This document shows positions 1-64,000 of a stretch of 64,000 nucleotides of DNA, in pieces. A model generated the notes under the pieces. That model saw only the letters and a program-made list of their open reading frames with translations, was not told the origin of the DNA and did no database searches. The stretch lies in the NCBI GenBank assembly GCA_022925895.1, contig JAKSYS010000881.1, positions 124,001-188,000 of the forward strand, read 5' to 3'. Each line of letters opens with the position of its first letter. Position 1 is the first letter of the stretch. Source of the stretch: Fragilaria crotonensis (Eukaryota > Bacillariophyta > Fragilariophyceae > Fragilariales > Fragilariaceae). A program made the position numbers and the translations under genes.

Positions 1-1977
1 TCACAGAGGATACTTCCCCCGCAGATATTTCTAGTCAAGAAGATGCTGCGAGATCACGACGGAGTCGCAGGCAGACACTAGGCAATGATGGAATCAACGG
101 GAAACAAGTCGGTGTCGGGATCGATGGCACCCTTAACCACATCAAGGCTTCGAAGATCAAGGATTTTGTGGCGATGCTCGCTCATCCGATTGAAAAAGAT
201 TCATTGGCCAGTGTGCGGGCGCTGGTTTTTCGATCCTGTTGCATATATTGCGCCTTCAGAAATGAGACGCCTCGGTCGAAACGCTGGGACGGTCGTTGCA
301 CCTTACGTTACATATTCGAAGAGTTATGAAGTTGGACAAGGTGGCGCTTGTCATATTTGGCGCAAAAGGTGCCTCGACTGTGTCTCGCTGGAAAGTCTGA
401 TCCTTCAAATTCGAACGTTACGTTCGTTCCTCGAGGATGACGTTATTTTCAGTTGTGAAACAGCTATGCGACGATACGGCGGAAACAAGTCGTCTCTCCA
501 GAAATCAATAGTGTCTTCGCTTCGCGACTTGTCAACTGGTGAATTGAACTATTTCGTATATCATAAAGGCCGCCATCGGGGATGTTGGCTTCCAGCTAGC
601 AAGATCGATGCCGCGTCCTACGTCGTCGAACGCGAAAAGCGGAGAGCGAAGATCCAAGCGGAACGACAGAGGAAGGATCTGGCTGAGAAGATGCGTTTAC
701 AGGCGCTCGCTGAGACGAAGCGTTTGGAAACGCTGGCAAGAGATTTCGATATTACCAAAGGGCTGCCGCAGCTGCCGCCACTTTAGCAAACAAGACAAAA
801 TTATTGGTGGCCGCCCGCTCCACGTGAACATGCTATTGTTGCCACCAACAAGAGGGCAGAGGCGCTGGAGCGACGAAGTCTTCAATCACTGATCGGAGCG
901 TTGCTGGCGACTCCTTCGGGAGACGGCCAGGGATCGCAACCTCCGCATCGAGTCTACCAAGGAAGGACTATACATGCAATCCGCTACAGCTACATTCCCT
1001 CAGAATCGCGTCACAGGCCCAGAGGAGAATCGACAGCGTGAGGTCCAGAAGTGTAGGGCCGATTTGGAAGTCATACTCAGGAAGCATAAATCAGACACGG
1101 GTCGACTCTTGTTGGAATGCATGTCGTCAGGTCTGGGTAGCATCCCGATCCGGCGATGTTCGATTTGCGCTCTAGGCACCTCGCTCAGCTACGAGGCGTC
1201 AACGCACATATCGGCAGGCTTGCTGGTCCCAACTTCAGTCTCTCCGACGAGAGGCTAAAAGCACTGATGATTGATACTGAAGGGCTTGCACGACGGAGCT
1301 TCGAAGCTGCAGTCGCCGTTTCGCGTGATGGGAATAACGGTAGCTTGGGGCAGCAGGGGATGCAGCAGCCTCAGAGCCGTTATCCTGCTTCCTATCAGCA
1401 AATGCCATCTCAAGCCTATGAATCCCAACAATACAGGCAAACTCAAGGAGCACCCGCGCCACACTTACACTTAAGTGGACACAACCAACAAGACAATTAC
1501 CCCGAGCAGGACTGGCTGGCTCCCCGTGCACGTTAATCGAGTCTAGCACCGGCACCCCTTTCTAATCCAATGGGAGCGGCTTTTCTAACTGAAGCGATGC
1601 ATCAATCTGGAATAGCTCAGTCTCAACCAGCATTTGCCCCTGCGCCCCAGGCGCACGACATGTCAACCCATAACCCATATGGCTTGTTTGGGCAGCAGCT
1701 GCCACAAGGTGTCCACTTTAACGACTCTGCTCAAATTCTGCAGCCGCAAGCACTGCATCAACAAAATCAGCACCTCTACCAGCTCGCTCATGGGCAAGAT
1801 CTGTCGCACTTAATGTCACAACAGCAACAACAGCAGCAGCAGCTACAACACCAACAGCTACACCACCACCAGCAGCAGCAACCGCTACATCGTCATTTCG
1901 AACGCAGAACCGAGTCAGAGTTTGAGCCCAGACCTCTGGAGGAAATGCCGCCTCAGTACCATCGACAGTGGAAGTAG
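1..1977 (+). CDS. BPTF/RLT-like chromatin remodelling subunit, C-terminal part, frame-interrupted
   Basis: The 5' end lies outside the window. Residues around 235-470 read as the WHIM/WSD-type segment of ISWI-partner proteins (BPTF, plant RINGLET): FDPVAYIAPSEMRRLGRN, then a WRK element, then LESLILQIRTLRSFLEDDVI. A basic coiled coil follows (about 620-750) and a Gln/His-rich tail (1350-1975) with a poly-Gln run near 1840. The role inferred from family is scaffolding of a nucleosome-remodelling complex in the nucleus. The coding frame changes several times: frame 3 to frame 1 at the T5 run 226-230, a short excursion around 765-800, frame 2 between about 1030 and 1145 with return at the C3 run 1144-1146, and one in-frame TAA at 1534-1536. 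Most changes are explained by one base in a homopolymer, so assembly error is as likely as a pseudogene. Family call is from recognisable motifs only. Confidence 0.6.
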
Positions 1978-2237
1978 ATTTTCACCGTAAATATTGTGGA
2001 TGCGGCAGCCATTAATTTTTCTCTCAGTGCACTGGATCGGAGACCACGGAGTAGTTGTCTATCTGGATAGTAGCTACATTATCAGTTGATGGTCCCCCAA
2101 CAAAATTGAGGAGGCACTGTATGGGAAATTGATATATGTGGACCAGTGGCGTCCATCTAGAGGGCAAGTTGACATGATACCAGCCGATGGTGTGGTGATG
2201 GTACAAGAGTCCGTTAAAATCGAAACAAATCGTTGCC
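1978..2237. other. Short intergenic spacer between converging genes
   Basis: No gene seen. It holds the 3' flanks of the remodelling-factor gene on the plus strand and of the kinase gene on the minus strand. Confidence 0.4.
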
Positions 2238-3655
2238 TTAGTTGTTTATGCCTACCTTTTTGAGCTCCGCCGCAATGTAGTCTTTCACTTCTAAAGCCGC
2301 GGGTCTCTTTCTTGGGTCTTGTTCCCAACACATCTTCGTCAACTTGAGCAATGCCTTGTCTGATGAGTCCTTGGAGTCTCTCACAGCGCGAGGAATCTCA
2401 GGTCTCTCTCCATGTTCAACTTTGTTTTGGGCCTCTTCATCTTCCTCCTTGTCGAAGGGCCATTGTCTTGTCAAGAGCACATAAAATACATTCCCCATCG
2501 AGTAAATGTCGACCTTCTCGTTTTCCAATTCATAGGCGTACTCTTCTGGAGCTCGGAATGCACCAGGATTGTTCGGTACTCGAAAACCACAATTCCTTTG
2601 CCTCTTTTCATCGAATGGGATAAAGCGACATCGATTGAAATCACTGAGTTTGTAAATCCCATCAACATGTACAAACTGCGCAGGAGTGATGTCTGTGTGG
2701 GCAAAGGCTGGGATTCCATTGCGTTCGGAATCATGAGCGTCAGCAATGGCAGATGCGATTTGGAAGGCAACCACGAGTCGTTCGGTCGCATTCCATTCGA
2801 CAGTGTCGCTATAAAAATAACATCTTCGATATCACCGCCAGGAACAAATTCGTACACGGCAGTGTTTCCACAGAAACCATAAATATCGATAATGTTCGGA
2901 CTCCGCTTGAGACGATCTGTCGCCACAGCATCACGGCGATGTCGATCGTAATTTCGTTCATCAAAGTCATGTTGGTTCCGCAGTGTCTTTAAGACAACTC
3001 TTTCTGTCAAACCATTTTGGATTTTCCAGACATCCCTCCAGTACCCTGACGACATTATGGATACCTTCATTTGATGCTCGTTCTTGGCTTTCAAATCGGA
3101 TAGGTCTGTTTCATGAATAGAGTTGCAGGTGGGGAACGCCATGTGCATCCATTCGTACTTTGCCTTGCAGACATCATCTTCAAACGGTTCTTGAAGTGCG
3201 AATTCGTAATCATCGGAAGCCTCCAGGTGAAGCTGCTGTCGTACTGCCGTAATCGAAACTGGAACGACGTTGTGCGTTAGTCGTCGTTGAATATAAGTGG
3301 GTAAGATTTGTGCGTTCAAATAGGAAGAAGATGTTTGATTGGCAAAGTAGACACCCAAAACCTTGGGCTTGGGACCGTATCCCACTTGTGCCATGAGATG
3401 TTCTCCATGAATATGTTGAATCCTCGTTGGGACACGTAGCGGAGGAAAGGGGAGGCTTGGTGATGATATCAGTCGAAGCGACGAGTGATGTGATGAAAAC
3501 TGAAAGCAAATGACAGATACGATGAAGATTAGATTGACGAGCATCAATACTATTCGATAAAACCATGGACTGTGAAGAAGCTTGAGGATTATGAGCTGGA
3601 CAATTGAAGACTGTTGCTGTCGCCGATGTCTCTTGCTGGAAATAAGCCGTGTCAT
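2238..3655 (-). CDS. Membrane-anchored atypical protein kinase
   Basis: Type II membrane layout: a basic N-terminus, one hydrophobic segment at about residues 30-52, then a long stem and a kinase domain from about residue 200. Visible kinase features are the VLK lysine (VVLKTLR), the hinge-like YEFVPGGD, a catalytic loop HTDITPAQF in place of HRDLKxxN, DFN in place of DFG, and an APE-like FRAPEE followed by DIYSMGN. The catalytic and metal-binding Asp are present, but Asn of the loop is Gln and the DFG Gly is Asn, so activity is uncertain. The domain would face the lumen or outside if the hydrophobic segment is a signal anchor. The reading frame breaks once, at the A5 run 2813-2817 (plus strand); one more base there gives a continuous protein of about 472 residues. 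Substrate unknown. Confidence 0.75.
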
Positions 3656-3858
3656 CGAATATGCATGGAGACGTTACTGTCAGCTATCAGCATCTACTTG
3701 TACTTATATATACACTTATACCGAACCTCATCCAGCATTGAGACATGCAATCGCATGAAAGTCGTGCACTCGCATGAAGTCATGCAGTTCGCTTCTCCTG
3801 CATCGCGTTGCCTGGATCGTGAACATCATACGAGACAGAGCATAACAGACCGAGCCCA

Positions 3859-3892
3859 GACTCTTGAGTCTTGACTCTTGACTCTTGACTCA
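3859..3892. repeat. 7-base tandem repeat (GACTCTT)
   Basis: About four to five units of CTTGACT/GACTCTT in tandem upstream of the kinase start. Simple sequence; no function inferred. Confidence 0.75.
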
Positions 3893-4030
3893 CCTCCAGT
3901 CGACCGTAGACTGTCCCTGGTAGTCCAGTAACGTTGTAAGACTTGTAGATCGTAGACTCTGCTTCGATTCTACATCAGAGTACGCTATGATCTCTGATAC
4001 ACTGATACAGGATATTACATAAATAGCCAT

Positions 4031-4064
4031 GATACATCATACATCATACATCATACATCATATA
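4031..4064. repeat. 7-base tandem repeat (ACATCAT)
   Basis: Four near-perfect ACATCAT units in the spacer between the kinase promoter side and the TFIIB-like gene. The rest of 3656-4313 shows no gene. Confidence 0.75.
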
Positions 4065-4313
4065 TGCAGATAGCATGTATTATTGTATGAAACATATGCA
4101 TAGAGTAATATGGTTGAAGCTAATGGCATAGTAATGCCAACCCCGTTGACGATTCGCCAATTTGTTGCTGATGGTGCTTTTGAAAATCCAAAAGCCAAAA
4201 CTTCTCTGGCCTCTGTGTATCCCTTGCGAAGGTAAGAATAATAATGATAATAAAAAGATTTAGTAAAAAACATTTTATAGGAGAATAGACAACTACTTCT
4301 TGTTACTCCTCAA

Positions 4314-6262
4314 TCATACAACCTTCCCTTGACTATTCAACAATGGCGACGCAGTGCTGCACATTTGACTGAGCAACACTGTTGCACGTGGTGTCGCGCG
4401 CAGTTTGGTCGATTCTTGCAGCAATGATAGCAATTCGACCCGTTGTGGGTAAATCTTGGTTCGAAAGAATTCCAACACGGCCGGTTTGGAAATGTGAAAT
4501 GCCTGTTCCAGGGCCGCCAACGATCGACCCCATGGCATTTGTTCCGTCCAGGCATCCCACATTTGACGCATTTCGTAGGATGGGACACTATCCACGACTG
4601 ATGATGCCGCGGGATGTAAGAACGTGTCGAACTTTTGTGTGGAGTCTATTTTCTCGTTCGTGGACTCTTTCTTGAATTGTACATCCACACCAGACTCGGT
4701 CCGAGTTCCAAGTTTGATATTCGACTCATCTCCAGTCTTGAGACGCTTAGTCGCCATGGTACTTGGGTCCATCGCTTGTCGTGCCAACCGTTGCATAATT
4801 GCACCCGCCATGCAAACAAGGAGGGTGACAGCGGCACATGTGGTGGACATTTTCGTCTCCGTTATTTTCCCCTGAAGTTCCTCCACCAAGATTTGAATTG
4901 ACGCCGTCGCCACCGGTGGCAATTCCAGTTTGCGTGTCGCGTGCTCTACGAAATTGTCGGACCCCTGTTCCTGTGATGCTGCCGTCAATGAAGATTCCGA
5001 GCTCACTGCGCCAGCAGTGGCGCGCGTATATTCTGGAAATAGGATTCGTAATTCTTTCATTGCCTTGCTGCAGTGTTTGGGCTTGATAAAGTTGTTGTTT
5101 TGTTGATTGTCGCCATCGTCAGTTGTGGTATTTCCAGAGTTGGTTCCCGCGGGGTATTCAAAGGCTGCGCATACTTCTTGCAAGGGTCGCGCGTGTCCCT
5201 GTTTGCGTGCTTCCACAAACAAGAGTGCTGATGCCAAGGCCGCCATTTGTTTTTGTCGATTGTACGCTTTCAATTGCGCTGCTGCCTCTGCCGCTGCTGT
5301 TGCTGTTGATGACGATGATGCATTATTTCGAGCAGTATTATCCGCAATGTTGTCATTCTGTGATTCGGAAAGTCGACTAGCAACGCCCTTGACTGTCAGT
5401 CCATCTTTTTGTGCCGCATATCGACACAATGTGTTTGTCGCCTGGTGCACGATTCGCGGTGCCAATTCAATCGCTGCGCGGCATGTTGCAGAATAGTATA
5501 GGCTGTGTACAAATCATAGGACGCGCGTTTCAGTGTCTTGTCCAATCGAGCGACAAGTTCGGCGCGTTCTTCTAGTAGCGATGATGATGACGACGACGGT
5601 GACGCTGATTCGTCAAGATCGTGACCATGCAAAAGGAGTGCTCGCTGGAGCGACCATTTTTCGCGGAATAGGGCCGAATACGCTCGTTCTGATTCTTGTT
5701 CCTCGTGCAGCAACATTGCGTCGTGTTCGGGACGAACGTCAGATTCTTCTCCCACGTCGATTTGTTTGCGTTTGAGTGCTAATGACAATTTTGCTCGTTG
5801 CAGCGCTCTCTTCTGTTCCTTCTCCATATAACGATCCATCTTTCGGTTCGTTGCATTTAATGATTTTCGAATGTTCGTCGTTGCCGATGCCATCGGGCAG
5901 TTCCCATAGACATGTTTCGACAGTATGGTCGGTTGGAGTCCTCCCAGATACTTGGATTCATCCACTACAACGAGTCCACTGCGGGCTCCGGATGGTAGTC
6001 CCTTGACGAGATCTTCCGCTTCCCCAAAGTCTTTCCATTCGGGACGATCATCCAGTATGTGAGATTCGTCCACAACACCACAATCGGTGCACACACGATC
6101 GCCCTGCGCCCAATCGACGCGCAAATTGTGGGAATGACACGAACGACAGACTCGATCGTCGTCTTCATCGTCAATTGCTCTTGCACTCTGACTTGATTGG
6201 TGGATGTAGTTGCGGTTGTGATTGTTGTTCTGACTGTTGCCGAAGTTGTAAGCGGCTGCCAT
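4314..6262 (-). CDS. TFIIB-family general transcription factor
   Basis: The first 60 residues carry a zinc ribbon, CRSCHSHN then CTDCGVV (Cys-x2-Cys pairs), followed by the B-finger-like stretch HILDDRPEWKDF. After a long linker come two cyclin-type repeats, the first with ALASALLFVEARKQ and LQEVCAAFEYP (compare the ASACLYIACRQ...EICAV pattern of TFIIB), the second around APRIVHQ to MDAW-type helices near the C-terminus. Role by family: recruits RNA polymerase to promoter-bound TBP in the nucleus. At about 650 codons it is roughly twice the usual TFIIB, through low-complexity insertions. The frame changes once near 5476-5484, inside the first cyclin helix (LQHAA then IELAPRIV); one extra base there makes one continuous protein. 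A plain TFIIB versus a TFIIB-related paralog cannot be decided. Confidence 0.8.
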
Positions 6263-6835
6263 GATGGCAAACGGCTCTGGCAGACACCTGTGTCTTAATC
6301 TACTTGATCAACTCGTTACAGTCACGTCTCTTGTGATGAGATGGTGCAATTTGTGTTCGTGTTGTTTGACGAGAGTAGATGATACAGTGTCGATGTAGAT
6401 GGTAGTACACGTTGCACATAGACCAGTAATCCATTATTATACAATAGACTCGATTGATGTTGAGAGCACAACATGCAGTGCGAGTACATACGCTTCCGAA
6501 AATTTGCCTCCAATCCCGATCAGATTTTTTTGTTGGTTTGAAATATGACCGTCTGTCCACTGTCCATCCAACTACTGTACATGTACCTGGTACGGTGGAG
6601 TCGAATCATTCAGTTCATCAAGGAAATACTACCAGGTACGTACCGGTATGGTAGCTGCTTGTATTGGTATGTACAATGCGATTTTGTACTGTCATACAAT
6701 GCACTGCAATGGCTGCGTGATGGCCTGATGACCACATGATCACATGGCCCATTCAAGAAAAATATGCCGACAGATCAGAATTCTTCGATTGACAAACGAG
6801 ACAAGACGCACGTCGTTTGAAGAACATCAACAGAA
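6263..6835. other. Divergent intergenic region, palindrome-rich
   Basis: Lies between the divergent starts of the TFIIB-like and helicase genes, so it must hold both promoters. Around 6575-6665 it is rich in GGTAC, TACCGGTA and GTACGTAC palindromes. No gene seen. Confidence 0.5.
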
Positions 6836-8677
6836 TTGACAATGATACCATTGTCAAGAGTAACAATACGGCTGCTGTGTCTGTGGTTGTGGCAGGCATC
6901 ATCATCATTGGCATTTAATCATGCGTCACTTCGAACGTTGGTCTCATCATCGTCATCACAACGACTTAGCAGAACTCGAGTACTCGCATATCGACCGTCG
7001 GCGAAAGGCACTAACGGTAGAGCCGTTCCAGCTCCAAGAGATCGCTATTCAAATGCAAACAAGGACAGTGATCCGTTTGGAGACTATGATGACAATGACA
7101 ATGACAATGATGACTACAGCGGCAGCGACGTTAATCTTTGGGCTTCCGATGAAGAGGACGGCTCCTTCACTTCATCACAATCTACCAGTAATGATGCAGG
7201 CGGGGACCTACCAAAATCACACTTTTATTCCAAGAAAGAATTGAACGATCCTTCCTTTTCCAACTCAAAACTCTTCCCATTGCTCTGCAAAGGCGTCGGA
7301 ATCGAGCGACCCTCTAGAATACAATCCATGGCATGGCCAGTCTTATTGGAAGGAAAACACGCCATTGTGGCGGACCAAACCGGATCTGGCAAGACGTTGG
7401 CGTATCTCATACCCTTGGTACAGCGCGCCTTGGAAGGAATCGCTCGCGACAATGCCAGAACCAATGGCGCTCCACGCCTCTTGATCCTCAGTCCCACAGC
7501 TGAATTGGCCGATCAAATTCGAGCCGTTTGTGATAAACTCGCCACATATATTCCCTTCAAGACCATGGTCGTTACGGCGACTGGTATGTACTCTACATCC
7601 ATTCGAGATCAAATTAGATTGCTTCAGAGACAACCCGTTGATGTCATGGTTAGCACGCCAGGTCGCATTGCCACTATTCTCCGGACACGCAATTCTGGAT
7701 TGGATCTATCGAACCTTCAGGCCATTGTTTTGGATGAAGTCGATATTCTAATGGTGGACGACACATTTGGTCCACAATTGCGGACCGTCGGAGTTGCGGC
7801 GCCCAAAACACAGTTTGTCTTTTGCACGGCGACACTGCCGAATGATGTCGTCGAGACAGTCGAACGCGAATTCCCAGGCACTGTTCAAATCAAGGGACCA
7901 GGCCTACACCGACTCGCACCCACTGTCAAGGAATATTTGATTGATGTGTCGGTCCCTGCCGCCTACAATCAAGATGCTCGACACTGCTTCGATATCAAAG
8001 CCAAGCAGCTCTTGAAGTCACTCCGCCAAACTCGATGCCGTCGCACCCTCATCTTTTGCAATACTGTAGAATCATGTCGCAGTGTCGAAAACTTGTTGAA
8101 TCGCAATGATCGCAAGGGACAAATCTACAAGGTCGCCTCCTATCACAACGCCATGACTCCCGAGTCACGCAATCAAGCACTTCGAATGTTTGCCCATGGC
8201 AATAATAATGAAAACAACAATGACAAGAATAAGGATGCCGATTACATTCTCGTTTGTACAGATCGTGCCGCACGTGGGGTTGATTTCGATGCGGCACCCG
8301 TCGATCACGTCGTCTTGTTTGATTTTCCAAAAGATCCCGCCGAATACGTTCGACGTGTTGGCCGTACTGCCCGGGCCGGCCGGACGGGAACCTGCACGGT
8401 GTTTGCCTACGGATGGCAATTGCCAATTGCACGAAACATTATGGGCAGTCAGAATAATAATAATGGCGGCAATAACAAATTGGAAAGCAACTTTTCGGCG
8501 TCGTCTCTTGTGGATGAGACAAAGTTCGATAGTGATGACGACAATGCGGAATATAAGGGAGGTGTCAAGGCTAGGAAGCTGACTCAACGCAAAGCGAAAG
8601 TTGAGAGGGACAAGGTTATCAAGGGAAATATTGAAAAGGGTGTCTTGTGGAAGGAGCGAGGTGAAAAGCAACCATAG
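6836..8677 (+). CDS. Plastid-targeted DEAD-box RNA helicase
   Basis: Complete 613-residue helicase. The N-terminus has a hydrophobic signal segment ending in ASSSLAF, matching the diatom signal-peptide/transit-peptide junction with a key Phe, so import into the complex plastid is inferred. A Q-motif region (RIQSMAWP) precedes Walker A GSGKT at residues 183-187. Then come PTAELADQI (motif Ia, Arg replaced by Ala), STPGR, DEVD at 300-303 (motif II variant of DEAD), CTAT (motif III variant of SAT), RGVDFD and RVGRTARAGRTG (motifs V and VI). An acidic Asp/Asn-rich linker separates presequence and core, and the C-terminus is basic. Likely role: ATP-dependent RNA remodelling in plastid ribosome assembly or RNA decay; the exact substrate is not visible. 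Confidence 0.92.
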   Translation: MTMIPLSRVTIRLLCLWLWQASSSLAFNHASLRTLVSSSSSQRLSRTRVLAYRPSAKGTNGRAVPAPRDRYSNANKDSDPFGDYDDNDNDNDDYSGSDVNLWASDEEDGSFTSSQSTSNDAGGDLPKSHFYSKKELNDPSFSNSKLFPLLCKGVGIERPSRIQSMAWPVLLEGKHAIVADQTGSGKTLAYLIPLVQRALEGIARDNARTNGAPRLLILSPTAELADQIRAVCDKLATYIPFKTMVVTATGMYSTSIRDQIRLLQRQPVDVMVSTPGRIATILRTRNSGLDLSNLQAIVLDEVDILMVDDTFGPQLRTVGVAAPKTQFVFCTATLPNDVVETVEREFPGTVQIKGPGLHRLAPTVKEYLIDVSVPAAYNQDARHCFDIKAKQLLKSLRQTRCRRTLIFCNTVESCRSVENLLNRNDRKGQIYKVASYHNAMTPESRNQALRMFAHGNNNENNNDKNKDADYILVCTDRAARGVDFDAAPVDHVVLFDFPKDPAEYVRRVGRTARAGRTGTCTVFAYGWQLPIARNIMGSQNNNNGGNNKLESNFSASSLVDETKFDSDDDNAEYKGGVKARKLTQRKAKVERDKVIKGNIEKGVLWKERGEKQP

Positions 8678-9212
8678 CACTTTTGTTTTTGGCTTCTCGA
8701 CATGACGCGAGTGTGTAAACATCTAGTTTTTACACACGACGATGAATGCACTTTCGTATCTTTGCAGCCAGCGCATGGCAGGCCTTGCTAGGAGTACGCT
8801 TGCACCACCCGCAACTATTCAACAAGCACATTGTCTCTCCACAAGTGTGTTTCGATCGAGTAGTTGCCCTGACTGTCATGTTGGAAAATAATTGCATTTG
8901 TCAGGAGTGTCTACCGGTAGAATCGTCGAGGAGCTTTATTGGAGTGGCGATTTCCGTTGCTAACCATCGCGAGCAGATCTGATAGACTTCCCTACTAACA
9001 GTTGCATGTGAGCACTCATGTCTAGTTTTAATATACAAACATGTTCATAAGAGTGTCTAGACCTGTGTCCTCGGAGAACTTCGTCGTTCTGACATGCTAC
9101 TCACTTGGTGAAAGTCATCGTCGAGCCCATAATGATGCGCTAGCGAAAGTTGTGGTGCCACTCTGTGTTGCAGGAGTTGATCGCAATCCTGATTTTCGAG
9201 GCATCATCATTA
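8678..9212. other. Intergenic region, no gene recognised
   Basis: Between the 3' ends of the helicase and the UTP11 gene. A short open frame at 8746-8982 resembles nothing known and is not called. Confidence 0.4.
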
Positions 9213-10012
9213 TTAGGATGCTCTATGGCGACGCCACTTGTATTGTGCTGGTTGGCCATCTTCGGCCGCCTTGATTTTCGTTTGCGTCCCTTGCCCGCAA
9301 TTAGTTTTCCGTCACCAAATGTGCTTCCGCTCTGGATAGTACTGCAATGCGACGCGCACGCTCGGCAACTTCCAGATACGATGCCGCACGTTCCTTCGCC
9401 AGCGCCTTGGCAGCCTTTCGTTGCTCTTTGGCGCGACGCTGCAACTCTTGTTCTGTCCTTATAGTCGAGTTGACGTCTGGTTGTAAGGCAGCTTTTTCAA
9501 GGGTTTCTCGTCTTGGACGATTGAAGGATCTCCCCGCTAGTTCTGGTACAGTATCAAAATGTTGGGCAGTATCAAAATTCTTGGCTGCATCGTCGCTTTC
9601 CACAAACACAACATGCTTTCGTTTCGTGCCTTCCAAGTGATGCAAATTCGCTTGCAACCGTTCAATCTTCTTTGCATCTTTTGCTTTTGCATTCGAATGT
9701 AACTCAAATCCTGATCTTTCATAATCCGGACTGCATCTGCCCCAATCAGTGCTTCCTTTTCCTCGCTTGCAGCGTCTTTTTATGTTTCCCATCCTTCATT
9801 TGCGTGCTCTTCATTCCAAAGTAGAATTCATCAGGATTTCTCATGCTGGCTTTCTCCTTCATCTTGGTGAGGAGATCCGTCTTGAAATGAAAGTCCTTGG
9901 CACGACGCTGATAATCCTTCTTCTTTTCCAACAGGCCCAAATGCTTGCGGGCCCGCGGTTGAGATCGTTCCTTGTGAGTGACACGTTTGACGGCATTGCG
10001 TAAGGATGACAT
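9213..10012 (-). CDS. UTP11: U3 snoRNP-associated protein UTP11
   Basis: Starts [19 protein letters not shown] at 10012, the classic UTP11 opening, followed by [23 protein letters not shown] and NPDEFYFGM. Later parts read [33 protein letters not shown] and a C-terminal AQYKWRR tail ending at a TAA (9213-9215). It belongs to the nucleolar small-subunit processome and acts in 18S rRNA maturation. The gene is broken into frames at four places, each a T4 run on the plus strand (9757-9760, 9679-9682, 9305-9308, 9275-9278). One more base in each gives an uninterrupted protein of about 267 residues matching the family throughout. Four identical A5-to-A4 contractions in an essential gene argue for sequence error rather than loss. 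Confidence 0.88.
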
Positions 10013-10543
10013 GATGGATGGATGATATGAATAAATGAACAAAACAGGTGTTGGATGCAAATTGCCAATGGGAGCAATGACAACACAAACTACACCTCTG
10101 TATTGTGGATGTATGGATCGACAACGACAGGTAGTGCAGTCTTAATAGCGACGAGCGACGAGTGATCGAGGAAATGATCAGTGGTCCGCAGTTCAAAAAA
10201 ATCACACCGTCTGTCCGTAGACAACCTCTCACGACACCATAAACAACAGTGCTGCAGTAAAGGAAAAATGAGAACTCTACCATCGACCGTGATCTCAGTC
10301 CCGCTGCAAAAGTCATGCTGTGCACAGTACAAGTACTGTACCGGGTACCTAATGTGGACTATCGAACACGAAAGCGATCCATTTCACACTTTTCACGGAA
10401 CACAGTCTCAAGTCTCAATTGTCGTTTGACCGCTCCAGCTAGTGTGCGTGTTTGTCTCACAATCAAGTCTTCCCATCGCAGCAATCAAGAAAACATCAAA
10501 ACACAATTAGAAATACATACAGTATTCTAATCATAATATATTC
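10013..10543. other. Divergent intergenic region
   Basis: Promoter side of UTP11 (minus) and of the small membrane protein (plus). A cluster of GTAC palindromes lies at 10320-10350. No gene seen. Confidence 0.4.
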
Positions 10544-10840
10544 ATGAACAGCGACGCCCTTGCCTCCCCCAAGCCCGTTGTTGTTGGCACAACGTCAACA
10601 TCCACAACTCCAACCATGAAAACAACAAGTTTAAGTACGGGCGCACAAATGGGGATCTTTGTGGTCATGTTGGGAGTATCTGCCGGGCTAACCCTGTACA
10701 CACGAAAGACCAATTCCATGATTGATCAAATGAACAACGTACGGCGATTTCGACGATTTCCCACCAAGTATGGTCCCATGACCAAGGAAGAATGGAATAA
10801 GATCAAGTCGAATTGGAAAGACAGTGATGGATTCTTTTGA
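10544..10840 (+). CDS. Small single-pass membrane protein, unknown
   Basis: 98 residues: a Ser/Thr/Pro-rich N-terminal third, one hydrophobic segment (about 35-52, MGIFVVMLGVSAGLTLY), then a basic stretch RRFRRFP and a C-terminal KEEWNKIKSNW helix. The layout suits a small organelle or ER membrane protein, for example a mitochondrial assembly factor, but I recognise no family. It is called because the frame is closed, starts cleanly, has a plausible membrane segment, and sits alone between two good genes. Confidence 0.55.
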   Translation: MNSDALASPKPVVVGTTSTSTTPTMKTTSLSTGAQMGIFVVMLGVSAGLTLYTRKTNSMIDQMNNVRRFRRFPTKYGPMTKEEWNKIKSNWKDSDGFF

Positions 10841-11311
10841 AGAATTGAAGAATCCCATTTTATTGGAACAGCGTGGAACTTGCTGGGTGTGTATGGAGCA
10901 GTCAATTTCTGCAAGTGCAATCTCTAAACCCTTTCGTTCGGACAATATGAATCCGATCGGATGATTGATAATGCCGTGTATTCAGAGCTGAGCTGCATCT
11001 ACAGGTGTGCAAATGGTGCATGATGAACATCTACAAGTAACTTTCTAAAGTAAAATAAATCACCGTATATTCACAGAATTGAGACACGGTTGGAATGACT
11101 TTGTCAGCCAAAACACATTTGTCAGGTGTGCGAGCAAAAGATCGCCATCACCGTCATTCATGCGTAGCTTCAAAGTCTACATCATCCCATCCGTGCACAA
11201 TTCCCCCCTGAATGTATTCCTCTGTATGACACACAAGCCATCAGATGTAGCCCTTCGAGATGCGAGTTTGTATAGGAGTATCCCCACAACACACGCCATG
11301 CCTCGAAGGGC
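10841..11311. other. Region holding the thioredoxin reductase 3' UTR
   Basis: On the minus strand this follows the TAA at 11312-11314 and should contain a SECIS element. Minus-strand hairpins begin near an ATGA at about 11182 and at 11157, but neither shows the full core (ATGA, apical AA, GA on the 3' arm with a long helix), so none is called. Confidence 0.35.
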
Positions 11312-13294
11312 TTATCCTCAGCAACCACCTGCAGCGGCGTCCTCACCACTACTTTTTGTAATACTTAGAGTTACAATTTCTTCAGAGGATGTTGGATGAA
11401 TACCAACTGTTTCCTTGAGTACACCAAATGTCAATCCCTGTTTCATGGCAGTTCCGTACCCCTGCATCACTTCGCCAGCGTTGGGGCCCACGTAGTGGAT
11501 TCCCAAAACATTTTCGTTCGGCTGCTTGTCCACCACGACTTTGGTAAATGCAGCGTGCGACGCACGATGATGCGACATGCTCCATTCGAGAGGCATGAAT
11601 TCGCGAATGTACACTTCAATGTTGCCCTCACCAAACTTTGCAATGGCATCGTCTTCGGACAAGCCGACACACGAATATTCAATGGGAGTAAAGACTGTCG
11701 TGCAAATATTCACATAATCCATTGCCTCCTTCGAACCTCCAAAGAGGCGTCGTGCCAGCAGCTGGCCAGCTTGAATGGCAACTGGAGTCAATTCAGGGCA
11801 TCCGTACATGACATCGCCGACGGCGTAAATGTTCGGAGTTGATGACTGCTCGTGAGTGGCAATAATCTTTCGATCGGAGGGATTGATCTTGACACCAACC
11901 TTGTCCAGACCCAGCTTATCCGTGTCTGCCAAGCGTCCCACAGCAGCCAAGACAGTATCATACTCTTCCGATGTGCCATCAGAGAAGGTGACATGAATCT
12001 TCTCTCCAACCTTGGCAAGTTTGGTGGGCACTACTTCTCTCTTGAATTTGACTCCATGATCCTCCATATAGGCGCCAATGCGGGCGACGCATTCTCGATC
12101 AAAGCCACGAAGGAGGATCGATCGGACTGCCACGGTAACATCGTTTCCAAAGCCGGCCAAGAATCCGGCGCACTCGAGAGAAATGTAGGATGCTCCGACA
12201 CACAGCGTCTTGCCCGGATTCTGCTGCAATGAAAACACGTCATCGGAGCTAATGGCCAATTCGCCTCCCTCGCAGTCCAGTGGTGCCGGACGGCCGCCGG
12301 TGCAGATCAATACTCGGGCGGCAGTGATGAGCGAGGAGCGGCCCTTCTTGTCTGTGGCTTCAATGGTGTGCGCATCGATGAAGGTTCCCAATTTGTTTAG
12401 GTACGTGACCTCCTTTTCGCGAAACGCGACGCGATATTTGAAATTGAGGCTGCGAATGTAATTTTGAACATTTTCGCGCAAAATTTCCCATTTGACGGTC
12501 GTTGTGGATTTGGGGTGCATATCAGCATCATCATCAATATTACCATCAGCATTATCTCCTTCATCAGTGCCACCAGGTGCAATAATGCCAAAGGCTTCCA
12601 AATCAGTGTGAATCGATTGTTGCAGCAAGGCACCCGTGTGCATGAGTTTTTTGGGAATGCATCCAACATTGACGCACGTGCCTCCGAGTCCCCACGTGGT
12701 ACCGTGTGGACTTGGTTTGACAAAGTCTAGACAGGCAACCTTGGCGCCGAGTCGAGCCGCCTCCTTGGCAGTAGCCATTCCTCCGGATCCACCACCAATG
12801 ACGAGCAAATCGTAGTCGTAGGGATGATCGTTCGTGTAACCATCGTCCACCATGGTGGCCTGAGGTGCATGAGAAGTTGTGGATATGGCTGTACCAGATG
12901 TTACAACAGCAGTCGTGTCATCCGCATCGGCTGCAGATGGGGACAAGAATGCCCTGGCCCATGAGAGGGTATCGTCGTGACCTCCCACGAAACGCTCCAC
13001 AGTCGTGTCATCGGGCTCCTGACGATCATCTGAGATGGCACTATCAGATGAAGTTCCAATCCAAACGAATGGACTGGATGAGTGCGTCTTGGCACGAGCA
13101 TCATTGACACGGTCGCGAAAGCCTTCGTCGACCAACCAGGAGCGATAGGCGGGGCGATCGGAAAAGTTGTGCTCGACAACTCGGATGCGATTGGGGAATA
13201 GAACCGAAAGTGAGGTCAGGACACTAGCCGTGCGGCGATAAAATCCGCCTGTATTGTTTGATTCGTATTCAGTCGGAGGAAAGGTGCAGAACAT
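11312..13294 (-). CDS. Thioredoxin reductase, selenoprotein (C-terminal GCUG)
   Basis: Large pyridine nucleotide-disulfide oxidoreductase of 660 residues if the TGA at 11318-11320 is read as selenocysteine. Residues about 25-130 form a thioredoxin/glutaredoxin-like domain without a CxxC pair. The FAD motif GGGSGGMATAKEAA follows, then the redox pair CVNVGC (Cys207, Cys212), an NADPH-binding section, the GDV FAD motif and the dimer interface with HxxxxE-type GIHPTSSEE. The frame ends GGC-TGA-GGA-TAA, that is Gly-Cys-Sec-Gly-stop, the C-terminal redox centre of animal and algal large thioredoxin reductases. The enzyme reduces thioredoxin with NADPH. Decoding needs a SECIS element in the 3' UTR, which I could not place. 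Glutathione reductase is the alternative, but it lacks this tail. Confidence 0.9.
11318..11320 (-). other. Selenocysteine (recoded TGA) codon
   Basis: In-frame TGA in the context TGC-TGA-GGA-TAA at the very end of the thioredoxin reductase gene. Its position in a Gly-Cys-Sec-Gly tail is the family-defining site. Reading as a plain stop would give an enzyme ending in Cys without its C-terminal redox pair. Confidence 0.85.
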
Positions 13295-13854
13295 AAGGGA
13301 TATTGTGAGTGAATGCGACGAAAAACAAAGTAGGGGATTATCCTCACAGAGCTGAAATGAACGAAAATGAACAACAGTTCGCCATCAACAATTTAAAACG
13401 CCACACGTAGCAAGGCAGTCTTACGTACAGGAGCTCCAGCCTGCAACGTGAAGGATTTGAGGCTTCGACATGAAGTACGGTCAGCAGACAGTGTGTTGTG
13501 GGTTATGGTGTCAAACACTGCGCTCCGAGCAGAATTCCAAGAATCGGATGCCAGGATGGGATCAAACACTACACTGACTGACACTGCAGTATCCACGCTC
13601 GTTGCTGAACTTCACGATGGTCTTCTCTCTGTCTAGATGATCATAAACAGTGCAGTCGCGATATGACCAATGCCCGCGACGCAAACGAATGTCATGGTGC
13701 GATGGATGCAGGCCCAGATATGATAATTGCTTGCAAGGGTTCGAGTTCACGAAGGCACTATCTGTTACTCCGAACAAACATAGTCGGACTTTTCACGTAC
13801 TTTGAGTAAGTTGCTATGTATCTGCACAAGTTCGGTACATGTACTGTACGCTAC
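13295..13854. other. Intergenic region upstream of thioredoxin reductase
   Basis: Promoter side of the reductase gene; no coding signal found. Confidence 0.4.
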
Positions 13855-13862
13855 TTGTATAC

Positions 13863-14183
13863 CAGAGACGGGAATTTCAAACCCAGCCCACCCAAACCCA
13901 CGGCCCACCCAAACCCATTGGGTTAAGGGTGGGTTTTGGGTGAGCTCAGGACTTCATGGGTGGGTCTGGGTGGGCCGGCAAATCATAGCAAAAAATGACA
14001 GTAGATGTTTGCTACCGGTAGTAGTAGAAACATATACTCCAGTACTAACTACTGGGTTTGGGTGGGTTTGGGTAGGTCTTGGTAGATCGTATGGGTTCTG
14101 GGTGGGTTTGGGCTGGTACTTCCGTGAGCGTAGCTTTACGTGGGTACCCATGGGTTTGATATTTTCAGAAATTCCCGTCTCTG
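13863..14183. mobile_element. hAT-type MITE, 321 bases, 8-base target duplication
   Basis: The ends are inverted repeats: CAGAGACGGGAATTTC at 13863-13878 and its reverse complement at 14168-14183. TTGTATAC stands directly on both sides (13855-13862 and 14184-14191), a perfect 8-base target duplication. An 8-base duplication with termini starting CAG is the signature of hAT transposons. The inside has no open frame and is made of GGGTGGGTTTGGG-like repeats and their complement, so the element is non-autonomous and could fold on itself. Confidence 0.88.
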
Positions 14184-14191
14184 TTGTATAC

Positions 14192-14631
14192 CTCGCGTTG
14201 CGAACTCCGAAACCGGTACATGTACGTACCGTAGACTATGTGGTCCGTATGGATACCCGGCGTATGCAAGTCCATAGCGGGTACTCCAGTACTGAGCACC
14301 GGTAGTATATTTGTACGGTCCAGCTCTCGTCTGTACCGTATCATAGACTCATGTCTCAAATACTACGACTAGCTAGTAGCTAGTAGAAGTAGTACTACTG
14401 GGGTAGTAGTAGTATGATAGTATTCTATAGGTCCACGCTTTCTGAATTTTCAACGATTAAGAACAACGTTGAACTCAATGCACTAGACTTCTGCATTCTG
14501 CAACCGTTCTACTATCTCCAAGGCCAGAACCTGAACCTCCTCACTCGCTGCCTGACACTGCCTTAATGTTCGTACTCGGAAAAGCATTGTCAAGATTATT
14601 TTACAACAAACACGGTCATCAAAATCGACGG
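14192..14631. other. Intergenic region with clustered palindromes
   Basis: Contains ACCGGTACATGTACGTACC, CTAGCTAGTAGCTAG and repeated AGTAGTAGTA motifs between 14205 and 14425. No gene seen. Confidence 0.45.
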
Positions 14632-17136
14632 CTACCACGGCACCCATTCCTCATCCTTCCTCGGCAACTTTTGTCGCGCTGACCGCTTGGTCTCCTTCTG
14701 TTTCTTAGCCAGCTGATTGTATCTGGCCACCATCTGGCTGTTGCGCTCGTCCTGGCGCTTGGATATTCGGGACACTTCCAAATACGCTCGAGCCGACGAT
14801 TCTAAAAAGGCAGTTCGAGAATTATTCCGACGATCCACGTGGGACAAATCTTTCTTCATTCGCAGAATCAAATCCTCAAAGGCAGACGGGCCTTCTTCCA
14901 AATTGTTATCATTAGCATCATCATCGTTCGCGTCATCATTATTGTCATCGTTGCTGCCATTCTCTGGAGGAGGTCGCGATTCATCCATCAATCCAGCGGC
15001 GCGAAGTAGAACGTAGGCTCGTTCTTCCATTGTCAGCTCGCTGACATCCAATAACGTTCCATCCGTCTCCGTCGTCGTCCCGTTGGGAGAATCCCACAAC
15101 GAGTCGGAATCGTCATCATCCGCCTCATCCTCACATTCGTCGTCCTCGCTATCTGTATTCACATCCACCAACAGGGACTGCAGTCGCTCGCAGAGCGATT
15201 CTTTCACAGCATGCACAGTCTTCTTCGGAAAAGTTTCCTCCCAAAACACACGCTCATCATCGATTTGAGGCTGATACGTCAGAAGGTCTCGAATGTCCTG
15301 TTCCGAAAAATCAGACAAATAGCAAGACTTATCGACCCACTTCCAAAGTGTCATCGTGTTGACTGCCAATAGGTCGTCGTCGTCTACAACCTTTTGGAGG
15401 CCATTATTTTGCTTCTCAAGAGCTTTGCGCCGTATTTCGTCAACATCGGCTTGTTTTGTTTCTAATCGCAGGGCATGTTTCCCAATCAGATCCAAAATGA
15501 GCTCTCGTCGGCCGTTGGGTGACAACTCCGAGTACGGAATGACAGGCTCCTCCGCCACTTTGGCGGCGGCGCCGCCGTTACTATTGTCGACGGCTAGGAG
15601 CGAACTCGCGGTATCGACACGTTTCTTCTTGGTAGTGACCGATGACGAAATCGGGGGTGCCATGGATGACGAGCCGGTCAAAGGCAGAGTGTTGCTGTTG
15701 TTGACGATGGTACTCGAAGACGGGTGAGGTAGAATTGGCTTGGCTGTCGACGGCATTGGAATTTGTGCCATCAGCAGAGTCGACAGCTTACTTTCCTTCA
15801 TACTCGCGCACTTGATGCGGACTCGGACAAATGGAGAAGTGAGCTGCGCCAAGATTGGTTTGGGCTTCTCGCCGCCGTAGACAGCGCGATAATCGCCGTC
15901 TGAGAAGTGATGCTTGCACCAGCGCTCCATATTTTCTAACGATTGAGCCAAAAAGTCATGCTGGCGTTTGACGAGAGTTGATACCGACGTGAGGTCGGAG
16001 ACCCGTTGCCGGTCTATCGAATTGACAACCTTGCGCGTAGCAATAACCGAGCCTGAAACAACCAGCTTCTTGTCGTTTGTAGGAGCTGGATCGTAAAGCA
16101 TCAGAAGTTTGACGATTGCATCATCAAGATCTGGTCCAGGTGTGGTAAATGTCAATGACGCGTTGATTTTTTCAAGACTTGAATAGTGCTTACTGCACCT
16201 CTTCATAGAAGCCTCAGGAGGTAGTGTCGCCATAAAAGGGTAGAAGATGGTGTCCGATGAGTGGAGACCACAGAAGTGAGACTCGATGGGCTTCGAGATT
16301 TCAGTCTGGGAACGTCCACGCTTCAGAATCAGTGGCTGAGAGGGATTCTGTTCCATGACTCTCTCTATCTTTGGAGGTTCTAGCAGGACAGGAACCTGAG
16401 GTTGCGGGACAGCAGTCCCCGCCTTGGTCTTGGTTTTGCTCGTTCCCCGTGAGAGTGGAAGGTAGGTAGCGCGCTTATGGCGCCCACCAAACTGCCCAGC
16501 GGCAGCCACTATGTTTCCTTGAGATGAGCTTCTCTCGACGGCGGCGGGTAGCGAGGCTGTCTTGGCCTTTTTAGTCTTGGGGCTCGAAATTGGTGGTGAT
16601 GATCCCACGTCATCCTTTGCTTTTTTAGGCACCGCTGTCCTTGCTTTCTTGGTGTATCGTCTCTTCTTCATTCCTGCACCATCCTCGTCGTATTCGTCAT
16701 CGTCGTACGGCGACATGTCCCTCGTTTTGCGTTTCGCCTTGCGCTTAGATTTCTTGATGATGGGCGAGGGTGAGTCTTCGTCCAACGTTGTCGGAGAATT
16801 TGAGGTCGCTCCGTCATCCACTCCAATGTCACCCAATAAATCAAATTTCATGTCGTCCAGTCCCTTGATCGACAGTGCTTTCTTTCTCGAAGTCGTAGTC
16901 GCCTTGTTTTGCATGTCATCATTTGCGATATCCCCCAGTTCCCCCAAGTCCATCCCCAACTCATCAAATAGACCGTTCTGTTCCCCTTCGAACATGTCAT
17001 CAAGATCCAAGTCATCCAACGCATTGATGGAGGTATCCTTCCGACTCGATTGAGTTCGGGCCATTGGAGGCATACTGGAACAGCGCAGCACAGCAGTGCA
17101 CGGCTCCGTCTGGTTGAGTTCGAAATTGATGCACAC
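14632..17136 (-). CDS. Large acidic/basic nuclear-type protein, unknown
   Basis: Single uninterrupted frame of 834 residues; the first Met is at 17136 and a second candidate start, MARTQSSRKD, lies 25 codons in. The N-terminal third mixes acidic patches (LDDLDLDDMFEGEQ) with Lys/Arg-rich nuclear-localisation-like runs (KKSKRKAKRKTRD, KKRRYTKKARTAVPKKAK). A central section (about 290-420) with SHFCGLHSSDTIFYPFMATL looks globular. The C-terminal third has a helical domain (about 565-670, MTLWKWVDKSC then LLTYQPQIDDERVFWEE), a long Asp/Glu run and a basic helix with KLPRKDEEWVPW at the end. The composition suggests a chromatin or transcription co-factor. I do not recognise the family. Confidence 0.7.
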   Translation of the reverse strand: MCINFELNQTEPCTAVLRCSSMPPMARTQSSRKDTSINALDDLDLDDMFEGEQNGLFDELGMDLGELGDIANDDMQNKATTTSRKKALSIKGLDDMKFDLLGDIGVDDGATSNSPTTLDEDSPSPIIKKSKRKAKRKTRDMSPYDDDEYDEDGAGMKKRRYTKKARTAVPKKAKDDVGSSPPISSPKTKKAKTASLPAAVERSSSQGNIVAAAGQFGGRHKRATYLPLSRGTSKTKTKAGTAVPQPQVPVLLEPPKIERVMEQNPSQPLILKRGRSQTEISKPIESHFCGLHSSDTIFYPFMATLPPEASMKRCSKHYSSLEKINASLTFTTPGPDLDDAIVKLLMLYDPAPTNDKKLVVSGSVIATRKVVNSIDRQRVSDLTSVSTLVKRQHDFLAQSLENMERWCKHHFSDGDYRAVYGGEKPKPILAQLTSPFVRVRIKCASMKESKLSTLLMAQIPMPSTAKPILPHPSSSTIVNNSNTLPLTGSSSMAPPISSSVTTKKKRVDTASSLLAVDNSNGGAAAKVAEEPVIPYSELSPNGRRELILDLIGKHALRLETKQADVDEIRRKALEKQNNGLQKVVDDDDLLAVNTMTLWKWVDKSCYLSDFSEQDIRDLLTYQPQIDDERVFWEETFPKKTVHAVKESLCERLQSLLVDVNTDSEDDECEDEADDDDSDSLWDSPNGTTTETDGTLLDVSELTMEERAYVLLRAAGLMDESRPPPENGSNDDNNDDANDDDANDNNLEEGPSAFEDLILRMKKDLSHVDRRNNSRTAFLESSARAYLEVSRISKRQDERNSQMVARYNQLAKKQKETKRSARQKLPRKDEEWVPW

Positions 17137-17792
17137 ACAACAACAATGACTGCCGTAAGTTGTTCAATGCCTCGACCGCTCGTCCGCTACCGCTGGATTG
17201 ATTGCAGATAGTTCACAGGAGAATACTTATATGGTCAATGCTATGGACCTGGACTACCGATTGAACAGCAGATTGGAAGCAAACAGCGACGGCAACCAGA
17301 CGACCGCGGACATCGTCGCTCCGTGCTATACGGTGCCGTGCAAATCCGAGTCCAACTGTCAGCAACCGTTTCAAAATCTACTGTTGTACTGGAGTACGAC
17401 AATGTAGAACGTTAAAGGACTTCTACCCTACCGGTAGAATTGTACCTACCGGTAGTCCTAAGTCCTACGTCGTACTCCGAGTAGTCTACCAGTAGGTGGT
17501 ACTCGTATTATTAAGCGCATGACAATTGCAAATCCCTGTATCATATCTTCACCATGCAAATGGAATCTGGATTCTGGATGGTCGAATGCAGCGTACAACC
17601 AGAGATACAATGACCCGGAGGATCGTGCGTAGTGTACTACTAGCTAGTATCGTAGCAGTATTGGAGTAAAACCCAATTCCAGGCACAAATGCATACGTGG
17701 CTTACGCGTAGGAGAGACAGTATGATACAATCGACCTTAAGTACCAGGTACCACAACATACAGCTCGTTGACTTGTATCATACTCCGAGTAT
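17137..17792. other. Intergenic region, palindrome-rich
   Basis: Promoter side of the preceding minus-strand gene. 17400-17520 and 17635-17670 are dense in CTACCGGTAG, AGTAC and CTAGCTAG palindromes. No gene recognised. Confidence 0.4.
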
Positions 17793-18005
17793 TTCAATAC
17801 CAACAACGCTTTTACAGGAAGCGTTCCTACCTCAATGGCTGCCCTTACAAAACTCACTTTGTTGTCGCTCGGTAGCAATGAATTGACAGGAACTCTTCCG
17901 TCATCACTCTGTTCAATTGTCACAGCAGGGATCTACATTGACTGTGGAGAAATTCATTGTGATTGTTGTATGGTAGCAGATTCTGATCGAGGCGTGTCTT
18001 GTTAG
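17793..18005 (+). pseudogene. LRR-protein C-terminal cap remnant
   Basis: A short open stretch reads two plant-type leucine-rich repeats, NAFTGSVPTSMAAL and KLTLLSLGSNELTGTLP, followed by SSLCS, IYIDCGEIHCDCC and a stop at 18003-18005. The LPSSLCS-IDC-CxCC cap is typical of diatom LRR surface proteins. There is no upstream coding sequence of the expected long LRR array or membrane segment, so this is a truncated remnant, although the piece itself is unbroken. Confidence 0.6.
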
Positions 18006-18828
18006 GCTCGTGAATGATGGGATGAATCGTAATTCACAGTGGATGATCGAGTGCTGACAGTCCTGGGCACTGGATGACAGCGTTGCATTGATATCTTTCA
18101 GTATGGAAGGTGATTGTCCAGCCCATAGGCTACCGGCCGATTCGACGACATTATCCTCCATGTCATAAGGAGGAATACCCGATTCACCACACTAGTCAAC
18201 TTTGATCTTTCTGCAGTCTGATGATGTCTCGCCTGCTTTGGCCGAGGGCGAAGGGATTTGAGTCGAAAGGGGAATCGACGCTGGATTGATACAAGTAGCT
18301 GACCCTTCGACTGCTGGTGTCCTCACGGTGTATCCCTTGCGGACTCGGTCCTATGTGCCATGCAAAGGTAGAAAAGTTCCAATGCCAATATCATTCTCTT
18401 AATTCGTATATCGACTTGGGCTGAGTGGAAATTCCTCGGATGCTTTAGTCACCATGTGTTGAGCGACGACTGCCTCTCCTAAAATCTGATTGCTGAACGA
18501 GTCTGGCTGATTGTGTGCCTGTGATGGATTCCAAAAGCTCGATTCGGACTAGAGGCACTGCGCATTTTGTGTACACATGCAATACTTGCAACCCTGAATC
18601 AACCTACCGGAACCTCCAGTTCCCTTGCCTCGTTATGAGGTACAAAGTTTTGCTAGACGTCGCAAGTCTCTCATCTTACTAGCACTACGTAGTATACAGA
18701 TAATTCTAGCACAGATCATGCATCTAGAGGCTTGACAATATCAGAGTGGACGAGCCGTCAAGATCTTTTCAACTCCAGGCAGAGCATCTCCTTTCCTCTC
18801 CCACAACCAAGAGCTTAACGTCACAAAT
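18006..18828. other. Intergenic region, nothing recognised
   Basis: Both strands were read for coding signal; only short unrelated open frames are present. Confidence 0.4.
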
Positions 18829-19923
18829 CTAATCTCCAAATACCACACACTTGTTGTTGTACACAATGATACGATCTTCTAAATGTGCCTTGACCGCATG
18901 AACCAGAACATTGCGTTCTAGAATGCGTCCCTTGCGGAGTAAGTCAGACACGTCGTCCCGATGCGAGATTCGACAAATGTCTTGTTCGAGGATTGGTCCC
19001 TCATCGAGATCTGCCGTTGCGTAGTGGGCCGTGGCGCCAATCAATTTGACTCCACGTTCGTGGGCGCGATGGTAGGGCTTGCCGCCGACAAAGGCGGGCA
19101 AGAAGGAGTGATGAATATTGATGACCTTGTGATTGAAAGTATTGCAAAAGTTGTCAGATATGATTTGCATATAGCGAGCGAGAATGACGAGGTCAATCTT
19201 GTATTCGTTTTTCATCAATTCAATTTCCTTGGCTTCTTGTTCAGCCTTGTTTGCCTTGTTGATTGCGAAAACTTCGAACGGCACATTGAAGGCATCGGCA
19301 ACGGGTTTGAGATCAGGGTGATTGCTAATGATAAGCGAGATTTCGCAATCCAGCTCTCCAGCTCGATGTCGGAGCAAAAGTTCCCACAAACAGTGATCAT
19401 ATTTGGAGACCATGATGCAGATTTTCTTTTTGGAATCTCCCCAGTTGAGTTGGTAGTTCATCTTGAATCGGTCGCAAACTTCATTGACGCCCTTTTCCAG
19501 AGTGACGCGATCGGTGTGCATCATGCCATAGTCAAACTTGATCCGTTGGAAGAAGAGATTGAATTCACGATCTGTCGACTGTTCAGATTCAAAGATGCCA
19601 CAACCATGTCCGTATAGAAGTTGAGAAAAGGCGGCGACGATGCCTTGCGAATCGGGACCGTGAATGCGAAGGGTGGCCATTCCTGGCCTTTCCGCAGCGT
19701 CGTCGTCGTAGTTGTTGTTCTTCTTGATGTTTTCCGAAGCCATGTTGTCGCTTTTGTCGTTGCTGCTGCGGCTATTGGGGAGATCAAAGATACTTTGTGC
19801 AAAGAGCCAAGGGCGTTTCTTAGAGACAAGTTTTGTGCTTGGATTGGTAGGAACGAAGGCCGATACCGACGAATGAAAGAGAAGAGTTGCTAGACAGAAA
19901 ACAGTCCCGAGCCACATTTTCAC
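18829..19923 (-). CDS. purU: Formyltetrahydrofolate deformylase, plastid-targeted
   Basis: 364 residues. The N-terminus is a signal peptide ending in SVSAFVP, the diatom ASAFAP-type junction, so plastid targeting is inferred. An ACT domain follows (about 80-165, ATLRIHGPDSQGIVAAFSQL), then a formyltransferase-fold hydrolase domain with the diagnostic VINIHHSFLPAF, GGKPYHRAHERGVK and TADLDEGPI. These hold the Asn-His-Asp catalytic set of the family. The enzyme splits 10-formyl-THF into formate and THF and so balances one-carbon units for purine synthesis and photorespiration. The frame is intact. Confidence 0.93.
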   Translation of the reverse strand: MKMWLGTVFCLATLLFHSSVSAFVPTNPSTKLVSKKRPWLFAQSIFDLPNSRSSNDKSDNMASENIKKNNNYDDDAAERPGMATLRIHGPDSQGIVAAFSQLLYGHGCGIFESEQSTDREFNLFFQRIKFDYGMMHTDRVTLEKGVNEVCDRFKMNYQLNWGDSKKKICIMVSKYDHCLWELLLRHRAGELDCEISLIISNHPDLKPVADAFNVPFEVFAINKANKAEQEAKEIELMKNEYKIDLVILARYMQIISDNFCNTFNHKVINIHHSFLPAFVGGKPYHRAHERGVKLIGATAHYATADLDEGPILEQDICRISHRDDVSDLLRKGRILERNVLVHAVKAHLEDRIIVYNNKCVVFGD

Positions 19924-20282
19924 CTATTTTATGGTTGCAGTACGGTTCGAAGTTCCACGATCAGCAACGAACGAGCCACAATTCCCACCGAAGGTATCTT
20001 TGGCATCACCATGGGACAGAAGGACATGCGATCGGGATCGAAATCATTTATGTTCGTACTACAGTATGTTCGTATTCATACTTCGTACCCCATTGCAACT
20101 TCACTGTACGACAGCAAAGTACAGAAACAAAAGAATACTGTCACATCTCGTCAGCCATTCATACCGCCTTCAGGTCCAAGCCGTAGCCAATCTAAAAGTC
20201 AGCTACAGTACAAGTACCAATACCGTGACTGTAACTGTACTGCAGAATTCCAAATGAATTCAGACAAACAATATTGTAGACC
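19924..20282. other. Short divergent promoter region
   Basis: Lies between the starts of the formyl-THF deformylase (minus) and deoxyhypusine hydroxylase (plus) genes. GTAC palindromes at 20195-20250; no gene. Confidence 0.4.
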
Positions 20283-21521
20283 ATGACGTTCGGCTCGATA
20301 CCGTCGATAGAGTCCTTGGATGAGTGTCTCTCCGACCCCTCGAACCCAATTGGGATGCGCATGAGGGCTGCATACTATTTGCGTCATATTCATTCTACAT
20401 CGCCGACTGATAAAGAAACCGTCGTGTCCATCCTCGAAAAGGGATTGCTAGAACCGCGGCATGGTTCACTCTTGCGCCACGAATTTGCATATGTCATGGG
20501 TCAGATGAAGGATCAAAGAGTAAGTCATTTTTATATCTTTAAAATGCGCAACCATCGTATTCGATTTCAAATCATGTCCGTGTCGAATTCAAATTTCATT
20601 TTTCAGCAACTCATGTTTCGTGTATTCTGTGACCTTGTCCCTTTCGACGTAACATTGTTCGTTTTTTGTTCCTTCTTCAGAGTTGCAAAGTGCTGGAGAA
20701 TATACTTTCCACCGATGATGACTGCGTCATGGTTCGTCACGAATGTGCTGAGGCTCTAGGAGCAATTGGTTCTGAGACGTCTAAACCTACACCGACGAAT
20801 AATGGAAACGTATCCAAACCGACCTGAACTATCCGATACATGTCGTTTGGCCCTTGATGCGATACACTGGAGAGCGCAAGGCGGCGATCCTGACGAAGCC
20901 CCCGCGGCATGTGCATGCATGATGAATCCCTACTCCTCAGTTGACCCAGCACCACCACATCCGTCCCATCAGTCCAAATCCGCTTTGGAGCTTGGAGATA
21001 TTCTATGTGATTACCAGTTGCCCATCTTTGAACGATACCGAGCCATGTTTTCATTACGAAACAAGGGGGGCGCGGCATGTGTCGAACAGCTCTGCCGAGC
21101 TCTCACCACCGACACCAGTTCACCTCTCCTGAGACATGAAGTTGCCTACGTTTTGGGACAAATGCAGCATCCCGATTCCGTCGACGCCCTCGAAGTGTCG
21201 TTACGGCGTTGCGATGAGCACGAAATGGTCCGACACGAGAGTGCCGAAGCCCTGGGGGCTATTGAAGGACGATGGGACGACTGTGAGCGCATTCTCATGG
21301 AATTCGCCAAGGATGCGAATGTTGTAGTTCGCGAATCGTGTCTCGTGGCCCTAGATGCTGCAGACTACTGGGGACACAACACACAATCGACAGCAGATGA
21401 TGTCGTCGACAACAGCAACGATTCGGTCGGCGATTCAGACGAGGTTCTGTCGTTTGCACGCCAAAAAAACGGTGAACCTCCTAACCGCGTTATGGTAGGT
21501 CATTTTAATGTTAAAGACTAA
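20283..21521 (+). CDS. DOHH: Deoxyhypusine hydroxylase (HEAT-repeat di-iron enzyme)
   Basis: Exon 1 is 20283-20519, the intron 20520-20680 (GTAAGT to TTCTTCAG, 161 bases) and exon 2 runs from 20681. The four His-Glu iron ligand pairs are all visible: LLRHEFAYVMGQ, MVRHECAEALGAIG, LLRHEVAYVLGQ and MVRHESAEALGAIE, in two groups of HEAT repeats, as in the family. The enzyme hydroxylates deoxyhypusine on eIF5A to hypusine in the cytosol. Exon 2 changes frame once between about 20780 and 20800 (after SETSK, before METYPNRPEL), consistent with one surplus base, possibly in the AAA at 20787. The ending after NRVMVGHFNVKD at 21521 is taken as read. It converges with the syntaxin gene 63 bases downstream. 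Confidence 0.9.
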
Positions 21522-21584
21522 GCAACAGCACCAAGTGTGTTACAGAATTTACAGAATCGGATCGAGCTAGACAGCCGTCTCGCA

Positions 21585-22857
21585 TCACTGCGCACTCTTC
21601 TTCCACGGTTGGGTGGCAAGTACGATGACGACTATGATAACGACCACAATAAGTGCAATGTACCTGACGATGAAAATAGTGAGAGAATGATTGTGAAAGG
21701 TTGCTCGCGACATGCAAACATGATAGCCATGACCCCCCCCCTCCGACTGCAACGTTGCGTATGACTTACAGTTGCTTCTTTCGAATCGATTTTTGCAGCT
21801 CAATTGATTGAAAGATTTCCTTATTTCCATCCTCGACATGATCCACGGCTTGGCGAACTTGGAGCTCAATGTTGTTCAACACTTCGCCTTGTTGCTCCAC
21901 AATCAACGCAAAATCCAAAAACATTTGATGCAGTTCAGCGACGGACTGTTCCAAAGCCTTGATATCCTGATACTTGTCCTCAATCCTGGCAGTGATCAGT
22001 CTACATTTGTAATCAGACGAACGAATCAATGCATTAGTCATCTGTTGTCGGACCACCAATGATAGTGGACCAGCAAACGCTGCCAGCACAAATGTCACCC
22101 GACCGTACTCACGTAATTTCCTCATTCACACCTCCCGCCAAGACCATTTGTTGGAAAAACTCATCGCGTCCTCCTTCAGAATTCGCAATGATGTCCACCT
22201 CCTCGTCTGTGGCATCTGGTTTGATGACCCTCACCTGGCGCTTCATTTTCCTTTCGATGTCCGCCTTGTACTTTTGTTGCGCAGCCTGGTAGGCTTTCAT
22301 TTCATCAATGAACTTTCGAGTCAACGTATTGAGAAGATTCTCCCTTAATCTATATGGAAGGTACAAGAGAATAAGTTGGAGCTCTCGTCGGGCGACGTGA
22401 AGTACTTCGAATACAGGGCAGGACGTAGTCGAAGGCACGCAACACTAGTAAAGGATACTTACCGGACATCACTCGCTTTGAGCTCTCCCTTGATCTTGAG
22501 TTTTTCATTCTCCTTCTTGAGCTCTCCCATCATATTCTTGGCCACCTTGGCCTGTTTGTTGGTGGTATCGATAGTCTTTCGAAGCTTTCGACTCAACTCA
22601 TGTTCCCTTAATGTCGTGGTTGCCTTTTGTGCCTGTTCGTTGATCCGTTCCACGTCGGCCGTCGCCTGGACAATATGACCAATATCAACCTTGATTTTCT
22701 CAACCGCGGTAAAGAAAACTTCCTTGTCGACTTGTTCTTTGGTCTTGGGCCGACCCCACTCAATGTCGGTAGGAGGGTGCTGCACACTGTCGTCGTCATC
22801 GCCGGGCACTCTCTTGGTGACCCAGCTGGGAAGCCTACTACCGAGGCGATTGATCAT
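21585..22857 (-). CDS. Qa-SNARE (syntaxin), copy 1, four exons
   Basis: Exons on the minus strand: 22857-22463, 22349-22113, 22000-21770 and 21663-21585, with donors GTAAGT, GTGAGT and GTAAGT and AG acceptors. Every junction is in phase 2, giving 313 residues. The N-terminal part is a three-helix regulatory region. Exon 3 encodes the SNARE motif with the zero-layer Gln in FALIVEQQGEVL, and exon 4 is a separate tail-anchor exon, LIVVVIIVVIVLAT plus a basic tip. It acts in membrane fusion, most like plasma-membrane syntaxins. A head-to-tail paralog lies 1.2 kb upstream (24077-25382). No frame problem in this copy. Confidence 0.9.
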
Positions 22858-24076
22858 GCTTGATGGTTTTGTCTGTGTATGTCTTACTGTGTGAGATAAT
22901 GTTTGAATCGATGATACGCTCTGTGTACTCTTTCACAGGGAAAATCCCGAGTTCAAGGCAACGCTGCGCGAATGGAGCTCTATAGAACCGAAAATGACTC
23001 GAACGGCTGACGAAGTGGCAATGATACGTAGCGGCGTCCTTTTGGACAAAGGATGTGATAACTTTTGCCATGCGATCCAATACAAGATCTGAGGATTGTA
23101 TAGTAGCGAAGGCACTTACGGTTGCCCCTCGATAAACGTACTATTATGTGAGCCTTCAATGGAGGCGACTTTTTTCAATCGTGATATGTGTCTGCATCCA
23201 AGGTTATTATAACTCGATACCCAGACTACGGCATTTGTACGTATGTCTATGTACTACTAGCTAGCACGTAGTATGCAACTCCGGCCGGAGAAGTAGACCA
23301 GGTGCTCGTAGCAGTACATCTAACCAGGAGTAAGAAAAACTTTAGAGTACCGTAGTACCGGCAATACAGTGAAATACAGTTGAACTGTGACTTGGCAGTT
23401 GACTGGAGACGCGGCACGCGGCCATGCATCCAATCGTGGTCGTGTTCATTGAATGCACGTTACGGGTAACGATTACGACTTTAGTCGCCTTGCCCTTGCT
23501 AGTTGGGATCTCATATGCCAGAGGGCGATTGGCTAGAGGAGATGGAGATTCAGCACATGATCGTCATGTGTCTTCACTTTGTTGACATTTAGCAAAAGGG
23601 TGATTGCCAATAGGACGCCAGGAAACCGTGGCTCCCTTGGGACGGAACAAAGATTAGAGATGAGTCATCACTTTGTGCTTCAGTTTCAAGGCAATTTTGC
23701 CATGAAGCTGGCCTTGTGGCAAAGGAGCAGTGGGCTGGAAATGTTTTTCTATCAACTCCCGATGCACGCTGTCAACAACGGGACGTGCTATTTGTTGTGT
23801 GACTGCAAGGACGTGGCTTTTACTAATTCCAAGAAACTATAGCACGGTAGCCAGCAGAATACACAATCTAAAACCCTGAGAGGCCACCTCGAAAATGATG
23901 CTGACTGTGTTCAAGATGAGGCAATTTCTTTGTCACATCAAAATAACAGGCACTTCCCGACCCCGTCTTAGTAGTGTCATTCCAGTGTAAAAACCCTCTA
24001 GTTATTGGTCCCTCGGATTGGAGTACTACATTTGTCACAACAAGGATCACATTTGACATACATCTCACGAATTCAA
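22858..24076. other. Spacer between the two syntaxin genes
   Basis: No gene recognised. GTAC/CTAGCTAG palindromes lie at 23235-23290; 23140-23870 has only short unrelated open frames. Confidence 0.4.
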
Positions 24077-25382
24077 TCAATTCACTTTGATAATTCCTGT
24101 GGCAAATAGGATTACGACGAGGACAATGACTACAATGAGGATAATCCACCTGAAATAGATGAACGAGTAAGAGTGAGCGTGGTTGTTGAAATGACCGCTA
24201 CGACCCATCCTGCTATCACAACCAGGAATAGGGTACTTACAGTTGCTTCTTTCTAATCGACTTTTGTAGCTCAATCGATTGATAAACATCCTTGTTAGCC
24301 TCCTCAACATGATCAGCAGCTTGGCGAACTTGGTGCTCAATATTGTTCAACAGTTCTCCCTGCTGTTCCACGAGCAATGCAAAGTCCAAGAACATTTGAT
24401 GAAGCTCCGCAACAGACTGTTCCAAAGCCTTGACATCTTGATACTTGCCTGCGACCTTGGCAGTGACAGCTCTGCGTTGTGTTTACCAAACGAAAGAAGC
24501 AATGTATTAGTCATCGGGTGCGCGATTTCCATTGGATACGGAACAGCGAAAGTTGCTGAAGCAAAGCGGCCTAAACAATGCCATCCAACGTTACTCACGT
24601 AATTTCATCGTTGACTCCTCCCGCCAAAATCGTTTGTTTATACAGTGCGTCGCGTCCTCCCTCTGAGCGCATGATTTCCTCGACCTCCTCGTCGGTGGCA
24701 TCAGGTTTGACGACCTTGACCTGGCGCTTCATTTTATTCTGAATGTCCGTCTTATACTTCTGTTGCGATGCCTGATAAGCCTTCATTTCGTCAATGAACT
24801 TTCGTGTCAACGTATTCAGTAGATTCTCCCGTACTCTGTAATTTTGCAGTAACGTATGGGTGAGTTGGAACTCGCGGGTGAGTTGGAACTCGCCGTTGCA
24901 AGATAAGTAGCACATGTCAAGCATTTGCGATGGAAGCAAAGTGCATGAACAGAATAAGCATGCAATACAAGGACTTCAAAACAAGGTACGTACCTCAAAT
25001 CACTCGCTTTGAGCTCTCCTTGTTTCTTGAGTTGTTCATTCTCCGCCTTGAGTTCTCCAATTAGATTCTTGGCTGCCTTGGCCTGCTTGTTGGTGGTATC
25101 AATAGTCTTTCGAAGCCTTCTACTCAACTCCTGCTCCTTCTCTGTCGTGGTTGCCTTTGCGCCTGTTCGTTGATCCGTTCCACGTCCGCAGTAGCCTCGA
25201 TAATGTGAGCAATCTTGCCCTTGATTTCCACGGCCGTGAAAAAATTGCCTTGTCGATTTCTTGTTTGGTCGTGGGCCGACCCTTTCAATATCTGCTTCTG
25301 GTTGTTTCAGATCATCATCGTCTTCATCGTCGTCATCTGGCTCGTTGGCCCAGCTTGGAAGCTCGCCCAGTCGATTGTTCAT
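24077..25382 (-). CDS. Qa-SNARE (syntaxin), copy 2, four exons
   Basis: Exons 25382-24994, 24835-24599, 24471-24241 and 24149-24077. Exons 2 and 3 have exactly the lengths of copy 1 (237 and 231 bases) and all introns sit at the same codon phase. The SNARE motif keeps FALLVEQQGELLNNIEHQVR; the tail anchor is a different hydrophobic sequence, IILIVVIVLVVILFAT. Exon 1 leaves and re-enters frame three times, at CCC 25280-25282, A6 25239-25244 and TTT 25156-25158 (plus strand), each one base short of the copy 1 pattern. Adding three bases restores both the phase and the residues FFTAVE and ADVERINEQAQ. Function as for copy 1, with divergent termini suggesting a separate site of action. Confidence 0.85.
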
Positions 25383-28348
25383 GCTTGTTGTTGCGTGCGG
25401 TGTTGATTTCCAAAAACTTTTATATTAGGCTCTATCGTGTCGTTCCTACTATCAGTAATTGCGATACTCTTTGACAGGGCAGATGAACTCTCAAGAAATG
25501 CAGCAAAGCACCACACTCAACGAGTGATGTCTATAGAATGGAATGGAAATAGCCAACTACGGTAACGACGAGACATGTACTGTCGGGGGGGGAAGCAAAG
25601 ACAAATGCGGCACCGTGCAGATTTTTCGGATCGTTGCGGTCGTGTTGGCCACAGTCCAAGCACCGTGTACTCCGAGTAGACACTGTTGACACGACCCGTT
25701 GTTTGTTGGAGTGGTACTACTAGACTAGAGTAACGGTACAGTAGGAAGCATACACGCCAATTGTAGCCTTGTTGTGGTCGACAGTCAGGCGTCAGGCCTC
25801 CCATGACCCAGTGCGGGGTGCGGGGTGAGGGGTGACGTGATGACGCCGCGTCCGGTGCGTGGGTGGTTTGTGTTGTTGCAAGTTGCAATTTGAAATTTTG
25901 GATATGGCGAGGTCCGGTCCGGGACTATCGGTACATTGTACCAGGAGGTTCCGGAATTTCTGCTCTATCCTAGTATTTCTTCTACAGGACTTTTTGTGTA
26001 TCAGATTGCCACGCGAAACGGACAAAATAGACTGATCGAATTGGTTGGAGGCTGTTGGTATTCGTAGGTACTCAAGTACAATGGACAATTATCATTTTCT
26101 GATTTGAAGGATTTTATTATAATAGAAGAAAGTCCGCAGATTTCTTTCTCCTAATTTCTTTCTTCTACTTAAGCAAATTGAAGCTTCTTCAATTTTCTTC
26201 TAGTTTCTCCCTTTTTCTCCTTTTTTCTAAACAGCTTCTCCTATTTTCTCCCTTTTGCTTCCTTTCGCTTACTACGTTGCAAGTCGTAGAATTTTAATTT
26301 CGTTGATACGAACTCGAACATATAATACGTGTCGTACATAAAATTCAAGTTAGACCTGCGAGGTATACACTGCTTTAAAAGCCTATTTTGGACCATGCCA
26401 CACACTTTTCCAAATGAGCGAGTAGAGCTTCTCTCTTTTTCTTCCTTTTTCTCCTTTTTTCTTCACGGAATTTTTTCTATCTTCCTTTCTCTTCTTTTTT
26501 CTTCCAGATTTTTTCCTTTCTTCCTTTTACTTGCTTTTTCTTCCGGGGTTTCTATGAATGTATGTAGAACTTCCATATGAATCGATGGACTTGTTTTGCT
26601 CATCACGTTTTCAATTTCGGTTGATGTCCAAGGTTATCACGTCATGGCACGCAGAAAAAAAGAAACGGTTTTGAAAAAAGTCCTTAAACATGAAAGAAAA
26701 ACTAGTCCGAAAGCAAATATTCCGGGACCTCCAGGTACAATTGTAGAGTGCAACTCGCTTCTACTCATTTTACTCCATCAAGTACTCGAGTACTCAGGAC
26801 ATTGTACCAGTAGATTTTTGTACACACTTCCTACTCAGTACTTCCATCGCTACTACGGGTACTGTAACTGGCACATGTACAGTAGCTGGTAGCTAGTAGC
26901 TACATGTAGTCGCCGCAATGCCTCAATATGCATAACTCATCAACAGTCAACACTCAAAACCGATTTGAGAACACTGTGTCCTGAAAAATTGAACCAAATC
27001 TAATCTTCAGCAGACATCTTGGATCACCTCTCCCTTGTTGGAATGCACCAGTCACCAGGCTTCACTGGCATTTAAGTCAAGGAAGCCTTCTCCAACCAGT
27101 TTGGGCCAAAGAGGTAAGTTGCTTCCCTGCTTGGTCATTATCATGGCACTCTTCTTGGCATTCACTGGGGCAGTAATCAACTCAATGCAATTGATAGCTC
27201 TATTCATCAATATAGTACCTTCTTGGGAAGCCATTGCTTCCTCAGCATTGTGACGCTTATTGCTTGACAAACGTCCGATGCATCACTTTTGCATGATGAA
27301 CCTTGGCTCCACATCAAAGAAGGATCAATGTGGTTAATTTTCAGCTCAATTGATGATCTTGTTAATGTGCTTTGAGCTTTTGAATATAATAGTTTGGAGA
27401 ATGCCCAGAGGAGCCCACAAAATTCACAAAAAAAACAGCTCAAGATTTTCTAAAATAACTCAATTATCATGAACAACATCCATCAAATTGCCTATTCAAA
27501 TCAGGCAACAACCTTTCACTGTGACAATGAGATTGCCCAGGTTCGGATTTCAACATTCAACTGGCATCATCCAAGAAAAGGGGAAATACTGGGTTGTTAC
27601 CCCTGTACCTAGTATACTGCAGTGGGAGTATTGCACTTCGCAATACCTGGCACTTGGCAGTCGGAGAGTTCGTGGCATCAGCACGGTCCCACAGAGGTGA
27701 TTCCCTACATAGAGAAACTACGAAGGAGCGCTCGCCCGTACTCGTACCTGGTACCAGGGACAAGTACAAGTAGGCTGGAGCACGTCGGACATCCGTGGTC
27801 TTGTGAAACCTTGTTGCAGTTGCTGTACGGTACTAGTACCATTCCATACTACAGTAGTAGTATTACTTCACACGATTCTATCAGTTAGACCTAGTGGACT
27901 GCGCGTGTCTGCAAATCAGTGATTCGTACGACGTGCTGACGTGCTCACTCAGACACTGACAGTCGCCAATGGCATCTTCCTAACAACCAGAAAATTGTAA
28001 CGTAAGGTAATATGGCTCTCGCAATCGATCAGTTTGATCTCGAAGCGGAGGCTCTTCACTGCATTGTTCGCTCCATTGTCGTGTCATTTGGTATACGCAT
28101 CTCTTATTGTTGGGGCAGGTCCTAGTGCCTGCGGACCGTGGAGGTACAATTTGGCAAACGAGTTCGTGTTGATCCCGTTTCCGTAAAGGCTGGTATAGGT
28201 TCTACGGTTCGGCAGTGCCCTCGCTCAACCTCGCCCAACGTTGTTTTCGCGTTGATTGCTTCGCATAAGTCGACACCTCAATAATTTTGCCGGTGTCAAC
28301 TGTGAACTCACCTCGACTTCCTTATTGATCCCCTCTCGTGCTTAGAAG
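25383..28348. other. Long intergenic region without a clear gene
   Basis: Sections: GC-rich spacer (25560-25900); a polypyrimidine stretch of CTTTTTTCTCC-type repeats (26110-26560); palindromes at 26750-26900 and 27600-27850; and 27000-27450, of different composition, which may be an old repeat (a short minus-strand open frame 27052-27270 matches nothing known). A short ATG frame at 28011 ends near a possible GTATAC donor and could be a 5' exon of the ankyrin gene; this is only a guess. Confidence 0.35.
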
Positions 28349-31300
28349 TTGCATACATATTCCCGAGCGCACCTTACAATGCGCTGGCGACCTGGACCTC
28401 AGAATGAGGTGATGGAGAACGATCTAGTTCCCGACATGCCTAACCTGGATGATGACGATGAAGGAGTCGGGAGCCGGGTGGATGATGATCGGTCTGATAA
28501 ACCATCTCGCGGACGGTTGGGTGGATCCTCGACTCCTAGTTTGCCTCCTGCTGATGTCGATGAGTACGATGACGCACCGGAGCCACAAAAGGCATCCGAC
28601 GGTGACTCAGATCTCCACGAGGAGGATGACCATGGAATAGACCATGCGGAGGATCCGCAGGCGCCAGCGCCTGTATGGAAACCTCAGGATCAACAGTCAA
28701 CATGCGAATTCATGCACACGATTGCCAACTATTCACAGAAACGGGAGTCAGGGTGCAAAAAGGCTGAGTATTCGGCTACCACTGTAGATGAGTTTGGAAA
28801 TCGTTGGAGACTCATCATTTACGTAAATGGAAACGGTCGAGCCAGCAATCACCATCTTAGTCTCTTTCTGCAAGTGGCAGATGCAGATGACTTGCCTTTC
28901 GGTTGGAAAAAGGCTGTTAGCTACGTTCTCACTTTAGAACATCCGAGTGGAGGAAACTTGGGCTATGCGAAGAGAAATCCAGATAAAACGTTCAAACTGT
29001 GCCCCAAAGCTATAGATTGGGGTTGGTCGCAGTTTATAACATCAGACAGAATTCAACAGGAAGGATATGTATCAAACGATTCCCTCACTGTTAGGGCATC
29101 AGTGACGGTGAAGTCCTCCTCGGTCAACATTGATGCGGATGACGCGGAACTTTACCTCAAGAGTGCTGTAGAGGATGGCAATGCTGAGGCAGTTAAGATT
29201 TGCTTGGCTCAAGGTGCTGGTGTGAATTGCCAGTTCAAGGATGATTTGTACACTCCGTTGCATACGGCTTGCTCATCAAGCTCAAACTCTGGATCGTTGG
29301 AGGTCTTGAACTTGCTTCTCGAACGAGGTGCGGACGGTAATGCGTGTAATAAGTGGAGAGAAACACCCCTTTTGATCGCAGCGAACAATGGACATCACGC
29401 GGCAGTCAATGCTCTTCTTGAACACGGAGCAGACCCTAGTCTTTGCAGTGAAGCAGGATGGAGTGCGCTCACTTTTGCAGCCCACAAGGGGTACAATAAC
29501 ATAGTCACCTTGCTTCTCAAGGCCGGAGCCCCCGTCAACGTCAGAGTTACGGAAGATCTCAGTACTCCTTTACACAAGGCTTGTGCTGGTGGCAAACCTG
29601 GTCATTTATCTGCAGTCAAGCAGCTGCTTGAAAATGGTGCCGACGTTCATGCGTTGAACAAGTGGAGAGAAACCCCCTTGCTCACCGCGGCGAATCATGG
29701 ACAAGCGGATGCAGTGGACGACTTGTTGAAACATGGGGCTGATCCATGCAAATGTACGGACACTGGTTGGTCGCCTTTGAGTATTGCTGCTTACAAAGGT
29801 CATGATGATGTCGTGCGTTTGCTTCTGGAGGAAGGTGCTCCAACCGAAGAGGCGGATCCAACCCTTAGTGCGTTGCTGCAAGCTGCAACGAAAGGACTTC
29901 CAGATACCGTCGAATTGCTGCTTCGACATGGCGCTGACCATACCGTCACAACGAAGAAAGGCGACACTGCACTTTCGATCCTTGTTGAACAAAATCTCAT
30001 TGATGCTGCGGTTGAAATGGTGACAGAGTACAAGGCGAGTGTTCCAAGGTGCTCTAGGGATAGAAAGAAAGTGCAGAGGGCTCGGCTTCTGATCAACCTC
30101 CGCGTCAAGCAGCAGCAACGTGAAGGTTTGCTGAGCATGGATGATGATGAAACCGATGACGAAACGGACGAATCCCTTTTCCCGTTAAACGATAACGGCC
30201 CACCATCGGCGAAGAAGAATAGAAAGGGTAACTTAGCGACTGCAGAAGCAAGCGCACGTGCGGCGGAGGAAGCGTTGTTGTTAGAACTTGCTCAAGAGGA
30301 ATCCAAAGCTCAGCAAGAAGAAGCTGTGGCGAATTCCAAGCGGGCTAAGAAAAAGAAGAAGAAAGATCGTGAACGACAACAAAAACTTAAAGAAGAGGAG
30401 GAAGAGAAGCAAAAGGAAGCACTCATTGCGAAGGAACGAGAGCGACAGAGAATTTTGCGTGAGGAAAAGGAGCACAAGATTCGCATGGAACGACTTCAGG
30501 AAGAGAAACAACGCGCAATGAAAGAAGATGCTGCTCGGGAGAAGAAATTGAAACAAGAAGCAGCACAACGTCGGGAGAAGGAAGAGCGGGAGAGAGCGCA
30601 ACGACTCCAAGCCCTGCAAGAGCTAGCCAGTGAGAAAACCGTCAACAGATCATCGGAAGACATCGAAAATCGTTCCAAGAATACTAAGGCCAAAGGTAGA
30701 AAAGTTGCCGATGAAGGATCTGCCAAAAATGGACAGTATGGAACGCCTTCAACTGCCCATTTTCGCGGCGCAGCTACGCAGCAGTCCAGCGGTAGGGGAT
30801 GGGAAACCAAGTCAGGTGAGGTGCAAGCGTCCAATGCACAGCCCACCGCAAATGTTGTTGTCCGTGCAGGCCTTCAAAATCGGTCCGTAGAGGATCCTAA
30901 TTCTTCAAATCGGGGTTCTCGTTCGGTCGATGCGTTGGCGTTTGAAACGCCCCAACCGCAGGTGAAGGCAAACAGCCTCGTGGTGCAACCGTCCCCCGTC
31001 GTGAGCGGAGTAAGCGTCGCGTCGTCGTCTTCGAATAGCGACCAGACCCAGACCTTTCCTCCCAAATTTGAGCTTCCTCAAGTCGTTCTTTATCGTCAAG
31101 AAAAGCTGGGGCAGCTTTTCCAGAGATGCGCTGTTGCCAGGTCTCAGCCTCACTCAGATCCTCTTGATTCCGTCAATGAGGATATCGTCAAGACTGTTGT
31201 ATACCGCTGGATCGTTCGTGCAGCCCACGATAGTGCTCCGTTCCTTGATAGCATGATTCCTAGTTGGACTGACTTCGATTATTTGTGTTCGTTTCTCCAG

Positions 31301-32778
31301 CGCCAGTTCATCGCCGAGAGTCGCAAGGCGGTTGGTGCGTCGGCAACATCTAGCATGGTCGACATGGAATCGGTGAAGGAAGCAGGTGCATCTTTTGCGC
31401 GTCTCTGCGATTCCTTGGCTAAGGACCTCGTGCAATTCCGGCAGCAGCTAGAGAAACAAACCACATCTAGCTGGACGGACTCGTCGCTCGGCCTTTCTGG
31501 ATCGGAAGTAATGAGGAATGGCCTTGGTTCCATGGTGTGTATTGATTGGGCTGGCAGAGCGCAAGTTTACTTTTCGACGTATGCTTTTGCGAAGGCTACC
31601 GAGCGTCACGTGGGATCGTCCAGACGACTTTTGACTGCTTTGTTCGCTGCCAAAAAGCGTTACGAGATTATGGGCATGCTCGTTGCGGGAACTGCCATGG
31701 ACTTCCGACTCACGCCTTCGACACTGGAGACACTTCACCGCACCATTGGGGTGAAAGTTGAGCTTTGGAGCGATCCGTTTAGCGTGTGTGGTGATAATTT
31801 GTTCTTTGGGTGTTTTGATGATGTCGACGCTTCGTTTGGAGGGTTATCACCCTTTGGAACGGAAGATGCTACAGCTGAACTCGCGAAGTTGAAGAGAGGT
31901 GGCGCTGTCGCCATAATGCCGCCGCTCGACACAATGGTTGCGAGGCAGTACCTTTGCAGAATCGTTGATTTACTTGAGATGGGTGATCAGGAACGCGTCC
32001 CGCTGTCCTTCATTGTTATCTTGCATGCTGGGTGCTTTCGTGATTCGAGTCGTTCTCCTTCCTTTAACGACGCTATCGCTCTGGACCCACGTCTTGGCGA
32101 CCGCCACCGAGTTTACATTCGATGCGCCGAAGTCCTTCCTGCAGGGCAGCACGCATTCCAGACAGGGGAGGGAGAAGGGGTATCAAAAGCGAGTAGAACG
32201 AACAGTTTGTTCCTTCTCCTCCAAAATGAAACCGGAAAGAATCGCCATGCGATGACAGAAGCGTCTCTAGTGTCTGTTATTCGTGCAATGAGTCCAAGTT
32301 TTGCCCCCCTCCCAAAGAATCGTCATTCTCGTCGTCCATTGGATCCATTGGTTACCAAGAGAACTATATGGCACAAGAGCCTGTCGCCGTAGCCCATGGT
32401 ACATTCTCTGATCGCTCGGTTGCACTTTCTCCTTCACCTCACGTACCAGCGCATTCCGACTTCGGGGCATTTAACAGCGGCTCGCTTTCCAATGGGTTTA
32501 GTCACGACAGTCAAAACAGTGGTCATAATAGTCAAGGAGGTGGGGTGCGTCCGAAGCGAGGTCGTTTGTTCGCCCTAGTTGACGATGATGACGATGTCAG
32601 CAACGTGGACGTAGTGTCTGGGATGTTGAGTAATCTTGACGTCTTCAAGAATCATTCGTCTCAAGAAATTGACATCGAGGCCATCAGTCTTGGTCTGATG
32701 GGGATCGGCGGGGGTTCTCTCGGAGAATCCGGCGGTTCTACAGACAATATGCGAACAACGAGTAGGTTTTTGGGTTAA
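28349..32778 (+). CDS. MATH-ankyrin-coiled-coil protein
   Basis: An acidic N-terminus precedes a MATH/TRAF-like domain (about 110-255, with WRLIIYVNGNG and HHLSLFLQVADA). Then comes an array of ankyrin repeats (about 265-545, e.g. YTPLHTACSSSS, ETPLLIAANNGHHAAVNALL), a highly charged coiled coil (about 625-765) and a large C-terminal region of unknown fold (about 920 on, YRWIVRAAHDSAPFLDSM). MATH plus ankyrin suggests an adaptor. The first open frame stops at 32392, but one extra C in the C6 run 32304-32309 lets it run into the overlapping frame to 32778, ending TTSRFLG. That 3' end is duplicated at 48981-49293, which supports it as real coding sequence. Total about 1475 residues. Start could be 28349 or 28379. 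Confidence 0.8.
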
Positions 32779-34095
32779 ATGTTCCTGATTGAGTTTCATG
32801 GCAAACATTAGATGCTTGCAAGTCCTTCGCGCCAAAATGCGAGGCAGATTTCATTAATAATACAACTTATGTCGATATTATGTGGCTAATGGCTAATGCC
32901 AATATCTTCGCTTCCAGCAGTCTTGTCTGCAAAAGCGGTGTCTGGTTTCACAAATCAGCTCTCTTGCATTCACTCTAGTGATCGATACGTCAATACAACA
33001 AGCAGGGCAATTCGGCACCCGAACACTCTTGACGGTTATCAGGATCGTAGGGTGTGCGTCGTTGTCATTGCTGCGTTAGTATTCATCTCCTTCCTCCACC
33101 TCGTCAGGTTCGTCCTGCTCATCGTCAGTAACATCACCAGAAATTGCAACTCGTATCAAGTCCACAGCAACATCGACATTGGCTTTGCTATGGAACTTGT
33201 ACGTCGCTGGAATGTCGAACTTCAGTTCCGCAACTACGCGCGCCTCGAAACCCCAAGAAGAAATCGTCTTGAGGAGATAGTCTCGCGTCGACGTTTTATG
33301 AAAGGAATAAACTGCCCGTCTGGCCAGACGGGTGCCGGCCTTGAGGAATCGAACATCCATGCCGGCATTGTGCTTCGTGCCAAAGGGAGGATTCGTAACG
33401 ACTGTATCGACGCAACCGTCCAAGAGTGGCAGACCATCGGGAGCATTCGGATCCAGCGTCGCGGTTGGAGGTTGTGGCGCACCACGACTCGTTCGACCAC
33501 CCCGTCCTGACCCCCTCCCTGATTTGGATTTACCTCCACCAGCAGAATTGGTTTTGTTATTGTTCCCGTTCTTCTTTTCAACAAACCCTCCATCGTTGAC
33601 TTTGGCAAGAATAAAGTCCACAGTCACATTCAAATGTTCCGCATTCGCAACAGCCACTGCCACGGCGTCGGGATCGCAATCAACGCCCCAAATAGCATCA
33701 CAATCGACGACGGCGCATCCCATTGCCAACATCCCCGTGCCACAGCCCAAATCCAGCGCCGTCCGACCAGGACCCAAATCACCTTCTTGTAGGGCAAACG
33801 AAACGATCGATGCCGTCAATGCGGCACTCGTCGGGTATTGTTCGAGGCGAATCTGGAGAAAGTGATATGCATGTGAGTGCGGGTGCATTTGTTGGAAACT
33901 AATCAGCTTCTGAGTTCGAGGGCTGAAACAGTCGATAGCAACTGCTCCAAGTATCCAATTCATCCTAGTGCTTTTTGTCTCATGTGATGAACATTCCAGC
34001 TTTCTATCCAGCATACCTTCGGATCTGGAAACTCTCGGGTTACTGAGGATAGACATGATTCTATGTGCTTGAGCTTCATTTATGGCCATGTACTC
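32466..34095. repeat. Segmental duplication, copy 1
   Basis: The sequence from GGCATTTAACAGC (32466) through the METTL5 start matches 48981 to about 50617 in the same orientation. By eye, METTL5 exon 2 differs at only about 1% of positions, the spacer 32779-33075 at a few percent, and the METTL5 intron very much more, with indels. Confidence 0.88.
33076..34079 (-). CDS. METTL5: METTL5-type 18S rRNA N6-adenine methyltransferase, copy 1
   Basis: Two exons. Exon 1 (34079-34017) encodes 21 residues beginning MKLKHIESCLSSV and ending PDPK, like the MKLKELES start of METTL5. The intron is 34016-33853 (GTATGC to TTTCTCCAG) and exon 2 is 33852-33076. LEQYPTSA, DLGCGTGMLAMG (SAM motif I), the catalytic NPPFGTKHNAG and AVYSFHKTSTRDYL identify the family. 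METTL5 with TRMT112 methylates one adenine of 18S rRNA. A Gly/Lys/Ser-rich insert (KSGRGSGRGGRTSRG) lies before NPPF. The C-terminus ends in an acidic tail. The gene is complete and a near-identical second copy exists. Confidence 0.92.
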
Positions 34096-34846
34096 AGTGT
34101 ATTGAAACACATGTATCAACACTCAATCTTTCGATGTTACAATGATGTACTGTAGATTGTAGATGGTTTTCGCATTATGCAATCTCATGCTGCGTGTTCT
34201 CAGGTGCATAATAACACTACCGGTACTGGCTACTGGCTACTAGAGAGTACATGTAGTTATTAGGAGTAGAGAGTTATGAATTGCAGTGTTCCTGGTCGGT
34301 GGTCGGTCGTCGGTGGTGTCGAGTTTCGAGTTAAGGTTCTGAGTTGAGCAAAGTGTACTGGTTATATGTTGTGGAATGTGGGAGTATACAATATGCATCC
34401 CGGATGTTATAATCCCTAACCAGTCTCATTAGTTGAGGTGTTGAGGAACACGACTCCAGAAGTTAGTTGGTGCAGGTCCTTGCCATTAAACTCAACACGT
34501 GCCTTCATTGGAATAGACCGCAGCAAGCCGACATTTTGCTCGATCCGCTCATTTTTCGCAGTTCATAACTTCACAGCGACACGCAGGAGCTAGAGAAAGG
34601 ATTTTGTACAGTACTTGTACTTACCTGATAGCATGTCGTCCTATAACACGAGGACATGGGAAATGGTAGGTGGAAGGAATAAAGCCTTTTCCAATACAAG
34701 AGAGCCGTCCATGTTTGGGGCGCGCTGGTTGTTAAGCATTGTTTAGGTTAATAAACTAAGATGTTGCTTCACTTGTACTTCGGCTATTTTCGCCGCATTG
34801 TCGTAGCCCACCGCCGTTTCCAATACTCAGCACACCGGTCCTCTCA
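34096..34846. other. 3' flank of SHOCT paralog A
   Basis: Carries a diverged version of the downstream sequence shared by the SHOCT paralogs: a GTCGGTGGTGTCGAG stretch near 34310, ACACGACTCCAGAAGTTAG near 34450, a CGCTCATTTTTCGCAGTTC element near 34545 and GAGCCGTCCATG near 34703. No gene seen. Confidence 0.5.
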
Positions 34847-35605
34847 TCAAATCAAGCCGATGATTTCCTTCTTCTTCTCAAGAAATTCATCACTGGTCAA
34901 AACACCACTAAGGTAGAGCTCAGTGACATCCTTCATACGGTCAGTTGCAGATCTAGCACTACCACCGCGTTCCATGGCAGGTGTTGCAACCACTTCTCCT
35001 TCACAGCATGCGTTCAGCGAGTGCTTGCCGTTGATAATGTCACGACGATTCAAAAGTTCGTGAACGAACCAATCGCGGTGGGCCAATCCCTTTCCAACGG
35101 GTCCGTATGGTCCTTTTGAGTAAACGCGTACAGTAGACATTGGCGTGCAACAAAGGCTTCCACATCCATTTCTGGCATCATCACTCTTACAATCAGTGAT
35201 GCTATCCAAGGGAATGGTTCTCACCGAATCACCGGAGGTGCAGCAACCTGGAATGCAGCAATCTTCATGATCCTTGTCAACAACTTTGAGTTCAGTTTCG
35301 GTCAGAATCCAGTATTGGTTTCGAATTTCATTATCGCATGAAGTCGTTGAAGCACGAAGGAGCAAATGTGGCCAAAAACAGGGAAGGATGAGGAATGCAC
35401 CGATTGACTGACAAAGGGCAGATGTTCCAAGATCTCGCCCGACTTCGGGGTCGAGTGATGTCCACGCAATCACTTCGTTTCTCAACACAGCCATTTCATG
35501 GACATCTCGGGGCAAACTGTTCTTGGTCTTGTTGCTCATTATTGTGAATGATGAAGGTGGTACTTGTACTTGTTCCAAGTATGGACGTCGAAGTATTTGG
35601 AACAA
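34847..35605 (-). CDS. PH-like/SHOCT membrane protein, paralog A
   Basis: One of five paralogs in the window, all on the minus strand. By comparison with the others the start is MSNKTK at 35539 (230 residues). Order: conserved N-terminus LPRDVHEMAVLRNEVIAWTS, a hydrophobic segment (FLILPCFWPHLLL), a PH-like core (RNQYWILTETELKVV, a Cys pair region CCIPGCC, TIPLDSITDC), an amphipathic stretch (LAHRDWFVHELLNRRDI), then a C-terminal SHOCT motif, MKDVTELYLSGVLTSDEFLEKKKEII. SHOCT is a short helical oligomerisation motif usual at the C-terminus of bacterial membrane proteins. Function unknown. The most diverged of the five. Confidence 0.75.
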   Translation of the reverse strand: MFQILRRPYLEQVQVPPSSFTIMSNKTKNSLPRDVHEMAVLRNEVIAWTSLDPEVGRDLGTSALCQSIGAFLILPCFWPHLLLRASTTSCDNEIRNQYWILTETELKVVDKDHEDCCIPGCCTSGDSVRTIPLDSITDCKSDDARNGCGSLCCTPMSTVRVYSKGPYGPVGKGLAHRDWFVHELLNRRDIINGKHSLNACCEGEVVATPAMERGGSARSATDRMKDVTELYLSGVLTSDEFLEKKKEIIGLI

Positions 35606-35699
35606 GGTGAAGGTCCGGACACCGACTTATGCTTGGTATTCTACTTGTAAGCATTTATCATTATATGTATACCTAAAATAACTCAGATATTGTCGTACT

Positions 35700-36110
35700 G
35701 TATTTTCAAAAGTAGTCGTATATATTTATTTTTTAATCCACGTACTGACGTAGCATTTGCGGTAGAAAAGTACATGGTACAAATTTTTCAGTAGAAATCT
35801 ACATGAAAACTTTTTTACACTGTGTCCAGAAATGTATATTGTATAACGTGGTACGAATCGTTGTGTAGAACGGACAACAATTTTATGTACAAGTACTCCG
35901 TTAATGCCATATCCAGTTTGTTCGATCTGTCTAGAAATACTGGAAAATGTAATTTGAATTCCAGATTCCTTGGTACAAATTTTGCAGTAGAAAACTACGT
36001 GTCCAATGTCCAGAGTACTACTGGAAAATGTATTTTGAATTCCAGATTCCAATGCTTCTAACGTGGTACTGTAGTACAAATTTTGCAGTAGAAAACTACA
36101 TGTCCAGAAT
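35700..36110. repeat. Degenerate direct repeats of about 80 bases
   Basis: Units built on GTACAAATTTTGCAGTAGAAA, CTACATGTCC and TGGAAAATGTATTTTGAATTC recur three to four times (35766, 35975, 36075 for the first motif). AT-rich; no gene. Confidence 0.6.
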
Positions 36111-36140
36111 CAATAGTACGTACCTGTCGTACTCCGTACT

Positions 36141-36791
36141 CTAGGTATAGATCTTACCAGACCTCCTCCGAGGGAGGAACAGGATCATGGCCCTGAGTTT
36201 GTGGTCGTTCTTGTCAGCCTTGTCCTCGGGCTTGTATGAGCGCACCAACCTGACACAATCCTCCGCCTCCCCCTCCCTCTTCAGGGAGGGAGGAGGTGCA
36301 CCATCATTGTCCCCAACCTCGTTCCCATCCTGACCATAGGGACACCGATTTAGGATGACGTCCATGAGGTAGAACTCGTCAAGGTACTCGGACACTGTTC
36401 CGGATTCCCGGAACATCTCGTTCATGTGTGTTAATTGGAAGGGATAATCACATTGGTAAGCCCTTGAAATCCAATTGAGCGGAGTCTTGCCAATACAGGC
36501 ATCATCTGGACGCTCCTCCTCCCCAGTTGTTGCCACATCCTGAAAGCGCCTCTCAAATTCGCTGCGCTCCTCGGGAACCACAGCCCTCGACAACAATGCC
36601 ATAATTTGCTGCTGGGATGGGAGGAACTTCCGAGGTTTCCGATCAGGAAGTGTCACGACAGTTGACGCCCCCGATGCTGACGCACGACTTGTCCGTTCCA
36701 AGTTCAGAAACGTTGTCTTGCACGGAGAAGTTCTTCTGTTGTCAGCAATCCGATCACGGTCACTTCTTCGATCGATTTTTTTGCGCGACAT
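36141..36791 (-). CDS. Unknown 216-residue protein
   Basis: Basic Ser/Arg N-terminus (MSRKKIDRRSDRDR), then a helical middle (QQQIMALLSRAVVPEERSEF and HMNEMFRESGTVSEYLDEFY), an acidic loop and a basic end. No known family. Its start lies at the edge of the 142-base minisatellite, so its promoter would have to be inside the repeat. It may be an orphan gene or part of an unidentified mobile element. Confidence 0.4.
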   Translation of the reverse strand: MSRKKIDRRSDRDRIADNRRTSPCKTTFLNLERTSRASASGASTVVTLPDRKPRKFLPSQQQIMALLSRAVVPEERSEFERRFQDVATTGEEERPDDACIGKTPLNWISRAYQCDYPFQLTHMNEMFRESGTVSEYLDEFYLMDVILNRCPYGQDGNEVGDNDGAPPPSLKREGEAEDCVRLVRSYKPEDKADKNDHKLRAMILFLPRRRSGKIYT

Positions 36792-36799
36792 GATAACCT

Positions 36800-37575
36800 T
36801 GCACCAGTCCTATTGTCGAGGCACGAACACTCTCGTAGACGTTCGCAGCACGTTGTGAACAGCAGTCGCTCAACCCACTGTATGGCAGGGAGCAACCGCA
36901 CGAACAAACGTTGCGAACGATCAGACGATAACGATGACGACAATACCAGTCGTATGGTCGAGACACGAACGCTCTCGTAGACGTTCGCAGCACGTTATGA
37001 ACAGCAGTCGCTCAACCCACTGTATGGCAGGGAGCAACCGCACGAACAAACGTTGCGAACGATCAGACGACAACGATGACGACGATACCAGTCGTATGGT
37101 CGTGGCACGAACGCTCTCGTAGACGTTCGCAGCACGTTATGAACACCAGCAGTCGCTCAACCCACTGTATGGCAGGGAGCAACCGCACGAACAAACGTTG
37201 CGAACGATCAGACGATAACGATGACGACGATACCAGTCGTATGGTCGAGACACAAACGCTCTCGTAGACGTTCGCAGCACGTTATGAACAGCAGTTGCTC
37301 AACCCACTGTATGGCAGGGAGCAACCGCACGAACAAACGTTGCGAACGATCAGACGACAACGATGACAACGATACCCGTCGTATGGTCGCGGCACGAACG
37401 CTCTCGTAGCCGTTCGCACGAAAACGACAACGAGGACGACGATACCAGTCGTATGGTCGTGGCGCGAACGCTGTCCTCGTAGACGTTTGCACGACGTTAT
37501 GAGCAGCAGCCAGTCACTCAACCCACTGTATGGCAGGGAGCAAGAACTGCACGCTCAAACGTTTGCAGCAGACAG
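36800..37575. repeat. Minisatellite, about 142-base unit, about 5.5 copies
   Basis: The marker CTCTCGTAGACGTTCGCAG starts at 36830, 36972, 37114, 37259 and 37401 (the last with one change), spacing 142, 142, 145 and 142, followed by a shortened and a partial copy to about 37575. Each unit also holds ACCAGTCGTATGGTCG, CAACCCACTGTATGGCAGG and CGAACAAACGTTGCGAACG. Near-identical units suggest recent expansion. Confidence 0.92.
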
Positions 37576-38465
37576 GAACGATGCGACAACGACCGTGATA
37601 CGAATCGGCTTCTTTCTTGTTTAAACTACAAGTTGTGACCACAGCGTGCTTGCTGGTTGAGTCTAGTTTGAAATGTACACGGAAACGACGTACATTGCAT
37701 ACTAGACTCAAAATTTGGTGTACGGGAAGGACTCATTTTACTATCATGCATTCTAGAGGTAACCTGTCATAGAACTTCACTCAAAAAATAATAATGGGGC
37801 AAATCACTCTAAGTACTTTCAGTACTTATTGGTCTTGGGAGTGGAGCATGAATACCATATATATATCAATGAGCTGTAGGTACGTATACGTAATCGACGA
37901 TCACATATATGCTACCCTTTATTTTTATTAAATGTAAAACAAGATAGAATAGTGTTAAATATCAATATACATGACACATTCAAAGCAGAATTAATATTAT
38001 GCGTCATCTGGGTTAATTGTACTACTACGCGTACGAAGAAGTATTCTTCACGAACGGAGATACTCCTACTAGTACTATGCCAACGACAACTCTACTACAA
38101 CGTACATGTACTATTCGCATTAGAGTACACGCCTGGCAATCACGTTTATGAATCACAAGACAAAAGAGCATGTGATTTAACCAAAATAGAGCGTGAAATA
38201 CAATTGCATGCAATTTATAGCAATGATCACCATGTATTCAAACAATACACATGTATAACTAAATCATGAATACGGGTGTTCTCAATATACAAGGTTATAT
38301 ATGTGTACTTTCAAAATGTACGTAGCCGTGATTTGAAAACGACTACTCACCAAACAAACTTCACAACCTACACAAAAAATAGAGTGAAGCAAACACGTAT
38401 TGCACCTGTTCACAACACAAAACTCATACAAATTCCACTTTCTCCTGAAGTCGTCAACATCAACA
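37576..38465. other. AT-rich intergenic region
   Basis: No gene recognised. It contains ATATATAT-type stretches near 37855 and CGTACATGTAC palindromes near 38100. Confidence 0.4.
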
Positions 38466-40205
38466 ATGGCTCCTCCAACCCCTCCAACACCACCTCCACC
38501 TCCACCGCAACAACCAAAGGAAGTTCGCAAGTCTCCTCGCACCCTTAAAAAGGAAGAATTAGAGAGAAGAAAGGCAAGATATGAGCAGGCTGCATTAGAG
38601 TACGAGGCTCACGAGAAGCTGGTAGCTGCAAGGAAGAAGCTGAATAAAAAAGCGGGCCCCAAGAAAACAGTTGGAAAAAAGACAGGGAAAAAGCGTGTGA
38701 ATGCGACACACAAGAGGAAGAGGAATCCACCGCCAGGTAAGCCAAACAAAAATCGTGCGAAAAATGTGGAGTTTGATTTGCTTGACGATGGTGGCGGCGA
38801 CAATGATAACGATAACAATAATGATAACGATAATGATAACGATAACGACAATAATAATGATAACGACAACGACAATGGCAACGACAATGGCAACGGCAGC
38901 TGGAACGACTATGACAATGGAAATGACAATGGCAATGACGACGATGACGATGATGTTGGAGGAAAAAACGATGGTAACGATGATCATGACGGCGTCAAGA
39001 TCGTCGGCAAGCGCAAAGTTGATGATGACGACGATGATGACGAGAGCTATCATGACGATGGCGAAGATATGGATTTGGACGAGCCTTTAGAAGGGGTGGT
39101 TGACGATGATCTGGATTCGGATGATGATCAGGATTCGGTCAGCACTTCAGGCCAACACGGAGAAAATGAGATGCAGAGAAGGGATGGGGACAGGCGGGGG
39201 GTGTCGACCAGTACCGGCCATACAGCCAGTGCGGTCCAACCAATTCCGGTTGTCAGAACACCAACACCTGCGGACTCATCACTTCTGAATATAGATGGAC
39301 TGCTCCACATTCGTGGAATGTCGAGGTCGGAGTCGCTAAAATGCCGACAGAAGTTTGTGACTCAACGAGTCAACACATTTGTCAAAGCAACACTATTCCG
39401 GAAGATCAAGTTCATCAACACTGATAACAGTTTCCAAAGGGCAATGAAGTTGGTGATGGATCACGAGGATGTGCCGCCTCAACATCGTCTCAATTTCCAG
39501 AGGACATATGAGAGTGTTTTTAATGAAGCACTGAATTCAAAGAGGAGTGCCTGCGAGCAATCGGGCGGAAGGATTGCTCGCAAAACCATTGCTGAGTTTG
39601 AGAAATCTGGAGAGGCCTTCTTCACCATGGATGAAGTCTCAAAGCTAAGAAGAGCAAACACGGACCGAGAACGGAAGGCTTTCTTTTGGTTCTTCGGAAC
39701 GTTCTTGGAATGTGTGAGTGGAAAAAGACATTGGGGAGGAAAGAAGTACCTTGAGTTGGTTTCAAAAGTGAAAGATAAAGATGGTGGTGGTCGAAACAAT
39801 GTTGTCACAAAGAGCGACGAGGCATTTGCATTGCTGATATTTGAGAATTACGTAGATAAGTGGATATTGCAGGTACAAGGAACCGTTCCCGTGAATGCTG
39901 CCAATGCTGGTGGTAAGCCAAGGATTAAAGGTAAATACACTGGAAAATTGAGTGGGCACTGCAAATATGGTGGGTGGAGTCCTGAAGGAATTGTACGGTT
40001 CAATGAACTAAAGAAACTGGTGGAGGAAGACAGAGTATGCCCGCAAGCAGAGACAATGGAAAAGGAATTGCTGGAATTTTCCAGGAGTCAACAGAAAGGT
40101 GGAGGCCGTGGAGGGAACACACAAGGAGAACAGGGGAACAATGCTGCAAGGCCTGAAGCAATGGAGTCGTTTCTTGTGGAAGCTGCATGGGATTCAGATG
40201 AGTAG
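38466..40205 (+). CDS. Asp/Asn-rich protein of unknown family
   Basis: The start is set at MAPPTPPTPPPPPP (38466); a Met 22 codons upstream is also open. The order is: Pro run, Lys/Arg-rich nuclear-type helix (to about residue 120), a long Asp/Asn/Gly tract from GATAAC/GACAAT repeats (38796-39090), then a conserved-looking domain of about 320 residues with LNSKRSACEQSGGRIARK, FFWFFGTFLECVSGKRHWGG and CKYGGWSPEGIVRFNELK. The frame is intact. I do not recognise the domain. Because it lies just upstream of a LINE-like element in a repeat-rich stretch, it may be a transposon-associated protein; this is inference. Confidence 0.5.
   Translation: MAPPTPPTPPPPPPQQPKEVRKSPRTLKKEELERRKARYEQAALEYEAHEKLVAARKKLNKKAGPKKTVGKKTGKKRVNATHKRKRNPPPGKPNKNRAKNVEFDLLDDGGGDNDNDNNNDNDNDNDNDNNNDNDNDNGNDNGNGSWNDYDNGNDNGNDDDDDDVGGKNDGNDDHDGVKIVGKRKVDDDDDDDESYHDDGEDMDLDEPLEGVVDDDLDSDDDQDSVSTSGQHGENEMQRRDGDRRGVSTSTGHTASAVQPIPVVRTPTPADSSLLNIDGLLHIRGMSRSESLKCRQKFVTQRVNTFVKATLFRKIKFINTDNSFQRAMKLVMDHEDVPPQHRLNFQRTYESVFNEALNSKRSACEQSGGRIARKTIAEFEKSGEAFFTMDEVSKLRRANTDRERKAFFWFFGTFLECVSGKRHWGGKKYLELVSKVKDKDGGGRNNVVTKSDEAFALLIFENYVDKWILQVQGTVPVNAANAGGKPRIKGKYTGKLSGHCKYGGWSPEGIVRFNELKKLVEEDRVCPQAETMEKELLEFSRSQQKGGGRGGNTQGEQGNNAARPEAMESFLVEAAWDSDE
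38796..38940 (+). repeat. Coding microsatellite GATAAC/GACAAT
   Basis: Imperfect hexamer repeats encode the Asp-Asn tract of the surrounding protein; likely length-variable. Confidence 0.75.
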
Positions 40206-40689
40206 TACAATCAATTAACAACAAACTTATACAATGCTGTCTAGGGATCAATTAGACAACAGCATCAACATGGATGGGGAATCAACATATTTGGTTACAA
40301 CGGAACCATATGTTATCGATCAGAGTGTTTAAATAAACCAAAGAAAGATCACTTGCATCAACATTTTGTGTCAGTAGAAATGAAAAACGTCCACATAAAG
40401 GTTTTATTTACACCAAATTTGGTGTACAGATTGTTTGCTACTGACCTTTTATTGTTTAGATATAACGATATTTAGTTACATAACAAAATTTGTTCAAAAC
40501 TAACCCTCGAAATTTGTATAGACATCGAACGTTTGATCCTAAAATGTTAGTACTAAACATTGAATAAAAACTAAACAAAGCGCACCTTCTGATGCAACTT
40601 CAACACTTGGATCTCTCATCACATCCGATCGATCCCAGAAAGCAAAAGATTAACGGCACATAAAGAAAGCAGAAGACATCAAACAGGTC
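40206..40689. other. AT-rich spacer
   Basis: 3' flank of the Asp/Asn-rich gene; no gene seen. Confidence 0.4.
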
Positions 40690-43600
40690 TTCAAGAAACT
40701 AAAATGTGTCAGAGGCAAAGTAAACAAGCGAGGTATTACCGGTATTGAAATACTGTTGCACCCCAACCAAGACCCGAAGACATGCCGCGAATGGAGACAG
40801 CTTGATATTCCGTCCGAGGTATTGGCTCATTTGCAAAGTCGGAATAAAGTGCATTTCGGACAGGCTCAAGGAACACCATTCACAATTGACCCACTCCAGC
40901 AGGAACATCTGGGTTTCACCGGGAGTACAGTGGAAGGTGAAAACATCTTACTCGGCCACTACGATATCAGCGGGTATGACGAGTGCGTTCGTTTGGTATT
41001 ACAACACCTACAACAAAGTGCAGGAATCATGGCAACTCCATCTTTTCCTGCAATCGCCGATGACGACTTTGCTCAAAAACTAAAAGTATGGTCTGAAAGT
41101 ACGACAACCTCCCCGTCAGGTCTCCTGTTAGGCCATTACAAAGCTTTGATTGCCAGACATTCATTCTCCACAACCCTCTCTGATGAAAACTTGACACAAG
41201 GTTTCATCGCTCAGCGGGACGCATTAAGAAATCAACTTCAAAGAGAAATCCGCCGAGTTCATTTGCTCTTGATAAATAACGCCCTAGAGCAAGGATACTT
41301 GTATAAATGATGGCAATCACTGGCGAATACAACGTACGCATCCACCGAACACGAGTCATCCGCCCACATATATGAGGCGGACCTCAATTTATGTCTTGCT
41401 TGGGATCAAGTGGAGGGCAGCAATGCACCAGGCGGAAGACCTCAAACTGTTAAACGAGGGGCAGTGCGGATCTCGGACGGGATGAAGTGCGTACGATCCA
41501 GTCTTCCTGGAAGAGCTGCAATGCGAAGTTTCTAGAGTCACGCGTAAGTCACTTATTCTCACAAATTATGATGCAATGGCGTGTTATGACAGAATTGTGC
41601 CAAACATTGCCATGTTGGCAAGCCGGAAGTTCGGAGTCGCAGCGTCCGTCACTCATATGAATGCTACCACATTCTTAAATGCAGAGTACAGAATTCGGAC
41701 CGAGATGGGATTAGCACAATCCGGATACTCCCATGACAATGATCAACCAGTTTATGGCACGGGACAAGGGAGCGCAAATTCTCCTGCGATCTGGTGCTTT
41801 TTGTCAAGTATATTATTCGATTATTACGACAGGAATGGGCATCCAGCGACATATTCAAATCCAACGGGCGACGAGACAGTATCACTGGGCATGGTCGGGT
41901 TTGTCGACGACTGCAATGGGCAAACCAACTCATTCCTCCAGGACGATGAAGACGTCAATACAAATTGAAACCCTTCTGCATAAAACCCGAACGAATATGG
42001 ATGCATGGTCAAACTTACTCACGGCGAGCGGCGGCGCCTTGGAAATGTCGAAGTGTTCCAGCCACGTTCTACAGTGGAAGTTCTCAATGCAAGGAGCTCC
42101 AGTCTTAGTGTCGGGAACAACAGAAGAACAAGCCCTGCTCACAGTTCCGGACACAAACAGCTCTGGAGTCCCCCAAGCTATAACTGTGCTCTCACCATAT
42201 ACAGCTCATAAGACACCAGGGCATTACAAAGAACCCGCCGGAATACAAATCACACAAGGCAAGCGACTGCGGGAGTTACGTGAAGCCAACACCAAATTCC
42301 TTTGGACGTGTCCGTTATCACGTCAAGAAGCCTGGACATATTATTTTGCATGTTTCCTCCCAAGTGTGTGTTACCCCTTACCGCCATGTTCGTCTCTTAC
42401 CAAAGCGAATCTTGAGTTAATCCAACAAAAATCCTTGGCCATCATCATCGCGCGATGCGGATTCAATTGGAATACAAAGCGGGAGATGATCTATGGCCCT
42501 CGCAAACTTGGAGGAGCAAATTTCAGGCATCTATACCATCAGCAGGGACTCGGACAGATTAAGCTGTTCCTCACCCTTTGGCAAGATAAAACACAGGCCA
42601 GGAAATTATTGCGAATCGCGTTACGCTGGTTTCAGCATGCCGTTGGAACATCGGTATCTATCCTGGACGATGTGCATACGCCTCTTCCACAACTCATATC
42701 GAAATGGATTAAGTCCTTCCGTGAGTTCTTAGCTTCAATCAAAGCGTCTATTCACCTCAACGAACCCGGAGCGCCGGAATAACAACGTCAGAACGACATC
42801 TTAATCATGGATGCCATAATGCAGTCGAAGCAGTTCATGAGCGCAGAAATTAGGCGCCTCAATTACTGTCGCCTTTATTTGAAGTCCATAACACTAGCAG
42901 ATCTTGCCACCATCGCGGGAGACAAAGTTGAGGACTACACCTTATCCGGTGTCATCCCAGATCTTTGCCGAGCATATCAAAGGCCATGGATTCATCAAGG
43001 TAAACCCGGGACAGAGGAATGGAAATTATGGAGGAAAGCTAATCAATGGTGGAGCAACTCGGAGGGCTACCTGTATCAATCACTTGGGAACTGGTTACTC
43101 CCTAGGCTATTCATCGCCAAAGAATGATCCCAGATCTTTGCCGAGCACATCAAAGGCCATGGATTCATCAAGGTAAACCCGGGGCAGAGGAATGGAAATT
43201 ATGGAGGAAAGCTAATCAATTGTGGAGCAACTCGGAGGGCTACCTGTATCAATCACTTGGGAACTGGTTACTCCCTATTCATCGCCAAAGAATGATCCAA
43301 GATGGATACAAACACAGAAACAAAGTGTACGTCCGACATCCGTCTGGGGAGTTTCAAAAGTGTACACGAGTATCCCAGGAAATCAAGACTTGGAAATCAA
43401 CATCACAATATTATCGGTGGGACAACCTTCCGAGTGGTGCAACTCCAATCGAAATTCAGTACAAGGGGCAGGAACTGTGGACAAAAGTCGCGCAAAGTCT
43501 GGTTTTATCACCACAACACACGCAAAGTATCGCAACATTTGATGTGTTTATCGCAACTCTCTAGCGTCTTGGGAAAGCGACATACTACAACACACGGAGT

Positions 43601-45190
43601 TTTTTTTAGATCCTTATTCCGTATCGGTAATGTTGTCTCATGGAGTACGAGTCGTTAGTGATGGGTCAGAAAAGTACGGCAACCATGGTGCATTTGGCTG
43701 GGTGTTAAGTGACAATCGGAGAGAGAGAGTTGCGATGGGGATGGGACCGGGCCGAGGTGCCACTGCAAGTGCATTCCGATCAGAGGCTTTTGGGATGTTG
43801 GCTACTACCAGGTTTCTTCTACGGCTTGCGGAATTTACTGGTCACTTTGATGACTGGCACGGCATACCGGCTACCGATAGCCAAAGCGTCCTCGACACAA
43901 TCAAGCAACGCACCGCACTCGCAGAAGTATTTCACCACGGGCCCTGCCAGCTGCCAGTCGTACGAAGGTCAGTGGAAGAATCTGCCGGTTTTGTCAGCAG
44001 ATTGGGACGTTTTGATTGAAATCCAGGAATCCCTGAAACATTTACCAGGCCTGCGTTTGCAACATGTGCGAGGCCACCAGAACCTCCACACCCCATATCA
44101 TCAATTATCTCTTCTCGCCCAACTTAACGTCGATGCTGATCACCAAGCCTCGCGATACCAACGACTCCACGGCGCCGTGCGCCCGTACGTGTTGATGATG
44201 CCACATACAAGAGCCCACGTCCAATCGTGTAATGGAACAATCACATCGAACCATGAAGCAATCCTCCAACACACAGCAACAAAAGACCCTCTTTTCCTCC
44301 AACACATAGCCGTTTAGAATGATTGGACACCGGCCATCATGAGATTGATACATTGGACGGCACATGGTCAAGTCCTCAAGAAACGTATCCACCGTCGAGT
44401 TCATTTCACAAAACTTGTCCACGATATCCTACCCGTGAACGCAAATGTCCATAGGCACGATCGCCGCCGTAAATTATGCCCCCTATGCAACCGCCACAAT
44501 GAGACACGTGATCATGTTATCCGGTGCCAAGATAACTCAAGGCACGAATGGCGATCAGCTTTCTTGAACGCCGCACTCGACAAAACGTGCAAAGACAAAC
44601 GAACAAGGCCTGACTTACATCAACTACTGCTTCGCGCAGTTGCGGGGTGGCTCGCGAGAGACGATTATGTGATCGATTTACAGGCATATCCACAGGATCT
44701 TTGGAGAGTGGGAGCGCAACAACAAGCTATCGGGTGGCGACAGATGTTCAACGGCCGTTTTAGTGAAGAATGGAGTCACCTACAGGACGACTATTATGCA
44801 TCGTAATCATTACACAACCGCAACAAATTGTTTACAGGAGCACGATGGCAAGAATGTATAATTGGGACGTTTTGGGATCATTGATTTCTATTATGGGAAA
44901 TGCGGAACAGGGACTTACATGGAGCGGACACAGCGTCAAAACAACTAGCCAATAGGCGTGAAGTGGATCGTTCCCTGGCTGACCTATATGGCATGAAGGA
45001 CCACTATGACGATCCCATCCAACAATTTATGAGGAGTAGTGAAGAAGAGCACAGGAGGGAGCCGATATGGACAACACAAAACTGGATTGCACTTCATGGG
45101 CCATTAATAAAGGAGAATCTACGAGCTATTCAGGCACGGGCACGGTCAGGCATGCGTAGTATCCGGTTTTATTTCACCCGCGGAGGATAA
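40690..45190 (+). mobile_element. Broken LINE-like (non-LTR-type) retrotransposon
   Basis: In order along the plus strand: a conserved upstream segment (WRQLDIPSEVLAHLQ, HFGQAQGTPFTI, SPSGLLLGHYKAL), a reverse transcriptase with NYDAMACYDRI, GTGQGSANSPAIWCFLSS and FVDD, a thumb-like section with SGGALEMSKC, an RNase H domain (SDGSEKYGNHGAFGW, FRSEAFGML), a CPLC-x-CH-like zinc finger before HVIRC, and a C-terminal segment ending SGMRSIRFYFTRGG. I see no protease, integrase or LTR, so a non-LTR type is most likely, although family placement is uncertain. Clearly broken, with several interruptions and a truncated 5' end; not young. Confidence 0.75.
42954..43296. repeat. 173-base direct duplication inside the LINE-like element
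   Basis: The segment starting ATCCCAGATCTTTGCCGAGCA at 42954 is repeated immediately from 43127 with only a few differences. The duplication postdates insertion of the element or arose in this copy. Confidence 0.85.
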
Positions 45191-45579
45191 CTTCGTCACA
45201 CAACCATGATCAATACGGGACACTATTTGAACAAAAGTAGTTTTTAGTCGTGCGGGTCGAATGTTCTTAACAACGGACATCGCGGCAGCACGTAAAATAA
45301 TGAATTCGGGTTTTTTTGTGAGTCAAATGTTTGTGATTTTGGTCCTACAATGCCGAGCCTACAACCTGACAGGGGTGTAATTGTGTAATTCATTTGACAT
45401 ATAGTTGTGACTCAAAAGGAAAGAGCCTCCTACCGGTAGAGCAATGGGAGTACTACTGTACTGTAGTACAACAATAGCAAACCTAGGCTTCCGGACCGCT
45501 GTACGGGTTGTACTGCAGTACTGAAGCGAGCGATTGTACCTCGTGATTGTACCTCGTGATTGTACCCCGTCCGCAATAT

Positions 45580-46010
45580 TATGCTGACCTGTGAGCGGTG
45601 CTCGGTTAATCATTCTTTCATTGAACGTTTCATTAATCGCGTCTTTTGCAGGGTTCTCATCCTCACGGACAGCATAGGACAAAGGGATGCTGTTGACTCC
45701 AGGGACTACCGACAAATAGTCGACAAATGCCTTCTCCCACTCTGGCCATTTTCTCTCATCCTTGAACTTCTCAGGATCAGCAGCTTTGGTGTAAGTAGTT
45801 ACGAGTACAATGTCTGATTTCCTAATCTGAGCCAAGCTCAATGCTTCATACAATACCGCCATATTAAAGTTCACATGATCAGGCACGTCGTATGCGCGAT
45901 AGCAATCCTGCACCCAGTGCAGGAGGACACCAATCAACTTTTTCGTGCGACCGAGCCCGAATATGATATGCCCGTTGGCAGCTGTACGCTTGGAAAAATC
46001 ACAGAAGTAT
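45580..46010 (-). mobile_element. Gag-like fragment of an LTR retrotransposon (fossil)
   Basis: A minus-strand open stretch contains LLHWVQDCYRAYDVP, VLYEALSLAQIRKSD and VVPGVNSIPLSYAVRE, resembling the gag-like region of retrotransposons common in diatom genomes. No LTR, protease, reverse transcriptase or integrase is adjacent. It is a broken, isolated fragment; the family assignment is tentative. Confidence 0.45.
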
Positions 46011-46312
46011 GCCTTCTTGTGGGATCTATCAGTAGATCCCTGCCTGTCCGGAAGCCTTCCTTGTCTTCCAATCTTGCAGTTGTTTGTGTTAGTTATACAG
46101 CCATCACAATTCAAAGCATCCTCCGCAGAACAGAGACCACTAGTGCAACTGTTGTGGGAAGAAAGGCAGAGCATAGTGGCACAGTGACATTGGCACCTCA
46201 GCAGTAACTCTAGTGTATTCCAGAACCTGGTGAAAGGTTTCAACAGTAGCACTGCTGCAGCTCTCATCCTCACACATGAGCAGATAAAAACTCTCAGTTG
46301 TTTTGACGACAC

Positions 46313-47265
46313 ATATTATGCAATTAAAATCAGACAACTTTGTAAGCATCAAGAACTGAAGTGTGGGAAGTAATGGGGAAGACACTTGTCCTCAACAAGA
46401 TGATCATGATGCATGATGGAAATATGTGGGCACTTCTTGTAGTTTTAGCAAATCAAACATGATTGATCAGTTACCAAATCCAAGAGAAAAATGACACCAG
46501 ATCAATGTCCAGAACAAAACAGATCATCTCTATAAGGAATAAAGCAATCAAATGATATTCTTAACTTATGTAAAATTTGAGATCCTTGCAGCCTTCTGAA
46601 GTCTAGTATGGATGCATGTCAGGACTAGTATAAATTCAATTAAATGAATGTTGTAAGAAGCAGCAACCCAATGTGAGGACATAGAAAGTTGGAGTGCTAT
46701 TGCTGAGTCTAAGGATCATCTTCAATCAACACAAAAGGACCAAAATTCATTGAGTTACAAACAAAACAGTGATGCCGTGATGCCGTGATGCCACATTCAT
46801 CTTTATGGCGTCGTCAAAGGCCGTTTTTACTGTTTTACGTATTGTACCTACTGTACTAGCTCATTTTTGTCGAGTAAATGTACATGCTTTCTGTGCTTTG
46901 AACGTGTTGTGTGTGTCCTGCACCTACAATACTTTGTGTTCATTTTTTAGGTGTCTGATCTACCTAAAATTCAGGGTGTGAAGCAGAAGTTTCTGAAGAA
47001 TCGTTGTATCCGACCGACTGTACATTGATCCACCGAAGGTGAGAACATAACGTGGTGCGCTTCCCAGAGGCTGGATGATTAATCTTTCTACTCAAGGTTA
47101 AGGCGAGTCGTCCATACCTGGGGCAGTCAAGTAAGTCGTTAAGGTGAATGAAGGGAGATATTGCTTCATTCATACTTTGGCTGTTTTATGGAACATAACG
47201 GTAGAACATACTCGGAATATGATAGAACCCACCACCGTTAACAATAGAGTACACTGGTCCTCTCA
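46313..47265. other. Intergenic region with the 3' flank of SHOCT paralog B
   Basis: 46313-46900 is AT-rich with no gene. From about 47030 it resembles the downstream flanks of the other SHOCT paralogs (GTCGTCCATACCTGGGGC, then GGAGATATTGCTTCATTCATA). Confidence 0.4.
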
Positions 47266-48033
47266 TCAAATCGAATCAATAATACACTTCCTCTTCTGAA
47301 GAAACTCCTCTCTGGTCAAGACACCACTATTGTGGAGCTCGATGATGTCGTTCATGCGGTCAGTTGCAGTTCTAAGAACATCCTTCAAAACACCACTATT
47401 GCGAAGCTCGGTGAAGTCCTTCATGTGATTTGTTGCAGACCCAGGACTGTCACCGCGTTCCATGACAGGTGTGGCAACCACTATGTCACGACGATTCAAA
47501 ACTTCGCGAATGAACCAGTCTTGGCGGGCCAATCCATACCCCATAGCTTCGTGTAGGGTATGTTCATCGGGCCAAAAACTGGCAGTGCTAACGTATAGGA
47601 AAGGTAGTTCCTGGCAGCACTCGTTCACACATCCATTTCCAGCAGTCACACTCCCACTGATACTGATTTCTTCCAACGGAATGGTTTTCACCAACTTACC
47701 AGTGCAGCAACTTGAACATTTATGATCCCTGGTAACAACTTTGAGTTCAGTTTCGGTCAGAATCCAGTATTGGTTTCGAAGTGTATATTCATAGGCAGTC
47801 TTTTCAGCACAATGAATCGGCCAAGCAAAGAGCAACTGTGGCAACAAACAAGGAAGGAAGAGGTAGACACCGAATGAATTACAGAAGGCAGATGCACCAA
47901 CATCTGGCGCGAACTCAGGGTCGAGTGTCGTCCAAGCAATCACTTTGTCTTTCAACCCAGCCATTTCATGGACATCTCGGGGCAAACCGTCCTCGGTCTC
48001 GTTGGTTACGAAGGATTTCTCTGGAACGCGCAT
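47266..48033 (-). CDS. PH-like/SHOCT membrane protein, paralog B
   Basis: 255 residues from MRVPEKSF. An in-frame TAA just upstream fixes this start and shows that the upstream similarity among paralogs is 5' UTR. It shares LPRDVHEMAGLKDKVIAWTT, a hydrophobic segment (LFLPCLLPQLLFAW), RNQYWILTETELKVVTRDH and LARQDWFIREVLNRRDI. The C-terminal SHOCT region is doubled: MKDFTELRNSGVLKD is followed by a full MNDIIELHNSGVLTREEF copy. The internal CEGAVVATP segment is shortened compared with A and C. Function unknown. Confidence 0.78.
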   Translation of the reverse strand: MRVPEKSFVTNETEDGLPRDVHEMAGLKDKVIAWTTLDPEFAPDVGASAFCNSFGVYLFLPCLLPQLLFAWPIHCAEKTAYEYTLRNQYWILTETELKVVTRDHKCSSCCTGKLVKTIPLEEISISGSVTAGNGCVNECCQELPFLYVSTASFWPDEHTLHEAMGYGLARQDWFIREVLNRRDIVVATPVMERGDSPGSATNHMKDFTELRNSGVLKDVLRTATDRMNDIIELHNSGVLTREEFLQKRKCIIDSI

Positions 48034-48980
48034 TTTTTAGGATAATGAAGGTGGTAGTTAGTCCTAATATGCACTTCAAAGTTGAAGACTTCGCTTATGT
48101 CGTTAGACTCGAAGCTCGGTGACTTTTTGTTGTGGATTTGGTTGAGACTTGAGAATGCTGAGTGCTAAATAATAACCAGAATTGGTCCTTGCAGCACGTA
48201 CTGTACTCGAGTACTGAGTACTGTGCTCCAAGTACGAGGTATCTGTACAAGGTACTACCGGTAAAAGCACTCTACCGGTAGTCTACCTGTACTACGGTAC
48301 CGACATATTAGACACATATATAAATATCTTGCAGTATTTTGTTACCGATAATCGATACTCTACGCTAGTAGCATCCATACGTGGAAGTGGGCGTTCTGTT
48401 CAGCCTCCAACTTGTTACTCGTACTTGCGACTTGCAACACTGATTTGGTATGATCCTCCGGGTTGGAGCAGTCCCGGCAGGTATTTTGAACGCTTTTCCA
48501 GGTTTCCTATCTGCAAATTTATCATTGATCATTGATCAAAGTGCAGTTAACCACAGCAGTGCAAGTAGTAACTTATCACTCATTGATCATAGCCATCATA
48601 GCTGATACGCTCCATCTCATCGAAAAAACTTGGTATCAGCGGTATGATACCAATGCATCAGATCAGCTTGAAGAAGACATCAATCGATCCAACCATTCCC
48701 AGCACTGCCATAGAAATCGTCCAGAATAAAGATTTCCCGCCACAACGACACGAACTTAGCATAACTTAAAAAGAGGGTGTTTGATGATACGAAATCGATG
48801 ATTCTGTTTTGGACGTTAAGAATGCCCCTCACAATTAATTTTAGGGGAAATTACAATATCACACATTTTTTGACTGACTATCCACAAATTCGTCTTTAAC
48901 TATATACTACATTTGCATTTGCATTTTACAATATCACGCATGTTGAAAAGAAGCATTTACAATATTGCGCACTATTTTGC
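48034..48980. other. Intergenic region up to the duplication breakpoint
   Basis: 48190-48320 is dense in GTACTCGAGTAC and TACCGGTA palindromes. 48850-48980 repeats TTACAATATCAC/TTGCGCA motifs three times just before duplicated sequence starts at 48981. No gene seen. Confidence 0.45.
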
Positions 48981-49293
48981 GGCATTTAACAGCGTCTCGC
49001 TTTCCAATGGGTTTGGTCACGACATTCAAAACAGTGGTCACAATAGTCAAGGAGGTGGGGTGCGTCCCAAGCGAGGTCGTTTGTTCGCCCTAGTTTACGA
49101 TGATGACGATGTCAGCAACGTGGACGTAGTGTCTGGGATGCTGTGTAATCTTGACGTCTTCAAGAATCATTCGTCTCAAGAAATTGACATCGAGGCCATC
49201 AGTCTTGGTCTGATGGGGATCGGCGGGGGTTCTCTCGGAGAATCCGGCGGTTCTACAGACAATATGCGAACAACGAGTAGGTTTTTGGGTTAA
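48981..49293 (+). pseudogene. 3' fragment of the MATH-ankyrin gene
   Basis: Corresponds to the end of the ankyrin gene (SLSNGFGHDIQNSGHNSQGG to TTSRFLG) with a few substitutions. There is no MATH, ankyrin or coiled-coil sequence upstream; unrelated DNA supplies an accidental ATG at 48913. It is a truncated passenger of the METTL5 duplication. Confidence 0.85.
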
Positions 49294-49583
49294 ATGTTCC
49301 TGATTGAGTTTCATGGCAAACATTAGATGCTTGCAAGTCCTTCGCGCCAAAATGCGAGGCAGATTTCATTAATAATACAACTTATGTCGATATTATGTGG
49401 CTAATGCCAATATCTTCGCTTCAAGCAGTCTTGGCTGCAAAGGCGGTGTCTGGTTTCACAAATCAGCGCTCTTGCATTCACTCTAGTGATCGATTCGTCA
49501 ATACCACAAACACGGCAATTCGGCACCCGAACACTCTTGACGGTTATCAAGATCGTAGGGTGTGCGTCGTTGTCATCGCTGCG

Positions 49584-50599
49584 TTAGTATTCATCTCCTT
49601 CCTCCACCTCGTCAGGTTCGTCCTGCTCATCGTCAGTAACATCACCAGAAATTGCAACTCTTATCAAGTCCACAGCAACATCGACATTGGCTTTGCTATG
49701 GAACTTGTACGTCGCTGGAATATCGAACTTCAGTTCCGCAACTACGCGCGCCTCGAAACCCCAAGAAGAAATCGTCTTGAGGAGATAGTCTCGCGTCGAC
49801 GTTTTATGAAAGGAATACACTGCCCGTCTGGCCAGACCGGTGCCGGCCTTGAGGAATCGAACATCCATGCCGGCATTGTGCTTCGTGCCAAAGGGAGGAT
49901 TCGTAACGACTGTATCGACGCAACCGTCCAAGAGTGGCAGACCATCGGGAGCATTCGGATCCAGCGTCGCGGTTGGAGGTTGTGGCGCACCACGACTCGT
50001 TCGACCACCCCGTCCTGACCCCCTCCCTGATTTGGATTTACCTCCACCAGCAGAATTGGTTTTGTTATTGTTCCCGTTCTTCTTTTCAACAAACCCTCCA
50101 TCGTTGACTTTGGCAAGAATAAAGTCCACAGTCACATTCAAATGTTCCGCATTCGCAACAGCCACTGCCACGGCATCGGGATCGCAATCAACGCCCCAAA
50201 TAGCATCACAATCGACGACGGCGCATCCCATTGCCAACATCCCCGTGCCACAGCCCAAATCCAGCGCCGTCCGACCAGGACCCAAATCACCTTCTTGTAG
50301 GGCAAACGAAACGATCGATGCCGTCAATGCGGCACTTGTCGGGTATTGTTCGAGGCGAATCTGGAGAAAGTGATGTATTGTACATGTGAGTGCGGGTGCT
50401 TTAGTGGGAAACCAAGAGCTTGCTGAGTTCGAGGGCTAAAACAGTCGATAACATATACTCCAAGTATCCAAGTCAACCCGCGCGTATGGTTTCATTTTCT
50501 CATGTGATACACACTCCAGCTCTCTATCCGGCATACCTTCGGATCTGGAAACTCTCGGGTGACTGAGGAAAGACATGATTCTATGTGCTTCAGCTTCAT
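49584..50599 (-). CDS. METTL5: METTL5-type 18S rRNA N6-adenine methyltransferase, copy 2
   Basis: Same two-exon structure as copy 1: exon 1 50599-50537 (identical 21 residues), intron 50536-50361 (GTATGC to TTTCTCCAG), exon 2 50360-49584. The catalytic NPPFGTKHNAG and SAM motif DLGCGTGMLAMG are present. By eye the protein differs from copy 1 at one residue (KAGTGLARR versus KAGTRLARR), while the introns are strongly diverged. Both copies look functional, which is unusual for a gene that is single-copy elsewhere. Confidence 0.92.
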
Positions 50600-50617
50600 T
50601 TATGGCCATGTATTCAA

Positions 50618-51223
50618 TAGTGTACTGCAGCAAGTAAAGGCTCTCAATCGTTACGTTGTCGTCCAACGTCGAAGAGTACAACTCCAGAACACCGCGTCTG
50701 TGGCCTTTGAGGATCTACTAGAGTGATTAAGAGGAGTGTACGCAAAAGAACCCGGACAATCATTTACAGCTCTGCGATAGAATTAACTGCGGAAGTAACT
50801 TGGTCCGACAAGGTTGACATTAACACGTCTATGCACGATGTAACTATATTGGAGGAAACAACCACATCAAGCGGCCAACATGGTAATATGCATAATCCCC
50901 TCGTTCTTCGCAGTTCACAACTTCAAAGGCATGCAGGAACTAAAACGGAAAAAAGATTGCACAGGATAAACTTCTGCTACTCAAGTGCCACCAAACAGGT
51001 TTCGACCTGTACCACGAGTACATTAGGTGGCGGCATAACCGCCTTTTCCTCTACAAGTACTGGAGGGAGCCGTCCATGTCTAAGACGCGCAGGTCACATG
51101 AAGGATCTTTAGAGTTAGAGGAGAAAGTTGTTGCTTCAAGCTTCAAGCGTACTTCGGCTTTGTTGCCACATTGTGGTATTGGGCTAGCCCACCGCTACCA
51201 AACTCATTACACCAGTCGTCTCC
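50618..51223. other. 3' flank of SHOCT paralog C
   Basis: 50868-51220 is nearly identical to 56495-56850 downstream of paralog D, including CACAACTTCAAAGGCATGCA and GGAGGGAGCCGTCCATGTC. It contains no convincing open frame conserved between copies. Confidence 0.6.
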
Positions 51224-51982
51224 TCAAATTGAATCGACGATGTCCTTCCGCTTCTCAAAAAACTCTTCTCTGGTCAAAACACCACTATTGTGAAGCTCAG
51301 TGATGTCCTTCATACGGTCTGCTGCAGATCGAGTACTACCACCGCGTTCCATGACAGGTGTTGCAACCACTGCTCCTTCACAGCATGCGTTCAGCGAGTG
51401 ATTGCCTTTGACAATATCGCGACGATTCATAACTTCGCGAATGAACCAATCTTGGCGGGCCAATCCATACCCAATGATCTCGTGTTCTGGGCTCCCATCC
51501 TTTCTCACAAAACCTGCAGTGTCGACGTATAGCTTGGACAGTGGCTTGCAACAAGAGGTCACAAACCCTTTCCTGGGATTGTTGCTGCCACATTCAGTGA
51601 TACTCTCCAAGGGAATAGTTTGCACCGAATCACCAGAGTTAATGCAACCTGGAAGGCAGCAAACATCATAATTCTTGGTTACAATTTTGAGTTCAGTGTC
51701 GGTCAGAATCCAGTATTGGTTTCGAATTCTGTTTTCAAAATTAGTCTTTGCAAAACAAAGGAGTGGCGACATAATGAGCAAATGTGGCCAAAAACATGGG
51801 AGGAAGATGAAAGCACAAAATGCGCTATCAAAGTCATATATACCGACGTCTTGGGCAAATTCAGGGTCGAGTGATGTCCACGCAAGCACGTCGTTCCTCA
51901 ACGCCGCGATTTCATGAACGTCTTGGGGCAAAGTGTCCTCGGTCTCAACGGCAGTGTAGCTGTCCTTTGGCACTACACTCAT
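51224..51982 (-). CDS. PH-like/SHOCT membrane protein, paralog C
   Basis: Start taken at MSVVPKDSY (51982), matching the paralogs; the frame is open 14 codons further. 252 residues: LPQDVHEIAALRNDVLAWTS, a hydrophobic segment (FIFLPCFWPHLLIMSPLL), RNQYWILTDTELKIV, CCLPGCI, TIPLESITECG, LARQDWFIREVMNRRDI, HSLNACCEGAVVATPVMERG and the SHOCT end MKDITELHNSGVLTREEFFE. It stands directly beyond METTL5 copy 2, just as paralog A stands beyond METTL5 copy 1, but the two SHOCT proteins are far more different than the two METTL5 proteins. Confidence 0.8.
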   Translation of the reverse strand: MSVVPKDSYTAVETEDTLPQDVHEIAALRNDVLAWTSLDPEFAQDVGIYDFDSAFCAFIFLPCFWPHLLIMSPLLCFAKTNFENRIRNQYWILTDTELKIVTKNYDVCCLPGCINSGDSVQTIPLESITECGSNNPRKGFVTSCCKPLSKLYVDTAGFVRKDGSPEHEIIGYGLARQDWFIREVMNRRDIVKGNHSLNACCEGAVVATPVMERGGSTRSAADRMKDITELHNSGVLTREEFFEKRKDIVDSI

Positions 51983-52262
51983 GGCTGTTAATGATGATGG
52001 CGGTAGTATTTTCAAATAATGCACACTTCACAGTTAATTTTTAGATTTTTTTGTGAATCATTCATCGACGACTCATTTTTGTGAAACATGCTTCGTATCA
52101 AACGTTTCATCACGCCCTGTACCGCTTGTACAGTCGCTTGTACAGTACCTGGTACCAGCTACTATTACAGTGTAGCATACCAAGCAGAGGTGCGTGGCCG
52201 GACCTTCTCCAGATGAGGTTCCGGGAATATGAATGGTACAATGTACGTGAGCGAGCTACAGT

Positions 52263-53007
52263 ACCAGTTAAAAACCGCTTTGAACCAATAATTCGCTTTG
52301 AACCAATGAAGTGGTAATTTTTTCGGTTCCTACGCAAACATTTGGTAAAAAGTCATATTCGAGCATTTTTTGTATGGAGAACTTGTTCATTTTCTCATGA
52401 TGAAGAATTACTCTACGAGTACTTGTTTAAAAGCAAGCTTGAGTGATCTGTCTTACAGTGCATTGCACTGAGTTTTTGATTGGGAGAATTGTTTGGAGTT
52501 TGAGTTTTTCCCACGTTGAGCCGGGCCTCACTTTATATGCTACCTCACGGCGCTTTATATTTGTCAATGCTTGCGACATTTTTAGCTGCGCCTGAACTCT
52601 CGTACCGCGCCATGAAATCTACGTGATTAGTTTGGTAATCCATGAAATCTGGTGCTGTCACAATCACAATATGAATTGCCAAGTGCGTAGCAGTAGAAAT
52701 TTGTTTGGCGAGAATACATGTAAACGTGTGAAAAAAACTACGCGCCCACCTATTGATTTTACTTAATGTACGTTTATTTTTTAATGTTCCGCATTGAACC
52801 AAAAAGTCCCGAAGCGAGGCCTTCAGAATGTTTGATAACTCAATGAATACTTAGTCCAGTACAAGAATGATTCATTTTCAGCATAAACGAGAACATTGAA
52901 AAGAATTCTTAACGCAACGGAAATGAAGCTGGAGGCTGCGTGAAACAGATATCCTTAAAAGTCGGATCGTGCGGTAAATTATTGGTTCAAAGCGGTTTTT
53001 AACTGGT
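52263..53007. mobile_element. Non-autonomous DNA element with perfect 31-base inverted ends
   Basis: 52263-52293 (ACCAGTTAAAAACCGCTTTG...) is the exact reverse complement of 52977-53007. The 745-base span has no convincing gene. AGCTAC lies directly right of the element and three bases left of it, a possible imperfect target duplication. Superfamily not determined. Confidence 0.75.
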
Positions 53008-53032
53008 AGCTACTAGTGTCTAGCCTCCCGAC

Positions 53033-53119
53033 GGGGTTAATTAACCCCAAAAGGGGTTAATTAACCCCAAAAGGGGTTAATTAACCCCAAAAGGGGTTGA
53101 TTAACCCCGTTTTTGCCAA
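53033..53119. repeat. GGGGTTAATTAACCCC palindrome array
   Basis: Three full and one altered (GGGGTTGATTAACCCC) palindromic units about 20 bases apart. A likely transposase binding array at the left end of the piggyBac-type element. Confidence 0.9.
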
Positions 53120-53365
53120 CCTTGGATCTGCTCCGCCAATTCGGTGACAAGGTCCGTTGGCTTTAAGGATTGGCCTATGCCTTCGTAACACATGTAGATG
53201 GCATGCCGTCAACGGGGGTATGCTCAATCTTCTTTGTTGTAGAGTTATTAAAAATTTTCAGCAGCTAAAATTTTTTTCTTCCGAATTTCAATCGTTTTTT
53301 TCGGCGCTGCCCCATGAACTTTGTGGTGCTGCACCTGCATCCGCTCATAAGCAACTGAGCTCATA

Positions 53366-55669
53366 ATGCCCAGAAATGATCCTCGACATGTGGTTGGGGC
53401 ACGGGTGCAAGCGAAAGCTCACCACGTGACAGTCCTGGCCGAGTGCCATCGACGATATGGAGCCAACGCGAAAACGAAGTTCGTTAATGGGACTGTCGTT
53501 TCGGTTGATTCCGCTTCATCGAGCGGCGGGAGAAGGGCAACAACTCTAATCACCGCAGATTACGAGCTTGGTGGTGGCACTATTAAGAGGTGCCAGTTGA
53601 ATTCGAGAGGGATCAAGATGGCCGACGCAGAATCGATCGCTGGTGTGAGCAATGAACCCGTGACTGCACTCGTGAATGAAAACGTCGAAGATGTTAATGA
53701 AACGATCAACGTCGGAGCACCTTCTGTTGCCGGTATGTCCACCCAAGAAATGCTTGATGCCATTCAAAGTTCGGATGAGGAGCCGGAGCAGCAGGCACAA
53801 GCAAGTATGGAGACAACGACAGCTGCACCAGCAGTTGCTGTAGCAACTGTTGCAGCGAACGATCGTTCCATTGTTGCAACTGCTCATCATGTTGAGTGGC
53901 GGAGGGCATTCAGCACTGAGCCTTCATTGAATGGTAATTGCGCTCCACGTATGTGGAGTGTGAGGAATGTAGTAGTTGGTGAGGACCTCTATCCTGGACA
54001 ACGGAATTCAGCAATAAATCGTATGAGTGCCATCGACTTCTTTCTTCTGATGTTCCCTCCAAAGCAGCTTGTTGCGATGGTTGATCTGACTAACGTTGAG
54101 CTTGAGAAGCTGGACGCCAATACGACTAACTCCTCGGAGCTTCTGAAATTCTTTGGTGTGTTAATACTCATGACTTCTTTTGAATTCACATCCAGGGCGA
54201 GTCTTGTTTGGAGTTCTGTCGCGCCGATGAAGTATCGACCTGCACCTCACTTTGGACTCACCGGTATGTCAAAGCATCGCTTTGACGACCTCTTTCGCGC
54301 TATTCGATGGAGCAAGCAACCTTCTGAACGAGCTGAGAACGAAAGTACTGAGCAACATCGGTGGAAGTTGGTGGATGACTTCGTCGCGAACTTCAACGAC
54401 CACAGAGCAAATTTTTTCTCTCCGTCCGACACAATTTGTGTCGACGAATCCATGAGCCGTTGGTACGGCCAGGGAGGGCACTGGATCAACCACGGCCTTC
54501 CACAATACGTCGCGATTGACCGAAAGCCGGAGAACGGCTGCGAAATTCAGAACGCTGCGTGTGGTCGAAGCGGAGTGATGTTGCGTTTGAAGTTGGTCAA
54601 AGGTATTGACCTCGTCGGTGAGGAGGAAGACAATGATGAACCAAACAATGAGTCAAGTTTGTTGCATGGTACACAAGTGTTGAAATCTGTTGTCTCACCT
54701 TGGTTTGGTTCGAATCGCATCGTTTGTGCAGACTCGTACTTCGCTTCTGTTGGAGCGGCAAAAGAACTCTATCGGAACGGCCTCCGTTTCATCGGCGTTG
54801 TCAAGACCGCGACGAGAGGTTTCCCAAAAGCCTTCCTCACTTCGGTGGAACTGAACCAACGTGGTGATTTCTTCGCCCTCGCTTCGGATTCTGCAGACCA
54901 ACTGGATCCTGCTATGGCTGCTTTCGTGTGGATGGATCGGGAACGAAGGTACTTTATTGCAACGGCAGGGGCTCTCTCGGAAGGAACGCCATACACTCGC
55001 TGCCGTTGGCGGCAAGTGAGTCAAGATCGGAATGCTCCTCCGGAGCGGGTCACCATGACCATCAAGCAACCTCATATTGCGGAGATCTACTATACTACGT
55101 GTGGTGCCATCGACAGGCACAATCGGTATCGTCAAGACGACCTTCGGATCGAGAAGAAGGTCGAAACGAAGGATTGGTCGGTTCGAGTTAACCTTTCTAT
55201 TTTTGCCATGATCGTCGTCGATACATGGCTCGTGTACAACGCATTCAAAAATGGTACTTCCTCTGCGCAGCAGCAAAGAAAGTGTCTACAAAAGGAGTTT
55301 TACTCCATCCTTGCAGAGGAACTTATTGACAATAGCTACGACAATCGGAGAACAGGAACGCGACGACCGAGGTCGTCCCCAAATGGGACATCCTACCAAG
55401 AGGCATGCATCAGGGCCGTGGAAAGTGGATGTGCACGTGCTGGAGTCCTCACCCACTTGACTCCAGTGAAGAGACTCAAGAATGCCCATGGAGAAAAGAC
55501 ATCATTTAGGTACCAAGGCCGATGTAAGGAGTGTCAAAAGAAGACAACTTGGCAATGTAGTGACTGCAATGATAGCGATAAAACGGTGTTCCTTTGCGCA
55601 ACCAAAAATGGAAAACGGTGCTTCCTCGACCATATTGCTCGCAACCACGCACACTTAGATGACATTTAA
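53366..55669 (+). CDS. piggyBac-type transposase
   Basis: Intact 767-residue protein. The N-terminal 80 residues form a small basic SH3/Tudor-like module (VGARVQAKAHHVTVLAEC). The DDE_Tnp_1_7 core follows, from about residue 210 (MSAIDFFLLMFPP). The catalytic aspartates by motif are D360 (CVDESMSRW), D456 (VCADSYF) and D583 (CGAIDRHNRYR). A C-terminal Cys-rich finger (RCKECQKKTTWQCSDC, then CATKNGKRC and HIARNHAH) matches the piggyBac CRD. The enzyme cuts and pastes its element. The lack of any interruption, in a window where host genes show many, suggests recent activity. Confidence 0.93.
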   Translation: MPRNDPRHVVGARVQAKAHHVTVLAECHRRYGANAKTKFVNGTVVSVDSASSSGGRRATTLITADYELGGGTIKRCQLNSRGIKMADAESIAGVSNEPVTALVNENVEDVNETINVGAPSVAGMSTQEMLDAIQSSDEEPEQQAQASMETTTAAPAVAVATVAANDRSIVATAHHVEWRRAFSTEPSLNGNCAPRMWSVRNVVVGEDLYPGQRNSAINRMSAIDFFLLMFPPKQLVAMVDLTNVELEKLDANTTNSSELLKFFGVLILMTSFEFTSRASLVWSSVAPMKYRPAPHFGLTGMSKHRFDDLFRAIRWSKQPSERAENESTEQHRWKLVDDFVANFNDHRANFFSPSDTICVDESMSRWYGQGGHWINHGLPQYVAIDRKPENGCEIQNAACGRSGVMLRLKLVKGIDLVGEEEDNDEPNNESSLLHGTQVLKSVVSPWFGSNRIVCADSYFASVGAAKELYRNGLRFIGVVKTATRGFPKAFLTSVELNQRGDFFALASDSADQLDPAMAAFVWMDRERRYFIATAGALSEGTPYTRCRWRQVSQDRNAPPERVTMTIKQPHIAEIYYTTCGAIDRHNRYRQDDLRIEKKVETKDWSVRVNLSIFAMIVVDTWLVYNAFKNGTSSAQQQRKCLQKEFYSILAEELIDNSYDNRRTGTRRPRSSPNGTSYQEACIRAVESGCARAGVLTHLTPVKRLKNAHGEKTSFRYQGRCKECQKKTTWQCSDCNDSDKTVFLCATKNGKRCFLDHIARNHAHLDDI

Positions 55670-55859
55670 ACAATGTGTTAACGTTTCAATCATCATTCAT
55701 TTGTAGCATCATCATCGTTTTGACCGTCATCGTCGACCCCTTTTTTTAGTAGACTTGAGTATTTTTTGTACACACGAAGTGAAAATCGGGACGGGGTTAA
55801 TTAAGGCATTTGACGGGGTTAATTAACCCCAAGGCTCCGGGAGGCTAGACACTAGTAGT

Positions 55860-55965
55860 AGACGGGAAATTCTGACCCAGCGCCAGCAGAAAAACCCTTC
55901 GGGCCTACAGTGTGGGTTTTGGGTGGAGATCAGGATTTCATGGGTAGGCCCAACTCTCAATTCTT
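55860..55965. mobile_element. Diverged partial relative of the 13.9-kb hAT MITE
   Basis: GACGGGAAATTCTGACCCAGC and later GTGGGTTTTGGGTGGAGATC plus GGATTTCATGGGTAGG follow the order of the matching pieces in the MITE at 13863. The left terminus is damaged next to the piggyBac-type element and no right terminus is seen. Confidence 0.6.
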
Positions 55966-56019
55966 GGAAATTTATGATTCATAGCCGCATCATACAGTCT
56001 CACGCGTCTTCAGCTGGTA

Positions 56020-56851
56020 AGCGTTCGTCGTCCGTCGTCGATGGTGTCGAGTTGCGATTCTGAATGAGCGATTAAACACTGGTAATGATGTCAAGTTTAC
56101 AAACGCCTATACACCGGACGGCTCTCACTAATTTTGACTACAGAATTTGTGATCAACACGACTCCAGACGTTGGTTGATCCTAAGTCCCAAATCACAGCA
56201 AGCGGCAAAAATGTGTGCGTACTCCGCTCATTGTTCGCACTTCACAACTTCAAAGGCATACAGGAACTACTACCGGAAAAAGTCGTCCTTCAAAGGCGTG
56301 CAGGAACTAGACCGATACATGTTGTTACGCTTCCTATTGGAAGGTGGCACTCAAAAGGGAGCCGTCCATGCTGGCGCGCGCAGATTATTTAACATTAATT
56401 ACGTTAATGGAGGGAGATATTGCTTCACTAATACATGGGCTTTTCAGGAACATAGCTGGTCCTACGTGGTTGATTGGAGTGAACAACCACACCAAGCGGC
56501 CATCATGGTAATGTGCGTAATCCCCTCGTTGTTCGCGGTTCACAACTTCAAAGGCGTGCAGGAACTAAAACGGAGAATAGATTGCACAGGATAAACTTCT
56601 GCTACTCAAGTGCCACCAAACAGGTTTCGACCTGCAAGACGAGTACATCAGGTGGCGGCATAACCGCCTTTTCCTCTACAAGTACTGGAGGGAGCCGTCC
56701 ATGTCTAAGACGCGCAGGTCACATGTAGTATCTTTAGAATTAGAGGAGAAAGTTGTTGCTTCAAGCTTCAAGCGTACTTCGGCTTTGTTGCCACATTGTG
56801 GTATTGGGCTAGCCCACCGCCATTATCAAACTCATTACACCAGTCGTCCCC
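56020..56851. other. Two stacked copies of the SHOCT-gene 3' flank
   Basis: 56020-56480 resembles the flank of paralog A (GTCGATGGTGTCGAG, ACACGACTCCAGACGTTGG, CGCTCATTGTTCGCAC), and 56495-56851 matches the flank of paralog C. The first copy has no gene of its own, suggesting a lost paralog between C and D. Confidence 0.55.
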
Positions 56852-57610
56852 TCAAATCGAATCGACGATGTCCTTCCGCTTCTCAAGAAACTCTTCTCTG
56901 GTCAAAACACCACTATTGTGAAGCTCAGTGATGTCCTTCATACGGTCTGCTGCAGATCGAGTACTACCACCGCGTTCCATGACAGGTGCTACAACCACTG
57001 CTCCTTCACATGAATTCAGCGAGTGATTTCCCTTAACATTGTTGCGACGATTCAAAACTTCGCGAATCAACCAATCTTGGCGGGCCAATCCATACCCCAT
57101 AGCCTCGTGTTCTGGGCTCCATTCGTTCGTCACAAAACTCGCTGTGTCGACATATATCATAGGCAGTGGCTTGCAACAAGAGTTCCCACACCCACTTCTG
57201 GCATTGTTACTTCCAAAATCAGTGATACTCTCCAAGGGAATGGTTTGCACCGAACCACCAGCTTTGATGCAGCCGGGAAGGCAACCGTCATGATCTTTGG
57301 TAACAACCTTGAGTTCAGTTTCGGTCAGAATCCAATACTGGTTTTGTATTTTGTTTTCAAAGTCAGACTTTGCGCAGCAAAAACATGGCCAAAATATGAG
57401 CATCAAAGGCAAAAAGCATGGAGCGAAGGAGATGGGGAAAGGGCAAAATGCGCGGCAGCAGGCATATGCACCAACATCTCTCGCAAATGCAGGATCGAAT
57501 GATGTCCAGGCAATCACTTCGTTTCTCAACGCAGCCATTTCATGGACGTCTTGGGGTAAACTCTCATTCATTTCGACGGCTATGTAGTTGTCCTTTGGAA
57601 CAACCCTCAT
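56852..57610 (-). CDS. PH-like/SHOCT membrane protein, paralog D
   Basis: Start at MRVVPKDNY (57610), 252 residues. It shares LPQDVHEMAALRNEVIAWTS, a long hydrophobic segment (FAPCFLPLMLIFWPCFCC), IQNQYWILTETELKVVTKDH, LPGCIKAGGSVQTIPLESI, LARQDWLIREVLNRRNN and the SHOCT end MKDITELHNSGVLTREEFLE. The SHOCT half and downstream flank are almost identical to paralog C, while the N-terminal half differs more, which suggests exchange between copies. Confidence 0.8.
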   Translation of the reverse strand: MRVVPKDNYIAVEMNESLPQDVHEMAALRNEVIAWTSFDPAFARDVGAYACCRAFCPFPISFAPCFLPLMLIFWPCFCCAKSDFENKIQNQYWILTETELKVVTKDHDGCLPGCIKAGGSVQTIPLESITDFGSNNARSGCGNSCCKPLPMIYVDTASFVTNEWSPEHEAMGYGLARQDWLIREVLNRRNNVKGNHSLNSCEGAVVVAPVMERGGSTRSAADRMKDITELHNSGVLTREEFLEKRKDIVDSI

Positions 57611-57726
57611 TGTGAATGACGATTGTGGTAGTTGCTCCACCTATGCACCATCCACCGCATTGTTTGTGTTGCAGCAAGAAGAGATCGCTATGTTTGTGAG
57701 ACGTGTTTTGACTTTTGACCCATACA

Positions 57727-58296
57727 CAGGGGTGTCCTATTTAAGGCGGGCGCCTTAATTTTGGGGCCAATCGCCTTTTTGAAGCCTTGAAATAGCGCCT
57801 TAAATAAGGTCCTGTAGATTCTACGCTACAAACATACCATCGTGTAGAATTGTACGTGTAAGTTTGTACGGAGCATTCTCGTAGCATAGTACGACAGTAC
57901 TCCAGTAGATAATAAACAACATACAGTAGACATGGATACAGTACCTTGTTGTACAGTACTCCAGTATATCCGTAGCCAGTAGCAAGATGCTTTACTTGGA
58001 CTTGGAACTCAACTGTTGCAGTGAAAAAAGCTGAAACAATTGAAGTTACTTCCATGATTGTTCATGGTGAGCTGTGAGGTCTGTTGGCAGTGTTATTTTC
58101 ATGATGGACTGAAGTGGGGATGAGCGTTGCAGCTGCTCTGTACAGTCATGAACCTTAACTCTAAATCCCCAAAACCCTAACCCCTAACCCCCACCGCCTT
58201 ACACCGCCTTTTTGAAGGTCCAAAAAAGCGCCTATATTAACTAATTAAGGCGCTGCTAGGCGCGCCGGCCCGGTCGCCTTAAATAGGACACCCCTG
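57727..58296. mobile_element. hAT-type MITE, 570 bases, 8-base target duplication
   Basis: The termini are inverted: CAGGGGTGTCCTATTTAAGG at 57727 and its complement ending at 58296. CCCATACA is present immediately on both sides (57719-57726, 58297-58304), a perfect 8-base duplication. Subterminal GCGCCTTAA and CCGCCTTTTTGAAG motifs also recur in inverted order. The middle has AACCCTAACCCCTAACCC, telomere-like, near 58170. No transposase; non-autonomous and probably young. Confidence 0.92.
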
Positions 58297-58304
58297 CCCA
58301 TACA

Positions 58305-58609
58305 CATCTACTTTATTGGCTTCTCACGGTTTTTTTCAGTTACTGCCAGGGTATGGTACTACCGGTAGTACCAGGTACAAGGTACTCGAGTACCTGGTAC
58401 CAGGTGGAGTACACTGTAAAAGGTAGTCGTACATCTACAAAATACGCATAATAACATCGAGAGTAGACTGAACGGAGTACAAGTAGTTTTAGTAGTCTTG
58501 GAGTGTATGTACAGTATATGATATACTATATACTGCGAGTACAATATTTACCATGTACTAGCTAGAGTACCCTACATGGGGAAAAGCATATGCACAATGC
58601 ACTCAACAC
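58305..58609. other. Palindrome-rich spacer
   Basis: 58355-58420 is built of TACCGGTAGTACCAGGTAC and GTACTCGAGTACC palindromes, followed by ATATACTATATAC near 58520. No gene. Confidence 0.5.
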
Positions 58610-59395
58610 TCAATACTCGTACGGTCGAGTGTTGCAATCAAAAATCGAATCAATTATATCCTTCCTCTTCTGAAGAAATTCCTCGCCGGTCAACACACCA
58701 CCATTGAGGAGCTCTGTGATGTCCTTCATACGGTCAGCTGCAGATGTCGGACTATCACCGCGTGAAATGACAAGTGCTGGAGCAACTCCTCGTTCACTTG
58801 CATTCAGCGAGTGATTGCCTTTGACAATGTCGCGACGATTCAAAACTTCGCGAATGAACGAATGTCGGCGGGCCAATCCGTACCCAATAGCCTCGTGTTG
58901 TGGGATATCGTCACTTCTTTCATAGGTACCAGTGTAAACGTATACCATAGGCAATGGCTCTAAACAAGTGATTACAAATGCATTGCTGTCATCGTCAGTC
59001 CAACAATCAGCGATGCCCTCCAAGGGAATGGTTTGTACCGAATCACCAGCTTTGATGCAGCCGGGAAGGCAGCAGGCGTCATGATCCTTGGTGACGACTT
59101 TGAGTTCAGTTTCGGTCAGAATCCAGTATTGGTTTCGAATTCTGTTTTCAAAATTAGTCTTTTCAGAGCACAGGAATGGCCAAAAAATAAGCAAAGGTGG
59201 ACAAAAACATGGAAGGGCGAGCATAACATCAAATACGCGACAGCAGGTAGGGATACCAACATCTCGCGCGAATCTTGGGTCGAATGATGTCCACGCAATC
59301 ACTTCGTTTATTAACACAGCTATTTCTTGGACATCGTGGGGCAAAGTGTCCCTGGTCTCGACAGCGATGTACTTGTCCATTGGGACGACGCTCAT
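58610..59395 (-). CDS. PH-like/SHOCT membrane protein, paralog E
   Basis: Start at MSVVPMDKY (59395), 261 residues; the frame is open 38 codons further. It contains LPHDVQEIAVLINEVIAWTS, a hydrophobic segment (MLALPCFCPPLLIFWPFLC), RNQYWILTETELKVVTKDH, CCLPGCIKAGDSVQTIPLEGI, LARRHSFIREVLNRRDI and the SHOCT motif MKDITELLNGGVLTGEEFLQ, followed by a short extra tail. The segment equivalent to CCEGAVVATPVMERG is altered (SERGVAPALVISRG). Function unknown. Confidence 0.78.
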   Translation of the reverse strand: MSVVPMDKYIAVETRDTLPHDVQEIAVLINEVIAWTSFDPRFARDVGIPTCCRVFDVMLALPCFCPPLLIFWPFLCSEKTNFENRIRNQYWILTETELKVVTKDHDACCLPGCIKAGDSVQTIPLEGIADCWTDDDSNAFVITCLEPLPMVYVYTGTYERSDDIPQHEAIGYGLARRHSFIREVLNRRDIVKGNHSLNASERGVAPALVISRGDSPTSAADRMKDITELLNGGVLTGEEFLQKRKDIIDSIFDCNTRPYEY

Positions 59396-60796
59396 TGTTG
59401 TGAATGTTGGTTGCAGTCCTCGAAGCTGTTCCAAATATGCACTTCGAAATGAAGAGTTCACGTTTTTTGTGTGAAGCATATAGGCGCTCACTGTCTGCGT
59501 ACAGCACAAGATTATCTTGGCGAGACGTGCTTCGAATGTTTCATAGCGAAAGTACTTGCACCTGTGGGTGGTATCAGGAACTTGAACCTACTGGAGTCTG
59601 GAGTACACTGGTGTAGGGCTTGAAATAGTTATCAGGTTATATGCAAACCATACTTTTCAAATCAGCAACACCAACCCGGATTCTTTCACATGCATAGTGC
59701 GAAGTGCGACAGCGGTCGGATGACCAGAGCAACATTGAACTGCTAATTGTCTGTGTTGTATCGACACCGTCAATGACTAGTAGGGAGTAGGGCCAAACGT
59801 TTGTGATGGCGCGATGGCACAAGGTTTGACTTGATTGGAGGATACTGATGAGACACATCTTGGGGTGCCCCATTGCTTTATGGGCTTCTGATTATCTTCC
59901 TCTGTACCGTGTGACGATGTGGCTATCATCTGCGTTGCCACATGATAGTCGCAATGACGTGAAATTTGGAAAGCAAAAGAACCCTTAGCGTCGTCCACTC
60001 CCGTTGGTGGTATTCACTGATATTTAACTTTCTGAAGATTCAAAAATTGCATTAAAAAGAAATCAGCAAGTCATCGCCGCCGTGGGCTGTCACAAATCTT
60101 GTCACGTCCTTCCGCAGGAGAAGACAATTCTTGCCAAGAGTCCGAGTTTCAAAGGCCATTGGGAGGATTTTACAAGATTGTCCACAGTGGACAACGACTG
60201 GGTTGAAATCTGGCAACTAGGATTTTGGCAGCCGTACAAGCCTTTGGCCATGTCAGTCAGGTGGATGCCTTTTTCGCCGTTCCATCAATTGTCAGTTCGA
60301 TTTGATGGATGTCTTGCCACAAACATTGCAGCATCAAGAATCGGAGCTAGGATTCACCGTGTGTCTTGGCAAGGTTAACTCACATATCTCACCATGTTGC
60401 ACGTCATGATGAATGCATGCCACAATTTTCTTGAAAATAGCGATGTATGTTATTGTCTTCAAACAACGCGAAGCAATAGGAGCGTAAAGGTTGACATACA
60501 GGATGGGCTTCGTACCCTTCGAGCGAACAGTGCTATCGGTGGTGAACATGGCTTTTTATCAGGAAGTGCCGATTCGTACTTGGGAGATTTGGCCGTGCAC
60601 AGGACACGGCGATCTGGCGGGGACTTGCCGGCGCAGAATGCCAACTACACATTCCAGACATGTTGCTCATCTAGGAAAAGCATCTGCGAAAACGAATGTC
60701 AGTGAAATCGACACGTTGGTGTAGCTTCCTACTTCGGCATTTAGCAAGGTGTCCAACGAGTCCCGATATTTGGTAGTCAACAATCATAATTAAAAC
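59396..60796. other. Intergenic region, no gene recognised
   Basis: Starts with the 5' flank of paralog E. A plus-strand open frame at 60082-60378 (98 codons) shows no known motif and is not called; it could be an exon of an unrecognised gene. Confidence 0.35.
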
Positions 60797-61570
60797 TTAT
60801 AGAACTCCACCGGATCCAAATTCTTGGATCAACTGGTCAAGCACAGGTTGCACTTGTTTCCGATCTTCCTCCGACAACCGATCAATGTATACTTTTCCAT
60901 CCAAATGATCGTATTCGTGTTGGAAAACACGAGCCTCCCACCCCGAATATTTCTTCTTGATTTTCTTCCCCTTGGTCGTCAGGGCTTCCACTTTGATCCA
61001 TTTGCTCCGTTCTACGTCACCACCCATTCCTGGAAACGACAAGCATCCTTCGATATGAAGGTCGGTCGTCGGTCCATAATCAACAATGACTGGATTAACG
61101 AGAACTGTCTCCGTCAACCACTTTTGTTTGTCTCCTGATTCGTTAAAGACCATTAGTCGTTTATTGATTCCCACTTGTGGAGCGGCGAGTCCCACACCTT
61201 CGGCAGCGTACATGAGCAATAACATTTCCTTGGCGATCTTGACGATGGAACCATCATTCAACTCCTCAGGTGTGACGGGGGCATTGAACGCACGAAGCGC
61301 CGGATGGGGGTATTTGAGAATCCTCAAGTCAGTCCCTTCGACCTTGCCCGGATCAACTTCTTCTGGCGGTTGTAAACGTTCGACAACACGACCTCCTTCT
61401 CCTCCTACTCCTTGTTGTTGTTGTTCGACGGAATACAGACGAGACGATAGATGGGATTTACGAGCGAGTGATCGGGTTGCAGCTGTCATCGCGGGCGACA
61501 CAGAGAAAGCCGTGGTCGATCGCAGTGCTCCGAATAATACGCAAGCCATGGTTATGCTGGAGTATTTCAT
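60797..61570 (-). CDS. PDF: Peptide deformylase, plastid-targeted
   Basis: Start at MKYSSITMACVLFG (61570), which begins a signal peptide ending in STTAFSVSP, a diatom plastid-type junction; an upstream in-frame Met at 61633 would bury it. 257 residues. All three family motifs are present: GVGLAAPQVG (about 125-134), EGCLSFPG (about 174-181) and QHEYDHLDG (about 217-225), giving the Cys, two His and catalytic Glu around the metal. It removes the formyl group from the first Met of plastid-made proteins. Bacterial type 1B-like. The frame is intact. Confidence 0.94.
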   Translation of the reverse strand: MKYSSITMACVLFGALRSTTAFSVSPAMTAATRSLARKSHLSSRLYSVEQQQQGVGGEGGRVVERLQPPEEVDPGKVEGTDLRILKYPHPALRAFNAPVTPEELNDGSIVKIAKEMLLLMYAAEGVGLAAPQVGINKRLMVFNESGDKQKWLTETVLVNPVIVDYGPTTDLHIEGCLSFPGMGGDVERSKWIKVEALTTKGKKIKKKYSGWEARVFQHEYDHLDGKVYIDRLSEEDRKQVQPVLDQLIQEFGSGGVL

Positions 61571-61633
61571 TGCCTTGGAGAAACGTATTTCAAAAGGCAC
61601 TGGGTCAACAGTCTTGGTGGTGGTAACGATCAC

Positions 61634-62792
61634 AGTGAAGTGCTCTTCACACTATTGTTCTCTATGGTTGTAGGTTGACGAATGGTCCACGTCCACATCT
61701 ATCGGTACGTGTTACGGTCCAGTTGTGACTGCACGGAATATGACATATGACTATTTCGCAGTCGTAATACTGTCTACTGTCTAAAAAAATGCAGTCGAAC
61801 ATAGTCGAAATTCGAAATGCAATCTGTACTGGTACTGGAGTATTCCTTATCGGTACTGACTGGGGTATGGGGTATGTGTAATTTGTGCCGTTAAATAGTG
61901 GGTAAAGTCCGAATAGCTACTACAGTACCTGGTACACGAGACAAGTAACACAAAAAATGTACTACTGGTACAAGTACCGGTAGAGGCGTATGACATACTC
62001 GGAGTACGACATACAGTATGCAATTTGGATTACCGATCGAATGACGGGCATATCTGACAGACATACAGGCGTCGTCGACCTCCACGCAAACAAAGGATGG
62101 AAGGACAAGGAGACAGAAGCATCTGAAATCTGAATGTGATGTCATATGTGATGAGCATATGTGTCATGGCGTGTCATGTGCTTTGCGAGGTCTGTTTTCT
62201 GTTCATGCGAAGGTCGGATCTACGACTAAATACCTCGTGTCCACCGATAACAATTATTTCACTCTGGATTAGACACATACTACAAACTCTGATATTACTA
62301 TTCGCGTTCAATCTTGCGTTGGACGTTGGAGAACAGTCCTCCTTGGGTGCTCGGAGCATACGCCAAGGTATGTTGTACTGCATCTTCCATACTCCGTACA
62401 TACTGTGAGGGGACCAGTGTCCTGCTAAGCGCGCAGCCCGATATTCATTGGCTCTCAACGGGAGCTGGATTTTTGCCATCTGTTACGGCTATGTAGGAAT
62501 TGGTAGTTTTTAGTACGGAGAAGAAAGGGAACTTGCTGCCAGGTATTCGGTGATGGCGGCAATTCTGTTGCACTATTGCAGCTTCTGATTTTCCAGAAAA
62601 CAGGACCTCTCTACTTCGAAAACTGGGCAACTGCGTTGCATACAGTAGCCAGATGGACAGTCCTTCTACCTGGTAGCAACCCTAATGCAAATCGAAACAC
62701 TTCAGTTGCAGTGCGTTTTTTCTCTAGTTCTAGTAGTAGTAGTGGTATAAGATTAGGACAATGGTATAATATAGTATAATGACAATGCGCCA
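61634..62792. other. Intergenic region, no gene recognised
   Basis: 61910-62020 holds GTACCTGGTACACG, TACAAGTACCGGTAG and CTCGGAGTAC palindromes. The rest has only short open frames without recognisable content. A TAGT repeat lies near 62735. Confidence 0.4.
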
Positions 62793-63779
62793 TTAGTTGG
62801 GAGCTGCCATTTCTGGGTGCAGCAGAGCCATGGCCACAGTATTTGACCACTGCACCTCGATAAAGGCGCCGTTCAGTGCCGATTCTCTCAGGTCCTCCAG
62901 CGACATAAGTTTCAGATCTCGCCGTTCCTCCGGCACCGCCCCTAGCCTTCGTTCTCCTTTTCGTTGGGGCACGCCCTCCAGAGGTTTGCAGTCAGCCGCC
63001 AGGTAGGACGTGACCCAACCCATCCCCCGGTTCACATCCGACCTAAATCGTCCTAGAATTTGCATTTCCTCGCACTTGAGTTGCAGTTCCGCTTCGACTT
63101 GTCGCGCCGCGGCAATTTCGTGCCGTTCGCCCTTGTTAATGGTCCCACTGACCACCGCGAGCGAAGTTCGGCCTTCCAAGGCGTATTGGGACGACTTTTC
63201 CAGAACGTAGAATTGGCGCTCCTCGTTGGCGGACGGAGCCGCCTCCACCAGCACGTTGACGCGATCGGGAGAATCGATCCACAACCAATCAAGGACGGAC
63301 GATGACGAGTCGACGCCTCCGAATTGAATCTCATGTTTCTGAATTCGTATCCATTTGGATTCAAAAAGGCAAGTTCTGGAAACTGTCTCCTTCGCCTTGT
63401 ATTGATGACCCATGTAGGGACCAAAGCTCAAGAGACAGTCTCCAGCCGCGGGATTTCCGACCCTTACTGCACCAAACACAGCAAACAGAAAGTGCGCGAC
63501 CAGCAGAGCGGCCAAGGCCATGGATACGATCTTCCACTTCTTGGTTGACGCTGAAGAAGGGTAGACGGCGATGCTGACATTCTCAACGTGGGGCAGATGA
63601 GGCTGGTTGAACTTGCGTGGGTAATGATTGCTTGCCTTGACCAAATGGACGTTATTGGGCTTTGGCTTGTACTCGGAGAACTTGACAGCGTTGTTGAGGT
63701 CACAGAGGGCAGGATCAGAGGAGGATTTCGATGACTTGGCCGAAATTGGACGACGGGTCAGTAGCATACATCCAAACAT
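62793..63779 (-). CDS. Membrane-anchored Nudix-fold protein with degenerate Nudix box
   Basis: 328 residues. The N-terminal 80 residues are cytosolic-type, followed by one membrane segment (IVSMALAALLVAHFLFAVFG, about 83-102). The rest resembles the ADP-sugar pyrophosphatase type of Nudix domain: WLWIDSPDRVNVLVEA, FYVLEKSSQYALEG, the box region GTINKGERHEIAAARQVEAE and ILGRFRSDVNRGMGWVTS. Compared with Gx5Ex7REUxEExGU, the box keeps G, the first E and R, but REUxEE reads RQVEAE and the final Gly is Gln, so part of the metal site is lost. It may bind rather than cut nucleotides. The window ends 221 bases beyond its start with no further gene. Confidence 0.75.
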   Translation of the reverse strand: MFGCMLLTRRPISAKSSKSSSDPALCDLNNAVKFSEYKPKPNNVHLVKASNHYPRKFNQPHLPHVENVSIAVYPSSASTKKWKIVSMALAALLVAHFLFAVFGAVRVGNPAAGDCLLSFGPYMGHQYKAKETVSRTCLFESKWIRIQKHEIQFGGVDSSSSVLDWLWIDSPDRVNVLVEAAPSANEERQFYVLEKSSQYALEGRTSLAVVSGTINKGERHEIAAARQVEAELQLKCEEMQILGRFRSDVNRGMGWVTSYLAADCKPLEGVPQRKGERRLGAVPEERRDLKLMSLEDLRESALNGAFIEVQWSNTVAMALLHPEMAAPN

Positions 63780-64000
63780 TGTGAAATTTTGCAGACAAAA
63801 CAGAACGGCTCACGAGAGAGGGCGAAACTGGAGTTATGAATGGAAACGGAGGAGATTCCTCAACAGAATTGTGGTACAAATGGAACTTATTAAATGCGGT
63901 CCCTTTTTCGTCGGCTCTGTACCTTGTCGTGTCAATGACATGTACTGTACTAGAGAAGAGTACAGGAGGCTCGGATTTTGATGGTGCTAAGGATCGACAG

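Follow-up and report, generated by a model that had tools for sequence, protein, structure and literature searches.

A five-gene family of PH-like proteins with SHOCT-type tails and a predicted hydrophobic hairpin in the diatom Fragilaria crotonensis

Gene layout and sequence relationships

The window, a stretch of 64,000 nucleotides from F. crotonensis, holds five intact open reading frames on one strand, genes A to E, which are members of one protein family (Table 1). A first-pass annotation had placed five same-strand genes of one family here, and the reading frames were found where it had put them; the likely ATG starts used in this work gave shorter proteins than its ORFs. The five proteins aligned from end to end, with a common start, a YWILT-ELK motif, a Cys loop and a tail. 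Gene D was 56-74% identical to the other four copies, with phmmer E-values of 4e-73 to 7e-116, excluding the possibility that the likeness arose by chance. Gene B contained an additional partial tail copy, GSATNHMKDFTELRNSGVL.

Table 1. Genes, predicted protein segments and exchanged tracts in the window
Feature	Position	Strand	Details
Gene A	34847-35539	minus	230 aa, from likely ATG; fastest-evolving copy; clusters with relative P0004 (other source)
Gene B	47266-48033	minus	255 aa, from likely ATG; without the usual linker
Gene C	51224-51982	minus	252 aa, from likely ATG
Gene D	56852-57610	minus	252 aa, from likely ATG; copy used for structure prediction
Gene E	58610-59395	minus	261 aa, from likely ATG; short extension past the SHOCT-type tail
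Gene D residues 32-38, PH strand 1	57497..57517	minus	Model
Gene D residues 40-89, hydrophobic hairpin rich in Cys and Pro, lying between strand 1 and strand 2	57344..57493	minus	Model and hydropathy
Gene D residues 91-198, remaining PH-like core (strands 2-7, C-terminal helix)	57017..57340	minus	Model and PDB matches
Gene D residues 220-251, two-helix SHOCT-type tail	56858..56953	minus	Pfam scores and model
Gene C 3' end and 3' flank, tract near-identical to D	50848..51412	minus	Boundary approximate
Gene D counterpart of the C/D tract	56473..57037	minus	Boundary approximate

Predicted structure

The AlphaFold model of gene D (pLDDT 86) consisted of a seven-strand PH fold, a capping helix, a hairpin and a two-helix tail, in agreement with the PH-like core and membrane hairpin proposed from the letters. 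Strands were predicted at residues 32-38, 91-96, 99-104, 120-125, 129-135, 151-156 and 170-173, and the helix at residues 178-197. An arrangement of seven strands closed off by a helix at the C-terminus is typical of the PH-like superfamily, and the PDB matches agreed with this assignment; a family absent from these match lists is not thereby excluded. The PH-like core was not detected by Pfam in the family, and its assignment rests on the predicted structure, the PDB matches and profile comparison. No sequence match of D to solved structures was obtained at E ≤ 10, and the best matches of profile A1 to solved structures had E-values of 0.66 or worse. The longest uncharged stretch of the hairpin had a median of about 30 residues, and hydropathy revealed no strong hydrophobicity in the first 30 residues of the protein. 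The loop between strands 1 and 2 often binds phospholipids in eukaryotic PH domains (PMC2817789). The hydrophobic hairpin of the diatom proteins probably grips membranes.

SHOCT-type tail

The family tail is SHOCT-type (PF09851), passing the Pfam cut-off at the level of the family and not copy by copy. The family consensus scored 28.5 bits and the relative P0058 scored 29.0 bits, both above the curated cut-off of 27 bits, whereas genes A to E scored 18.9, 19.1, 14.7, 21.3 and 11.4 bits (E 0.28 to 2e-4), each below it. Precomputed PF09851 assignments were present in 20 of the 81 family proteins, and 53 of 58 members matched SHOCT at E ≤ 1 (best 3.8e-8). The C-terminal SHOCT motif named in the first-pass annotation was thus recovered by the profile search from the consensus and those 20 proteins. 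The tail helices of D, predicted at residues 220-232 and 238-251 of 252, form a SHOCT-like pair of short helices.

Copies and relatives elsewhere

Four whole-genome queries with whole proteins found no further copy in the F. crotonensis genome, and the suggested local eukaryotic expansion was borne out as five copies at a single locus. The SHOCT Pfam model had no match in the same genome because the tails of A to E score too low; the copy count therefore rests on the whole-protein queries. Outside the window, protein searches identified 76 relatives, to which 2 more were added, and some relatives in other sources likewise look duplicated. When viral contigs and prokaryotic genomes were scanned with two short patterns, which distant members could escape, 39 and 33 stretches were retrieved, respectively, and none was confirmed as a member; these scans argue against a viral or contaminant origin of the gene. 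A tblastn search of P0058 against phages gave matches confined to its final quarter (best E 0.2), and P0034 had no match below E 0.4 in plasmids. No paper combining "SHOCT" with "diatom" was found in the literature searched.

Relationship to known families

Judged by sequence comparison, the closest known kind of protein, probably also by descent, is the bacterial and phage bPH_3-SHOCT type. Proteins carrying both bPH_3 (PF14470) and SHOCT were found at L057, L080/L090 (one protein) and L102 in Bacillota genomes, and at L088 in Enterococcus phage vB_ElaS_B1578. Like the diatom proteins, they run from a PH domain through a linker to a C-terminal SHOCT, and by eye they have a similar motif order (a VI strand, a [YA]-x-[IL]-T strand and S/T-I-x-L-x-N-I); unlike them, they have neither the hydrophobic hairpin between strands 1 and 2 nor the Cys loops. 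In hhalign the family matched bPH_3-SHOCT proteins with a probability of 94-97, mostly driven by the tail (reversed 0.2 or less). With tail and hairpin removed, the E-value was 0.0028 against 26 proteins and 0.00039 against the 4 SHOCT-bearing ones (reversed 0.6 and 0.84), and 0.05 against the 22 proteins without SHOCT. The 18 families hit by at least one of the 58 members at E ≤ 1 did not include PF14470.

The first profile comparison used 11 hand-picked loci of 30 plus L057 and L088, with L102 not among them. The second applied set criteria (the listed strand, an ORF spanning the middle and a length of 80-330 aa) and retained 24 of the 30, to which L057 and L088 were added. It dropped L099, L104, L106, L111, L115 and L117, of which L099, L104 and L115 were removed by hand, their ORFs being seemingly unrelated. 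L105 was kept although its ORF seems to be the wrong one, and the same may hold for L108, also kept. The combination of PH and SHOCT has been described in bacteria (PMC3581485), so the idea of an undescribed kind of protein was not upheld.

SHOCT proteins at large share the C-terminal two-helix tail (PMC3581485); they are reported mostly in bacteria and also in 19 eukaryotic species, and the text available from that source names no diatom. Eukaryotic GRAM/PH proteins (MTMR2, 1zvr; Lam6, 5yqr) were also among the closest known systems. Weak stray matches among the 58 members included GvpG (20 members, best E 0.0055), SHOCT_2 (5), Rer1 (4), DMAP_binding (4), Gallidermin (1, E 0.0029), bPH_1 (1, E 0.084) and others in 1 member each, with the GvpG and DMAP_binding matches falling on the helical tail; NCBIfam gave scattered weak single matches. 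DruA of the Druantia defence system, the only stray match leaning to defence, was found in 2 of 58 members (best E 0.062) and was not backed by PADLOC. All of these matches were weak and were given no weight.

DUF304/bPH_2 proteins (PF03703) of the YdbS type, including the genome's own copy (contig C100, L021), resembled the family by inspection in their order of short strand, hydrophobic hairpin and remaining PH domain. The hairpin before the second strand was present in the D model, its bacterial counterpart being seen by inspection only. The eight DUF304-type proteins inspected differed in having no SHOCT-like tail by eye, and the hydrophobic segments of this type are longer. PF03703 matched 1 of 58 members (E 0.06), and the predicted structure of a 17-row YdbS-type alignment was unusably poor (pLDDT 57). 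A membrane-stress or peptide-handling role like that of bacterial hairpin-PH proteins YdbS/DdE, in which the diatom proteins would stabilise or patrol membranes attacked by membrane-active compounds, is in our judgement unlikely. It draws on the layout with a Y-x-[IVL] strand shared, by inspection, with DUF304 and the genome's own bPH_2 protein, on DdE and DdF, reportedly needed for enterocin DD14 transport (PMC8657885), and on SHOCT-like domains, which according to PMC11237479 are found together with PSP envelope-stress partners. However, hhalign of A2 against eight DUF304-type proteins gave no match (probability 0.2), by which DUF304 was also rejected as a direct parent, and none of the neighbouring genes suggests stress.

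Selection and sequence exchange

The omega of the family was 0.63, showing weak constraint, and copy A evolved faster (2dlnL 6.5-7.9 over three topologies); the A-E tree is poorly resolved, and exchange between copies violates the single-tree assumption of these selection tests. Positive selection was not detected (M2a vs M1a, 2dlnL 1.48), nor was omega above 1 supported for copy A (2dlnL 0.3-1.4). About half of the sites were near neutral, with 0.56 at omega 1 under M1a and 0.47 at omega 1.25 under M2a, the latter not significant. Identity between C and D was 92-98% at the coding end, 94.7% in the 3' flank and 72-85% upstream (exchange test, p=0.0002); the two genes appear to have swapped their SHOCT-coding 3' ends recently. 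Together with the partial tail duplication in B and the weak constraint, this agrees with the earlier impression of a family still turning over.

The copies could be partly redundant duplicates of no special role, an ancestral membrane PH protein having been amplified at a duplication-prone, transposon-rich locus. Their confinement to that locus would fit, as would the weak constraint, the adjoining methyltransferase block, which is duplicated too (95.7%), the transposase ORF between C and D and the retroelement-like pieces between A and B. We hold this to be improbable, however, since all five frames are intact, the six pairs among B to E had omega 0.38-0.65, each below 1 (2dlnL 4.8-21.8), and some relatives elsewhere seem to be duplicated too. 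Less credible still is the first-pass suggestion of defence or cell-surface variation, with paralogs diversified by an arms race: the exchange of C with D alongside a variable 5' part, the faster copy A and the near-neutral sites would suit it, but the start is not strongly hydrophobic, the two hairpin ends sit in a single modelled fold and should therefore face the same side, none of the 58 members matched PADLOC anti-phage defence models at E ≤ 1, and no significant positive selection was found.

Proposed mechanism and significance

Our preferred reading, to which we give an even chance, is that the diatom genes encode cytosolic, membrane-embedded PH adaptors with a hairpin set into the PH fold and a SHOCT-type tail. 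The predicted protein would comprise the PH fold (seven strands and a helix), with its strand 1-2 loop extended into a hydrophobic hairpin about 50 residues long, a disordered linker and the two-helix tail. In the model, strand 1 and strands 2-7 make up one fold, and both ends of the hairpin should therefore lie on the cytosolic side. Given its uncharged stretch, the hairpin would enter the bilayer, crossing not being required. With the PH face resting on the membrane, the flexibly linked tail would recruit a partner. The variable hairpin may give each paralog its own membrane preference, and the better-kept tail may give them a partner in common. As an outside chance, the cluster could be a membrane recognition system of the diatom lineage, in which gene conversion homogenises the SHOCT tail and 3' flank while the membrane-inserting hairpin half diversifies; the outcome would be a small set of sensors for membranes or pathogens, all acting on a single common partner.

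The family is little known; as a eukaryotic version of the PH-SHOCT architecture it is new, and the architecture itself is already known. The locus extends this bacterial-type architecture to a photosynthetic eukaryote, whose version is predicted to carry a membrane hairpin inside the PH fold. The compact set of paralogs offers a means to ask what SHOCT tails bind, a question left open by the founding paper.

The five PH-SHOCT genes and their locus

The minus-strand ORFs A to E were intact, and sequence comparison placed their products (230-261 aa from the ATG starts) in a single protein family, bearing out the five-member family proposed in the first-pass annotation. The clustering, membership and divergence of the five were observed directly. 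When the 62-Mb, 881-contig genome was searched with four family queries, matches occurred at this locus only, a lower bound on copy number. Light-harvesting proteins mark the genome as that of a diatom: at least 61 hits were among the matches listed, and the best of them matched PDB 6ly5 (FCPI-7, E 1.1e-87) and 6l4u (Lhcr11, E 1.1e-86), both from the diatom genus Chaetoceros.

Genes A and C each have one copy of the duplicated methyltransferase block on their 3' side; identity between the two genes was just ~76%, against 95.7% for the adjoining blocks. The PF13843 domain between C and D is of the PiggyBac type. When four retroelement-like ORFs were scanned, the last alone matched zf-RVT, weakly (E 4.5e-4). 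We know of no other protein that combines MATH, ankyrin repeats and PCIF1_WW.

Coordinates of the family genes and neighbouring features
Feature	Position	Remark
PH-SHOCT gene A	34847-35539 (-)	
PH-SHOCT gene B	47266-48033 (-)	
PH-SHOCT gene C	51224-51982 (-)	
PH-SHOCT gene D	56852-57610 (-)	
PH-SHOCT gene E	58610-59395 (-)	
Duplicated block with PrmA/MTS-like small-domain methyltransferase gene	32466-34096 and 48981-50616	95.7% identity
767-aa ORF with DDE_Tnp_1_7 (PF13843)	53366-55669	between C and D
Overlapping ORFs resembling retroelement pieces	40745-44806	between A and B
1347-aa ORF: MATH, ankyrin repeats, PCIF1_WW	28349-32392	
Tandem repeats, period ~142-145 bases	36803-37563	copies up to 95% identical

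Relatives outside the window

A protein search with D alone returned 18 proteins including the 5 of the window, and a search with their alignment returned 81 (76 from outside). A third search added 2 more, one of which also carries a name from MMETSP, a transcriptome project on marine microbial eukaryotes, which suggests its expression in such an organism. None of the relatives' contigs exceeded ~14 kb, and no family member was confirmed in IMG/VR contigs or prokaryote genomes. Family duplication seems to recur elsewhere, because the contigs of relatives P0026 and P0029 were equally long (8730), as were those of P0018 and P0044 (2579), each pair being read as one contig, and P0019 was a double protein with two family units head-to-tail.

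In a tree of 73 rows (the 69 of the 83 proteins that measured 200-340 aa, together with the four half-proteins obtained by splitting two double ones), A to E and the relative P0004 formed one clade (support 100/100) with P0004 adjoining A (100/99); the remaining forks within it were weakly supported. Provided that P0004 belongs to a different species, the split was thus preceded by one duplication or more.

Selection and sequence exchange among the copies

The dN/dS analysis suggested in the first-pass annotation gave a single-ratio omega of 0.63-0.66 for A to E (209 ungapped codons, three topologies). Pairwise ML values were 0.38-0.65 among B to E (six pairs) and 0.65-1.13 in the four pairs involving A. 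A separate omega for A reached 1.16-1.48 versus 0.53-0.56 for the remaining copies (2dlnL 6.5-7.9); its excess over 1 was not significant (2dlnL 0.3-1.4), and M2a did not improve on M1a across the five (1.48, one topology).

Identity between C and D rose along the gene, from 72-79% in its first 285 bases through 80-85% in the central part to 92-98% in the last part, and was 94.7% in the 3' flank (376 bases, presumed non-coding). In permutation tests on the 10 pairs, the longest shared run gave p=0.0002 for C/D, 0.0026 for C/E, 0.017 for B/D and 0.096-0.59 for the remaining seven. The greater divergence of the coding start than of the adjacent flank points to a recent exchange of the 3' part between C and D. 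Similarity ended 22-25 bases ahead of the ATG, so that the two promoters may differ. Upstream of 52007 (C) and 57632 (D), in contrast to the 3' flank, no sequence was shared.

Relation to bacterial and phage PH-SHOCT proteins

The SHOCT-like C-terminus claimed at first pass held at the family level: the consensus scored 28.5 bits (cut-off 27) and 53 of 58 members matched SHOCT at E<=1, with all five window copies under the cut-off. The PH plus SHOCT architecture is already known. The SHOCT paper (PMC3581485) gives nine proteins combining SHOCT with PF03703 and a negative result for oligomerisation. Loci L057 and L080/L090 and phage protein L088 (hmmscan), and locus L102 (genome searches), scored above threshold with PF14470 as well as with SHOCT.

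In profile comparison, the diatom family gave a probability of 94.3 (E 9.5e-8; reversed control 0.2) with 26 bacterial/phage proteins, 97.0 (E 9e-11; reversed 0.1) with the four SHOCT-bearing ones and 0.6 (E 0.1) with the other 22; an earlier comparison, against 13 proteins picked by hand, reached 96.0 (E 4.4e-9; reversed 0.0). With tail and hairpin removed, E was 0.0028 (reversed 0.6), 0.00039 (0.84) and 0.05 (0.74) for the 26, four and 22 proteins, indicating that the similarity is mostly due to the tail. PHROG phrog_2700 matched the relative P0058 at residues 116-241 (E 9.4e-7) and D in the tail only (E 0.0044).

PH proteins with a hairpin were also present in bacteria, including L114 (~1500-1740), a Bacillota bPH_3 protein whose two hydrophobic segments precede the second PH strand, resembling the diatom layout. 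This genome has one, a PF03703 protein with strand-hairpin-strand layout (L021, contig C100, 875-1779), the sole PF03703 match listed for the genome; the ORF immediately upstream has an N-terminus resembling that of a secreted or plastid-targeted protein. No profile link was found between the diatom family and DUF304. PMC2817789 discusses the great age of PH domains in bacteria and the strand 1-2 hairpin as a site of change.

Proposed function

A PH fold, a hairpin insert and a two-helix tail are predicted for the family by modelling. The protein would insert into the membrane, probably from the cytosolic side, with the SHOCT-type tail as a putative docking element, and the paralogs may differ in membrane preference. 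We give roughly even chances to A to E being such membrane PH adaptors. A role in stress or peptide handling is unlikely, redundancy of the five duplicates similarly improbable, and a part in defence or surface variation very doubtful.

No paper reporting SHOCT together with diatoms was found in the open-licence PMC literature, where two papers pair the SHOCT domain with eukaryotes and two pair SHOCT with the PH domain; broader queries listed none on SHOCT among the 10 and 5 papers shown. The first-pass suggestion of a candidate undescribed system stood in part: the protein family is apparently undescribed, but a new system was not demonstrated, the PH plus SHOCT kind being known from bacteria. 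The family is real and coherent, apparently new to the literature, and is a new, eukaryotic form of the bacterial PH-SHOCT kind.
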